In this document: positions 1-45,947 of the stretch, piece by piece | How the letters are laid out: each line of letters opens with the position of its first letter | How positions within the stretch are numbered: position 1 is the first letter of the stretch | Assembly: GCA_001460835.1 (NCBI GenBank) | Contig: CYKH01000513.1 | Coordinates: forward strand, 4,463 to 50,409 | Length of the DNA stretch: 45,947 nt | Source: Bodo saltans | Taxonomy: Eukaryota; Euglenozoa; Kinetoplastea; Eubodonida; Bodonidae | Reading direction: 5' to 3' | Position numbers and translations under genes: made by a program | The notes under the pieces: generated by a model | The model's database searches: none | Seen by the model: only the letters and a program-made list of their open reading frames with translations | What the model was told of the DNA's origin: nothing

Positions 1-1893
1 TCCCCTGCATTATTCGAAACGACGGGAGTGTTGCTCCCTAGTGCACCGTGGTCCTTGACGATGCAGCAGATCTTAAAGATCCGGCAAGAATGCAGCACCA
101 ACACGACCATCAGCATGAACGATTGGCGGGAGATCGCCACCACCATCTTAGGCATGCAGAGTGCCCACGCATCGTCCCTCTTTGACGCGTTCTACAGCCT
201 CAACCAGCCCTCGCTGAAACAAGAGTCTCGCATCGAACACAGCCGAGTGCTTCTCGGGAAGATGGGGGGCGCAGTGGACGAGGCCAAGTGGTCGTCGGTG
301 TCGTCGAGCCGCGTGGTGAGCCTCCCTGGCCTATCCATGTTCCTCATGGCGCAGATGTTTTTAGAGCGACCCCCTAAAGCATCCGTAGGCGAGGGCAATC
401 CCGAGACAATCCTTACCTTCGTCAAGCAGCACCTGCACGACTTCGTTAGTTCGTCCACTGTGACGAAGCCCGGCCGTGTGACGCTCAACGATGTCCAAGA
501 GCTGCAGTTGCTTCTGCGTGAGGTGGCCAACGGTGTGGAGCAGCCCTTCGGCACTAGTCTTGGCTTCCTATGGACACGCACGGAGAAGACCATTGATGTT
601 GCCGTATTGACGCAGTTTCTTCGCCCTCGCATCGTGCTGCCTGCGGATATTCGTGCGCAGGGCTTCCCGAACAATGTGGTCACGGAGAAGACCATTGATG
701 TTGCCGTATTGACGCAGTTTCTTCGCCCTCGCATCGTGCTGCCTGCGGATATTCGTGCGCAGGGCTTCCCGAACAATGTGGTCACCAAAGGCATCGTGAG
801 CTCGGTCCACATCCAGCCCAACCCAATGAACGCAGGGCCTGCGAACTCAGGCACTACGTCGTCGAAGTTCCCCAGCGCCACCTTCCGCATCGCCAAGAGT
901 GCGCACGACGTCCAAGAGCTGCAGCTGCTTCTGCGTGAGGTGGCCAACGGTGTTGAGCAGCCCTTCGGCACTAGTCTCGGTTTCCTATGGACACGTACGG
1001 AGAAGACCATCGATGTTGCAGTATTGACGCAGTTCCTTCGTCCACGTATTGTCCTGCCTGCGGATATTCGTGCGCAGGGCTTCCCGAACAATGTGGTCAC
1101 CAAAGGCATCGTGAGCTCGGTCCACATCCAGCCCAACCCAATGAACGCAGGGCCTGCGAACTCAGGCACTACGTCGTCGAAGTTCCCCAGCGCCACGTTC
1201 CGCATCGCCAAGAGTGCTCAGAGTAGTTTCTACGTGACGGCAGAGCTCCCAAGCACGACGCTGTCGCAGCTCTCCAATTGTAGCGTTGCACTCGGCCCAG
1301 TTGCTGGAGTGCTGTCCATCGATCGATGCGAGAACACCACCATCTCTGCCTTATGCGGAGCAGTGGTGCTGAGCAACTGCCGCAACGTTACCCTGTGCAT
1401 CTGCACGAACACTCCACCGGTGCTGGGCGACGGAATTCTATCCAACGAGGACGTACGCATTGCCCCGTACAACACGCATTACTCCACGCTGGAGGAGCAC
1501 CTGCTCTCTTCTGGGATCAATCCGAAGCTGAACTTGTGGCGCTGCGGCATCGCGAACCCTTTCCAACTCCCCCCAGCAGAGTTCTCCTCCGTTTCGTTTC
1601 CGATTGCTCCCCAAGGACAGGCGGTAGTCACCACCCGCACCAACCCAGTACCACTTCCAAAAGCCTACAGCGATGCCCTTGCTGCACGAGTGCTGCGGTT
1701 CCAGCAAGTCTCCTCCATGTTGCAGCAAACGTATCGTCAATTAGAAACCAGCGGCAGGAAAGATTTATCGGAGGGACTTCGCCAAAAAGTGCACAGTATG
1801 TTCTTAGATTATTTATACGACAACGGTCAAGCCAAGAGCCTTGTTGATCTCCTTCACCAAAACGCACCAACGGCCACATCAGTGCCACGGTAG
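1..1893 (+). CDS. TBCCD1: TBCC domain-containing protein 1 (TBCCD1)-like, 5' partial
   Basis: The reading frame is open from base 1 to the TAG at 1891-1893, so the true start may lie left of the window; the first in-frame ATG is at 61. The C-terminal part (about nt 1220-1560) has the cofactor-C/CAP right-handed beta-helix pattern of TBCCD1: short strands with SNCSVALGPVAG, then SIDRCENTTISALCG and a later APYNTHYSTLEEHL segment, the TBCCD1 hallmark following the helix. TBCCD1 proteins associate with centrosomes or basal bodies, and in trypanosomes with basal-body and bilobe structures; a role here in flagellar-base organisation is inferred. The middle (nt 493-1224) holds a 315-bp tandem duplication, with a 102-bp duplication nested in its first copy; both keep frame but make the protein about 139 residues longer than a single-copy version. 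The repeats look artefactual. RP2 and TBCC are the related alternatives; the C-terminal segment favours TBCCD1. Confidence 0.82.
   Translation, partial: SPALFETTGVLLPSAPWSLTMQQILKIRQECSTNTTISMNDWREIATTILGMQSAHASSLFDAFYSLNQPSLKQESRIEHSRVLLGKMGGAVDEAKWSSVSSSRVVSLPGLSMFLMAQMFLERPPKASVGEGNPETILTFVKQHLHDFVSSSTVTKPGRVTLNDVQELQLLLREVANGVEQPFGTSLGFLWTRTEKTIDVAVLTQFLRPRIVLPADIRAQGFPNNVVTEKTIDVAVLTQFLRPRIVLPADIRAQGFPNNVVTKGIVSSVHIQPNPMNAGPANSGTTSSKFPSATFRIAKSAHDVQELQLLLREVANGVEQPFGTSLGFLWTRTEKTIDVAVLTQFLRPRIVLPADIRAQGFPNNVVTKGIVSSVHIQPNPMNAGPANSGTTSSKFPSATFRIAKSAQSSFYVTAELPSTTLSQLSNCSVALGPVAGVLSIDRCENTTISALCGAVVLSNCRNVTLCICTNTPPVLGDGILSNEDVRIAPYNTHYSTLEEHLLSSGINPKLNLWRCGIANPFQLPPAEFSSVSFPIAPQGQAVVTTRTNPVPLPKAYSDALAARVLRFQQVSSMLQQTYRQLETSGRKDLSEGLRQKVHSMFLDYLYDNGQAKSLVDLLHQNAPTATSVPR
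493..1224 (+). repeat. 315-bp in-frame tandem duplication inside TBCCD1
   Basis: The segment starting GTCCAAGAGCTGCAG at 493 recurs at 910. Copy 1 is 493-909 (417 bp, because it carries the 102-bp internal duplication); copy 2 is 910-1224 (315 bp). Aligning the shared 315 bp by eye I count about 14 differences, all synonymous, clustered in the first half. Synonymous-only divergence suggests two alleles or paralogues under selection rather than a fresh slippage event. Confidence 0.92.
579..782 (+). repeat. 102-bp exact tandem duplication (nested)
   Basis: Bases 579-680 and 681-782 are identical by eye, adding 34 codons in frame. It lies within copy 1 of the 315-bp duplication and encodes a second identical run beginning EKTIDVAVLTQFLRPR. 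Confidence 0.93.
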
Positions 1894-2015
1894 GTGCTGT
1901 GGCTCTTCAGTTGAAGATCACGGTGAAGGTTATCTTCTCTCACATAAAAGCAAAGAGCCGTCAAACTACACGGCGTAGAGCCAACCAACAAACAACTAAC
2001 CCAACCAGATACAAA

Positions 2016-2041
2016 CTCTTTTTTATTTCAATTTAGTTTAG
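2016..2041 (+). promoter_or_regulatory. Probable trans-splice acceptor for dynein-2
   Basis: A T-rich pyrimidine tract (2016-2029) is followed by AG dinucleotides at 2035-2036 and 2040-2041, just upstream of the ATG at 2055. This is the usual kinetoplastid spliced-leader addition layout; the exact AG is not determinable here. Confidence 0.6.
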
Positions 2042-2054
2042 CGTCATCATAGAC

Positions 2055-5000
2055 ATGGAACACGCAGGTACAGTGGCGACTGAGGCACTCGTGGTGAGCA
2101 TTGCTCAGCGCTACTTACAAACACGTTTTCCAAAACTGAAGACCACACGCCAAGACGGCTCTGTGGTATTTTTATTTCCTGCGTTGAAGGACAACTCTCA
2201 ACTGAGCGACGTTGTGGAGCGTATGGTGATCACCTTCGTCAAGGAGCTCACAGGCCGCACTAAGGTGCGCTTCCCGGGCGAGTCGAAGGAGGCGGACTTC
2301 CAACAGATCCGCAGCCAAGCCGATTCCTTCAACGCCTTCATGGAACGCCTCGGAAGCGACGGCCTTCCTGACCTCGGTTCCCTCCCACCCCATCCCGCCA
2401 TCGCCAACATGATGACGCTCCTGTACAAGGACGCCATCGCCGAGACTCCTGGACTGTTCTCCATCACTAACTTCCCCACAAGTCTTTGCCCTACCGGTGC
2501 AAGGTTCGATGTCACAATGCGTCGTGCACTGTGCGTTACGGCGTTCGCATCCGTTGAGCAGGAGGACGAGGACGCCCCTGCATTGAACCACACCGACTCC
2601 TTCCTTGCCCCACTCGATGGAGCTGCTGAGGCGGCGAGGATGCAGTCATCGATGGTTGTGTTTGAGGGCGTGACGGGAAAGATTGTGCTGGACACCCGAT
2701 CTATCGCTGCAGTGCTGGCGCCCCACTCCACCGCCCCGGTGGAGCAAGTCCTTCCCACCCAGTGGCGCCACAAGTCTTTTAGCCTTCAAGAGGCGGGAGA
2801 AGTGCTGGGCATGGTGTACAAGTCCCTGATTGCCTTCTGGGAAACCAACACCCACACCGATAAGGTGAAGGTGAATGCAATGTCGTTGATGGCCATTGTT
2901 GCCGGAGATGTTCGCGACTACTGCAAGGAGCAGATCACACTGGAAAGCAGTGATCTACACGGACCGTGGCGCATGCCGAAGCAGCTGATTGAAAAGGTGC
3001 TCGAGACGTGCCGATTGTGGCAGCAGTACTGCCGCCAGCTGGTGGAAACTGACTGGAAGGACTGGGACGGTGGCCACTTCCACGATGAAAGCTTCGACGC
3101 GTTTATCAAGCGCCTGCGTGATGTCTCGACGATCCGTAACTTGGTGGAGTGCACAGCGACGCTGACCACAGTGCCCTTCGAAATGCAACCCGAGCAGATT
3201 TTTGAATCGTGCAGCCTCGTAGACGCGACACGCACGCCCCAGAGCACTTGGGACGCCGCGGTGGCTGCCTTTGAACATGAATTCTCACTTGTGGAGGACA
3301 TGCTTCGTGGTAGCGTCCGCAAGCGCATTGAGAATTCCTCTGGTGATGCCCAGATCCGTGTTGTTCAGCAATACGCCCCCCTTGTTCGCCGGCCGGCAAT
3401 CATGTCCGCCCTCGGTCAAGAGCTTGAGACTGTTGCCGCGCACCTCATGAACAAGCTCGACGCTGCCAAGCAGCGCTTCCTTAAGACCAGCAGCACCATC
3501 ACAGGAAGCGGAGGGGTGTTTGAAGTACAGCGCATTCGTGTGGCGAAGGCATGCTTGACCTCCTGCGGCCCGATTGTAGAACGTGGCCGCTCTGTGTTTG
3601 GGCACTCCTCTCCCCTTCAGCGTCGCGTGGAGGAGGCTGCGCTTGGAATTGTCAAACTCACCGCCACGGAGGAGAACAAAGCCCTCGACAGCTGGAAGCA
3701 ATCCATCGAGACCCGCTGCTCCCGCATCAACTCGTTGGACCGTGCCGTGGTCATCGCCGCTGAGGGGAGTGACTTCTTGACGTGTGCAGTGAACCCAGAG
3801 GTCAACGAACTCGTGACGGAGTACAAAAGTGTCCAGTCAATTGCGACTGCAGGTAGCGCAGTGCTGGGCAACAACGCTGAGCGCACCCTCCAGACCTGCG
3901 AGAAGCTCCTTCAGACCGCCATTCGCACTCAACAGCTGGTGGCTGCCTTCAACAACTTGCAGCGACAAGTCCTACCTCCATGCCGGGATATGATGGAGAG
4001 CCTCAACCAACAGTGCATCAGCCAGATCTGCAGTGGTGGGGCCAAGCAGCGCATCATCCCCTTCTCCAACTACAGCGAGCTCGACGCACTCAACCAGCGA
4101 TTCTACTCCTCCCTGGAGACGCTGAGCAACCAAAACCGCCACATTCGCCGCTTCCACAATGATTTCGCTACCCAAGTGATCGACCTGCACAACGTTGACT
4201 TACTGCGCAGCATGGACCAGTGGCGAGCCATTGCCGACGGCATGCGCACCACCTTCGATACGTTCATTAAGACCCAGCAGCTGAAGAACCATGACCGCTG
4301 GCGCCGCCACTGGGACGCACAGCTGTACAAGGCGCTGGAGTGCCAATACCGTAAAGGGCTGGAAAACCTTCACGAGAACATGCAGGAGTTCAAGGTGGAG
4401 CTTGTCTTCAAGCAAGGCCAAGTGCAGTTCCGACCGTCCTTTGAAGCGATGCGTGAGGCGTACTACGTGAAGGTGCGAGAGTTCGTGTCGCTTCCCCAGC
4501 GCTTCCGCGGCATGCAAGCCAAGCGTGAGGCAGGTGACGCCACTCCATACGAGTACTTCCCCCTTATGCCTGCTGCCAACGCTGAGCGCATCACCACCGT
4601 TCACATCAAAGCAATGGAACTCTTTCAAAAACTTAACAAGGTGCGCAAGGCGTTCCGTGATTATGTGGCCGCTGGTGTGTGCGGCACCAATGGTGCTCCG
4701 GACTTAGACTCTGTCGTTGACCTAGTCGTCACCGAGTTACCGCATTGGGTGGACGGGTTTAAGCTAGTGCGTGACCGCATGAAGAAGACCAGCACCATCG
4801 AGGAGGCCATCCGGGTGGACTGCTTCACCGTCTCCACCACTCCCATGAAGGCGGCGATTGAGGGGCAACTTCGTAAGCTGGAGGACTCGCTAGTCCACAG
4901 CCTGCGCAAGGCGATGCAAAAGCGCCTCGGTCAGATTGATGACTTTGTCTTATTTGCGTCGAATATTATTGAACGGCAACCAACGACACTTGATGAGGTT

Positions 5001-7847
5001 GGTAGGGCAAACAAGGCATTCCATCAGTTCAAAGAGGAGCTTCCCCTATTCGAAGCAAAGTTCAAGGAGATTGACGACATGAACAAGATTCTGCGTACTG
5101 TGTCTGGCGCCTCGATGGAGATGAACCTCACACGATCCCGCTGGGAGCATCTGATGGATGCGATGTCGTCCCACCATAAGATTATTGAAGCATCTGTCTC
5201 CAAGATGCGCGTGTCGATTGACTCGATGATCGCCAAACATTTCAAGGATGTTGAGCGGTTTGCAAAAGCGTGGGACAGCAAGAAGCCAACTAGCCTGAAG
5301 GCATTCAAGAATCGCCAAGAGTTTATTGACAAAGGCCTAAACTACGTGAAGGAACAAGTGCAACTGCTGAATGAACTCGTTGCCGCATCCCGAGAGATTG
5401 AGGCCAAGTGCGATTACTTTAAAATTGTCGCCCCTGAATTGACGCAACTTGACAGCGTCCAGCGCGACATCGACACCCACCACGCCATGTGGCTTCTGTA
5501 CGAGCGCTTTGAGAGTGCGCTGGACAAACTTCGCAGCGAGGACTGGTTGACTTTCCGATCCCACACGTATCTGTTCGATGACTTTGTGAAGGAGTGGCGT
5601 GAGTTGACAGAGCATCAGCTCTCCACTGCTGTGGGAGGTGATAAAAACATCGTGCTTGGGTACCTCAACAAGCTTATCGATGAGTGGCAGGCTGCTGTGC
5701 CTTTGTTGAAGTTTGTTCGTGGTGAGGGGATGATGTCTGAGCACTGGGGTGAAATGTTCCGCTTGTTGGAAATGGAAAAGGGCATGACCAGTGACAAGCT
5801 CACCTTCGGCGATATTCTCAATAAGCACACCCAGCTGGTCGCGAAGGAGAAGGAGATCAAGCACCTCCACAGCAGAGCTCAAGGTGAAATCCAGATTCGT
5901 GATGCCCTGCAGGATCTACGTACGTGGGCTCTGGAGGCCACCTTCACATTGGTTCTTCCCCAAGACTCCACCAATAAAGTGCAACTTATCACGGAGTGGA
6001 AGGACATCATGACGCAGGTGAGCGATAACCAAGCACTTCTCGGCTCGCTCAAGGACAGCCCATACTTCCCTCGCTTTGCCGATGAGGCACAGGGGTGGGA
6101 GGCGAAGCTGTTGCTCGTGTCGGAGTACCTCGTCCTCTTGAATAACATTCAGCGCAAGTGGACCTACCTGGAGCCTCTTTTCGCACGAGGCGCTCTTCCC
6201 AATGAGCAACCTCGCTTTAAGCGCGTGGACAAGGAGTTCGTCGGCGTGCTGCGTGAGATTGAGACGGACCCACGAATTATGTCCCTTGCTGTGCACACGG
6301 ACTACTCCGAGAAGCTCAAGTCCATCCAGGAGCAGATGGAGCGTTGCCAAAAGGCACTGAACGAGTTCCTGGAACAGAAGCGTGACAAATTCCCTCGCTT
6401 CTACTTTATCAGTGATGAGGATCTCCTTGAAATTCTTGGCCAGAGCAAAAACCCCGCCGTGATCCAGGCCCATCTCAAGAAGCTATTCATGGGCATCAAC
6501 ACTGTGCTGTTTAACGACAAGCACACCACCATCACCCATATGGTCTCATCAGATGGGGAGCAGGTGCAGATCAAGCAGGAGGTGGGGATTACCGACAACA
6601 ACGTGGAAGACTGGCTCATTCGGTTGGATGGGGCGATGCGTGATACACTCAAGGAATCGCTGCGTCAATGTCTCTCCCGCCAAGATGCCACCAAGTCCGA
6701 GGTGGTTGCCGCGTACCCCTCCCAGATCCTTCAAGTGGCTGAGCAGATCTTCTTTGCTCAGATGGTGGAGAAGGCGATTCCTGTAAACGACCTGAACAAC
6801 GTCCTGGCGACACAGAAGCAGAAACTGCAGGCTCTCACCTCAGTCTCCTACAACGGAAATGTTGTGACGGAGTTGAAGCTCAAGGCACTTATTCTTGACG
6901 TCATCCACAACATTGAGGTGGTGGAGCTGCTGCTCGAGAAAAAGACGCGTAACGCTGCTGATTGGTGGTGGCAGAAGCAGCTGCGTTACTACGCAGACAA
7001 CGAGAAGGGGTGTGTGCTGCGCATGGTGGACACGTGCTTTGCCTACACATACGAGTACCAGGGCAATGCTGCGAAGCTTGTCCACACGCCGCTCACAGAC
7101 AAGTGCTACCTTGTCCTCACCAAGGGTATGGATCTTGGCTACGGCGGCAACCCCTACGGCCCAGCAGGTACTGGTAAGACGGAGTCGGTTAAGGCGCTCG
7201 GTAGTGCCATGGGCCGCCAAGTGCTCGTTTTCAATTGCGACGAGGGCATTGACTTCAAGGCGATGGGGCGCATCTTCGTTGGTATTGTCAAGTGTGGCGC
7301 CTGGGGCTGCTTCGATGAGTTCAATCGCCTCAAGGTTGATCAGCTTTCTGCTATCTCGCAAATGATTCAAGTTATCCAAGAGGCACTGAAGAATAATGAG
7401 CCCTCATGCACATTGCTCAGCCGTCTCATCGATGTCAACCCCAACTCCGGCATCTTTGTAACCCTCAACCCTGCAGGTAAGGGCTACGGTGGTCGTAGTA
7501 AGCTGCCCGATAACTTGAAGCAGTTGTTCCGTGAGGTGGCCATGAGTGTCCCTGACAACGAGCTCATCACAGCCACGATGCTCCTCTCGGAAGGCTTTAC
7601 CCATGCCAAGTCCATCTCTAAGAAGGTGGTGGAGGTGTACAAACTCAGCAAGCAGCTGATGAGTCAGCAGCAGCACTACGACTGGGGCCTCCGTCCCCTC
7701 AAGGCGGTCCTGCGCCTTGGCGGGTCGCTAGTGCAGCAGTGGCGACGCGACAACAAGGGTGGCGCTGCCACGGAGCAACAAGAGTGCGAACTGATGGTGC
7801 AGTCCCTCCGTATTAACACCCTCAGTAAACTCACCTTCGAGTATTAA
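2055..7847 (+). CDS. DHC2: Cytoplasmic dynein-2 (IFT) heavy chain, part 1: tail, linker, AAA1
   Basis: The gene encodes the motor subunit of the retrograde intraflagellar-transport dynein. It starts at ATG 2055, 14 bases past a splice-acceptor AG. The first ~1,100 residues are tail, followed by the linker, then AAA1 with P-loop GPAGTGKTES near residue 1702 (nt 7159), sensor/Walker B CFDEFNR near residue 1752, and the LNPAGKGYGGR motif typical of dynein AAA1. Spacing and wording match the DYNC2H1 class (DEGIDFKAMGRIFVGIVKCG) better than axonemal or cytoplasmic dynein-1. The frame ends at a stop created by a 31-bp duplication at 7811-7872; the protein clearly continues in the next frame, so this is not a natural C-terminus. 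Trypanosomatids carry two dynein-2 heavy chains (DHC2.1, DHC2.2); I cannot say which this is. Confidence 0.93.
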   Translation: MEHAGTVATEALVVSIAQRYLQTRFPKLKTTRQDGSVVFLFPALKDNSQLSDVVERMVITFVKELTGRTKVRFPGESKEADFQQIRSQADSFNAFMERLGSDGLPDLGSLPPHPAIANMMTLLYKDAIAETPGLFSITNFPTSLCPTGARFDVTMRRALCVTAFASVEQEDEDAPALNHTDSFLAPLDGAAEAARMQSSMVVFEGVTGKIVLDTRSIAAVLAPHSTAPVEQVLPTQWRHKSFSLQEAGEVLGMVYKSLIAFWETNTHTDKVKVNAMSLMAIVAGDVRDYCKEQITLESSDLHGPWRMPKQLIEKVLETCRLWQQYCRQLVETDWKDWDGGHFHDESFDAFIKRLRDVSTIRNLVECTATLTTVPFEMQPEQIFESCSLVDATRTPQSTWDAAVAAFEHEFSLVEDMLRGSVRKRIENSSGDAQIRVVQQYAPLVRRPAIMSALGQELETVAAHLMNKLDAAKQRFLKTSSTITGSGGVFEVQRIRVAKACLTSCGPIVERGRSVFGHSSPLQRRVEEAALGIVKLTATEENKALDSWKQSIETRCSRINSLDRAVVIAAEGSDFLTCAVNPEVNELVTEYKSVQSIATAGSAVLGNNAERTLQTCEKLLQTAIRTQQLVAAFNNLQRQVLPPCRDMMESLNQQCISQICSGGAKQRIIPFSNYSELDALNQRFYSSLETLSNQNRHIRRFHNDFATQVIDLHNVDLLRSMDQWRAIADGMRTTFDTFIKTQQLKNHDRWRRHWDAQLYKALECQYRKGLENLHENMQEFKVELVFKQGQVQFRPSFEAMREAYYVKVREFVSLPQRFRGMQAKREAGDATPYEYFPLMPAANAERITTVHIKAMELFQKLNKVRKAFRDYVAAGVCGTNGAPDLDSVVDLVVTELPHWVDGFKLVRDRMKKTSTIEEAIRVDCFTVSTTPMKAAIEGQLRKLEDSLVHSLRKAMQKRLGQIDDFVLFASNIIERQPTTLDEVGRANKAFHQFKEELPLFEAKFKEIDDMNKILRTVSGASMEMNLTRSRWEHLMDAMSSHHKIIEASVSKMRVSIDSMIAKHFKDVERFAKAWDSKKPTSLKAFKNRQEFIDKGLNYVKEQVQLLNELVAASREIEAKCDYFKIVAPELTQLDSVQRDIDTHHAMWLLYERFESALDKLRSEDWLTFRSHTYLFDDFVKEWRELTEHQLSTAVGGDKNIVLGYLNKLIDEWQAAVPLLKFVRGEGMMSEHWGEMFRLLEMEKGMTSDKLTFGDILNKHTQLVAKEKEIKHLHSRAQGEIQIRDALQDLRTWALEATFTLVLPQDSTNKVQLITEWKDIMTQVSDNQALLGSLKDSPYFPRFADEAQGWEAKLLLVSEYLVLLNNIQRKWTYLEPLFARGALPNEQPRFKRVDKEFVGVLREIETDPRIMSLAVHTDYSEKLKSIQEQMERCQKALNEFLEQKRDKFPRFYFISDEDLLEILGQSKNPAVIQAHLKKLFMGINTVLFNDKHTTITHMVSSDGEQVQIKQEVGITDNNVEDWLIRLDGAMRDTLKESLRQCLSRQDATKSEVVAAYPSQILQVAEQIFFAQMVEKAIPVNDLNNVLATQKQKLQALTSVSYNGNVVTELKLKALILDVIHNIEVVELLLEKKTRNAADWWWQKQLRYYADNEKGCVLRMVDTCFAYTYEYQGNAAKLVHTPLTDKCYLVLTKGMDLGYGGNPYGPAGTGKTESVKALGSAMGRQVLVFNCDEGIDFKAMGRIFVGIVKCGAWGCFDEFNRLKVDQLSAISQMIQVIQEALKNNEPSCTLLSRLIDVNPNSGIFVTLNPAGKGYGGRSKLPDNLKQLFREVAMSVPDNELITATMLLSEGFTHAKSISKKVVEVYKLSKQLMSQQQHYDWGLRPLKAVLRLGGSLVQQWRRDNKGGAATEQQECELMVQSLRINTLSKLTFEY

Positions 7848-7872
7848 CACCCTCAGTAAACTCACCTTCGAC
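7811..7872 (+). repeat. 31-bp tandem duplication breaking dynein
   Basis: The 31-mer beginning TATTAACACCCTCAG at 7811 is repeated immediately at 7842, differing only in its last base. Because 31 is not a multiple of three it shifts the frame by +1 and makes a stop at 7845-7847. Removing one copy joins RINTLSKLTF to DDARLFNGIIGD, which is continuous dynein sequence. Confidence 0.96.
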
Positions 7873-10800
7873 GACGCTCGTCTCTTCAACGGCATTATTG
7901 GTGACATCTTCCCAGGAACAGCCATTCGAGAGATTTCATACAAGGAGCTTGAGGCCGCCATCCACAGCTCCGTTGATGTCCTCGGCCTGCAGCACAGCCC
8001 CGTGCAACTCCACAAGACGCTGCAGCTGTACGAAGCAATGAACCAACGCATGGGAGTTGTACTGGTAGGCCCTAGCGGATCCGGCAAGAGCACTCTCCTC
8101 AAGATTCTGCGCAAAGCACTCCAGACACTTGGCGTTGAGGTGCCGCAGCACACCATGAACCCCAAGGCCCTCCCCCGTCAGCAGCTTCTCGGCTACATGG
8201 ACCCGGACACACGTGAGTGGTACGACGGTGTCCTCTCCGCCGCTGCTCGTCGTGTGGTGAAGGAACCTGCTGCGGTCAAGTCGTGGATCTTCTGTGACGG
8301 TGATATTGATCCAGAGTGGGTGGAGTCGTTGAACTCTGTGCTCGATGACAACAAGTTGCTCACGATGCCCAATGGTGTTCGCATACAGTTCGGTAACAAC
8401 GTCAACTTTGTGTTTGAGACACACAGCCTTGAGTTTGCGTCGCCTGCAACCGTATCCCGCATGGGCATCATCTTCCTCTCGGAGCAAGACGTCGACCTCA
8501 CCTTCCACATCAAGGCCTTCATGGCACTTCAAGAGGCTGATGTGCGTGCGCGTATTGGTGCGTGGGTGGAGCAGTACGTCCCCCGTGCCGTCGCGATGGC
8601 CAATGATTCAGGCGCCTTAGTGGTGCCCACCACTCCCATGGGCCTCCTCAACGCCGCCTTGAACCACGTGGTCGACTCCATTAATGAAATGGACTTCGCT
8701 ACGTCCCTTGCACGTGGTCTCGCTGCCACGATGCTACCAAAGAGCCACGCTGAGTTTGCCAACAAGGTTCTGGAACTCACCAAGCAGCGACCAGTCAACC
8801 CCCAACGCCCCCTCGCTACGTACGTCAACCGAAACGACGGCCAAACGCGGGAGTTCAGTGCCCGCGGCACCGGTGCGCTTCGGGGAGCCTCAGCGGACGT
8901 GTTGCGTCAACGTGAAAAGCCGGTCGTCCCCACCGCAGAAACAGAGAAGCTAGAGGCCACCCTTGCACCCCTGATGAAGCACAGCCAACCCTTCTTGTTG
9001 GTAGGGCCTGAGGGTGCAGGCAAGTCCATGACGCTGTCCTCTTGCTTCGCTGCTGAATCGTCTTCCCGCGTTTCTGTCATCCACTGCAGCGCCCAAACCA
9101 GCGCGCAGCACCTCATTCAGAAACTCACGCAGTTGTGCTCAGCGTACAGCACCAACGCCGGTAAAGTCCTCCGGCCCAAGGAGGGCGACAAACTAGTCTT
9201 GGTGTTGAAGGACCTCAACCTGCCCAAGCCCGATAAGTACGGCACCGTCCAGCTGCATTCATTCCTCCAGCAACTTCTTCTTTACCGTGGTTTCTACGAC
9301 AACGAGTTGGAGTGGGTAGGTATCGAGCGTGTGCAGATCGCTGCCAGCATGAACCCAGAGGTGAGTGCAGGCCGCTACCCCGTCTCCCCCCGACTGCTTG
9401 CCATCATGAACATTGTCTACGTGGACTATCCTACCAAAGAGTCTCTGCAGTTGGTGTACGCCTCGTACTTTAGCGTAGTGCTCAAGGCGCCACAGTTTGC
9501 GGAAGGCCCTGACTACGAGGGTGGTGCACAGCTGGCCAACTTTGCCTTGACCGTCTTTGATAAGATCAAGCGCAGGTTTGAGGGAGAGGAGCACGCCCAC
9601 TGCGTCATATGCCCCCGTGACATCATCTCCATGATCACCAATTGTCTGTCCTACGCACCCGAGTGCAGCTCCATTCCTGCCCTGCTAGCATATGAGGCCA
9701 GCCGTCTGTTCTCTGATCGGCTTTCCCGACCTGATGACCGATCTCGCGCTGAGAAGATCTTTGTGGAGCAGCTCGCCACGATTGGGTTTGCCGTCAACAA
9801 GGATGATCGTGATAAGTTTGCCTATGTCTCGTGGTCCTCGGACTGGAATCCAGTGACCGGTGGGCGCCAACTTGCCCTCAAGTCGTACGAGGACCTTGAA
9901 AAGGAGGTCAAGAATGGAGTGATGCGTTACGGTCGTGAGGTGCGTGACTTAAACATTCCTCTCATCCCAGAGTCCGTGCAGTGGGTCGCCCGTATGGACC
10001 GCGTGCTGTCCAAGCCTGGTGGTCACCTGCTGCTGGTCGGCCGCTCGGGCGTTGGTCGCCGTGCTGCCGCTACGGTGGCTGCTTACCTCATCCGCATGGA
10101 GGTGGTGATGCTCAACATGACACGTGACTACAGCATCAAGTCGTTCCGCAATGACCTGCGGAGTGTCCTGCAGCGCGTAGGATCACAGAATGAGCGCATC
10201 ATGCTGCTCGTAGAGGACCATAACTTTATCCAAGAAACATTCCTGGAGATGATCAACAGCCTCGTCTCCAGCGGCGAGGTGCCCGGCCTCTTCTCCCCAG
10301 AAGAGATGGATTCAATGCTGGCCCCCCTCCGCGAAGAAGCGTCCAATGAAGGCTTCATGGGGAACATTTCCTCGTACTTTGTGCGTCGTGTGTTCCACAA
10401 CCTTCGCGTGTGCATCATCATGGATCCTCGCAATGAGCTCTTCCGCTCACGCTGCCAGGCAAATCCTGGTCTGTTGACCTGCTGCTCTGTGCAATGGCTC
10501 GGCACGTGGTCCAGCGACGGTACACGCTCTATCTGCAAACAGAACCTCCAAGATGTTATCAAGCAGCTGGACGGCACAGAGGCCGGGAAGGGGTTCGCCC
10601 TCCATCGGGAGATGTATTCGATTCACGACTCCCTCGGCGCACAAGCAACCCCTCTCCTCTTCCAAACATTCATGGAGACGTATCGCAAGATCTACACCGC
10701 CAAGGACAAAGCGTCTGCTAGCGGTTTGGAGCGCCTTGAGGTTGGTCTCACGAAGCTCCTTGAAGCAGAGGCGAATGTGTCGAAGATTCGAGAAGACGTT

Positions 10801-10986
10801 GGGGCCAAGAAGGTGGAGATGGAGCGAATGCAGATTGAAGCCGACTCTGCTTTGACAGAAATTCAAAAGAGCATGGAGGACTCCAAGGAGCAGCGCGACA
10901 ACGCCGAGGAACTGACTGTACGCCTTGCTCAGAGTCAAGAAGGCAAAGGTAGAATCAGAGCTCAGTGGTATTCAGCCCACCCTTGA
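7843..10986 (+). CDS. DHC2: Dynein-2 heavy chain, part 2: AAA2-AAA4 and stalk start
   Basis: This is a continuation of the same dynein gene; the frame is coding from about 7843, although its first ATG is at 8002. It carries AAA2 with P-loop GPSGSGKST (nt 8068) and [20 protein letters not shown] as Walker B/sensor, AAA3 with GPEGAGKS (near nt 9004) and [15 protein letters not shown], and AAA4 with a degenerate P-loop GRSGVGRR (near nt 10039), where the usual lysine is arginine, as in DYNC2H1. A helical stretch rich in Lys, Glu and Gln from about nt 10700 begins the stalk coiled coil. The frame runs out at 10984-10986 after an apparent single-base shift near 10935-10950; residues beyond [12 protein letters not shown] are not dynein-like. 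Confidence 0.93.
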   Translation: [1047 protein letters not shown]

Positions 10987-11248
10987 TGCTGCCAAGGAAG
11001 CAGTGAGCGGCATCAAGAGCGATGCCCTCAATGAGATCCGTGCTCTCAAGGCACCACCGGAGCCTATTCGTGATGTGCTGGAGGGTGTGTTGGCATTGCT
11101 TGGCATGTCGCCACACGACGAGGAGGCGGAGGGGAGCTCGTTTGATGACAAGTGGAGAGTCCCACGGCGTGCTGACATTCCACAGACACGGATGCTGCAG
11201 GGTGGGGCACTGGTGCAGTTGGAGGACGTTGAGTACCGTGTTGTGTAG
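10925..11248 (+). CDS. DHC2: Dynein-2 heavy chain, part 3: stalk coiled coil, truncated
   Basis: In the +1 frame the stalk continues with KKAKVESELSGIQPTLDAAK and then IRALKAPPEPIRDVLEGVLA, the well-conserved dynein-2 sequence just before the microtubule-binding tip. The match weakens after SFDDKW and stops at 11246-11248; another frame from 11248 (VLEIANIMLESE) may be further damaged coding sequence. The microtubule-binding domain, second stalk helix, AAA5, AAA6 and C-terminal domain (over 1,000 residues in the family) do not appear in the window. The truncation coincides with a switch to a surface-protein gene, so a misjoin is the likely cause. Confidence 0.82.
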   Translation: MLRVKKAKVESELSGIQPTLDAAKEAVSGIKSDALNEIRALKAPPEPIRDVLEGVLALLGMSPHDEEAEGSSFDDKWRVPRRADIPQTRMLQGGALVQLEDVEYRVV

Positions 11249-11368
11249 TGCTGGAGATTGCGAACATTATGCTGGAGTCTGAGCTTCGAATTTGCGCCTA
11301 TTCTGGGCCTATTCTTTTGCTGCCACAAGTTGCTTGTGCGAAACAGCTTCTCTCGTATCCCTTTTTAG

Positions 11369-11467
11369 TTACCGTACGACCCCCTTCATACCGTCCAGTG
11401 TCTATATCGTCCTTTTGACCCTTTTTGAGGATACGTCCAGGACGATACAGAGGGGGTCGTACGGTAA
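11369..11467. repeat. Foldback element with 17-bp perfect inverted repeats
   Basis: TTACCGTACGACCCCCT at 11369-11385 is the exact reverse complement of 11451-11467. A second, inner pair (TATCGTCC at 11405-11412, GGACGATA at 11440-11447) nests inside, and flanking inner bases also partly pair, so most of this 99-bp stretch could fold into an imperfect hairpin. The loop contains a pyrimidine run with an AG that could act as a splice acceptor. No clear target-site duplication is seen. Confidence 0.8.
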
Positions 11468-11503
11468 ATTCTAGTAAACGAAACAATTAATGAACATCGC
11501 GCA

Positions 11504-11704
11504 ATGAGTCCAATTTACGACGAGCCAGAGATCATTTGGAACTCAGTCATGACGATGACACTTCTATCTGTGCTCATGGGAACGTTGGGTAAACCTGCCG
11601 ACGCTGCCTGCACGATGTACTGCAACTCCGGTGATACACTTTCTGGATCCACCTGTACCAACACTGTTACCGCCTCCGACAACTGCCCAAGGGTTTTCTC
11701 CTAG
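11504..11704 (+). CDS. Cys-rich surface protein, part 1: signal peptide and first Cys repeats
   Basis: This is the N-terminal part of a gene that continues in other frames to 14364. Candidate starts are ATG 11504 or ATG 11549; the latter gives a cleaner signal peptide (MTMTLLSVLMGTLG, then ADAAC). Cysteine-rich sequence follows at once. The frame ends at TAG 11702-11704 because one G seems to be missing from a G run at about 11690-11693; restoring it would make CPRGFSPSGGRC, matching a later CPSGYSLHGTTC repeat. A 5-codon upstream ORF (11490-11507) overlaps the 11504 ATG. The protein is predicted to be secreted or membrane-anchored; the family is not recognised by name. Confidence 0.65.
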   Translation: MSPIYDEPEIIWNSVMTMTLLSVLMGTLGKPADAACTMYCNSGDTLSGSTCTNTVTASDNCPRVFS

Positions 11705-12752
11705 CGGTGGTCGATGTGTTGACGCGAATGCACGTTGCTCTGGGATTATTGCCACTGACGGCCCAAATACAGGTTATTGTTGTTACGGCACAAGGAAGGC
11801 TCCAGAGCCTATCCCCGGTGGCTACTCCTGCTACCAATCAGATGGAGGCCCTGGCGGTCTTTACTGCGTCACGACATCTGCAAGAGGTTGTTATGAAAGC
11901 CGCGGCTCTCCCTTATCGTGTCCGTCGGGTAGAAGCGCAGATGGCAGCGACTGCGTGAGTAGCGTGACCTTGAGGTACACTTGCCCATCAGGATACTCAC
12001 TACATGGTACCACCTGTTTTGATACCTACACTGCCTCCACCATTACCACGTCAACACAATGCAACAGAGCAAGTCCCGCAACCGACGGATGTCAGTGGTG
12101 CAGTGCCGTCAGTGCATGCCTTCCTGGTGCAGCGCCATGCCCTGCTAGCTGCTTGGTGACGCCTCAAACTACGTGCACGAACATTGCATCCACATGCCAG
12201 TGGTGCTCAGCTATTGGTGTGTGCCAGAAGGACTCCATCGGGTGCTTCGCGTCATGCCTTGTTGCAACTGCAGACTCTAGCATTTGTGATACAAGCGCAT
12301 CGTGCAAATATTGTACGGCCATTGGTGTGTGCCAGCCCAATGCAGGGATATGCTACACAACGTGCTTGGATGCTACAGCTGAGTCCAACGTTTGTGAAGT
12401 TAGCACAGCGTGCAAATATTGCGAATCCATTGGTGTGTGTCAGCCAAACAATGGAGCGTGTTGGCCTACCTGCACGCCTGCATCAGATGACCCCCTCAGC
12501 CCCAATTTGTGCACAACTAGCGTAGACTGCAAGTGGTGCCCAACGCTCAACTACTGCACGGAGCGGACACGCGACTGCCACATAGTATGCACGACGCTGG
12601 CACCGGAAGAGCCTGGGATCTGTGGATGCCTCCGGTACTGTGGGCGTGCAGGTGTTTGCCACGCTTGCCGCGGTGAGCGCCGTTGTGACTGGCGACCCGT
12701 TTGCGTTGTACCAGGGCTCGTTCTATGCAGCTGCGCAGAAAAAAAAAAATAG
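11691..12752 (+). CDS. Cys-rich surface protein, part 2: tandem Cys repeats
   Basis: This part is coding from 11691 in the frame after the presumed single-G loss; no ATG begins it. Its first half has CPSG-type repeats. The second half (about nt 12055-12590) has five tandem repeats of roughly 38-45 residues with the pattern C-x-[WY]-C-[SPTE]-x(2-5)-C followed by two more Cys, for example CQWCSAIGVCQ, CKYCTAIGVCQ, CKYCESIGVCQ and CKWCPTLNYC. The conserved cysteine spacing implies disulphide-bonded extracellular modules. From about 12610 the frame leaves the natural protein and reads through a scrambled patch (GCLRYCGRAGVC onward), ending in a poly-A-derived KKK and stop. The true product should continue into the multi-pass segment at 12904-14364. 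Confidence 0.7.
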   Translation, partial: GFSPSGGRCVDANARCSGIIATDGPNTGYCCYGTRKAPEPIPGGYSCYQSDGGPGGLYCVTTSARGCYESRGSPLSCPSGRSADGSDCVSSVTLRYTCPSGYSLHGTTCFDTYTASTITTSTQCNRASPATDGCQWCSAVSACLPGAAPCPASCLVTPQTTCTNIASTCQWCSAIGVCQKDSIGCFASCLVATADSSICDTSASCKYCTAIGVCQPNAGICYTTCLDATAESNVCEVSTACKYCESIGVCQPNNGACWPTCTPASDDPLSPNLCTTSVDCKWCPTLNYCTERTRDCHIVCTTLAPEEPGICGCLRYCGRAGVCHACRGERRCDWRPVCVVPGLVLCSCAEKKK

Positions 12753-12896
12753 TGCTGCCGGACATGAGCGTCGCGGAGCGCGTGTGCGGGCGCATGCTGG
12801 TGCGCGGGTGCATCGCGTACGAGTACAAGCGCTCTTTTTTTTTTGCTGTGGGTGGGCGTGGACGGGTTTGCTGGTATTCTGCTGAAAAAAAAAAAA
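12622..12896 (+). repeat. Scrambled patch: shuffled copies of downstream sequence joined by homopolymers
   Basis: Segments here duplicate the downstream gene out of order. 12622-12700 matches 12958-13037, 12702-12738 matches 13311-13350, 12750-12790 matches about 13356-13397, 12794-12834 matches about 13458-13498, and 12845-12884 matches 13137-13177. The joints carry A11 (12739-12749), T10 (12835-12844) and A12 (12885-12896). Small mismatches show that the copies are not exact. This looks like misassembly or gap-filling rather than a gene. Confidence 0.85.
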
Positions 12897-12903
12897 TGCG
12901 TCG

Positions 12904-14364
12904 TTGCATGTGCCGCCGACGCTGCAGCTCGTTGGTGTGACGATTGAAGGGCCTCGCGTGGATGCCTCCGGTACTGTGGGCGTGCAGGTGTTAGCGACGC
13001 TTGCCGCGGTGAGCGCCGTTGTGACTGGCGACCCGTCCGCCGCTGCGTCGGTGCAGACGCTGGTGGTGCTTGGGATGACGCCGTGCTCACAACCGACGTC
13101 GAAGCAGACGCTGTCGAACCTGCGCGCGCTTGGGCCGCTGTGGGTGGGCGTGGACGGGTTTGCTGGTATTCTGCTGGGGAACGTTGTTGCAAGTGCCGCC
13201 GTGGGGCTTGCGCAGCTGGTTGCAGTCCATGTTGTGGCTCGTGTGTTGCGGCGCCCAATTAGCGCTGTCAGCGAGACACTGCGAGCCCCAACGATGACGA
13301 TCGCGTCCGTGTTTGCGTTGTACCAGGGCTCGTTCTATGCAGCTGCGCAGATGATAGTGCTGCCGGACATGAGCGTCGTGGAGCGCGTGTGCGGGGGCTT
13401 TGCGTTTGCCGCGTTTGTTGTGATGCCGCTGGCTGCCGTTGAGGGCTCGCGGCGGTTGCTGGTGCGCGGGTGCATCGCGTACGAGTACAAGCGCTCGCTG
13501 TACTACGCGCGGCTCTACCGCGGCGCCGTGCCGAAGCTGCTGCTGCCGCACTCGCGCATCGAGCCGCCGTGGGTGCGGCGCTGCTACTCGGTGCTCGTGT
13601 CGTCGTACTGCGTCGACCACGTGCTGCTGCCGGCACTGCCGCTGATGATCCCGTTCCTCATCACGCTGCTGTCGCTGTGGCAGCCGCTGGAGCAGGCGGG
13701 CTGCTCTGCGTTCCTTGCCATCGCTCTGACGCTGCACGTGGCGGTGATTGCGTGGGTGGTGTATGTGAGCCCATTCAGATTTGTGCACGGGACGCCGCTG
13801 TTTGTTGCGTCGACATCGCTGAACGCTGTACTGCTGCTGCTGATGGTTGTCTCACTGTCGCAACCGGAGGTGCTGCCGCGGAATGCCGTGTTTGGAATTA
13901 CCGTTGCGCAGCTTGCAGTGTGCGCCCTTCGCATGGCGTTGATGCTATGTGGGCTTGCGTTGGAATCGCGCCTTGAAAACATTCCTACGCATCGACTGTG
14001 GGCGACAGGTGTTAGCGGATCAACAACCGGCACTCTTCGTATCGGTAATGGACCTCTTGGGGGCCTTGATGATCTTGTGGGTGCTATGTACGAAGGCTTT
14101 TGTTCTCATGACAACGCCTTCCCTGCTTACTCTCCCATCGCTGAAACGTCTCGCTGGTCCACCTTACCAATCAATGCATTGCAACACATTTCACAAGGAG
14201 ATGGTGAACATCTTCCCCTTGAATTGGCGTCTGACTACGTAGAGATGGTGCAAAGGAATACTGATGACTTCGCTGGTGAAGAATTGTCGGCAGCGCTCAA
14301 TGGGTTGTCGGCAATTGATGAAGAACTGAGACTTCGAGATGAACTTAGATTGTACGTAAGGTAG
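12904..14364 (+). CDS. Surface protein, part 3: multi-pass membrane C-terminal domain
   Basis: This is most likely the C-terminal membrane part of the Cys-rich protein that starts at 11504. The frame opens after a stop at 12883-12885; there is no ATG until 13075, so 12904 is simply where sensible sequence begins (HVPPTLQLVGVTIEGPRVD). About seven or eight hydrophobic segments are visible, including AGILLGNVVASAAVGLAQLV, FAFAAFVVMPLAAVE, LPLMIPFLITLLSLW, FLAIALTLHVAVIAWVVYVS, ASTSLNAVLLLLMVVSL and VAQLAVCALRMALMLCGLAL, with basic loops between. The tail after about nt 13980 is soluble and acidic, perhaps cytoplasmic. Codon third positions are unusually G/C-rich in 12900-13760 compared with neighbours. 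From memory this resembles a bodonid-specific membrane family, but I cannot verify that. Fusion to the Cys-rich ectodomain is inferred from order and strand. Confidence 0.7.
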   Translation: MHVPPTLQLVGVTIEGPRVDASGTVGVQVLATLAAVSAVVTGDPSAAASVQTLVVLGMTPCSQPTSKQTLSNLRALGPLWVGVDGFAGILLGNVVASAAVGLAQLVAVHVVARVLRRPISAVSETLRAPTMTIASVFALYQGSFYAAAQMIVLPDMSVVERVCGGFAFAAFVVMPLAAVEGSRRLLVRGCIAYEYKRSLYYARLYRGAVPKLLLPHSRIEPPWVRRCYSVLVSSYCVDHVLLPALPLMIPFLITLLSLWQPLEQAGCSAFLAIALTLHVAVIAWVVYVSPFRFVHGTPLFVASTSLNAVLLLLMVVSLSQPEVLPRNAVFGITVAQLAVCALRMALMLCGLALESRLENIPTHRLWATGVSGSTTGTLRIGNGPLGGLDDLVGAMYEGFCSHDNAFPAYSPIAETSRWSTLPINALQHISQGDGEHLPLELASDYVEMVQRNTDDFAGEELSAALNGLSAIDEELRLRDELRLYVR

Positions 14365-14687
14365 CGTTTGAGCGTGTGGATTGTGTAACTTAGCGTGTGT
14401 TGCACTTACCGATTGTTGCTGCACAATTGTGAACTCAGAGGAAGGTTCTTATTTTTGTTAGTCAATCTGGACACGATTCCTTTGTCGCTGTCGCCAAGGC
14501 TCTCATCATTGTTGTTCGTTTTTTTGCCCCCACTTTACTTACGCACGCTCCTCCACTACTTACACTCCACTTATTATGCTATCTCCCCCCTACTCAAAGA
14601 TCGCACAATCCGCAATGTCTAATGTTCAACACACAACATGATTGCCAATGCAACGTGGCTAGTGATTTTTCACGTGGTTTTATTGAA

Positions 14688-14712
14688 TTTTTTTTTCCTT
14701 ACAATCACGGAG
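14688..14712 (+). promoter_or_regulatory. Probable trans-splice acceptor
   Basis: A pyrimidine tract of nine T then CCTT (14688-14700) is followed by the first AG at 14711-14712, twelve bases before the ATG at 14724. It argues against using upstream in-frame ATGs such as 14622. Confidence 0.6.
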
Positions 14713-14723
14713 GGAGGGATGAA

Positions 14724-15236
14724 ATGGTAAAGCTCTCCAGCGGCCAAGAAGTGCACCAAAGTACAAGTGGCTACACAACCATCCACATCGGGCGCTCAGT
14801 GGGGACGTCGCGAAAAATTACATCGATTGACAAAGCACCCCGCACCTCATTCGTCATCGTAGGTTTGTTCTTCATGTTCTTCCTTGCCGTCCTTGTATCT
14901 TGGCACTCCATTCAACGAGTGTATTCAACGTTAGCTACTGAAGTTGATGATGAAGAGGGGGAAATTGAATTGGAAGTAGTGGATGATGGCATCAAGCCTC
15001 CGCCTCTGATGACAACCGCACCAACCAATCCTCCACAAGCTGGTGCACTTGCGAGAAATACAACGAGACATGGATCCGCGTCTTCCACGAAGTTGTTGTC
15101 CTCCGACAAGCAGAAACCAGCATCGTCTGAGAAGCGTGCGCCAAAGCACTACAGTCATGGGATGTTGCAGAGGGTAGTGGAGGGTGTTATGAAGAACGTT
15201 CACCGGCGTAACCATCACTCCCAGAACCAGAGGTGA
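14724..15236 (+). CDS. Small single-pass membrane protein, unknown function
   Basis: The protein has about 170 residues starting at ATG 14724 (MVKLSSGQEV). An in-frame ATG exists at 14622, but it lies upstream of the pyrimidine tract and AG that probably mark spliced-leader addition. One transmembrane segment is clear (TSFVIVGLFFMFFLAVLVSW, about residues 39-58). It is preceded by a basic Lys/Arg-containing N-terminus and followed by an acidic run (VDDEEGEIELEVVDDG), then a Thr/Pro- and Lys/His-rich tail. There is no signal peptide, so a tail-out type II or signal-anchor topology fits. I do not recognise the family. The region 14365-14687 before it holds no gene that I can support. Confidence 0.6.
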   Translation: MVKLSSGQEVHQSTSGYTTIHIGRSVGTSRKITSIDKAPRTSFVIVGLFFMFFLAVLVSWHSIQRVYSTLATEVDDEEGEIELEVVDDGIKPPPLMTTAPTNPPQAGALARNTTRHGSASSTKLLSSDKQKPASSEKRAPKHYSHGMLQRVVEGVMKNVHRRNHHSQNQR

Positions 15237-15310
15237 GAAAAAGAAAGATTTGTTGCATCTTGCTACACCAATCTTAACGTGGCTGATTGTGGATGCTTTT
15301 CCTACTGCAC

Positions 15311-15332
15311 TTTATCGTCTCCTCCTTTTCAG
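15311..15332 (+). promoter_or_regulatory. Probable trans-splice acceptor
   Basis: TTTATCGTCTCCTCCTTTTC followed by AG at 15331-15332 is a textbook pyrimidine tract plus AG, 18 bases upstream of the ATG at 15351. Confidence 0.65.
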
Positions 15333-15350
15333 AATGCATTGTGTTCATAG

Positions 15351-17306
15351 ATGATACCAGAATCATTGAATGGTCATTCACCCAGACCTCCCTCGAGGAG
15401 AGTAGAGCAGCTACGAAGGCAGGTATGCCGCGGTAGTGGTGCCGACAACACCTTGTACCTTGATGAAGATGAAGACAACAATGCAGTAGAAAGTGATGAT
15501 TTTACGTTTGAGGGTTTCTTCACTGGTAACTTTGACGTCATCCCGCAGCCTCGCATCATGATGACATCGACGTCATTGTCATATCGCAGCGCCACGACAC
15601 ATGTGAAGGACGAACCGTGGAAAGCCTCCCATCTCACGACACAAAAATCATCACTAACAATTGGAGCATTCATCACCAATGAAGACGAACAACAGCGTCA
15701 AGCAGCTGTGGATAGAGAAGAGGCGAATGAATTCTTCCCGCTGCCTCCATCAGGATCCAAACTGGGTGATTTATTGCTATCCTCTGATGACGACACCTCT
15801 CAGTCTTGCTCCAACGCAAGTACCCCTCCTCCTCAAAGCCTAGGTGATGCACTGCAGCGTAGTTTCAAATTCTTTCATGCCGACGAAGCGGAGACCAGCC
15901 GACCGCCATCCACAGTGGACACACAACGTCATGCTTCCCGCACCACAGAAAGCTCCTCGTGGGAGTCTCCATCCCCTAAGCCGCTGCTACCAAGTACGGT
16001 TGATGCTACTCTAGCACACAGGCGTGGCTATCCTGTAGCAATACAACAGCTGATTGTCCCTTCACCCAATTGTGCCCAAGGTCTTGGTCACCATCGTAAC
16101 GATCCACCCTCACCAACCAGCGTCTTGCCTGCAATCCCTCTGCCTCTTAGCAACGTGATCCTTGCCACTCCTGCATCCACAGAGCCATACGATCACCAGC
16201 ACAGCAATGCTCTCGATATCATAGAGCTGTTTGCGTCATGCAACGTGGACATCGCAACGACAACAATAGCCCCTAGTGCCGCACCACCACAAGAAGATCA
16301 TGCATCTCATCTCTGTGCTACTGATACCGTTGCCCAGCGTGGCACTGATGAGATACCATCATCGCTGAATGAGCAAGCGGTCGATGGGAACGCATTAGTA
16401 GCTCCTTTATTGGCCTCGTCTCCACCAATCACGCAGCCCCGTGCAGTCACACCACCTACCCCGGTCACGGCAGCGATGCAAGACGTTCTTAGGAACACAG
16501 AAGTATTCGACTGGTTTGAGTTGGACGATGATGATGAAGCGGACGAGGCGAGCACAACCCAACCACATCATCAACAACACGATCAGCAGTCCTACCCACA
16601 GTTAGACTGGGTTGCATCAATCCCTAGCGTTCAAGAGGTGGGCCTCGATGCCCTCGTATCGTACGTCCCTAGCATGATGGGGTTGGAGAGTCGTACTTTT
16701 TGTGGGGACTCACCTCAGCACTCCATGTCCATGCGCCACACGCAGGGCACGACGAGCCCAGTGGTGAGCATCATAAGCACGTCCTTCCACGGTGCCCTCG
16801 CAAAGTTTCAATTTCCTCCCACCACCGAAGACACGCCGCTGGATGAGATGATCATCAAGCCCATCGTGCGGCAGCGATCGCAAGTTATTGTCCGGCCTCA
16901 AGCGGTGGTTGTGCAGCGGCATGCGAGGCATGAGGTTGCCACACAAACCACAACGCCCCGAGTGACTCAATCAAAAGAAAGCGATTCAACGACTACGACG
17001 TCATTGACCTCACCGATGGTGAAAATTAATCGTGCGCTTTCTCCTGCCACGCTCTCTCTCCGTTCCCTTCCCTCACGTTACCTGAGCAGTAGTAGCAGCA
17101 GCAGTCCTAGCACTAGTAGTAGTGAGGATGGTCACGACAGCCCCACGCCTATTCAGCCAAGTGAAGGCTCTGATGACAGCAGGGCCGCGCCTGTAAAGGC
17201 AACGTCACCCTCTCCGTCAGTGGACTCGTTAGCATCTGCAGCCACAACACCAGTGCCTATGGAACAGCTTCCCAGCACAACAGCATTGGTGCCAAGGCAC
17301 TTTTAG
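15351..17306 (+). CDS. Disordered Ser/Thr/Pro-rich hypothetical protein
   Basis: The 651-residue frame starts at ATG 15351 directly after a strong splice acceptor and ends at TAG 17304. Composition is dominated by Ser, Thr, Pro, Gln and His with short acidic patches (DEDEDNNAVESDD, LDDDDEADEA). A serine run sits near the C-terminus (SSSSSSPSTSSSEDG) and a basic patch precedes it (VRQRSQVIVRPQAVVVQRHARH). There is no transmembrane segment, signal peptide or recognised domain. It is probably largely unstructured, possibly regulated by phosphorylation, but nothing in the sequence fixes a role. The intact long frame, sound splice site and lack of stops make it a real gene. Confidence 0.68.
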   Translation: MIPESLNGHSPRPPSRRVEQLRRQVCRGSGADNTLYLDEDEDNNAVESDDFTFEGFFTGNFDVIPQPRIMMTSTSLSYRSATTHVKDEPWKASHLTTQKSSLTIGAFITNEDEQQRQAAVDREEANEFFPLPPSGSKLGDLLLSSDDDTSQSCSNASTPPPQSLGDALQRSFKFFHADEAETSRPPSTVDTQRHASRTTESSSWESPSPKPLLPSTVDATLAHRRGYPVAIQQLIVPSPNCAQGLGHHRNDPPSPTSVLPAIPLPLSNVILATPASTEPYDHQHSNALDIIELFASCNVDIATTTIAPSAAPPQEDHASHLCATDTVAQRGTDEIPSSLNEQAVDGNALVAPLLASSPPITQPRAVTPPTPVTAAMQDVLRNTEVFDWFELDDDDEADEASTTQPHHQQHDQQSYPQLDWVASIPSVQEVGLDALVSYVPSMMGLESRTFCGDSPQHSMSMRHTQGTTSPVVSIISTSFHGALAKFQFPPTTEDTPLDEMIIKPIVRQRSQVIVRPQAVVVQRHARHEVATQTTTPRVTQSKESDSTTTTSLTSPMVKINRALSPATLSLRSLPSRYLSSSSSSSPSTSSSEDGHDSPTPIQPSEGSDDSRAAPVKATSPSPSVDSLASAATTPVPMEQLPSTTALVPRHF

Positions 17307-17709
17307 CGTATGACTGAAGTTCAATGCGTATGACATTGCGACTTCGAACAATCCCACAAATTATGGTTTCGTCCTCCCCCCACAACCCCTCCTCACGCCA
17401 CGCATTGCTGGTGTGTACAGTGCGCTTGTTTATTCACACGAAGTTTATTCATTTCGTGTTGTGATCCTCCTCCCTCCCATATCGCTCGAGCAACGCGCTC
17501 ATTCCTTGTTTGTAACACAACCTTTTCAGTTCTCCCCTCATACCCCTTTCTTCCTTTGGGATACAATCCTATGCACCCACATCAAATCATCGATGCTGAC
17601 TGCGCCATTGTCGGGATAGAATAATACCGTCTATCCATGTTTGTCAGTGGAAGCACAAAAAGAAAGCAGAGTGACTATATTTCCAAAGAAAAAGAGATTG
17701 TATCATCTG
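17307..17709 (+). other. 403-base spacer with splice acceptor and upstream ORFs
   Basis: The spacer holds pyrimidine-rich runs (around 17466-17480 and 17530-17555) and a candidate splice acceptor CCTTTTCAG ending at 17529. Downstream of it an 18-codon upstream ORF runs 17571-17624, and another out-of-frame ATG lies at 17637. No further gene is supported here. Confidence 0.5.
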
Positions 17710-20328
17710 ATGCCTCCCACCGTTCACTATGTATTCCAGCAAGCACGCTGGATGAGCGGCGCCACCAGAGAACTCATTCTAGCAATGGGCATCGGATTTA
17801 AGTGGGTCTCCATGACGATCCGTATGTTGATCTTCGGCGCGCTAGTCGGGCCTTTCTTCTTGCCGATGATCCTGTGGTACATCCTCTCGCCTAACATTAT
17901 TCGGCATGTAGCATACCGCACCAGTAAAACAACTCGTGATCGGCACTTGAAGTCACTCATCAAGAAAGTACGACACGTTGTCACGTCCAAGAAGCAACAA
18001 CAGCACGACCCTCGCACCACCACTGGTCCAAGCACACCGATGGCAGGAGGGGGAGCGACCGGAAGAGGCGATGGAGGAGGTTCGGTTGGTAATACGTCAC
18101 CATTGTTTCAAGGTGGCACCAGTGATTGGACAGCGACCACAGCAGAGAAGCTTCAGTTATTAGAACGCGGGCAGCACGACTCTGAAAAGACGTGGTCACG
18201 CATTGCCTCCTCCTTTTTCCGTACGCCGCAACGGTTGAAGGCTGGTATCAAGAAATCTAGTGTCGACACAATAGCATCGCTCCCTTCGTATGACTACGTG
18301 ACGGATGCTCTGCGGTCGGAAGGAACACAATCCGCAGACGCCCCAGCAACAGTGGTGCCCCCCTCGGTGGATGTTCCACTTGAATCTTGCCGCAATTCTT
18401 CTTCCTCTCCCGTGCCCTCCTATTCCTCCACCAACGAGTCGACGGACGATGACGACGATAGTGATGGTGTTGATGACCATGAAGATGTGAAGAACCTTCA
18501 CAATCGTGCAGTGTTAGATATTTACCTCCCCTGCCCTTTGGATGAGCTCCTTCGTGTGCAACATCGTTTGTTCGAAGGGCGCAACGTTCAAGACGTGACC
18601 CCTACCTCCTCTCCCAGGAAACGGAGCGGGACTTCTGAATTTGCCCAGTCCTCGAAGTCGCAGCACTCCGCAGCTTCAACGTCGTCACGGCCAACAATGG
18701 AGGTCAAGAAATACCCCATCGTCATCTGCGTGAGCGGAGGCGCGTGGATTATTGGGTGCCACTTGTGGGGCGCCCTCCTTGCACGAATTCTAGCTGGTCG
18801 CGGGTGCATTGTGTTCTGCCCGGACTACCGCAACTTTCCTCAAAGCAACATGGCTGAAATGACACGCGACGTCAGCGATGCCATTGCGTGGGTGCTACGG
18901 AATGCTGAGAGGTACAATGGAGACTTAGACAACGTGACGCTCATTGGTCAGTCTGCAGGCGCCCACCTCTCCTGGATGAGTATCATTAGCCAAGCACGTC
19001 TGGCCGCTGAGGCGAAGGCAAAGGCAGCCATGTCCAGCTCTGGAAGTGATCTTGCGCCCAGCAGATCAATTCGTGTCCCTGATATGGACTTCGGCTCCAC
19101 TGTGTGCAACTTTTCATCTCCCCATCTTCTCGGATCTACTGTGGAGGGCAGTGGGTTTGCGTACCGAATGGAGGAGTCTGTGATCACTGGGCCTACTTCA
19201 GTAGCGCCAAGATTGGAAGTTGCGCCGTGCGAAGCACTCATGCAACTCTTACCGGTTTGCCCAAATGATGCGCAAGTAGCATCAGGGAACAACAGTTCGG
19301 TGTACATTATTCCTCGATACAACCCACGCCGCTCCATCCATCGGTTCATTCCATTAAGTGGTATCTACGACCTGCCCCACCTGATCAAGCACTTCCATCG
19401 AAGGGGACTCTATCGTAAGGTGCTGTATCGGATTGCAGGAGGAAAGGAAAGACTGCGGAATGAGTTCTGCGTGAATCGTTACTTTGAACCCACCGTCGCT
19501 CCCACAACTTCAACTGCTGGACCCCTGACAGTGCACACCAACACTGGCATAGAGAGCCCCCTCCTTGCAAGCGTGCTCAACCGAGAGCCCACATCACACG
19601 GAATTGCCAATCGACCGATGCTACCAGACGAACTTCGCAAAGCACTCCTGCGTGAGGGCTGTGAAGAAAATGCGTGGGCGGTAGATCAATTGTTGATGAA
19701 CGAATCGTTTATTGACTCTACCATCCGTCGCCGTCCACCAACCGCACCACCTACCGCCCAATCTCCCGGAGCAAAGGCTAGCCTGCTCAATCCTCCTATC
19801 ATCAGCACTGCGCCTATGTTCTTAGATGAACTCCCTCAACGTATTGTGTTCCTTCACGGGGACAACGATATGAGCGCCCCCATCTCCGAGCCCCTCCGTT
19901 TGTATCACAAGATGCAGGAGGCGCTGCAAAGTCGCACCAAAGCTGCGCAGGAGAAGTTCCCAGTGGACCTCTCGATGGTGTGCATTGAGGGAGGCACTCA
20001 CACCAACGTAATTGTCGAGGAGCTCCTCAGCGGTGGTGGCAAGCGCAGTGTTGTCGCTAATTTTGTTGCGGAGGAACTTGGTCTCCCCCCTGCACCCTTA
20101 GGACATGGAAAGGGAAGCAAGAAGAAGCGAACACCTCCGCTCAGTTCATCATCATCGTCCACAGGTACGGGCAGCAGTACGACCACTACTCTACTAAAGA
20201 CGCAGCCCACCGTTGACGTCAAGGTGCAAAATCCCAACGACACACCTTACCGTGTGATCCCTATGGAAGTTGCTCCACGGAACTACAACGTGTTCTTACG
20301 GATGGGCTCCTACGTGTGTCCATTCTAA
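17710..20328 (+). CDS. ICME: Prenylcysteine alpha-carboxyl methylesterase-like alpha/beta hydrolase
   Basis: This is a probable esterase that removes the methyl ester from prenylated C-terminal cysteines, opposing ICMT, at an internal membrane. I chose ATG 17710 (872 residues); the frame is open 5' to about 17641 without another ATG. Two hydrophobic segments lie near the N-terminus (ILAMGIGFKWVSMTI and MLIFGALVGPFFLPMILWYI). Core motifs match plant ICME: oxyanion loop VSGGAWIIG (residue ~343), nucleophile GQSAGAH (Ser ~415), LSGIYDLPHLIKHFHRRGLY, then acid HGDNDMSAP (Asp ~720) and EGGTHTN (His ~764). All triad residues are present. It is about twice the length of plant enzymes because of low-complexity insertions (residues ~90-290, and between the nucleophile and the LSG block). 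The hydrolase fold is secure; the substrate is inferred from family wording. Confidence 0.82.
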   Translation: MPPTVHYVFQQARWMSGATRELILAMGIGFKWVSMTIRMLIFGALVGPFFLPMILWYILSPNIIRHVAYRTSKTTRDRHLKSLIKKVRHVVTSKKQQQHDPRTTTGPSTPMAGGGATGRGDGGGSVGNTSPLFQGGTSDWTATTAEKLQLLERGQHDSEKTWSRIASSFFRTPQRLKAGIKKSSVDTIASLPSYDYVTDALRSEGTQSADAPATVVPPSVDVPLESCRNSSSSPVPSYSSTNESTDDDDDSDGVDDHEDVKNLHNRAVLDIYLPCPLDELLRVQHRLFEGRNVQDVTPTSSPRKRSGTSEFAQSSKSQHSAASTSSRPTMEVKKYPIVICVSGGAWIIGCHLWGALLARILAGRGCIVFCPDYRNFPQSNMAEMTRDVSDAIAWVLRNAERYNGDLDNVTLIGQSAGAHLSWMSIISQARLAAEAKAKAAMSSSGSDLAPSRSIRVPDMDFGSTVCNFSSPHLLGSTVEGSGFAYRMEESVITGPTSVAPRLEVAPCEALMQLLPVCPNDAQVASGNNSSVYIIPRYNPRRSIHRFIPLSGIYDLPHLIKHFHRRGLYRKVLYRIAGGKERLRNEFCVNRYFEPTVAPTTSTAGPLTVHTNTGIESPLLASVLNREPTSHGIANRPMLPDELRKALLREGCEENAWAVDQLLMNESFIDSTIRRRPPTAPPTAQSPGAKASLLNPPIISTAPMFLDELPQRIVFLHGDNDMSAPISEPLRLYHKMQEALQSRTKAAQEKFPVDLSMVCIEGGTHTNVIVEELLSGGGKRSVVANFVAEELGLPPAPLGHGKGSKKKRTPPLSSSSSSTGTGSSTTTTLLKTQPTVDVKVQNPNDTPYRVIPMEVAPRNYNVFLRMGSYVCPF

Positions 20329-20451
20329 AAGGTGATTTCAATTCCCCCTAAAAAGTCTCATTGTTGCGAAATTCATGAGAATCGGACGTCCGCAGATTTG
20401 ACATGTGATTTTTCTTGCATAATGAATTCCATACTCAACACAAATGAAAGT

Positions 20452-20481
20452 AATCTTTGCTTATTTTATCTCGTTTATCAG
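20452..20481 (+). promoter_or_regulatory. Probable trans-splice acceptor
   Basis: A T-rich stretch (TTGCTTATTTTATCTCGTTTATC) leads to AG at 20480-20481, 29 bases before the ATG at 20511. Confidence 0.55.
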
Positions 20482-20510
20482 AAACTTGAACTGAGTCGAT
20501 CCAGTCAGTG

Positions 20511-21749
20511 ATGGATGTTGATCATCTTATTGAACGCCATCGGTTGCGGCTCGTGGAGCACAAGCGATTCCTTGATGAAGACAGTCACCAGGACGCTGCA
20601 GTCCCGTCGCATCGAGGCACATCGCAAGACAATCGAGGAACGACCCACTCTGTTCGGACAAGTGTGTCGGACCGCAGTGGTTCGTCACGGCATGTGAAAG
20701 AAACCTCACGTGAAGCACATATTACATCTGCACTTGCACGTGCCATGGATGCATCTGCACGAACAGACTTGAGCGATCAGCAGCTCCGTGCGATCGATGC
20801 AAGAACAGGCATCCTGCACGACCCCATTGCACTCGACGATGCTGCAGGAGTCGCGAGTAGCACTGCCATGTTCTTTGGTTACGCAGGGCCACAAGAGCAG
20901 GAGCTGTTCGAAGATAAACTCCTAGCGCAGCACTTAGGCGCCGCGGGCAAGTACTACGTCAAAGGCCCGCCCGACTCCATGTACCAGAGAAGTGTGTGGT
21001 GGCTAAGCAACCGAGATAAACAAATCAAGGAGCATGAGGCCAACAAGAATGCAGCGGCGCTTGCTGCGTGTACATTCCGGCCGAACACCACCGACTTGCC
21101 CACTCCAGGGAAATCAGTCGGACGGAGCCGCACGCCGAACGGCAAGCGGCAAATCAGCACTCGCGCCGTGTCGCCCAATGACAATGCCGCTGCACTCTCA
21201 CACCACCTCATCCGGCAGCAACACGCAAGGCAGCTGCGAGAGGAAGCGCAGCAACGAGTTGCGGGTCCTGATATCTCCAAGTGGGCACCTAAGCAAACCG
21301 TACCGAAGGAGTTTGAGCTGGGAAAGCGAAACAAACCGATCCCCAGCTTACGGCAACCCGTTGGTCTAGCGGAGCGCCATCGCCATGAAGAACAACAGCA
21401 ACAACGTTTCCATAGTGAATCCGCTGCTTATGAATCCACTGCTGTGGATGGTGAGTTTGAACCGGAGCCTCGTCCTTCACCAATCGCTCGTGCTCCGTCA
21501 AGAGAGGTAGGCTCCCAACCACGCCACAGCCATAGCAACGATCGATCTCAGCAGCAGCAGCAGCAGCAGGCTGACGTGTCTCCACTTTTGGAGGAGCTAC
21601 TTCGCCGTGTGGAAGGCCTTGAGGCTGACAATCAGTCGTTGCGCCGGCAGCTGCAAGAACAAAATGTGACGCTGCAGTCTCGCAATCGAGAATTAGAGAT
21701 TGCCAAGAACACTGTAAGGCGACTGACGGTGCAGGGCGCGAGCAGCTGA
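20511..21749 (+). CDS. Coiled-coil protein with polyQ, unknown function
   Basis: The protein has 412 residues from ATG 20511. The N-terminal ~70 residues are charged and Ser/His-rich. A central block (about residues 155-195) contains SVWWLSNRDKQIKEHEANK and ends in CTFRPN. That layout, a charged helix followed by C-T-F-x-P, recurs in many flagellar and basal-body proteins, so a cytoskeletal role is a weak inference. A glutamine run encoded by pure CAG (near 21550-21567) precedes a C-terminal coiled coil (about residues 360-405) with Leu heptads such as LLEELLRRVEGLEADNQSLR. No membrane segment or enzyme domain is seen. Confidence 0.68.
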   Translation: MDVDHLIERHRLRLVEHKRFLDEDSHQDAAVPSHRGTSQDNRGTTHSVRTSVSDRSGSSRHVKETSREAHITSALARAMDASARTDLSDQQLRAIDARTGILHDPIALDDAAGVASSTAMFFGYAGPQEQELFEDKLLAQHLGAAGKYYVKGPPDSMYQRSVWWLSNRDKQIKEHEANKNAAALAACTFRPNTTDLPTPGKSVGRSRTPNGKRQISTRAVSPNDNAAALSHHLIRQQHARQLREEAQQRVAGPDISKWAPKQTVPKEFELGKRNKPIPSLRQPVGLAERHRHEEQQQQRFHSESAAYESTAVDGEFEPEPRPSPIARAPSREVGSQPRHSHSNDRSQQQQQQQADVSPLLEELLRRVEGLEADNQSLRRQLQEQNVTLQSRNRELEIAKNTVRRLTVQGASS

Positions 21750-21850
21750 TTGCCGTGTGATGCCTGCAGGGGAAAAACAGTGTCGCTTATCGATCATTTC
21801 GTCTTTGTACTCCATGAAACGCTCTCCGCTAATGGCCCAGTAGTGTTGTG

Positions 21851-21888
21851 ATTGTTTCTTTCTGATCTAATTTATAACGGTATTTTAG
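21851..21888 (+). promoter_or_regulatory. Probable trans-splice acceptor
   Basis: A pyrimidine-rich run starting ATTGTTTCTTTCTGATC is followed by TATTTTAG, with the first AG at 21887-21888, about 70 bases before ATG 21960. Confidence 0.5.
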
Positions 21889-21959
21889 TTCGTTGGTCGC
21901 ACGCATGAAAAAAAGGTGTATAAAAGGTGCATTTCGTGTAGCTTCATGCCTCCAGCACT

Positions 21960-23855
21960 ATGAATCGTGCAGCTCATCGCCACTTATCCTCTGCGCTATG
22001 TATCGTTGCAGTAGTAAGTTGGGTATTGACAATCTCTGCTGATGTGGCGTTGATCGCTAACGGGGCTGTGCTCAACACCATCCGTGACCTCACCATCAAT
22101 CCGTACGGTCAATCAACAGGATTTGTAGATTCCTTCAAACAACGATGTGCCTCCGATGGGCGCCTCCCGAAGAACCTATTTGTGAATGCGACGTCCGACC
22201 CGCGTCGACTTGTGTGCAGCTCCCTTCCCACAACGGATCCGTGCTCGTTGCAAACTCTGCGGAAGGAGTTGCTCGAAGATGACTCAGAAGTCACCTCTGA
22301 TGAATTAACAAGTGTAGACACCTTCATGCTGATGAATATCTCATTAGCCCATCCTAGCTACAATTGGACGGTAAACTCCACCATCGGCAGCTTCCCCGTC
22401 CTCACCAACCGTACAACGCCCTCAGAGACAGTGTCGACGTGGCTTGCTCAGACGAGGTACTCTAAAATGAACATCTCGTCTAACTGCCTCTGCATTGATC
22501 AAGTGTTTCTTGTGACAAGCATTGGTCGCATTGTGCAGGATGATGTGTTGATCAATTTATTACTACAAGGCCCCAACTCCACCGACGCAGTCCGTGCAGC
22601 CTCAGAAGTGGTGTTGCACTGTGTGTTTGGAACTGCTATCGGCATCGCTGCCCCAGGAGGTGTTGGAATGGTGGCTCGTGATATGCTTATGTACGATGCA
22701 GCCAACGGTTCACTGATTGAGTTCCAAACAACCGACGATCTCTCCACCGCACTTCGTGCCCTGTGGAGCCAAGCCGCGTGGAGTGACGTGATGAACCCAA
22801 CCTTCATTGACAACCGCAGCGCGACTCCTGCGCTGGGGCATTGGCCGCTGCTTGCCACCTCTCCTGTAGGCAACACACTCATGCAGATGCCGGCAACCAC
22901 ATTAGTGACGATGTGGTTCGGTACGCTCAACTTCTGCAACATTGATATCAGCACTATTCGATACATCATCAACGGAGTGGAGCGTTCCTCCGGTGTCGTC
23001 GTTGAAGTAGACTGGTCGTTGTTAGACGTGTACGCTGTGTTGCCCCTTGAAATGGCAAAAGCGATGACAATCCTCGCAACGGTTGTAGATGCATCCACTT
23101 GTAATTTGTTTTGTGGCAGCGGTTACAATGCAACCAGATTCACGAATATCAATTCCACTTTTGGTCCTGGCATCGCAACAGCTCCATGCCGTTACACTTG
23201 CCTGCTTGTAAGCACGTACCAGCCTTTGCACAACATGACCGATGCGCAGCGGAGAGATCAAGAGTCCTCGCTGCAGTGGCTCCTACCGCCTTTGTTTGCA
23301 CAAACCTTCGACACCACGTCGACGACTCGAGCGCTTCAATTGAATTTATCCTTTTACCTTGCCAAGGGTGTTCTGGACGGTCAAAACTACATCTCTTTCA
23401 CTACCTGGAACTCCTTTGATGACGATGTTACACCAACGTTCCTCCTGGGTGGTTTGTTCAGCGTGGAACGTGGCCTCAACAAGGCCAAGTACATTGTGAT
23501 CGATCGTGAGAACATGCAGGTGGGTGTCTCACCTACTGTCTCGTCGGTCACACTCAGTAGTAGTACAACACCGAAGCTGGATGACGTGTGCACGCCAATC
23601 CCGGAATGCGGTGACGATGAAGTGCTTATTGTAGAAATTAACCGCTGTGTCAACACGTTATGCGCCGCATACTTTTACATGGAGGTGAGCAAGACAACGG
23701 GACAGTGCTGGTTGAATACGACGTACGTAGGGATGGCCGGCTTTTTGCTTGGAGTTATTGCGGTGGGAGAGTTCCTGCTTACGTTTATTGACTTCCAAAC
23801 CGCCTCTGTCCTGCGAAAAATGCAAGCCAAGAGTGATTCTACGACAACTTCCTAG
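21960..23855 (+). CDS. Type I membrane glycoprotein, unknown function
   Basis: The protein has 631 residues. The N-terminus is a signal peptide (about residues 8-28, SALCIVAVVSWVLTISADVA), and near the C-terminus there is one transmembrane segment (MAGFLLGVIAVGEFLLTFI) followed by a short basic-polar tail, giving type I topology. The ectodomain has many N-x-S/T sequons (for example NMS-like, NWT, NST, NRT, NIS) and paired cysteines, including CNLFCGSG, CRYTCLL and two Cys close to the membrane. I recognise no domain. It is plausibly a surface or endomembrane receptor or structural glycoprotein. The frame is intact, with no repeats or breaks. Confidence 0.72.
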   Translation: MNRAAHRHLSSALCIVAVVSWVLTISADVALIANGAVLNTIRDLTINPYGQSTGFVDSFKQRCASDGRLPKNLFVNATSDPRRLVCSSLPTTDPCSLQTLRKELLEDDSEVTSDELTSVDTFMLMNISLAHPSYNWTVNSTIGSFPVLTNRTTPSETVSTWLAQTRYSKMNISSNCLCIDQVFLVTSIGRIVQDDVLINLLLQGPNSTDAVRAASEVVLHCVFGTAIGIAAPGGVGMVARDMLMYDAANGSLIEFQTTDDLSTALRALWSQAAWSDVMNPTFIDNRSATPALGHWPLLATSPVGNTLMQMPATTLVTMWFGTLNFCNIDISTIRYIINGVERSSGVVVEVDWSLLDVYAVLPLEMAKAMTILATVVDASTCNLFCGSGYNATRFTNINSTFGPGIATAPCRYTCLLVSTYQPLHNMTDAQRRDQESSLQWLLPPLFAQTFDTTSTTRALQLNLSFYLAKGVLDGQNYISFTTWNSFDDDVTPTFLLGGLFSVERGLNKAKYIVIDRENMQVGVSPTVSSVTLSSSTTPKLDDVCTPIPECGDDEVLIVEINRCVNTLCAAYFYMEVSKTTGQCWLNTTYVGMAGFLLGVIAVGEFLLTFIDFQTASVLRKMQAKSDSTTTS

Positions 23856-23873
23856 TTTGCGTTGCGTGCATTC

Positions 23874-23974
23874 ATTTTTTCTTTCCTTGACTCCCCACCC
23901 CACTGTTGTTACATGATGCTGTGATGTCTACACACTTCGGCATTAACTTGTCCTTCGCCTCGTCAACGACACAG
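23874..23974 (+). promoter_or_regulatory. Probable trans-splice acceptor with long AG-free run
   Basis: TTCATTTTTTCTTTCC begins a stretch of about 100 bases without any AG until ACAG at 23973-23974, 37 bases before ATG 24012. An AG-depleted branch-to-acceptor interval is what scanning for the first AG predicts. Confidence 0.55.
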
Positions 23975-24011
23975 AAAAGAAACAACCAAAGTTTCGATCA
24001 CAAAAGAAAAG

Positions 24012-25634
24012 ATGGCCGGCTACGAAGACCCACAGAAGCCGAATCAGACTCAGCTTGGATACCAAGGCCAAGGGTATCAACAAGACGGCTACCAACAGCC
24101 ACAGCAAGTGTACCAACAGCAGGGCTACCAGCAGCAAGGCTATGACCAGGGCCAAGGATACCAGCAACAGGGGGGCTACCAACAAGGCGGCTACCAGCAG
24201 GTTGCTCAAAATAGCCCAGGTGGTGGCTACGGCAGTGCTCAAGGCGAGTACCAGCAATACGCCAACCAACAGGCTCCTATCCTCGTCGGTGTTCCGATGT
24301 ACCCCGACTGCCCGAATGACACGCTTAAGACGAAGTTCATTTCCCAGGGCTACAAGGATATCTGGGCAGCGGTCATCTTCATTGCCGTCGTGCTTGTTAC
24401 AATTGTCTGGGGCTTCGTGAACGTTGGAAAGTTCAAAAGTGACTTTGAGAGCCACGAGTACAGCATCGACGGAAACTTGACCTACAAGCTTGGCAAGTAC
24501 CTCCCTGGTGCTGCCTTCACCTCTCTCGCCCTTGTGTGCGTGATGCTTGCCCTCATGCGCCTGTTCCCCCGTGTGTTCATTGTGCTGGCAAACTTGATTG
24601 TCGTTATCGTGAACGTCGCCGCTGCTATTTACGGCTTCGCGAAGGTCGACGCTGGTGTCGGCATTATGTTCGTCATCCTGGGCCTCCTCCATGCACTCTG
24701 GTTGTACCTCGTGCGCCGACGCATTCCTCTCGCTGGTGCCCTCCTCGCCAACAGTGTCGGTGTTGTCACCAAGCACTACGGCACCATCATCACCAGCTTT
24801 CTGTCCCTCGTGGTTCTTGCTGTGTACGGGTGCTTCTTCTGCATGATGGTGGTTCCCACCTTCCAGGACATTGACAACAAGAACTACGGCAACAGCAGCC
24901 AAGGCACTAACATCACATTCGGCCAATTCCTCCTCATGTGCCTCTTTTTGTTGATGTTCTTCTGGTCTACCCAGGTTATCATGAACGTTGTGCACGTCAC
25001 GACCAGCGGCACCGTCGCCACGTGGTACTTCGCAGGCCCCAATGCTACCCCACCCAACCCCTCGATCGCAAGCCTCAAGCGTGCGCTCACCACCAGCTTT
25101 GGCTCCATCTGCTTCGGCTCGCTCCTCGTCGCCATCTTGAAGCTTCTCCACGCACTTGCTCACTCTGCTGCTCGCCACCGCCGAAGCTTCCTGTCATGCA
25201 TTGCGTTGTGCTTCGTATCGTGCCTTGAGCGCCTCATGGAGTACTTCAACGTCTACGCATTCACTCATGTTGCCATCTATGGCAGTAGCTTCGTCGAGGC
25301 GGCCAAGCAAACGTGGGAGATGATCAAGAACTGCGGCATCACCGCCATCATCAATGACAACCTCGTCTTCCCTGTGTTGAACCTCGTGATGTTCATCGAT
25401 AGCCTTGCGATTGGTGTTGGCTTCGGGTACGCAGCTGACTCTTGGATGATCGGCATCATCAGCTTCTGCATCTCCGCGGTGATTCACCTGCTCGTGCTGC
25501 GCACTGTGTTCAGCGGTGTCGTCACCCTCTTTGTGTGCTACGCCGAGAATCCCCAAATTATCGCATCCTCGAACCCGCAGTTTAACCAGGAGATGCTGGA
25601 GGGTGTTGAGGCGTTGAAGCAGTCTGCCTGCTAG
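24012..25634 (+). CDS. Choline transporter-like protein (CTL/SLC44/PNS1 family)
   Basis: A 540-residue multi-pass membrane protein starting at ATG 24012. Residues ~1-90 are a Gln/Tyr/Gly-rich low-complexity region built from GYQQ-type units (GYQQQGYDQGQGYQQQGGYQ). After a soluble link, about ten hydrophobic helices follow, from WAAVIFIAVVLVTIVWGF to AVIHLLVLRTVFSGVVTLFV. The C-terminal half has the family's conserved layout: SLKRALTTSFGSICFGSLL, a cysteine-containing loop before LERLMEYFNVYAFTHVAIYG, then NDNLVFPVLNLVMF and CYAENP near the end. CTL proteins are proposed to move choline or related organic cations across plasma or organelle membranes; yeast PNS1 has no clear phenotype, so the substrate is uncertain. 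The Q/Y-rich head resembles the N-termini of fungal and protist PNS1 homologues. Confidence 0.9.
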   Translation: MAGYEDPQKPNQTQLGYQGQGYQQDGYQQPQQVYQQQGYQQQGYDQGQGYQQQGGYQQGGYQQVAQNSPGGGYGSAQGEYQQYANQQAPILVGVPMYPDCPNDTLKTKFISQGYKDIWAAVIFIAVVLVTIVWGFVNVGKFKSDFESHEYSIDGNLTYKLGKYLPGAAFTSLALVCVMLALMRLFPRVFIVLANLIVVIVNVAAAIYGFAKVDAGVGIMFVILGLLHALWLYLVRRRIPLAGALLANSVGVVTKHYGTIITSFLSLVVLAVYGCFFCMMVVPTFQDIDNKNYGNSSQGTNITFGQFLLMCLFLLMFFWSTQVIMNVVHVTTSGTVATWYFAGPNATPPNPSIASLKRALTTSFGSICFGSLLVAILKLLHALAHSAARHRRSFLSCIALCFVSCLERLMEYFNVYAFTHVAIYGSSFVEAAKQTWEMIKNCGITAIINDNLVFPVLNLVMFIDSLAIGVGFGYAADSWMIGIISFCISAVIHLLVLRTVFSGVVTLFVCYAENPQIIASSNPQFNQEMLEGVEALKQSAC

Positions 25635-26042
25635 ACAACGGTGAGAAAAGCGAATGGGAAATATGTCGGAGTTTGAATAAACGTTTGAGTTTGCCTTCAC
25701 GCACAACAGAAAAGGCACAGAGCGGTTGCTTTGACCTTTTTGTTGCTTTTGAAGAGCTTTTGCTCTCATTTTCAATGATGCGCGTGATTGAGTGTGGTAT
25801 GTGTGTGCTTTCTTGTTAGTGTGTGAATGCTTGCAGTAAAATTGAACTGTGGATTTCTTCGTTTATTTGTTCCGTGAGCGTCGGCCTCCCTCTACTTCAT
25901 CGCTAAAAACATTCACAAGTGCTCTGCAAGCGAACCATTTGTTTGAGCGCGCTCATGCGTGTCGATATTGCGATAGCTTAGCTGCGTTGGAATACATTTC
26001 AGTGTTTAGTAAGAACGCACACCTCAATAGAGACAGGTATTA
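25635..26042 (+). other. 408-base spacer without supported gene
   Basis: The spacer is T-rich in places (TTGACCTTTTTGTTGCTTTTG around 25730-25750, CTTTCTTGTTAG near 25818) and has AG dinucleotides close to the next start (CAATAGAGACAG before 26043). A 64-codon frame at 25849-26043 has no domain and low plausibility. Confidence 0.5.
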
Positions 26043-26523
26043 ATGGAGAGGAGAGGATGTAGTGAGTGTCGAACGCAGCTGCTCATTGCAGCGCTTTGCG
26101 TTTTATTCGGAATCCAACTCATTTCCTCAAACCTCGCCCCTGCAATCGCTTCCCAAGCTGTCCCACTGCTTCCGCAGCAGCGAGAGCGAGCAGCAGCGGG
26201 CCGCGTTGCTCTCTGTTTCTTTGGCCTCGTCAAAGACATTGATGAAGATCTTATTCGATCCCTTTCTGAGGGCATCGTGAAACCTCTCACAGCGGCAGGA
26301 TTCTCTTTAGATAGCTTCCTTCACACGTACCACGCAACAACGTTCTTTAACGCCTTCAACAAAGAGACGGATGGTGCCACCTTCAATCAATCGAAGTCGT
26401 TGGCAACCCTTAAAGGACTTCTCCCAAATCTTAAAGTAGCGACAGACTTCATCAGTACCCCAGATAGGTTGATGCCGTTGGAAAGGTATTTGAGAGCAGG
26501 GGACCCTTGGCCTTTTCACCCAT
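26043..26523 (+). CDS. Type II membrane protein, putative glycosyltransferase-like, cut by gap
   Basis: Only the N-terminal ~160 residues are present, from ATG 26043 to the assembly gap at 26524. A short cytoplasmic-type N-terminus with Cys and Arg precedes a signal anchor (LLIAALCVLFGIQLISS), giving type II topology. The start of the luminal domain reads RVALCFFGLVKDIDEDL and later DSFLHTYHATTFF. This resembles the opening of a protist/algal family often annotated as putative glycosyltransferases (CFFGL ... HTY), but no catalytic motif is visible before the gap, so the assignment is tentative. The sequence after the gap is a kelch protein, so this gene's 3' end and the next gene's 5' end are both missing. 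Confidence 0.6.
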
Positions 26524-26823
26524 NNNNNNNNNNNNNNNNNNNNNNNNNNNNNNNNNNNNNNNNNNNNNNNNNNNNNNNNNNNNNNNNNNNNNNNNNNNNN
26601 NNNNNNNNNNNNNNNNNNNNNNNNNNNNNNNNNNNNNNNNNNNNNNNNNNNNNNNNNNNNNNNNNNNNNNNNNNNNNNNNNNNNNNNNNNNNNNNNNNNN
26701 NNNNNNNNNNNNNNNNNNNNNNNNNNNNNNNNNNNNNNNNNNNNNNNNNNNNNNNNNNNNNNNNNNNNNNNNNNNNNNNNNNNNNNNNNNNNNNNNNNNN
26801 NNNNNNNNNNNNNNNNNNNNNNN
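26524..26823. other. Assembly gap (300 N)
   Basis: Exactly 300 N, a placeholder-like round length. It truncates the type II membrane protein on the left and the kelch protein on the right, so its true size is unknown. Confidence 0.99.
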
Positions 26824-29208
26824 GTGGGTGGGCTGATGGATGAAGCGTCCGCTCAAGGGCAAGGACAACAAAACGAAACCAACAATAACGTCGTCATGCC
26901 TGTGTTCGATCTCGAAGCTCGCAGCTGGGCGTTCCGTAGTACCTTCGGTGACGTGCCATGCGCACGCTGCCACCACGTGTCTGTTGTGTACGAGCTGATG
27001 GATGAAGCGTCCGCTCAAGGTCAAGGACAACAAAACGAAACCAATAACAACGTTGTCATGCCTGTGTTTGACCTCGAAGCTCGCAGCTGGGCGTTTCGTA
27101 GTACCTTCGGTGATGTGCCATGCGCACGCTGCCACCACGTGTCTGTTGTGTACGGCGACACCCTCATGGTGCATGGCGGGTACCCGATCCTATCAGGCCA
27201 GCAGAAGGAGCTCACGGCTGAGGAAATGTCTTCCATGCAGCACACGATGTTTGATGTGCATGAACTCAGCATCACGACGCTGCGATGGCGGCGGATTAGC
27301 ACTGCGCAGAGTCCTTCTCTTTGGGGACACTCCGCTGTAGCGTTCAACAAGAATGTCATCGTCTTTGGAGGCGTGGATGTTGTGGAGAACACAGAGACAG
27401 GTGCTGTGGCTGTGTGGCATCAAGAAAAGAAGTTGTGGCGATGGGCGGACTTCCAAAATTTAGATCTTAAGTGCGCGATGCACACGGCGGCGCTAGATGG
27501 CTCGAGAATGCTTATCTTTGGTGGCGTCTCCTTCAAAACACAAAAGAAGCTTCGATCGTTGTACGAGTTTAACTTAGAGTTTGGCACGTGGCGGGAATTG
27601 AACCCTCGAGGGCAAATGCCCGAGGGGAGAATTGGCCATGCCGTTGTGACGTTTCAGCAAAATATGATCGTCATTGGTGGATCGATCGAAGGAGACAGCA
27701 GTAACGGTGATGGAAGCCTCACCTCGTCTTCTGCTCGGTTCGATCGAAAGATTTATGTGTTCAACTCTCAAACCAGTGATTGGCGATCGATGCAAATTTC
27801 TGTGAATGCCACCGGGGATCTTGGTGACGGACGCACCGCCTCCCCAGGAGCGGCATCCAGCGCTCAAACTCCAGGGCAGCAACGCCTCAACCCAACGAAT
27901 GCTGCTTGGTCCATCAACAAGTCCCGAAATCAGACTGCCGATGAGAGTGACTGGGATGCGACGGCGAATAGAGTGCGTGACACACTAACACGCGCCAAGG
28001 CCATTCAACAGCTAGCTGACACCGCTGCGGACGCTCTCAATCACCAACAGCAGTACGATGAGCAAGGAGGGCAGGCGGCTCAACGCCAGGAGGGGCCGCA
28101 AGCATCCCTTCAACGCCTGCAGCGCCAGGCGGACCCAAATGTGTCATTCGAGTACCATGGCAACGGGGGCGGGCAGTACCAGCAGCAGCAAGACCCAGAG
28201 ACGCGCCGGATGTTAGAACACCTGAAACGCGAAAATGATACTCTGAGAAAGCAGCTGGAAGAGTTCCGAAATTTGAGTCTCAATCAAGGTGCTGTGAATC
28301 CTTACGAAGTTCCCGTGTATAACACCGCTGCCGGCGTCGTTCCTGAAAACGAATCTTTGGCTTCCCCTGGTCGCTCTCGAGGCCACGCGCGCCTTGAAGG
28401 AAACTCTGCACTTACAGAGCTTGCTCCTAGGCTAAACATTAATGTCGCTGAGCCCCCACGCGCTGTTGGAGGCGGCAGCTCCGGTTACATGTCGCGCTCC
28501 GCTGTTAGTGCGTTGGTGAACAGCAGTCTACGGGATCAACCTGCTAGCACATCGTTGGCTGCCAATCTTCGAGCAGCCGCCTCGATGGATCCGATGTCGT
28601 ACCTCACTCAGACGCCACACGTCGCTGCATTCCAACAGAATGCGTCATCCTTTGGTCATGCGGCGCTACCTGGGAGCTATCAGGCACCTCGAACGTATGA
28701 AGAGCTTTTCGGACGGCGAGGCGGTGCGTTGTCTTCATCGGACCCAGGCAGCTTTTCTCAGCATGCCCTTCAAGCAAGCATTCCTAGAAACGAAGCGATG
28801 CCACCTGTACCAAATAGCTTGAAGCCGCTGCTGTCCATCTTAACAGGTGGCATGATCCCAGGTACCTCCATTCCTCAACAATTTGGTGCCTCTGGCACAC
28901 AGTACGGTCAATCCGCACCACAAGGAGGGTACAACCCCTCATCATACGGCAATAATGGTGCCTACTATGACGCCGGTAGTGGTGGTGGTGGATATCTCAA
29001 CGCCCAGCTCCACCACCACAAAGGCATGATCCCAGGTACCTCCATTCCTCAACAATTTGGTGGTGCCTCTGGCGCACAGTACGGTCAATCCGCACCAGGA
29101 GGGTACAACCCCGCATCATACAGCAATAATGGTACCTACTACGACGCCGGTAGTAGTGGTGGTGGATATCTCAACGCCCAGCTCCACCACAACAACGCCT
29201 CGGCATGA
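26824..29208 (+). CDS. Kelch-repeat protein, 5' partial, frameshifted near the 3' end
   Basis: The start lies in the gap. The N-terminal part is a kelch beta-propeller with at least four blades showing hydrophobic-GG plus spaced W: LMVHGGYP, VIVFGGVDVV, MLIFGGVSF and MIVIGGSIEGD, with WAFRS, WRRIS, WRWAD, WRELN and WRSM. A helical stretch (LEHLKRENDTLRKQLEEFRN) follows a Gln-rich linker, then a Gly/Tyr/Asn/Gln-rich tail with ~58-residue repeats starting GMIPGTSIPQQFG. Kelch propellers bind partner proteins; no BTB or F-box is visible in the part present. A 162-bp duplication doubles the first blade, and an exact 179-bp duplication ends the frame prematurely at 29208; coding resumes in the next frame. 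Confidence 0.82.
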   Translation: MGGLMDEASAQGQGQQNETNNNVVMPVFDLEARSWAFRSTFGDVPCARCHHVSVVYELMDEASAQGQGQQNETNNNVVMPVFDLEARSWAFRSTFGDVPCARCHHVSVVYGDTLMVHGGYPILSGQQKELTAEEMSSMQHTMFDVHELSITTLRWRRISTAQSPSLWGHSAVAFNKNVIVFGGVDVVENTETGAVAVWHQEKKLWRWADFQNLDLKCAMHTAALDGSRMLIFGGVSFKTQKKLRSLYEFNLEFGTWRELNPRGQMPEGRIGHAVVTFQQNMIVIGGSIEGDSSNGDGSLTSSSARFDRKIYVFNSQTSDWRSMQISVNATGDLGDGRTASPGAASSAQTPGQQRLNPTNAAWSINKSRNQTADESDWDATANRVRDTLTRAKAIQQLADTAADALNHQQQYDEQGGQAAQRQEGPQASLQRLQRQADPNVSFEYHGNGGGQYQQQQDPETRRMLEHLKRENDTLRKQLEEFRNLSLNQGAVNPYEVPVYNTAAGVVPENESLASPGRSRGHARLEGNSALTELAPRLNINVAEPPRAVGGGSSGYMSRSAVSALVNSSLRDQPASTSLAANLRAAASMDPMSYLTQTPHVAAFQQNASSFGHAALPGSYQAPRTYEELFGRRGGALSSSDPGSFSQHALQASIPRNEAMPPVPNSLKPLLSILTGGMIPGTSIPQQFGASGTQYGQSAPQGGYNPSSYGNNGAYYDAGSGGGGYLNAQLHHHKGMIPGTSIPQQFGGASGAQYGQSAPGGYNPASYSNNGTYYDAGSSGGGYLNAQLHHNNASA
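26833..27156 (+). repeat. 162-bp in-frame tandem duplication, synonymous differences only
   Basis: 26833-26994 and 26995-27156 encode the same 54 residues up to the last codon. I count about eight base differences and all internal ones are synonymous. The left copy abuts the 300-N gap, as expected where two allelic contig ends were placed side by side. Confidence 0.92.
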
Positions 29209-29380
29209 TCCCAGGTACCTCCATTCCTCAACAATTTGGTGGTGCCTCTGGCGCACAGTACGGTCAATCCGCACCAGGAGGGTACAACCCCGCATCATAC
29301 AGCAATAATGGTACCTACTACGACGCCGGTAGTAGTGGTGGTGGATATCTCAACGCCCAGCTCCACCACAACAACGCCTC
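28849..29380 (+). repeat. Three head-to-tail copies of a ~174-179-bp repeat
   Basis: Copies start at 28849, 29023 and 29202 (GGCATGATCCCAGG). Copy 1 differs from copy 2 by several amino acids and small indels. Copy 3 (29202-29380) is identical to copy 2 (29023-29201) by eye. The 179-bp step is not a multiple of three, so copy 3 causes the frameshift. Confidence 0.93.
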
Positions 29381-29600
29381 CACAAACAACGGAGTTCCAC
29401 CTGGGCAGCAGCAATTCGGTGCGCATTATTCCGCCGCACGAACTCAGCACAACGCCTCCCAGCAGGCTTTAGATTCTTCGTTGCAATACGATGGACACGG
29501 TCATGCCGGTCACGTAACCCCACGCCGCGCCAACACCGGCTCGCTATCGAAACTAGTGAATGGTCAAGGGTCGATGTTATCATTGGGAATGCTTCAGTGA
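29205..29600 (+). CDS. Kelch-repeat protein, C-terminal continuation
   Basis: This is the real C-terminus of the kelch protein, displaced one frame by the exact 179-bp duplication. It repeats GMIPGTSIPQQFGGASGAQY and continues past the point where the upstream frame stops, with NNGVPPGQQQFGAHYSAART and ending LSKLVNGQGSMLSLGMLQ. With one 179-bp copy removed, the two pieces form one uninterrupted frame ending at TGA 29598-29600. The tail is low-complexity and probably disordered. Confidence 0.75.
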   Translation: MIPGTSIPQQFGGASGAQYGQSAPGGYNPASYSNNGTYYDAGSSGGGYLNAQLHHNNASTNNGVPPGQQQFGAHYSAARTQHNASQQALDSSLQYDGHGHAGHVTPRRANTGSLSKLVNGQGSMLSLGMLQ

Positions 29601-29810
29601 AGATCACACGCACTTCAAGCTCACCATCCTCCACATAACTGTTCACCAAATGTCGTTCGTCCCACCCTTCCTTTTGTACACGCTCCTTCTTCGAAAAAGG
29701 AAAATATTTTTCCTTTGTACGATGTTGTTGAATCTAGAATATTCAAAACGCTGAAGGTGCTTCCTAATGGCATGACTGTGGCATGATAAGCAACCATTAT
29801 TCCTCCATTG

Positions 29811-29837
29811 ATTTTTTTTCTTTTCTCGGCCCATTAG
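29811..29837 (+). promoter_or_regulatory. Probable trans-splice acceptor
   Basis: A run of eight T, then CTTTTCTCGGCCCATTAG; the first AG is at 29836-29837, 23 bases before ATG 29861. This favours 29861 over an upstream in-frame ATG at 29783. Confidence 0.62.
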
Positions 29838-29860
29838 AGGCGATTGATTTTCACACAGGG

Positions 29861-32254
29861 ATGCGGCCCTCATCAGCCAATCCTAGGACAAGGGTGCCTC
29901 AGCGCCCCTCGTCCGCCTCAATCTACACTGCCTCGATACGTAGTACTGGTAATGCTGTGGCACCGTCCCTTACACCCAGGCAGCGTCCAACTGTGAACCG
30001 CGCTCCTCTCGATTCCTCCAACGTCAACGGTCTTGCTCGAACATTGCCACAAATTTCGACAGCTTTGCAAGAAGACACCATGTTTGGGCATGTCGAGGAG
30101 CACACCCACATGACGCGCATAAGTGTAGATCAACCAGTTTCAGAATCTCACCAATCAGCTGCAGCTTCGGCTGCAAGAACCTTTCTCGAATCCTGCCGAA
30201 GAAGGGGTGAAGATTCTTCCGACGCTGTCGACACGGAGGCCAAACCTGTTGCCCATCGTGTGCACGTAGAAACAGAAGTCGATGCATCGCCGCGAGGTTC
30301 CTCTCAGCGAAGTGGAGATTCCAACGCCCTCCTTGCTGCGGTTGCTTTTCTGGATCAAGGTGACTATGCAGCGGCATTCCGTGCTTTTTCGCAACTTGAG
30401 GCAAGCATCGCATCCGTCCTTTCAACGGGGTCCACCACCTCCGATGATCGAGTCGCTGCGTGTAGATATTTCTTGAACTTCGGTGTGTGCGCCGCAACTT
30501 GTGGACTGCACGATAAAGCTTGCACTCTCTTTGAGCGTGCAAAGCGCGTTGCTATTATTGACGGTAAGAATGGAGTCCTGCTTGAAGCATGCAATTTCAA
30601 TCTTCGAGTCGTGAGAAAGCACATAGCTGAAGCGCAGCGTCAGGATCCATCGTGGCTCACAAAGTCTTCAGCTAACATGGCAAGAGAGTACTACACATTT
30701 GTCAACACAACGGCCACAAATGCTCAACAAGACGCAGTTCAGCTGCCTGCACGCCCCAAAACAACGGAGATCGTTCCTCCTTCGTCACCTCCCGCACCTA
30801 ATGCACTCCCAGAGGCGTTGTGTGATCTTATCGCCTCATCATTGCTTTCCAACGCTCGTTCATCGATGCAAGCCGACGCCTCTCCAATGAATCGCACCAA
30901 ACTATGCGTGATGGTCTCACGTCCTCACGCTGCACAAGAGTTAGCGTGGTACTTCAGCTCGATGGACGAAGCGGAACTTCATCGGCCTATGGAGATGCGT
31001 GTTAAGGGTGAAGCGTCTATCGATGGAGGCTACGGTGGCGTGACGAACGACATTGTGGGCGTCTTCTTTCGAGCCGTGTTGGAAATGGCTCTGTCCTACG
31101 GCCGTATATCAACAGTCGCTGCCGCTTCGAGTGTGCTGAAGCAACACGATGCAAGGCAGGGCGTTACGCCAGCAGATCATTTCTATTCGCTAGGTGTGTT
31201 GATGGTGAAGTGCTTCATTGAAGGGCGGTCCTTCACTGTCTTGCGCCGTTTGCTGGCCTACGAGGGAATTGCGCATTTTGTTTTGGCGTCAAGGGCATTT
31301 ACTGACGCCTCAACTCCTAGAAACCCTACCACACCACTGCAAGCATTCCTGCAGTGGCTGCCTGACGCTACTCTGCGCTGGGGATCACTTCACGCGGTCT
31401 CGTCTGTATTGCTGAACGATCTGCGTCGATTGGATCAAGAAACGGGAAGCAACTTCTCTCACGGAGTGGAATGGTACTGGCAGAGAAAAAAGATTAGCAA
31501 CGATGCAACGGAGTGGTGTGAAGAATTTCTGCCCCTTTGTGCCGACTGGATCCAGCACGTGACATCCATTCCCCCTGGTTGGAATGATACATCTGCAACA
31601 TTGCCGGACGTTCAGCGGTTAATGTTTCTTTGGGATAACGTTCTGTGGAGCCGATACGAAGTTTTGTCGAATGTTCGGCGTGGTGTCAGCTTCGCTGCGA
31701 ACATTCTCCCCGATGCAATTTTATCCTCCACTCTGTCCGGCGTGCCATCGGCCACACACAATGCCGCGCTTGAGGGAAGCATTGTGAAATTATTTCAAAA
31801 CACTGTGTGCGGAGGTGATGCTCACGGCCCTGTTGTGACCGGGAAAGACATCGTGGAACGGTTGGAGTTCCGGGGATGGGGTACGGATACCGAAGCACCG
31901 TACATGTTGTGCTCATGGCTGCATCAAGCTGCCCCGCAAATGGCCGTGGACTTCTTGGCCTTGTGCACGGGAATGACTGCATTACCCTTTGAGGCCTCCA
32001 CCTCTGCTCAACCAAAGATGCCTGGTATCATCGTGATGCCGACCACAATGCATTTGTATGCCCGAACATGTTTCTTTACGTTGTACATTCCAAGGTGGGA
32101 GGGCTGCATGCATTTGTATGCCCGAACATGTTTCTTTACGTTGTACATTCCAAGGTGGGAGGGCTGCGCTGTGGCTGAAGTCCATGCGTGCATCGACGCA
32201 GCGGTGTGTGCGTACCGGCACTCTGCCGTCATGCACGAAGTAGATATCTCGTAG
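29861..32254 (+). CDS. Large hypothetical protein, possible TPR-like segment
   Basis: The protein has about 797 residues from ATG 29861 (MRPSSANPRTRVPQRPSSAS), chosen because the splice acceptor lies just upstream. The first ~150 residues are basic, Ser/Pro-rich and probably disordered. Around nt 30330-30650, paired helices (LLAAVAFLDQGDYAAAFRAF, then CGLHDKACTLFERAKRVAI) resemble two TPR-type repeats. The remainder is helical and globular without a motif I recognise. Near the C-terminus a 60-bp exact duplication inserts a second copy of MHLYARTCFFTLYIPRWEGC in frame. There is no signal peptide or membrane segment. TPR proteins mediate protein contacts; the specific role is unknown. Confidence 0.66.
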   Translation: MRPSSANPRTRVPQRPSSASIYTASIRSTGNAVAPSLTPRQRPTVNRAPLDSSNVNGLARTLPQISTALQEDTMFGHVEEHTHMTRISVDQPVSESHQSAAASAARTFLESCRRRGEDSSDAVDTEAKPVAHRVHVETEVDASPRGSSQRSGDSNALLAAVAFLDQGDYAAAFRAFSQLEASIASVLSTGSTTSDDRVAACRYFLNFGVCAATCGLHDKACTLFERAKRVAIIDGKNGVLLEACNFNLRVVRKHIAEAQRQDPSWLTKSSANMAREYYTFVNTTATNAQQDAVQLPARPKTTEIVPPSSPPAPNALPEALCDLIASSLLSNARSSMQADASPMNRTKLCVMVSRPHAAQELAWYFSSMDEAELHRPMEMRVKGEASIDGGYGGVTNDIVGVFFRAVLEMALSYGRISTVAAASSVLKQHDARQGVTPADHFYSLGVLMVKCFIEGRSFTVLRRLLAYEGIAHFVLASRAFTDASTPRNPTTPLQAFLQWLPDATLRWGSLHAVSSVLLNDLRRLDQETGSNFSHGVEWYWQRKKISNDATEWCEEFLPLCADWIQHVTSIPPGWNDTSATLPDVQRLMFLWDNVLWSRYEVLSNVRRGVSFAANILPDAILSSTLSGVPSATHNAALEGSIVKLFQNTVCGGDAHGPVVTGKDIVERLEFRGWGTDTEAPYMLCSWLHQAAPQMAVDFLALCTGMTALPFEASTSAQPKMPGIIVMPTTMHLYARTCFFTLYIPRWEGCMHLYARTCFFTLYIPRWEGCAVAEVHACIDAAVCAYRHSAVMHEVDIS
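32048..32167 (+). repeat. 60-bp exact in-frame tandem duplication
   Basis: 32048-32107 and 32108-32167 are identical by eye, duplicating 20 residues (starting MHLYART) near the C-terminus of the preceding gene. Confidence 0.95.
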
Positions 32255-32298
32255 ATTATACTCTTCTTTTTTCTTTTTTTTTGATTCACGTCTTGAAG

Positions 32299-32376
32299 CT
32301 TTTTTTCCCCCTTTTGTCTACTCGACCTTGTGTTACATTATTTTTTGCTGTTGTTGTTGTTTTTTGCGGCTCGTAG
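32299..32376 (+). promoter_or_regulatory. Probable trans-splice acceptor
   Basis: A pyrimidine-rich stretch (CTTTTTTTCCCCCTTTTGTC, then T runs with TTG repeats) is free of AG until GTAG at 32375-32376, 53 bases before ATG 32430. Confidence 0.58.
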
Positions 32377-32429
32377 AGAAAGGTGAATAACGTCAAACAC
32401 TAACGTCTACTGTCCACCTCTCTAAATAT

Positions 32430-34640
32430 ATGCCATCATCCCCGCCCATGCTAAGTGCAAGTGCCGTTCAATCACCAGAAGCCCCAGCCAGGTCTCGGCT
32501 ATCGACAAGTCATCCTATCCAGTTTTCTCCCAGCGGTTCCACACCAGGAGTTGTTACTAATACCGCCCGCACCCCAGAAGTTCAGAGCGCTGCTTCTGTC
32601 GATTCACCCCCTCGAAGCGCCACAAATCAGCGCCTTGCGGCTGCACTGAAGTCATTACGAGTGAACTCATCAACATCGTCTTCGTCTTCTACGTCCTCGT
32701 CATCGTCACGATCTTCATCTGCCAGCAACGCGTCCACTGCGATGGATGATGAACCTGCTGTAGTTCCGCAGCAAACTCCTGTTCGTCATTATGACGTCGT
32801 TCCTGCCGCGCTGACGCCTCCAGGGAACCAGTCATTCCGTGAAGTCTCAGTATCGAGCCCACCGAACCAAGTGGACATCAAGCAGCAGCAAATAGGCTAC
32901 GATCATGCATTGATGTCCTCCTGGGCCAAAGTATCAGACCTCGCATCGGATATTGTGTCGCAACTACAATACGCACTTCCACAGGAGCATCTCCGTTCGC
33001 TTGCGTTGTACAGAGATTCTATTTCCGAGGCACTCCCAAAGGTTGCGGCAAGCATGCACGATCCCGCATCCTTTATCTCAACCTCACCGCTGAAGCGTGG
33101 CGGTGCTAGCACGTCCGTTGGGGAGGTTGTACGAACTCCAACGGTCGATGCGCTTGATCAGGTGGACGCCTTCCGCGATGAAGTGGAGTTGCTCATGAAA
33201 CACCACCAGCTCTCGATCGAGTCCCGCATTGAACGAAGGAAAGCGCAGCTGCAAGAAGTGCAAAATACCAACGCCCTCCTCACTCTACAGAAAGAGCGAT
33301 TGGAACGCATCTTCAACGATCACCACGACGAAGATGTTCAAACAGAGATTGGTTACTCTTGCAGCGTCGCCTCAATTCACGAAACATTAAAGGAGCTGTC
33401 AGAACGCATCGAACTTCATCAGCAACGTGAGCAGGCTGTTGATGCGACGTTTATTTCCAAACAAGAGGACACTCCACAGGACAAGCGGACAACCGAAGGG
33501 AGCGATGTGGTTCCTCTGAAAAGTCAATCACGCCCGCGTGAAGCGTTAGATGAGCTCACGGATCGAGCGCTGCCTCTCAACTCAGCCGTGGCGTTCTTGT
33601 CCATGTGGACCAATGCTCAGCAGCACCATGCCCGTGCCTACGCAGGGTATCAAACGTTCCTAAAGGAGACGGAAACTGAAGAAGCTCGGACACGACGGTG
33701 GAAGAACCGGTTTGCGTTGAATCATCCGGAGGCGTTCGCTGAGTATGTCGATGATTTCCAACAGCGTGTGAATGAACAGCGTCAGGTCTACTTGAACGAA
33801 ATTTCTCCGGTGGAGACGTACGTCAACACAATTTCCGAGACGCAGAATGAAAACAAACATCGAAAAATGACTCGTAGCAGAAGTCCAGTTCGTGACCGCT
33901 CTACTGCTCGATCTGTGAGTCCGCGCCTGCCAGACTTGCGACTGGCTGAGTTGGCTGTCGTTCAACGTCACCCTGTCGATGAACCGCAGCGCGACGAGGA
34001 TAGTTCGAGAGCAGCAGTGGTGAGTCCGACGTGTCTTTCCGCACCAAAGTCGCCTCGTGTCAACAATCGAATCAACGAATTTGTGTCGAAAGACACGCCG
34101 CGTGTGCTGTCCACCACAAGCTACCCTAGCAACAACAACGTTACCAACAAGGACGGACCAGTAAGTCCTTCGTACTCGCAGGTCTCGGGAGTTTTGCCTA
34201 AGTCACCACGCCGCCCTTGCCCTCTTAGCAATGATGACCTCGCACTCCTGCCCGATACTGCACGAACAGACGTTTCCGTCGGTGGTCGTTCCACCACACG
34301 CTCTGCTGCGGCCAGGTCGCCCTCGCGCCGTGAGGCGGCATTCCGCAACAACGGCATGGTGCACGTTTGTACTTCTGAGCAAGCGGTAGATCATTTTCTC
34401 GTTCCTCGCCAGGCCAGCGCAACCAACCCGCGTGTGAACGGTGGCTCTGATCTCCCCTCGCTTCAAACACTACTGCTTCGCAAGAAGAAGCTTCAAGCAG
34501 AGCTTGCTCAGCTCCAAAACCTCGCGAAGAAAGAAATGGTTGTGCAGATGAGAATGATGGATGGTGCACAACGTACTGCCGAGCAGCGTCTTGCAAGGGC
34601 TCGCCGCCGCCGAGAGGCTCCTGTCTTGGCTGAAATCTAA
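32430..34640 (+). CDS. Coiled-coil protein, unknown function
   Basis: The protein has 736 residues from ATG 32430. The N-terminal third is Ser/Pro/Thr-rich with a serine run (SSTSSSSSTSSSSSRSSS). Residues ~240-345 form a long coiled coil (DEVELLMKHHQLSIESRIER, then LLTLQKERLERIF). A further helical block (RWKNRFALNHPEAFAEYVDD) follows, then a low-complexity stretch with repeated SP motifs (RSRSPVRDRS, SPRLP), possible proline-directed phosphosites. The C-terminus is a second coiled coil (LLLRKKKLQAELAQLQNLAK) ending very basic (RLARARRRREAP). It could be a cytoskeletal scaffold, but nothing diagnostic is visible. The frame is intact. Confidence 0.7.
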   Translation: MPSSPPMLSASAVQSPEAPARSRLSTSHPIQFSPSGSTPGVVTNTARTPEVQSAASVDSPPRSATNQRLAAALKSLRVNSSTSSSSSTSSSSSRSSSASNASTAMDDEPAVVPQQTPVRHYDVVPAALTPPGNQSFREVSVSSPPNQVDIKQQQIGYDHALMSSWAKVSDLASDIVSQLQYALPQEHLRSLALYRDSISEALPKVAASMHDPASFISTSPLKRGGASTSVGEVVRTPTVDALDQVDAFRDEVELLMKHHQLSIESRIERRKAQLQEVQNTNALLTLQKERLERIFNDHHDEDVQTEIGYSCSVASIHETLKELSERIELHQQREQAVDATFISKQEDTPQDKRTTEGSDVVPLKSQSRPREALDELTDRALPLNSAVAFLSMWTNAQQHHARAYAGYQTFLKETETEEARTRRWKNRFALNHPEAFAEYVDDFQQRVNEQRQVYLNEISPVETYVNTISETQNENKHRKMTRSRSPVRDRSTARSVSPRLPDLRLAELAVVQRHPVDEPQRDEDSSRAAVVSPTCLSAPKSPRVNNRINEFVSKDTPRVLSTTSYPSNNNVTNKDGPVSPSYSQVSGVLPKSPRRPCPLSNDDLALLPDTARTDVSVGGRSTTRSAAARSPSRREAAFRNNGMVHVCTSEQAVDHFLVPRQASATNPRVNGGSDLPSLQTLLLRKKKLQAELAQLQNLAKKEMVVQMRMMDGAQRTAEQRLARARRRREAPVLAEI

Positions 34641-34862
34641 CGTCGTGGCTATGTGCCTTGGTGCGTCTTCTGGTTTTTTTGTACGGTACTTTACCCGCTT
34701 TCATATACGTTGTGTTCACACTAAACCTAACCTTCTGCGCATTTATTATTTATCACTCTCATCTGGCTATTGTTGGTATGCACGTCATCGCTGTTGTCGC
34801 AAAGGAAGGTGCTACAGGGGTGCTCCTTCATATTCACACACATCTTAAGAAACAAGGAGTCC

Positions 34863-35111
34863 ATGTTTCATCACCACCACCATCACCATCATCACCACCA
34901 TCAACATGTAAGGCCATCGGCAACTCCGGCCTTTCTCCCACCGCCACCGAATAGTGGATCATTTCAACATTACCACGGTGCTAACAGAAGCACCCAAGAA
35001 AGCGATGTGATAAAGAAATTGGATCGATACGCGAAATGGATTGAAGAAGAGGCTTGGAAATTTGAAGGGCCTTGTGGGTCGTACTTCCGGTACGATGCCT
35101 CTCGTGACTGA
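34863..35111 (+). CDS. Small His-run protein, probably frameshifted
   Basis: ATG 34863 is followed at once by Phe and a run of eleven histidines (MFHHHHHHHHHHHQH), then a Pro-rich stretch and a charged helix (VIKKLDRYAKWIEEEAWKFE). The frame ends at TGA 35109-35111. In another frame, 35041-35268 continues with sensible sequence (VTEEAKTFLRAFHTEYDTLR), so a single-base indel near 35055-35080 is suspected. I recognise no family. A natural His run could bind metal, but that is speculation. An open 5' extension to 34770 exists without support. Confidence 0.42.
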   Translation: MFHHHHHHHHHHHQHVRPSATPAFLPPPPNSGSFQHYHGANRSTQESDVIKKLDRYAKWIEEEAWKFEGPCGSYFRYDASRD

Positions 35112-35268
35112 GGAGGCGAAGACTTTTCTGCGGGCCTTCCACACCGAATACGATACACTTCGGTGGGACCTTGGGCACACGCAGAGAACACAAATTGTAG
35201 AATTGTTTACCTTACTTTTGCCTTATTTTGGTTTACTTGCAAGTTCAATTCAAAACAATCATGATTAG
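35041..35268 (+). CDS. Possible continuation of the small His-run protein
   Basis: The frame contains TEEAKTFLRAFHTEYDTLRW and TQRTQIVELFTLLLPYFGLL and ends at TAG 35266-35268. The helical, balanced composition looks protein-like, unlike a random frame. It overlaps the end of the frame from 34863, and a shift around 35060-35080 would fuse the two into about 130 residues. Alternatively it is an independent short gene starting at ATG 35095 or is non-coding. The evidence is weak. Confidence 0.33.
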   Translation: MKKRLGNLKGLVGRTSGTMPLVTEEAKTFLRAFHTEYDTLRWDLGHTQRTQIVELFTLLLPYFGLLASSIQNNHD

Positions 35269-35287
35269 AACTAGTGGTTGATTGCTT

Positions 35288-35313
35288 CCTTCTTCCTTTT
35301 TTTTTACTTGCAG
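35288..35313 (+). promoter_or_regulatory. Strong trans-splice acceptor for the giant gene
   Basis: CCTTCTTCC followed by nine T and ACTTGCAG, with AG at 35312-35313, is the best acceptor in the window. It implies a 5' UTR of about 214 bases before ATG 35528, which contains a hairpin (CTGTCTAG 35325-35332 with CTAGACAG 35354-35361) and a 6-codon upstream ORF (35478-35498). Confidence 0.65.
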
Positions 35314-35527
35314 TTAGATTTCAGCTGTCTAGGTAGAGCAAACCTGGAAGTCTCTAGACAGTACGCTTGCTTCTTTTTTGTTGGCAACTGGAGATTTAGT
35401 TGCCTGAAACAAAAAAACTTCGCGTGAGTGACCATAATCGAACCTCCCAAACTCCCGTCGTGTCGTGTGCAGTGTGAATGAAAACAAGTGCGATTTAGTT
35501 AAACAAACCGACAACCCCCTACATATC

Positions 35528-37966
35528 ATGTTTTTCCATCCACGTGTGCCCAACAATCCGAGTCAACAACTCCGGAGTCTTCGGGCATCACGTTTTTGTA
35601 ATACGACAGTGACACTTCTTTTTCTAGTCATCAACATCGTTACAGCCGTCGATAGCAGCTCAGTAGTTCCATGCCCAACTGGCACGTCTGTTTCTGTCAC
35701 CATGGCAACCCACTTCCAAGGAAGCAGTGCGATTTTCTTCCAGCAGTGTGACTTCGTGCATGAAGTATTCCTCGCGAATACTCTGTCCAACGTCAACATC
35801 AGTTTTGTTGGTTGTGTGTTCCACAAAGGAAACGGCTCCATTCGGTTTGATCCTTCAGGTACATTTACCAACGTGGTGGTGGAGGTATCCAACAGTACCG
35901 TTGTCCACTGGTGGCTCATCATGTCCAGTAGTGGCGGACTAGCAGTCATTGAGGACACGTCCCCTGTTTCCGATTCCCTTTTTATTGTTGGTGGTGCAAC
36001 GTCCGGACTACCGTACCTATCTGGAGTATCGGTGCTTGTTTCGCAGCTGCTATGGACGGCAGCCTGCGTGAACAGAAGCAGCAATTTGTACGGAACCAAC
36101 GCGATTGGCCTACCATCGTACTTCACTGCAGGTGCGTGGCGCAGTGTTGACAGTCAAGGTTTCACTGGTGAAATGCAACATTGGGCACCATCGCTCTGGT
36201 ACGCCACGGGGACTGCTACTGTTGTCACACTAACCATAGTCCTATCTGGCGTTCAGACGATAGCTCTCGTAGGCTCTGTTGCAGCAGAGCTTTCAGCGAT
36301 CACATCAGGCTCCTCACAAGCATCGCTCAACGTTGCGATTGATGCGTGCGCTGGACTACCAATCGTAGCGCACGTTCATCTCGTCGCGTTTGAACTTTCT
36401 ACCACTTTAATCGCTTCCTCCGTCACAATTCAAAGCTCCGTGCTGCAGTTTGGCAACCCAGGTTACGCCGCATCAGGCGTCCTTCCTGGTGCATCAGCCT
36501 CACTTATTCGTGTTCAACCTCTTGGTAGCACGCCCTCGGACAACCTCGTAAGAAACGCAGCGTTCTCCGTTAGCTCAACGAACGTCACCATCGCCGTAGT
36601 TCCCGCGCCACGCGTCTCGTTGGTAGGCAACGTGGACATTCCTGACGGCGTCACCCCTCGATGGCGCCGGAACGTTACTGTTGGTGGCGCGTCTCTCGCC
36701 GCAACTGTCCTCCCCGCACCCATCGTGCCATCGCCTTTAGTGTCCACGGTGGGCGGCGTGAAACTAATAGGATCGATAGACGGGTACAGCAGAACTGCGC
36801 TTGCCTCCAACACTGTCTCGATAGCCGTGACCAACTCCTTTTTTAGGGCGGGACCGGCGCTTTCAACGATGGATTCGGTATCCATCTCCGCCGGATGGCT
36901 TAACAACTCGATCGTTGCTCAAGGTGTAGATGTGGTGAGCAGTTGGATTCATCTTTCACGATTGCCTCAACTTGTAGCTGCCACGATCTTCATGACGAAT
37001 GCAACGATGGAGGCAACTGGTGTGGACCGGTCGTGGATGGAGCTTGCCGCCAGTGCCATGAACACCACCGCAACGCATCCATTCTACCAAAATGTATGGA
37101 ACGACGCAGATGTCATCATGAGGGCAAGTTCCTCTCAAATTGGAGTTGCGTCTGCAGCAGGTTGGGCATTCTCCGTGTTCGCGCACACAGTCGTTATTGC
37201 TGAGTTTGGCTCTGGTGGATTGATGCACAGCAGCATCACAATTAGTGGAAGTCAGTGTCGATGCAGCGACCGATGTCATGCAGTCAATATCACCGGTGGT
37301 ATTTCAATGCTCGGCCATCGCCAAGTAGGGCGAGTGAGTGCTGACGTGCTTGTCAACCGAACAGACTCGAAGTTGACCAACGTCACGATTGCCTTTGACG
37401 CTTTTACGTTCCGCAGTCGTGTTGCATCGAAAGCTGTGACCCTTTCAACGTATTGTGCAACATTTCTTCGTCTCGGCGACAAAACATCTCCCACTGCTCC
37501 ATGTGCCTCAGTATCTCATCGGCTCACACACTTTGCTGAAGAGTTACTGTTGGATACCATCTCCAACATTCGTCTCACCATAGATGCATCCGTCGTTAGC
37601 ATCTTTGAGCCAATGACCAGCACCGCAGAGCGAAGCACAGTTCTCACCAATGCAGCGTTACAAGCATTCATGTTTCCTCCCCAAGGAACGGCATATCAGC
37701 GCCAAGGAGTGTGGCCAGCGCTCCTTCAGATCACGGCGTATCGTATGTATAACTTTTACTTTCGCCTCGGGAGTTGCTCCGTCGACGCAGGATGGGGGCA
37801 CGATGTCACGCTGATGTTTCAACAAAACGTTGATCCCTCTCGATCAAGCGCATTGGTTGAGTCTACAACGTTAACCCTCCTTAACACAACTATCACCCAC
37901 CGGGGTTGGCAAACGCGTGCAGTTGCGTGGATGTCGCCCTCAACATCGTTATGTCAGGAATCTTAG
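35528..37966 (+). CDS. Giant secreted/surface protein, part 1: signal peptide and beta-repeat ectodomain
   Basis: ATG 35528 begins a basic N-terminus and a hydrophobic signal segment (TVTLLFLVINIVTAV), followed by SSSVVPCPTG. The mature part is almost entirely short beta-strand-like stretches rich in Ser, Thr, Val, Ile and Asn. A recurring motif N-[VIL]-[STR]-[VIL]-x-x-x-S appears many times (NVSISF, NVTIAVV, NVTIAFD, NIRLTID), so glycosylation sequons coincide with strand starts. This suggests a solenoid or beta-helix-like extracellular domain. The frame shifts by +1 near 37910-37966, ending artificially at TAG 37964-37966. I cannot name the family with confidence; a bodonid lineage-specific surface family is the likely home. 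Confidence 0.75.
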   Translation: MFFHPRVPNNPSQQLRSLRASRFCNTTVTLLFLVINIVTAVDSSSVVPCPTGTSVSVTMATHFQGSSAIFFQQCDFVHEVFLANTLSNVNISFVGCVFHKGNGSIRFDPSGTFTNVVVEVSNSTVVHWWLIMSSSGGLAVIEDTSPVSDSLFIVGGATSGLPYLSGVSVLVSQLLWTAACVNRSSNLYGTNAIGLPSYFTAGAWRSVDSQGFTGEMQHWAPSLWYATGTATVVTLTIVLSGVQTIALVGSVAAELSAITSGSSQASLNVAIDACAGLPIVAHVHLVAFELSTTLIASSVTIQSSVLQFGNPGYAASGVLPGASASLIRVQPLGSTPSDNLVRNAAFSVSSTNVTIAVVPAPRVSLVGNVDIPDGVTPRWRRNVTVGGASLAATVLPAPIVPSPLVSTVGGVKLIGSIDGYSRTALASNTVSIAVTNSFFRAGPALSTMDSVSISAGWLNNSIVAQGVDVVSSWIHLSRLPQLVAATIFMTNATMEATGVDRSWMELAASAMNTTATHPFYQNVWNDADVIMRASSSQIGVASAAGWAFSVFAHTVVIAEFGSGGLMHSSITISGSQCRCSDRCHAVNITGGISMLGHRQVGRVSADVLVNRTDSKLTNVTIAFDAFTFRSRVASKAVTLSTYCATFLRLGDKTSPTAPCASVSHRLTHFAEELLLDTISNIRLTIDASVVSIFEPMTSTAERSTVLTNAALQAFMFPPQGTAYQRQGVWPALLQITAYRMYNFYFRLGSCSVDAGWGHDVTLMFQQNVDPSRSSALVESTTLTLLNTTITHRGWQTRAVAWMSPSTSLCQES

Positions 37967-40900
37967 CGTCACGGCTGCAAGTTCTGCGCGCACCGTCGTG
38001 GTGCAGGGAAGCACAAGCGGAGCATCGAAAGACGCACAGGGTCTTCAAGTGCTATGGACGAGCACCACAGTCGCGCAGACGATCACGCCCCTACAAATTG
38101 CCAGCACTATGCTAAACATCACAAATATGTCCGGCATCATGAGTGCGGTCACGTTCGCCACCGCAGCTGTGTATTACGCCAACCTGAGTTTTGGGGATGG
38201 CGGCATACTCATGACGTCCTCCACCGTCACCGTTGCAGCAGTTGACCCCACAACCACACTCCGTGGCTGGGCAGTAGATGGCTCATTAGCCGTTATCATT
38301 ACATCGAACGCTACTTTTTTGTCGACATCTAACTTCGCATCGGAGGACGGGGTGACGCTTACCCTCGTCCAAGCACCAACCTCGATGGAAATGATGTCGA
38401 TTGGTGTGTTCGCTGATTCGGTTCTCCTTAGCGATGGCGCACCGTTCTCGTTGACGCGAACGACAATCAAAGGTATTTCCATGGGCGCAGTCTTCACGAG
38501 GACGACCTTCAGCAACGCTCAGTTTTTTGTCAGCAGTGTCAGCACCATCGCTGCTGCGTGCGAAGTGTACCCAGACCGTGCGATTGGAGTTGCGTCATCT
38601 ATCTGGTCGAACAGCAATAAGACTGGAGATTCATTCTGGACTCAATGCGCAGCCACCATGTTTGTTGCCAATACGTCCTTCCTGTCAGGCTCCGCCATTT
38701 GGTTAGACTCCTCCACACTATCCACGACTATCCTTCTCGCATCGTCAACCGTTGCCACGTCCTGTTATGTTGTCCCTACTGCCCTGGACTCCATCGTGGT
38801 GCACGGAACCTGGGTCACCTCACAGATCGTCATTCGTCGCAGTAGCGTCGTGGTCGATGGTCGAGGCTCACTCAGCTCACCACGTCCAACTGGCATTATC
38901 ATCGTGTCGTCCTCGTCCGCAATTCGGACGTGGCGCTTAGTTAGTGGTAACACGACGACATCGGTAGGTGGCAACGCCACGCTGTGGAACACGACCACCA
39001 TCACCATCTCCACATCCTCCACCATTGCAATCGACAGCAGCTTCGGTCCTGCAGTGTGTCTGCAACTGTTGTACGCCACAGTGTACCGAAGTTCATTCCA
39101 AGTGAACACAGCGTCCACTATTACTGTCACATCGACAAGCCGACTACCGTCGAAGACAGGCACGGTCACGCACTACACCACGGGCAGTGCGTTGTGTCCG
39201 AATGTTGTTTCAGGATTCGCCAACTCGTCGTATCTTGATGCACAGCTCGACTCCATACGACGTGTGGTGTTGAGCAGTTCCAACGCCACTGCCACGCGCA
39301 ATGGAGCTGCGTATTTGTATTGTGGGCGTCGATGCGTCATTGCTCAATTAGAAAATAGATTTGATAGCTCCTTCCTCACCGTCATCACGGCATTAGACCC
39401 ACCTGTTCCTGCGTTGGACATGGGTTGGCTTGTCCCCTCCACAACAACGCCTGCAAACAACATCTCCGTTCCTATTCCCATGGTGAACTTCCTTGTGCAG
39501 CGTCGCAGAGCAGCACTAGTCCACTTTGGCACCGGCGGCTCGGTCATCTCCGGAGATCCAGATGATAATGTCACGATCGCATTCGGTGTGTCAGTCTTGT
39601 TCATGAAGTCCACCGTCATCACTATGTGTGAGGTGCAGCCTGTTGCTGCATACGGTCGCCTCTATGACATAACGACCGACGTTGGCGATGTGCTTAACCC
39701 CCTGCAATGCCGGTCTGTGGGAGTCTTGTTGGAGCAACCTACGCAACTGTTTGCATTCGAACTTAGAGTTGACGGCTCTACCATGCGGTCGACTGTTCAG
39801 TCTTCTGTTATCACCACGTCCGTTGCGCGGAACACGCTAGCAGATCCAGATTCTCAAGCGGCGCTTCAGCGCGCACAGATTTTATTACAGACGGCACAGA
39901 TTATGAACATGACCAGCGCGGAAGCGTACGGGTGCCGCCACTTAGTCAACGGCGTTGCGATCATGTCAGCAGCGTGGATGTACATGCCCGCCAAGGCGCT
40001 CATCCGTTGGCATGCCTTCAACGCATCCGCCAGTGCCAAGCCGGAAGATTTCTTTTCAGATTCAGTTGCCGCCACATTTATATGGGGAACTGGTGTTGTT
40101 GTCTTGCAGCGCCCAGTCAACGCCTCTGTGCTGTGGAGTGCCATGCCCATACTTTCGCTGTCTGACGCCAATGCAGTTGTGAGTGCTTGGAGCTACGTCG
40201 CTGAAACACAACCGTTGAATATCACCATCACTTCGCAGTCTACCGTCGTTGCATCGTCCTCCACGATTGCGGAGGGCTGCTCTGCTGCCAATATTCACTT
40301 TCAGGGAAGCACAGCCATCGACGGCCTATTTGTGAATGTTTCGGGTTCGTCCGTCTTGCGCGCTGCATTGTACATCATACCAGTGCTACGTGTCAACGCA
40401 ACAGCGAATGCTCTAACGAGCGCCGAAGAGAGCAGTTGTGTTGCCGTAGCTCAGTCGTCCGCCAACGCCAACAACGACAGATCCTACAACAATGCATTCA
40501 CTTCACTTTCTGCGCTTGAGAAAGAGGAGCCTGTCGCTGTGAATTTACTTTTCCACAATGTCACTCTTACTTCCACCACGATATCCATTCTGGACACGAC
40601 GATAACGGCCTTCGTCTCTCCTGTGTTCACCATCAGCACCGAACTGACAATGGCTGGAGCGTGGTTCTACGAAAGTCGATTTCCGAGGTTGACTGGCGCT
40701 GCGGCAGTAAACGGTAGCTACATGATGCACCGCGCACTTTCCCGGCATGCATGCAACATTCGTTTTGATGGCACGTACAAAACCTCATCGTGGAACAGTT
40801 TTGAAGTCAACCGAGGGCCTTCATCCGCAGCACAACTTTCCATGACGGCACGAATCTTTTCAGGAATCGATGGAAAGGCACAGAACATTGTCTTTAGTGG

Positions 40901-43556
40901 ATTGGGTTCGTGGAGGGATGCATCGAACCTCTGGAGCTTCGCATCCCTAGCAGCTCTTCCGTTAACTGCGGTAGGTTCTCCTCGAACATTTCCGGTGATG
41001 AAAGAAGCTCTGCTTCTCGGAGTCCCTCTCGCCTCAATGCTGTCAGGCAACGTGCTGATCGATAGAACGTTCAACACGAGCAACCAAACACTATCTATCG
41101 GTGGTGCGGCGTTGACTTGTGGGGGACATTGCACAAACATTGCGTTGGGGAGTACGATTTCCTCTGCTACCACGACATTATCTCCGTGGCTAGGAACACG
41201 CATCTCTATCACCGGGACGTCGTTCCTTAGTCAAGCCCTGCTTTCTGAGTTCCAACCGCCGCTCTCCGGTGTCAACTCTGACTCAGGCGTCATCCTTACC
41301 ATTTCCAGTGGTGTCTTCTCTGCGGCGAACAGAGTCACGGTGTACCTCTCCATTGGCCGATTGGCCCAGACAAGGCAGCGTGTGAGTCACAACGTGATCC
41401 TCGGGACGGTAGGACCTGAATCCCAGGTAGCCATACAAGGCGCTAGCTTTGTCTCTTCAGGGGTGAATGTCGGCATCATCAACGCAGCGCTAAGCACTGT
41501 TCAAATATCCATCACGAGCCTCTCGGGGTTTTGGAGTGGGTGCTGGGCAGGATCCCAATCGGTTGACTCGAGTGGAACTTCCTACGTTGCGCTGGGGAGG
41601 GATGTTGCGTCCTCACGTCCGTGTCTCCCCACCGTATCCACGTGTCCAACCAGCAGCGGACCCCAGTCGATAAATTCCACAACGCCAGATTCTACCCTGG
41701 AACCGTCTGTTGGTAACTTGCTGATCTGTAAATCAAACATCACGCGGAGTAGTGTCGTTCAGTTGCGGGTCCCTCAGGCCAGCCCCACCTTCACTGCAGC
41801 CGTCGTCATACCTTCGAATTGGTCGAACAGCGACAGTACGCTGATTGCTGCGAAGAACGTTCTTGTGGTAGACTCCTACCTCGGGCAGTCCTCATCGCTC
41901 ACGATTTCCCCCGTGACGCCCTCTACCACAACGTTGCAGTTGATAGCAAACGTGTCGATGCCTAGAGTCTCTTCACCGAACTCCACCGTATTCGCAACTT
42001 CCTTGTGGTGGTCGTCGGCAACCAACATTGAATTCGTGAATGTCACCGTAGACAACGCTCGAGTCGCATTCAGTGCCTCAACGATGCTGATCCGCAGCTA
42101 CGCCGCGGTCTCAGCGGATGGAATTTTAATGACAGTTGCCACGTCACACAATATTCGACTCGTTCGATCGACGTGGAGCTGCGGAGGCACAACAACGTCA
42201 TGCATTCAGCTTCCTTCAAGCACTTCACGCTCTGATGTTGTCCAAGCCGCTACGTCAACGCTAGTCACACGGAACGTCCTCTTTGGTTCTCTGTACCAAG
42301 TCGGGTTTTCCCTAAATGGCATTCAGGAGCTTTCGTCGTTTTCATCTGCGGTGAATAACAGTATCTCGCTCAACGTTATCGTGGAGGACAACACGTGGTC
42401 CACCGCAATGTTTTACGCGAGCAGTGCGCTTGCTCCCACTGCAGTTGTCTCTAGCCCATCTGCTTTCATGAGTGCCACGGTTCAAGGAATGAATGCATTG
42501 TCAAAAGCTGCTAACGTCGCTGTGACGGGGTCGACTGCGTTTGTCAACACATCGGTTGTCATGCTGCAGGGCTTCGGTGATGTATCGGCAAGCTACTTTC
42601 CCCTTGAAAGCAACACTTCTTCATTGTGGACGACATTACTGCCCCTTAGTGGCATTTACATCCCATTCGCAATTGTGCCACTCTGCACTTCCGTTGAGAT
42701 CGCTTCCGTGTTGTTTCCCACTGTGAATATGTTCGTGGGCCAAAACACGACGATATCCAATGCACGGTTTGAGTATTCCAACACACTGATGACCACCAAC
42801 TCAAGCAACATGCAATGCATGTCCTCAAACATCGCAAACATGACAGTCTCGCTCTATCAGAGTACGTGGTCAGCGTCCATAACTCCAGCAGCTGCGTCAC
42901 CGCAGCAGCTTCAGGGGGCGAATGTTTGGAACGTCGCCTTAGCAGCAAACAGTGGTGATATCGGAACGATTAACTTCATCGTGGAGCAGTCCTCAAAGCT
43001 CATTGCCGTTTCTGTGGGTGGTGGGAATGCCTTCAACATCGCTGTCGATGTAACAATCAGTGGATTGAACAGTGAAGCATGTCTATCCCCGATTGTCCCT
43101 CTCACGCTGTCGGTGACAGACGGGAGTGGACTTTCCGCCATCAGTTCACAGAATGCTACTGCATCCAATTTGTGGGTGAACGCCTGCATGAATCTATCCA
43201 CCGCCACCGCCGCCTTCAAACCTTCCAGCAGTGTCATCACCCTTAACGTTCTTCGTAATTCTTACGTAGAATCGAACGCCGCCGGAGGTGGCGCACTGAG
43301 CAGCAGCAGCTCCTCACAAATGAATGGAATCTCGTCTATTGATGCATCAAGTGCACTGAATGTATTTGTTCGTGGCAATGTGTCCTCTCAACTGTTTACC
43401 GTCAATGTCACAGTCTCTGACTCGAGTCGGGCAACTGCTACCGGTGGAGCTGTGGCTCAAGTTATTTTGATAAGGAGTAGCCACACCAACCAGAAAGCAG
43501 GAGTAGCCACACCAACCAGAAAGCACTTCTCACAGTGCAGCAGGCATCCTCCGTAG
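37917..43556 (+). CDS. Giant surface protein, part 2
   Basis: This is the longest piece of the giant gene, about 1,860 codons of continuous beta-rich repeat sequence. True coding in this frame probably begins near 37955, where NLSVTAASSARTVVVQG restores the recurring sequon-strand motif; the ATG at 37917 is likely incidental. The same motif continues throughout (NVTIAFGVS, NITITSQS, NVTLTSTT, NVTVDNAR, NMTVSLYQS, NVTVSDSS). Cysteines are scattered rather than clustered, and no membrane segment appears. The frame breaks at 43474-43525, where a 26-bp duplication shifts it; residues after RSSHTNQKA (GVATPTRKHFSQC and on) are out of frame. Confidence 0.77.
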   Translation: MQLRGCRPQHRYVRNLSVTAASSARTVVVQGSTSGASKDAQGLQVLWTSTTVAQTITPLQIASTMLNITNMSGIMSAVTFATAAVYYANLSFGDGGILMTSSTVTVAAVDPTTTLRGWAVDGSLAVIITSNATFLSTSNFASEDGVTLTLVQAPTSMEMMSIGVFADSVLLSDGAPFSLTRTTIKGISMGAVFTRTTFSNAQFFVSSVSTIAAACEVYPDRAIGVASSIWSNSNKTGDSFWTQCAATMFVANTSFLSGSAIWLDSSTLSTTILLASSTVATSCYVVPTALDSIVVHGTWVTSQIVIRRSSVVVDGRGSLSSPRPTGIIIVSSSSAIRTWRLVSGNTTTSVGGNATLWNTTTITISTSSTIAIDSSFGPAVCLQLLYATVYRSSFQVNTASTITVTSTSRLPSKTGTVTHYTTGSALCPNVVSGFANSSYLDAQLDSIRRVVLSSSNATATRNGAAYLYCGRRCVIAQLENRFDSSFLTVITALDPPVPALDMGWLVPSTTTPANNISVPIPMVNFLVQRRRAALVHFGTGGSVISGDPDDNVTIAFGVSVLFMKSTVITMCEVQPVAAYGRLYDITTDVGDVLNPLQCRSVGVLLEQPTQLFAFELRVDGSTMRSTVQSSVITTSVARNTLADPDSQAALQRAQILLQTAQIMNMTSAEAYGCRHLVNGVAIMSAAWMYMPAKALIRWHAFNASASAKPEDFFSDSVAATFIWGTGVVVLQRPVNASVLWSAMPILSLSDANAVVSAWSYVAETQPLNITITSQSTVVASSSTIAEGCSAANIHFQGSTAIDGLFVNVSGSSVLRAALYIIPVLRVNATANALTSAEESSCVAVAQSSANANNDRSYNNAFTSLSALEKEEPVAVNLLFHNVTLTSTTISILDTTITAFVSPVFTISTELTMAGAWFYESRFPRLTGAAAVNGSYMMHRALSRHACNIRFDGTYKTSSWNSFEVNRGPSSAAQLSMTARIFSGIDGKAQNIVFSGLGSWRDASNLWSFASLAALPLTAVGSPRTFPVMKEALLLGVPLASMLSGNVLIDRTFNTSNQTLSIGGAALTCGGHCTNIALGSTISSATTTLSPWLGTRISITGTSFLSQALLSEFQPPLSGVNSDSGVILTISSGVFSAANRVTVYLSIGRLAQTRQRVSHNVILGTVGPESQVAIQGASFVSSGVNVGIINAALSTVQISITSLSGFWSGCWAGSQSVDSSGTSYVALGRDVASSRPCLPTVSTCPTSSGPQSINSTTPDSTLEPSVGNLLICKSNITRSSVVQLRVPQASPTFTAAVVIPSNWSNSDSTLIAAKNVLVVDSYLGQSSSLTISPVTPSTTTLQLIANVSMPRVSSPNSTVFATSLWWSSATNIEFVNVTVDNARVAFSASTMLIRSYAAVSADGILMTVATSHNIRLVRSTWSCGGTTTSCIQLPSSTSRSDVVQAATSTLVTRNVLFGSLYQVGFSLNGIQELSSFSSAVNNSISLNVIVEDNTWSTAMFYASSALAPTAVVSSPSAFMSATVQGMNALSKAANVAVTGSTAFVNTSVVMLQGFGDVSASYFPLESNTSSLWTTLLPLSGIYIPFAIVPLCTSVEIASVLFPTVNMFVGQNTTISNARFEYSNTLMTTNSSNMQCMSSNIANMTVSLYQSTWSASITPAAASPQQLQGANVWNVALAANSGDIGTINFIVEQSSKLIAVSVGGGNAFNIAVDVTISGLNSEACLSPIVPLTLSVTDGSGLSAISSQNATASNLWVNACMNLSTATAAFKPSSSVITLNVLRNSYVESNAAGGGALSSSSSSQMNGISSIDASSALNVFVRGNVSSQLFTVNVTVSDSSRATATGGAVAQVILIRSSHTNQKAGVATPTRKHFSQCSRHPP
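43474..43525 (+). repeat. 26-bp exact tandem duplication causing a frameshift
   Basis: GGAGTAGCCACACCAACCAG plus AAAGCA at 43474-43499 is repeated at 43500-43525. Twenty-six is not a multiple of three. Removing one copy joins SSHTNQKA to LLTVQQASSVAATS and restores the frame used at 43535-44344. Confidence 0.95.
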
Positions 43557-44344
43557 CAGCAACCTCAACTCGATATGCCGGTGTCGTGGAACAGCACTAT
43601 CTGCAGCAAAGCAACAACACCATGTACGCCAACGTGATGATCAACACGTCAATTACTGTTAGCACTTCATCCTCCATACGTTGTACCGTCACAAACACCA
43701 TCACCGATGAAGCAGGTGCATCCATTCCTCGTCCTTATTGGAGAGCTGCTGGTTTGCTTGATCGTATGCAGTGGCCAGCACTCTTACACGAAGACAATTC
43801 TGCCGTTCGTGTGCTTCAACAATACTCGGATGTGCTATCGTCATCGACGTCTATCAGCAGCCTTGTGAATGTACTCGTGACAGGTGACTCGGCTGTGATG
43901 TCGACCCTGACGGTGAGCGACACCCGGTTGGCGGATCGTGGCGGACTCCTTGCTGGTTACTCCATCTTCTCCAAATCGACCACCACAGCCACTCTCACAA
44001 ACATTGTACGACAATGGCGAAGTGGCGTGAGTCATTCCGCAGTCGCTAACGTAAGCGTGACGTCGTCCAATGGCGCTCGTATTCATGTCAACAATTCCAT
44101 TGCTGCAGCGTCATCCTCGACTAGTCAACGCCGGAACGATACGGCATTACCAAGCACTTGTGCTCTCGCAGCGCGCAACAAACTTGCTGCTGATCTTCTT
44201 GCTCGCTCCGTTCGCTACAGTACCAGCGTCATCGATGTGCTGGATGTCATTCCTGCCACCAGCGTGACCCCTACGTTGGCAGCCCGTCAAACTTCGGCCA
44301 CAGTGTCCATTGACAGCTCATCAACCGTCGCGTCCATGACATAA
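43535..44344 (+). CDS. Giant surface protein, part 3
   Basis: This continues the giant ectodomain in the frame reached once the 26-bp duplication is collapsed. Sequence style and motif are the same (NVMINTSITVS, NVLVTGDSAVMS, NVSVTSSNGARIHVNNS). The ATG at 43535 is not present in frame as a real start; it is only where the open frame begins. The frame stops at TAA 44342-44344, created where a 274-bp exact duplication begins; coding continues in another frame beyond it. Confidence 0.72.
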   Translation: MQQASSVAATSTRYAGVVEQHYLQQSNNTMYANVMINTSITVSTSSSIRCTVTNTITDEAGASIPRPYWRAAGLLDRMQWPALLHEDNSAVRVLQQYSDVLSSSTSISSLVNVLVTGDSAVMSTLTVSDTRLADRGGLLAGYSIFSKSTTTATLTNIVRQWRSGVSHSAVANVSVTSSNGARIHVNNSIAAASSSTSQRRNDTALPSTCALAARNKLAADLLARSVRYSTSVIDVLDVIPATSVTPTLAARQTSATVSIDSSSTVASMT

Positions 44345-44616
44345 TGGCGCTCGTATTCATGTCAACAATTCCATTGCTGCAGCGTCATCCTCGACTAGTC
44401 AACGCCGGAACGATACGGCATTACCAAGCACTTGTGCTCTCGCAGCGCGCAACAAACTTGCTGCTGATCTTCTTGCTCGCTCCGTTCGCTACAGTACCAG
44501 CGTCATCGATGTGCTGGATGTCATTCCTGCCACCAGCGTGACCCCTACGTTGGCAGCCCGTCAAACTTCGGCCACAGTGTCCATTGACAGCTCATCAACC
44601 GTCGCGTCCATGACAT
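44069..44616 (+). repeat. 274-bp exact tandem duplication causing a frameshift
   Basis: 44069-44342 recurs as 44343-44616 with no difference seen by eye. Because 274 = 3 x 91 + 1, the second copy shifts the frame. Both copies contain the same spurious 66-codon frame in another phase (starting at 44070 and 44344). Confidence 0.95.
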
Positions 44617-45947
44617 CTATGATCTTTCCAACATATAATCAATCTGCCAGTATGGTGACAATTGCTGCTGCTGTGGATGTTTCCCTTGTACGGGCCCCGT
44701 ACACTGCATTCTCACCGAGCAGCAACCTTACTTCAGTAGGCATGTCACAAATACCCCTTGGCACGCAGCCTCCAGTTATTGTTGCGACCATCGATGATAT
44801 TCAAGTCAATGTTCACGTCTCGAGAGGATCGTTGCTGACGATTGTCGTATCATCTGGCGCTCCACAGGAGCCTTCGTCAGGTGTTCTGCCAATCGGCTGC
44901 AGTCGCCCAGTGTTTAGCGTAGGGCGTGCCTCCGTCTGGCGACGCGTTGTCAGCATTGTGCCGGGAGCACTAGTGTATGCGAATACTTCAGACCTTGTCT
45001 TCGCAACAACTGTTGCGGCTGCATCGTATGTTTCTGCTACCGCGCCGAATTCCTGCGCCGTGACTGCGTGGGCCTTACCACAGTGGTGGTTTCAGAGCGG
45101 GAATATTTCGTCGCTGCGCTGCTCTCTTAATGTTTCGGGTGGAGGTATTCGCCTAGGAGAATCAAAGGTGCCATCTTCAGTTTGTGCTATTGCGCCGCTT
45201 ATTATTGCTGCATTTGCTGTTGACGGCTCCGATCGATTTGCCAATGTCTCCGTTCCCCTCACGCCAGTGTCTCAATCAGCAACTCAATCAAGTGCTCAGC
45301 AGCATCGTGCACTCAATGTGTTGTCGATTGGAGGACCGATTTACACCACTGGTGTCGCCCGAAACAAATCCATGATTTCGGTATCTCTCAGCAATCAAGC
45401 GTCGCTCATCATCTCCCAAGAATCCACGATGACTCCTCCAAACAGTAACACCCTACCCTTCTCCCATTCGGCCGTGGTCAGCATGACGGACGTTCCAGAA
45501 TCGGGCAGTGTTGTGTTGAACGCAGAGGGCCAGTCTGTTGTCACGTTAACCCATCCTGTATCTCTTGGCGCCTCAACATCGAACGATCTCATCATCCGAC
45601 TTCCACCCCTTGCACTTCTCTCATTCAAGAGCGTTGGTTCAACAATAAGCAATATTACCCTCACTGCTTCAGATCAGTCCTTATTGCAAGGATCTGGCGA
45701 GATCATTGGAATTGCTCTTCAAGGATCATCTCGATGCAATATTGTCAACGTCGTGGTGCAAGTTTCAAATCGATCTCGGGTGTCTGGTGCATGGAGTTCG
45801 CTTTTTTCGATGGATATCGACGACATTGACACTTCAGTTTCTGTACAGCGCGCACAAAACATTTCAGTTTCGGTGGACAATGCCCCTTATGCTGGAACAT
45901 TTACCATGGGCGTGCTGATAATTCCTGAAGCGCAAGCCAGCATCAAT
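44610..45947 (+). CDS. Giant surface protein, part 4, 3' partial
   Basis: After the 274-bp duplication the frame starting at 44610 (MTSMIFPTYNQSAS) stays open to the last base of the window, about 446 codons. The protein style is unchanged, with NVHVSRGSLLTIVVSS, NVVVQVSNRSRVSG and NISVSVDNAP repeating the sequon-strand motif, and two nearby Cys (NSCAVTAW, SLRCSLNVSG). No transmembrane segment or stop has been reached, so the protein exceeds about 3,300 residues. By analogy with the gene at 11504-14364, a Cys-rich region and membrane domain may lie beyond the window, which is inference. Confidence 0.72.
   Translation, partial: MTSMIFPTYNQSASMVTIAAAVDVSLVRAPYTAFSPSSNLTSVGMSQIPLGTQPPVIVATIDDIQVNVHVSRGSLLTIVVSSGAPQEPSSGVLPIGCSRPVFSVGRASVWRRVVSIVPGALVYANTSDLVFATTVAAASYVSATAPNSCAVTAWALPQWWFQSGNISSLRCSLNVSGGGIRLGESKVPSSVCAIAPLIIAAFAVDGSDRFANVSVPLTPVSQSATQSSAQQHRALNVLSIGGPIYTTGVARNKSMISVSLSNQASLIISQESTMTPPNSNTLPFSHSAVVSMTDVPESGSVVLNAEGQSVVTLTHPVSLGASTSNDLIIRLPPLALLSFKSVGSTISNITLTASDQSLLQGSGEIIGIALQGSSRCNIVNVVVQVSNRSRVSGAWSSLFSMDIDDIDTSVSVQRAQNISVSVDNAPYAGTFTMGVLIIPEAQASIN

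Follow-up and report, generated by a model that had tools for sequence, protein, structure and literature searches.

Head-to-tail duplications within the genes of a protist contig are probably unmerged assembly overlaps

Within the 45,947-bp stretch of DNA analysed here (the window), exact k-mer scans, TRF and a mismatch-tolerant scan located nine direct, abutting duplication steps (units of 315, 102, 31, 162, 174, 179, 60, 26 and 274 bp; Table 1), which are very probably assembly artefacts, namely overlapping contig ends that a short-read assembly left unmerged. All nine steps had been listed in the original prediction and are confirmed, save that a junction it quoted as 492/910 is off by ~1 base. 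In the TRF output, the 315-bp step has no entry and the 174- and 179-bp steps are fused into a single 3-copy array. Six pairs are exact (102, 31, 179, 60, 26 and 274 bp), and their junctions are nearly blunt, with microhomology of 0, 0, 0, 0, 1 and 3 bp. These blunt junctions, together with a paralogue that carries the 31-bp unit once, two pairs that differ at synonymous sites only, a set of 40-bp runs and a nearby 300-N gap, support the earlier proposal of unmerged contig ends or alleles. It had further been argued that all of the duplications fall in coding sequence; this is true of 9/9, but it is uninformative as evidence because our own ORF list assigns ~92% of the window to coding sequence (p ~0.49 for 9/9). 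The main open frames of the window all lie on one strand.

Table 1. Positions of the duplications and associated features in the window
Feature	Position	Strand	Found by
TBCC-domain gene (ORF 1-1893), first version of tract	486..902 (start approximate)	+	417/315 offset matches
TBCC-domain gene, 102-bp tandem duplication, exact, in frame, 3-bp microhomology	579-680/681-782	+	k-mer scans, TRF
TBCC-domain gene, second version of tract, without the 102-bp duplication	903..1217	+	adjoins first at 902/903
Dynein-2 heavy chain motor (AAA_6 domain), 31-bp tandem duplication, exact, frame step +1	7810-7840/7841-7871	+	k-mer, TRF, paralogue, profile
Patchwork (five pieces of 40-79 bp, copies of sequence in 12958-13496); breaks into Cys-rich gene	12622..12904	+	shared-run comparison
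Gap of exactly 300 N	26524..26823	.	sequence scan
Kelch gene, 162-bp duplication, 8 differences, all synonymous	26832-26992/26994-27154	+	copy and codon comparison
174-bp diverged first copy, with indels	28849..29022	+	comparison with second copy 29023-29201
Kelch gene, 179-bp tandem duplication, exact, frame step +2	29023-29201/29202-29380	+	k-mer, TRF, ORF list
60-bp tandem duplication, exact, in frame, near C-terminus of weak HECT-domain match	32048-32107/32108-32167	+	k-mer, TRF
Very large open frame, 26-bp tandem duplication, exact, frame step +2, 1-bp microhomology	43473-43498/43499-43524 (feature 43473..43525)	+	k-mer, TRF, ORF list
Same very large gene as the 26-bp unit, 274-bp tandem duplication, exact, frame step +1	44069-44342/44343-44616	+	k-mer, TRF, ORF list

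We envisage that overlaps of 26-315 bp existed between neighbouring short-read contigs, or between contig ends lengthened by gap-filling, and that the overlapping pieces would have been set head to tail without merging, the joins presumably having been made by scaffolding or gap-filling. Two ends that represent distinct versions of the locus, whether alleles or strains, would yield copies that differ, at synonymous sites only in two of the pairs, while ends from the same version would yield identical copies.

Frame steps were obtained by comparing the left and right open frames across each junction, the 26-bp case being taken from the ORF list. For the 31-, 179-, 26- and 274-bp units, which had been claimed to shift the frame, the step matched the unit length modulo 3 in 4/4 cases. 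Overlapping the adjacent copies of a false duplication should give a continuous sequence, and frame arithmetic agrees with this for all four units, as does a paralogue for the 31-bp unit. This paralogue, a dynein-2 gene on contig C570 with an open frame of 4,253 codons, carries the segment of the 31-bp unit once, whereas the window carries it twice, out of frame. A C570 fragment matched the left frame of the window to residue 371 and the right frame from residue 362, with ten paralogue residues present twice in the window at the 31-bp unit. The Pfam AAA_6 profile gave the same picture, matching over 1-253 in one frame and over 247-327 in the other. This single-copy comparison, by paralogue and by profile, covers the 31-bp unit only.

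Among other dynein heavy chain loci, 16/17 lie in one open frame (3,415-4,896 codons; the count of 17 omits three contigs with partial, weaker matches). The window dynein contains a frame change near 10920 that is not a duplication, and it ends early. This truncation and the frame breaks at about 10920 and 37900 are separate from the duplications; they also fit a decaying region, which speaks against an artefact. We consider it quite improbable that the duplications arose by genuine recent mutation in a chromosome stretch under decay, with the dynein copy and its neighbours being pseudogenes that gain duplications, indels and truncations. Such decay would suit the existence of the other dynein-2 paralogue on C570 and the concentration of duplications on this contig, but long open frames lie between the junctions, the exact joins show little microhomology, and five different genes would need to have been hit, several by exact copies. 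A displaced C-terminal half of the window dynein was sought elsewhere and rejected, as 17/17 contigs with an AAA_9 match above the cut-off also match the MT-domain. Contig C724 has a weak AAA_9 match below the cut-off, without an MT-domain match.

The comparison set for tandem duplications consisted of 41 other, non-random loci (195,061 non-N bases). At a minimum unit of 25 bp, the window has 7 strict tandem duplications and the comparison loci 1; lowering the minimum to 20 bp gives 7 and 2, respectively. Relative to these non-random loci, the window is a hotspot of strict tandem duplications. The lone duplication of at least 25 bp in the comparison loci likewise breaks a frame by its length modulo 3. 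That the duplications are real, in a region that gains exact intragenic tandem duplications fast and tolerates the frame-breaking copies (through dispensable paralogues or RNA-level correction), strikes us as scarcely credible.

In the TBCC-domain gene, the two versions are offset by 417 and then by 315, and the first version alone contains the 102-bp duplication. Over 492-681, 13/63 codons differ, with 13 synonymous and 0 nonsynonymous changes (p ~2e-7 under a simple neutral model; dS ~0.33), and the differences end sharply, from 13/43 codons to 1/54 (Fisher p ~7e-5). The 162-bp kelch pair differs at 8/53 codons, with 0 nonsynonymous changes (8:0; p ~3e-5 by the same neutral model; dS ~0.28). 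The claim that two pairs differ at synonymous sites only therefore stands. Such divergence indicates that both pairs were under strong constraint, which argues against decay. The synonymous-only pattern fails for the 174-bp pair, which is set in a low-complexity tail and has amino-acid changes; as a point against an artefact, this pair may represent a genuine low-complexity repeat. Searching the PDB with the TBCC gene yielded XRP2 alone, matched across the TBCC domain, a result that is uninformative on the duplications.

These same in-frame pairs (TBCC 315, kelch 162 and kelch 174) could include some genuine old intragenic repeats under selection, leaving only the exact pairs as artefacts. We regard this as improbable, even though all three keep the frame, the kelch fold is repetitive by nature, and the 174-bp pair has diverged in protein sequence within its low-complexity tail. 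A dS of ~0.3 with zero amino-acid differences in the TBCC and 162-bp kelch pairs is at odds with it, as is the presence of the 102-bp duplication in one TBCC version and its absence from the other. The first copy of the 162-bp kelch pair also argues against it, since it lies 8 bases from the 300-N gap, which ends upstream of the pair and not between its copies, and stops 40 bp past the last difference. The exact size of the gap may stem from an IMAGE default, a link that we do not count as evidence.

If the copies are unmerged contig ends, as we favour, the appearance of two versions is limited to the TBCC pair, the 162-bp kelch pair and, perhaps, the 174-bp pair; the six exact pairs are uninformative on alleles and could be overlaps of one version with itself. 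A dS near 0.3, as seen in the TBCC and 162-bp kelch pairs, is very high for alleles, and we tentatively entertain the possibility that a mixed culture of two strains, and not a pair of alleles in one diploid, supplied the diverged copies. The published culture was xenic, though mention there is of bacteria only, and a low-coverage minor strain could account for the hotspot on this contig. A near-identical second locus was, however, not among the matches listed for 28,117 of the 45,947 window bases (1-20000, 26824-34640 and 45648-45947) in a DNA search, not exhaustive, of other contigs, apparently of about 10 kb and up. This result counts against two strains and, as the lack of a second allele, against an artefact as well. 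The matches listed were dynein loci, a Cys-rich family and a dispersed repeat. The search with 1-20000 gave scores for 18/19 candidates, and the locus of the window itself was not on its list; those with 26824-34640 and 45648-45947 also returned the window itself. When the right end of the contig was sought on another contig (search with 45648-45947), only itself matched.

The paraflagellar rod marks Euglenozoa, and the genome has nine Flagellar_rod (PF05149) matches, as opposed to 0/14 control genomes with a match. In the sections concerned, PMC2621209 describes B. saltans genes as intron-less and its fosmids as being without strand switching. Rod genes and long, intron-less, one-strand frames, as expected of the B. 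saltans Konstanz assembly, were both present. The contig, we infer, is part of the published Bodo saltans assembly, which was made with Velvet (k=41), SSPACE, GapFiller and IMAGE. Runs of exactly 40 bp, equal to k-1 for the published k=41, make up 5/20 distinct exact shared runs of 20-60 bp in the window, a count to be read with the fact that they were sought only after k=41 was known and that runs inside one pair are not fully independent. Provided that the contig does belong to the k=41 assembly, these runs would be k-1 node overlaps; a run length of k-1 is unexpected from mutation, a further point against decay. Two of the five lie at diverged duplications and three in the patchwork at 12622-12904. 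In the 174-bp pair, the second copy opens with a 40-bp exact run before the first difference, while the TBCC match runs on for 20 bp, and not 40, beyond its last difference. The control contained 5 shared runs of 20-60 bp (37, 20, 20, 20 and 21) and says little on the 40-bp peak. No 40-bp signature is seen in the exact pairs, whose lengths vary, and a constant k-1 overlap at every duplication is ruled out by exact units that range from 26 to 274 bp.

The patchwork was absent from the duplications listed in the original prediction. A, T and A runs stand behind some of its pieces, and homology to contigs C73 and C43 ends exactly at 12622, where it starts. An exact tandem repeat of at least 41 bp forms a cycle in a k=41 graph, so two full copies of the exact 60-, 102-, 179- and 274-bp units would be unusual inside one k=41 contig, a point in favour of an artefact. 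As far as its description at hand goes, GapFiller closes a gap only when the sequences overlap and the size of the gap agrees, and is for that reason not obviously at fault; IMAGE, in the part of its description concerned, extends or merges contigs through local assembly. No long-read B. saltans assembly was among the literature matches listed, which is no proof of absence.

If this assembly serves as a reference for the free-living trypanosome relative, the gene models for the dynein-2 heavy chain, TBCC, kelch, HECT-like and very large genes are wrong and would mislead surveys of pseudogenes, repeats or gene gain. The broken genes, including that of dynein-2 (a cilium motor), are most likely not to be read as biology. 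The 40-bp run signature may serve as a cheap, reads-free screen in k=41 assemblies, if valid on more contigs.

False duplication is a known kind of assembly error. The passages of Kelley and Salzberg 2010 (PMC2864568) relevant here describe 'duplicated overlapping contigs', which are like the present case in that versions of one region are placed adjacently, in an overlapping-ends layout, and mimic recent duplication. Theirs were vertebrate genomes judged by mate pairs; the units here are 26-315 bp, lie inside protist genes and include six identical pairs. In the classes used by the Vertebrate Genomes Project (PMC9516828), as excerpted, the diverged pairs resemble heterotype and the identical pairs homotype false duplications, although those classes rest on read depth and k-mers. 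The same excerpts place assembly gaps or wrong gap filling between false copies.

All nine abutting direct duplications named in the original prediction are present in the window. At each of the four sites said to shift the reading frame, the step between frames equals the unit length modulo 3 (31 bp, 1; 179 bp, 2; 26 bp, 2; 274 bp, 1), with the right-hand frame at the 26-bp site taken from the open-frame list. The TBCC gene presents a nested case, in which the 102-bp duplication lies inside one of two versions of the same tract (see table).

Coordinates of the two TBCC tract versions and of the sources of the patchwork at 12622-12904
Feature	Window positions	Remark
TBCC-gene tract, first version	about 486-902	encloses the exact 102-bp duplication
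TBCC-gene tract, second version	903-1217	without the 102-bp duplication; directly after the first version
Patchwork piece 1	matches 12958-13036	
Patchwork piece 2	matches 13311-13351	A run after
Patchwork piece 3	matches 13354-13398	
Patchwork piece 4	matches 13451-13496	T run after
Patchwork piece 5	matches 13137-13176	A run after

For the 31-bp unit, and for this unit only, a paralogue provided a single-copy comparison. One dynein-2 heavy chain, with DYNC2H1 as its best PDB match, is split over two frames (2037-7844 and 7795-10983). The paralogue on contig C570 aligns with the left frame at 72% identity up to residue 371 of its fragment and with the right frame at 70% identity from residue 362, so that ten paralogue residues are present twice in the window, out of frame. 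A corresponding split between the two frames is seen in the AAA_6 profile (1-253 and 247-327). The 60-bp unit falls where a weak HECT match (E 2.5e-5) ends: profile positions 184-283 correspond to the stretch with the first copy, and the last 48 residues, starting with the second copy, match nothing alone.

We also compared the copies with each other. Between the two TBCC versions 13 of 63 codons differ, and between those of kelch (the 162-bp pair) 8 of 53; as had been claimed, neither pair shows any nonsynonymous change. A simple model of neutral change (kappa 4) gives a probability of ~2e-7 for TBCC and ~3e-5 for kelch that all differences would be synonymous; dS between copies is ~0.33 and ~0.28, respectively. 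The TBCC differences affect 13 of 43 codons at 508-636 versus 1 of 54 at 739-900 (Fisher p ~7e-5), indicating that the two versions converge abruptly. The weakest duplication case is the 174-bp pair, whose copies are unlike in both protein sequence and length. The best reading, and a very probable one, is that the duplications are unmerged overlapping contig ends, as first proposed, some of the pairs representing two versions of the locus. A search for a second allele, covering ~61% of the window and contigs of more than ~10 kb, showed none among the matches listed.

A further structure, absent from the original list, interrupts a Cys-rich gene at 12622-12904. It is a patchwork of five pieces, each of 40-79 bp and copied from sequence further downstream; pieces 1-4 follow source order with stretches missing, and piece 5 is out of order. 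The homology of a related gene on two other contigs (C73 and C43) to the window stops exactly at 12622. The patchwork looks like concatenated graph tips. In a Velvet assembly at k=41, neighbouring nodes overlap by 40. The window contains 20 distinct exact shared runs with lengths of 20-60 bp, 5 of which measure exactly 40 bp, a count made without four rows longer than 60 bp and without those at offsets 353 and 356 (the 174-bp pair repeated against a third copy). The probability of at least 5 such runs in 20 is ~1e-4 to 3e-3 at a chance of 2.5-5% per run and 0.04 at 10%, figures to be read knowing that runs from the same pair are partly dependent and that the 40s were spotted after the published k=41 was known. 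In the kelch 162-bp pair, the last difference is followed by 40 bp, after which the first copy ends; in the 174-bp pair, an exact 40-bp run opens the second copy and the first difference follows. The remaining three 40-bp runs lie within the patchwork. Control loci (leaving out L001, L018, L019 and L022) held 13 runs of at least 18 bp, none of them 40 bp and only 5 within 20-60 bp.

Other breaks lie outside this pattern. The window dynein changes frame again near 10920 (region 10915-11240) without duplication and ends early near 11230, ahead of a ~97-bp dispersed repeat; no orphan C-terminal half scored above the family cut-off in the genome contig set. That repeat (11370-11466) is MITE-like, with inverted ends matching 16/16 and, among the matches listed, partial or full copies on 8 further contigs. 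Positions 35465-45947 form one apparent Ser/Thr-rich gene with open frames of >3,400 codons, and four pieces of it searched against Pfam gave no match. Its frame change at 37875-37963 (near 37900) likewise lacks a duplication. The frame changes near 10920 and 37900, together with the dynein truncation, require other errors or real decay.

Counted strictly (offset of 25 or more, match no less than 0.9 of it), the window holds 7 duplications versus 1 in 41 other loci (195,061 non-N bases; 39 loci and 188,305 bases without two contained in a third), and 7 versus 2 when the offset is lowered to 20. This control is not random, because at least 20 of its loci were picked for a dynein domain. Looser inspection adds two control cases (L032, ~402 bp with an indel; L021, 82/73 bp), and short duplications of 14-18 bp occur in L026, L033, L037 and L038. 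The strict case, a 292-bp tandem duplication with 3 differences (1172-1757 of L020, on C69), likewise breaks a reading frame, by its length modulo 3; thus the same error type seems to exist outside the window at a lower rate. A single open frame, 3,415-4,896 codons long, covers the dynein heavy chain at 16 of 17 other loci. C69, C70 and C457 are not among the 17: their matches to the domain, five in number (three above cut-off), are partial and weaker and do not represent clear dynein genes. The exception among the 17, L023 on C45, has one small frame change (about 24217-24294), around which no duplication was found.

The parent contig, C259, measures 50,409 bases, of which the first 4,462 are N and 4463-50409 form the window; ~92% of the window is coding by the list of long plus-strand frames. 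The genome contig set comprises 29.29 Mb in 934 contigs; all 17 sampled at steps of 20 (C20-C340) exceed 10 kb (smallest 10,220), and contigs below 10 kb apparently fall outside it. The paraflagellar rod family has nine matches in this genome versus none in 14 control genomes, which we take as a pointer to a euglenozoan. The one-strand, long intron-less frames fit a kinetoplastid. B. saltans, the probable source of the window, is described as having genes without introns and fosmids without strand switching (PMC2621209). The published Konstanz genome is given as 2,402 scaffolds, 39.9 Mb and an N50 of 31.5 kb, assembled with Velvet at k=41 (PMC4728078). Duplication through unmerged overlaps is a known, well described kind of error: false duplication of this kind is set out in Kelley and Salzberg (2010), and false heterotype and homotype duplications in PMC9516828.
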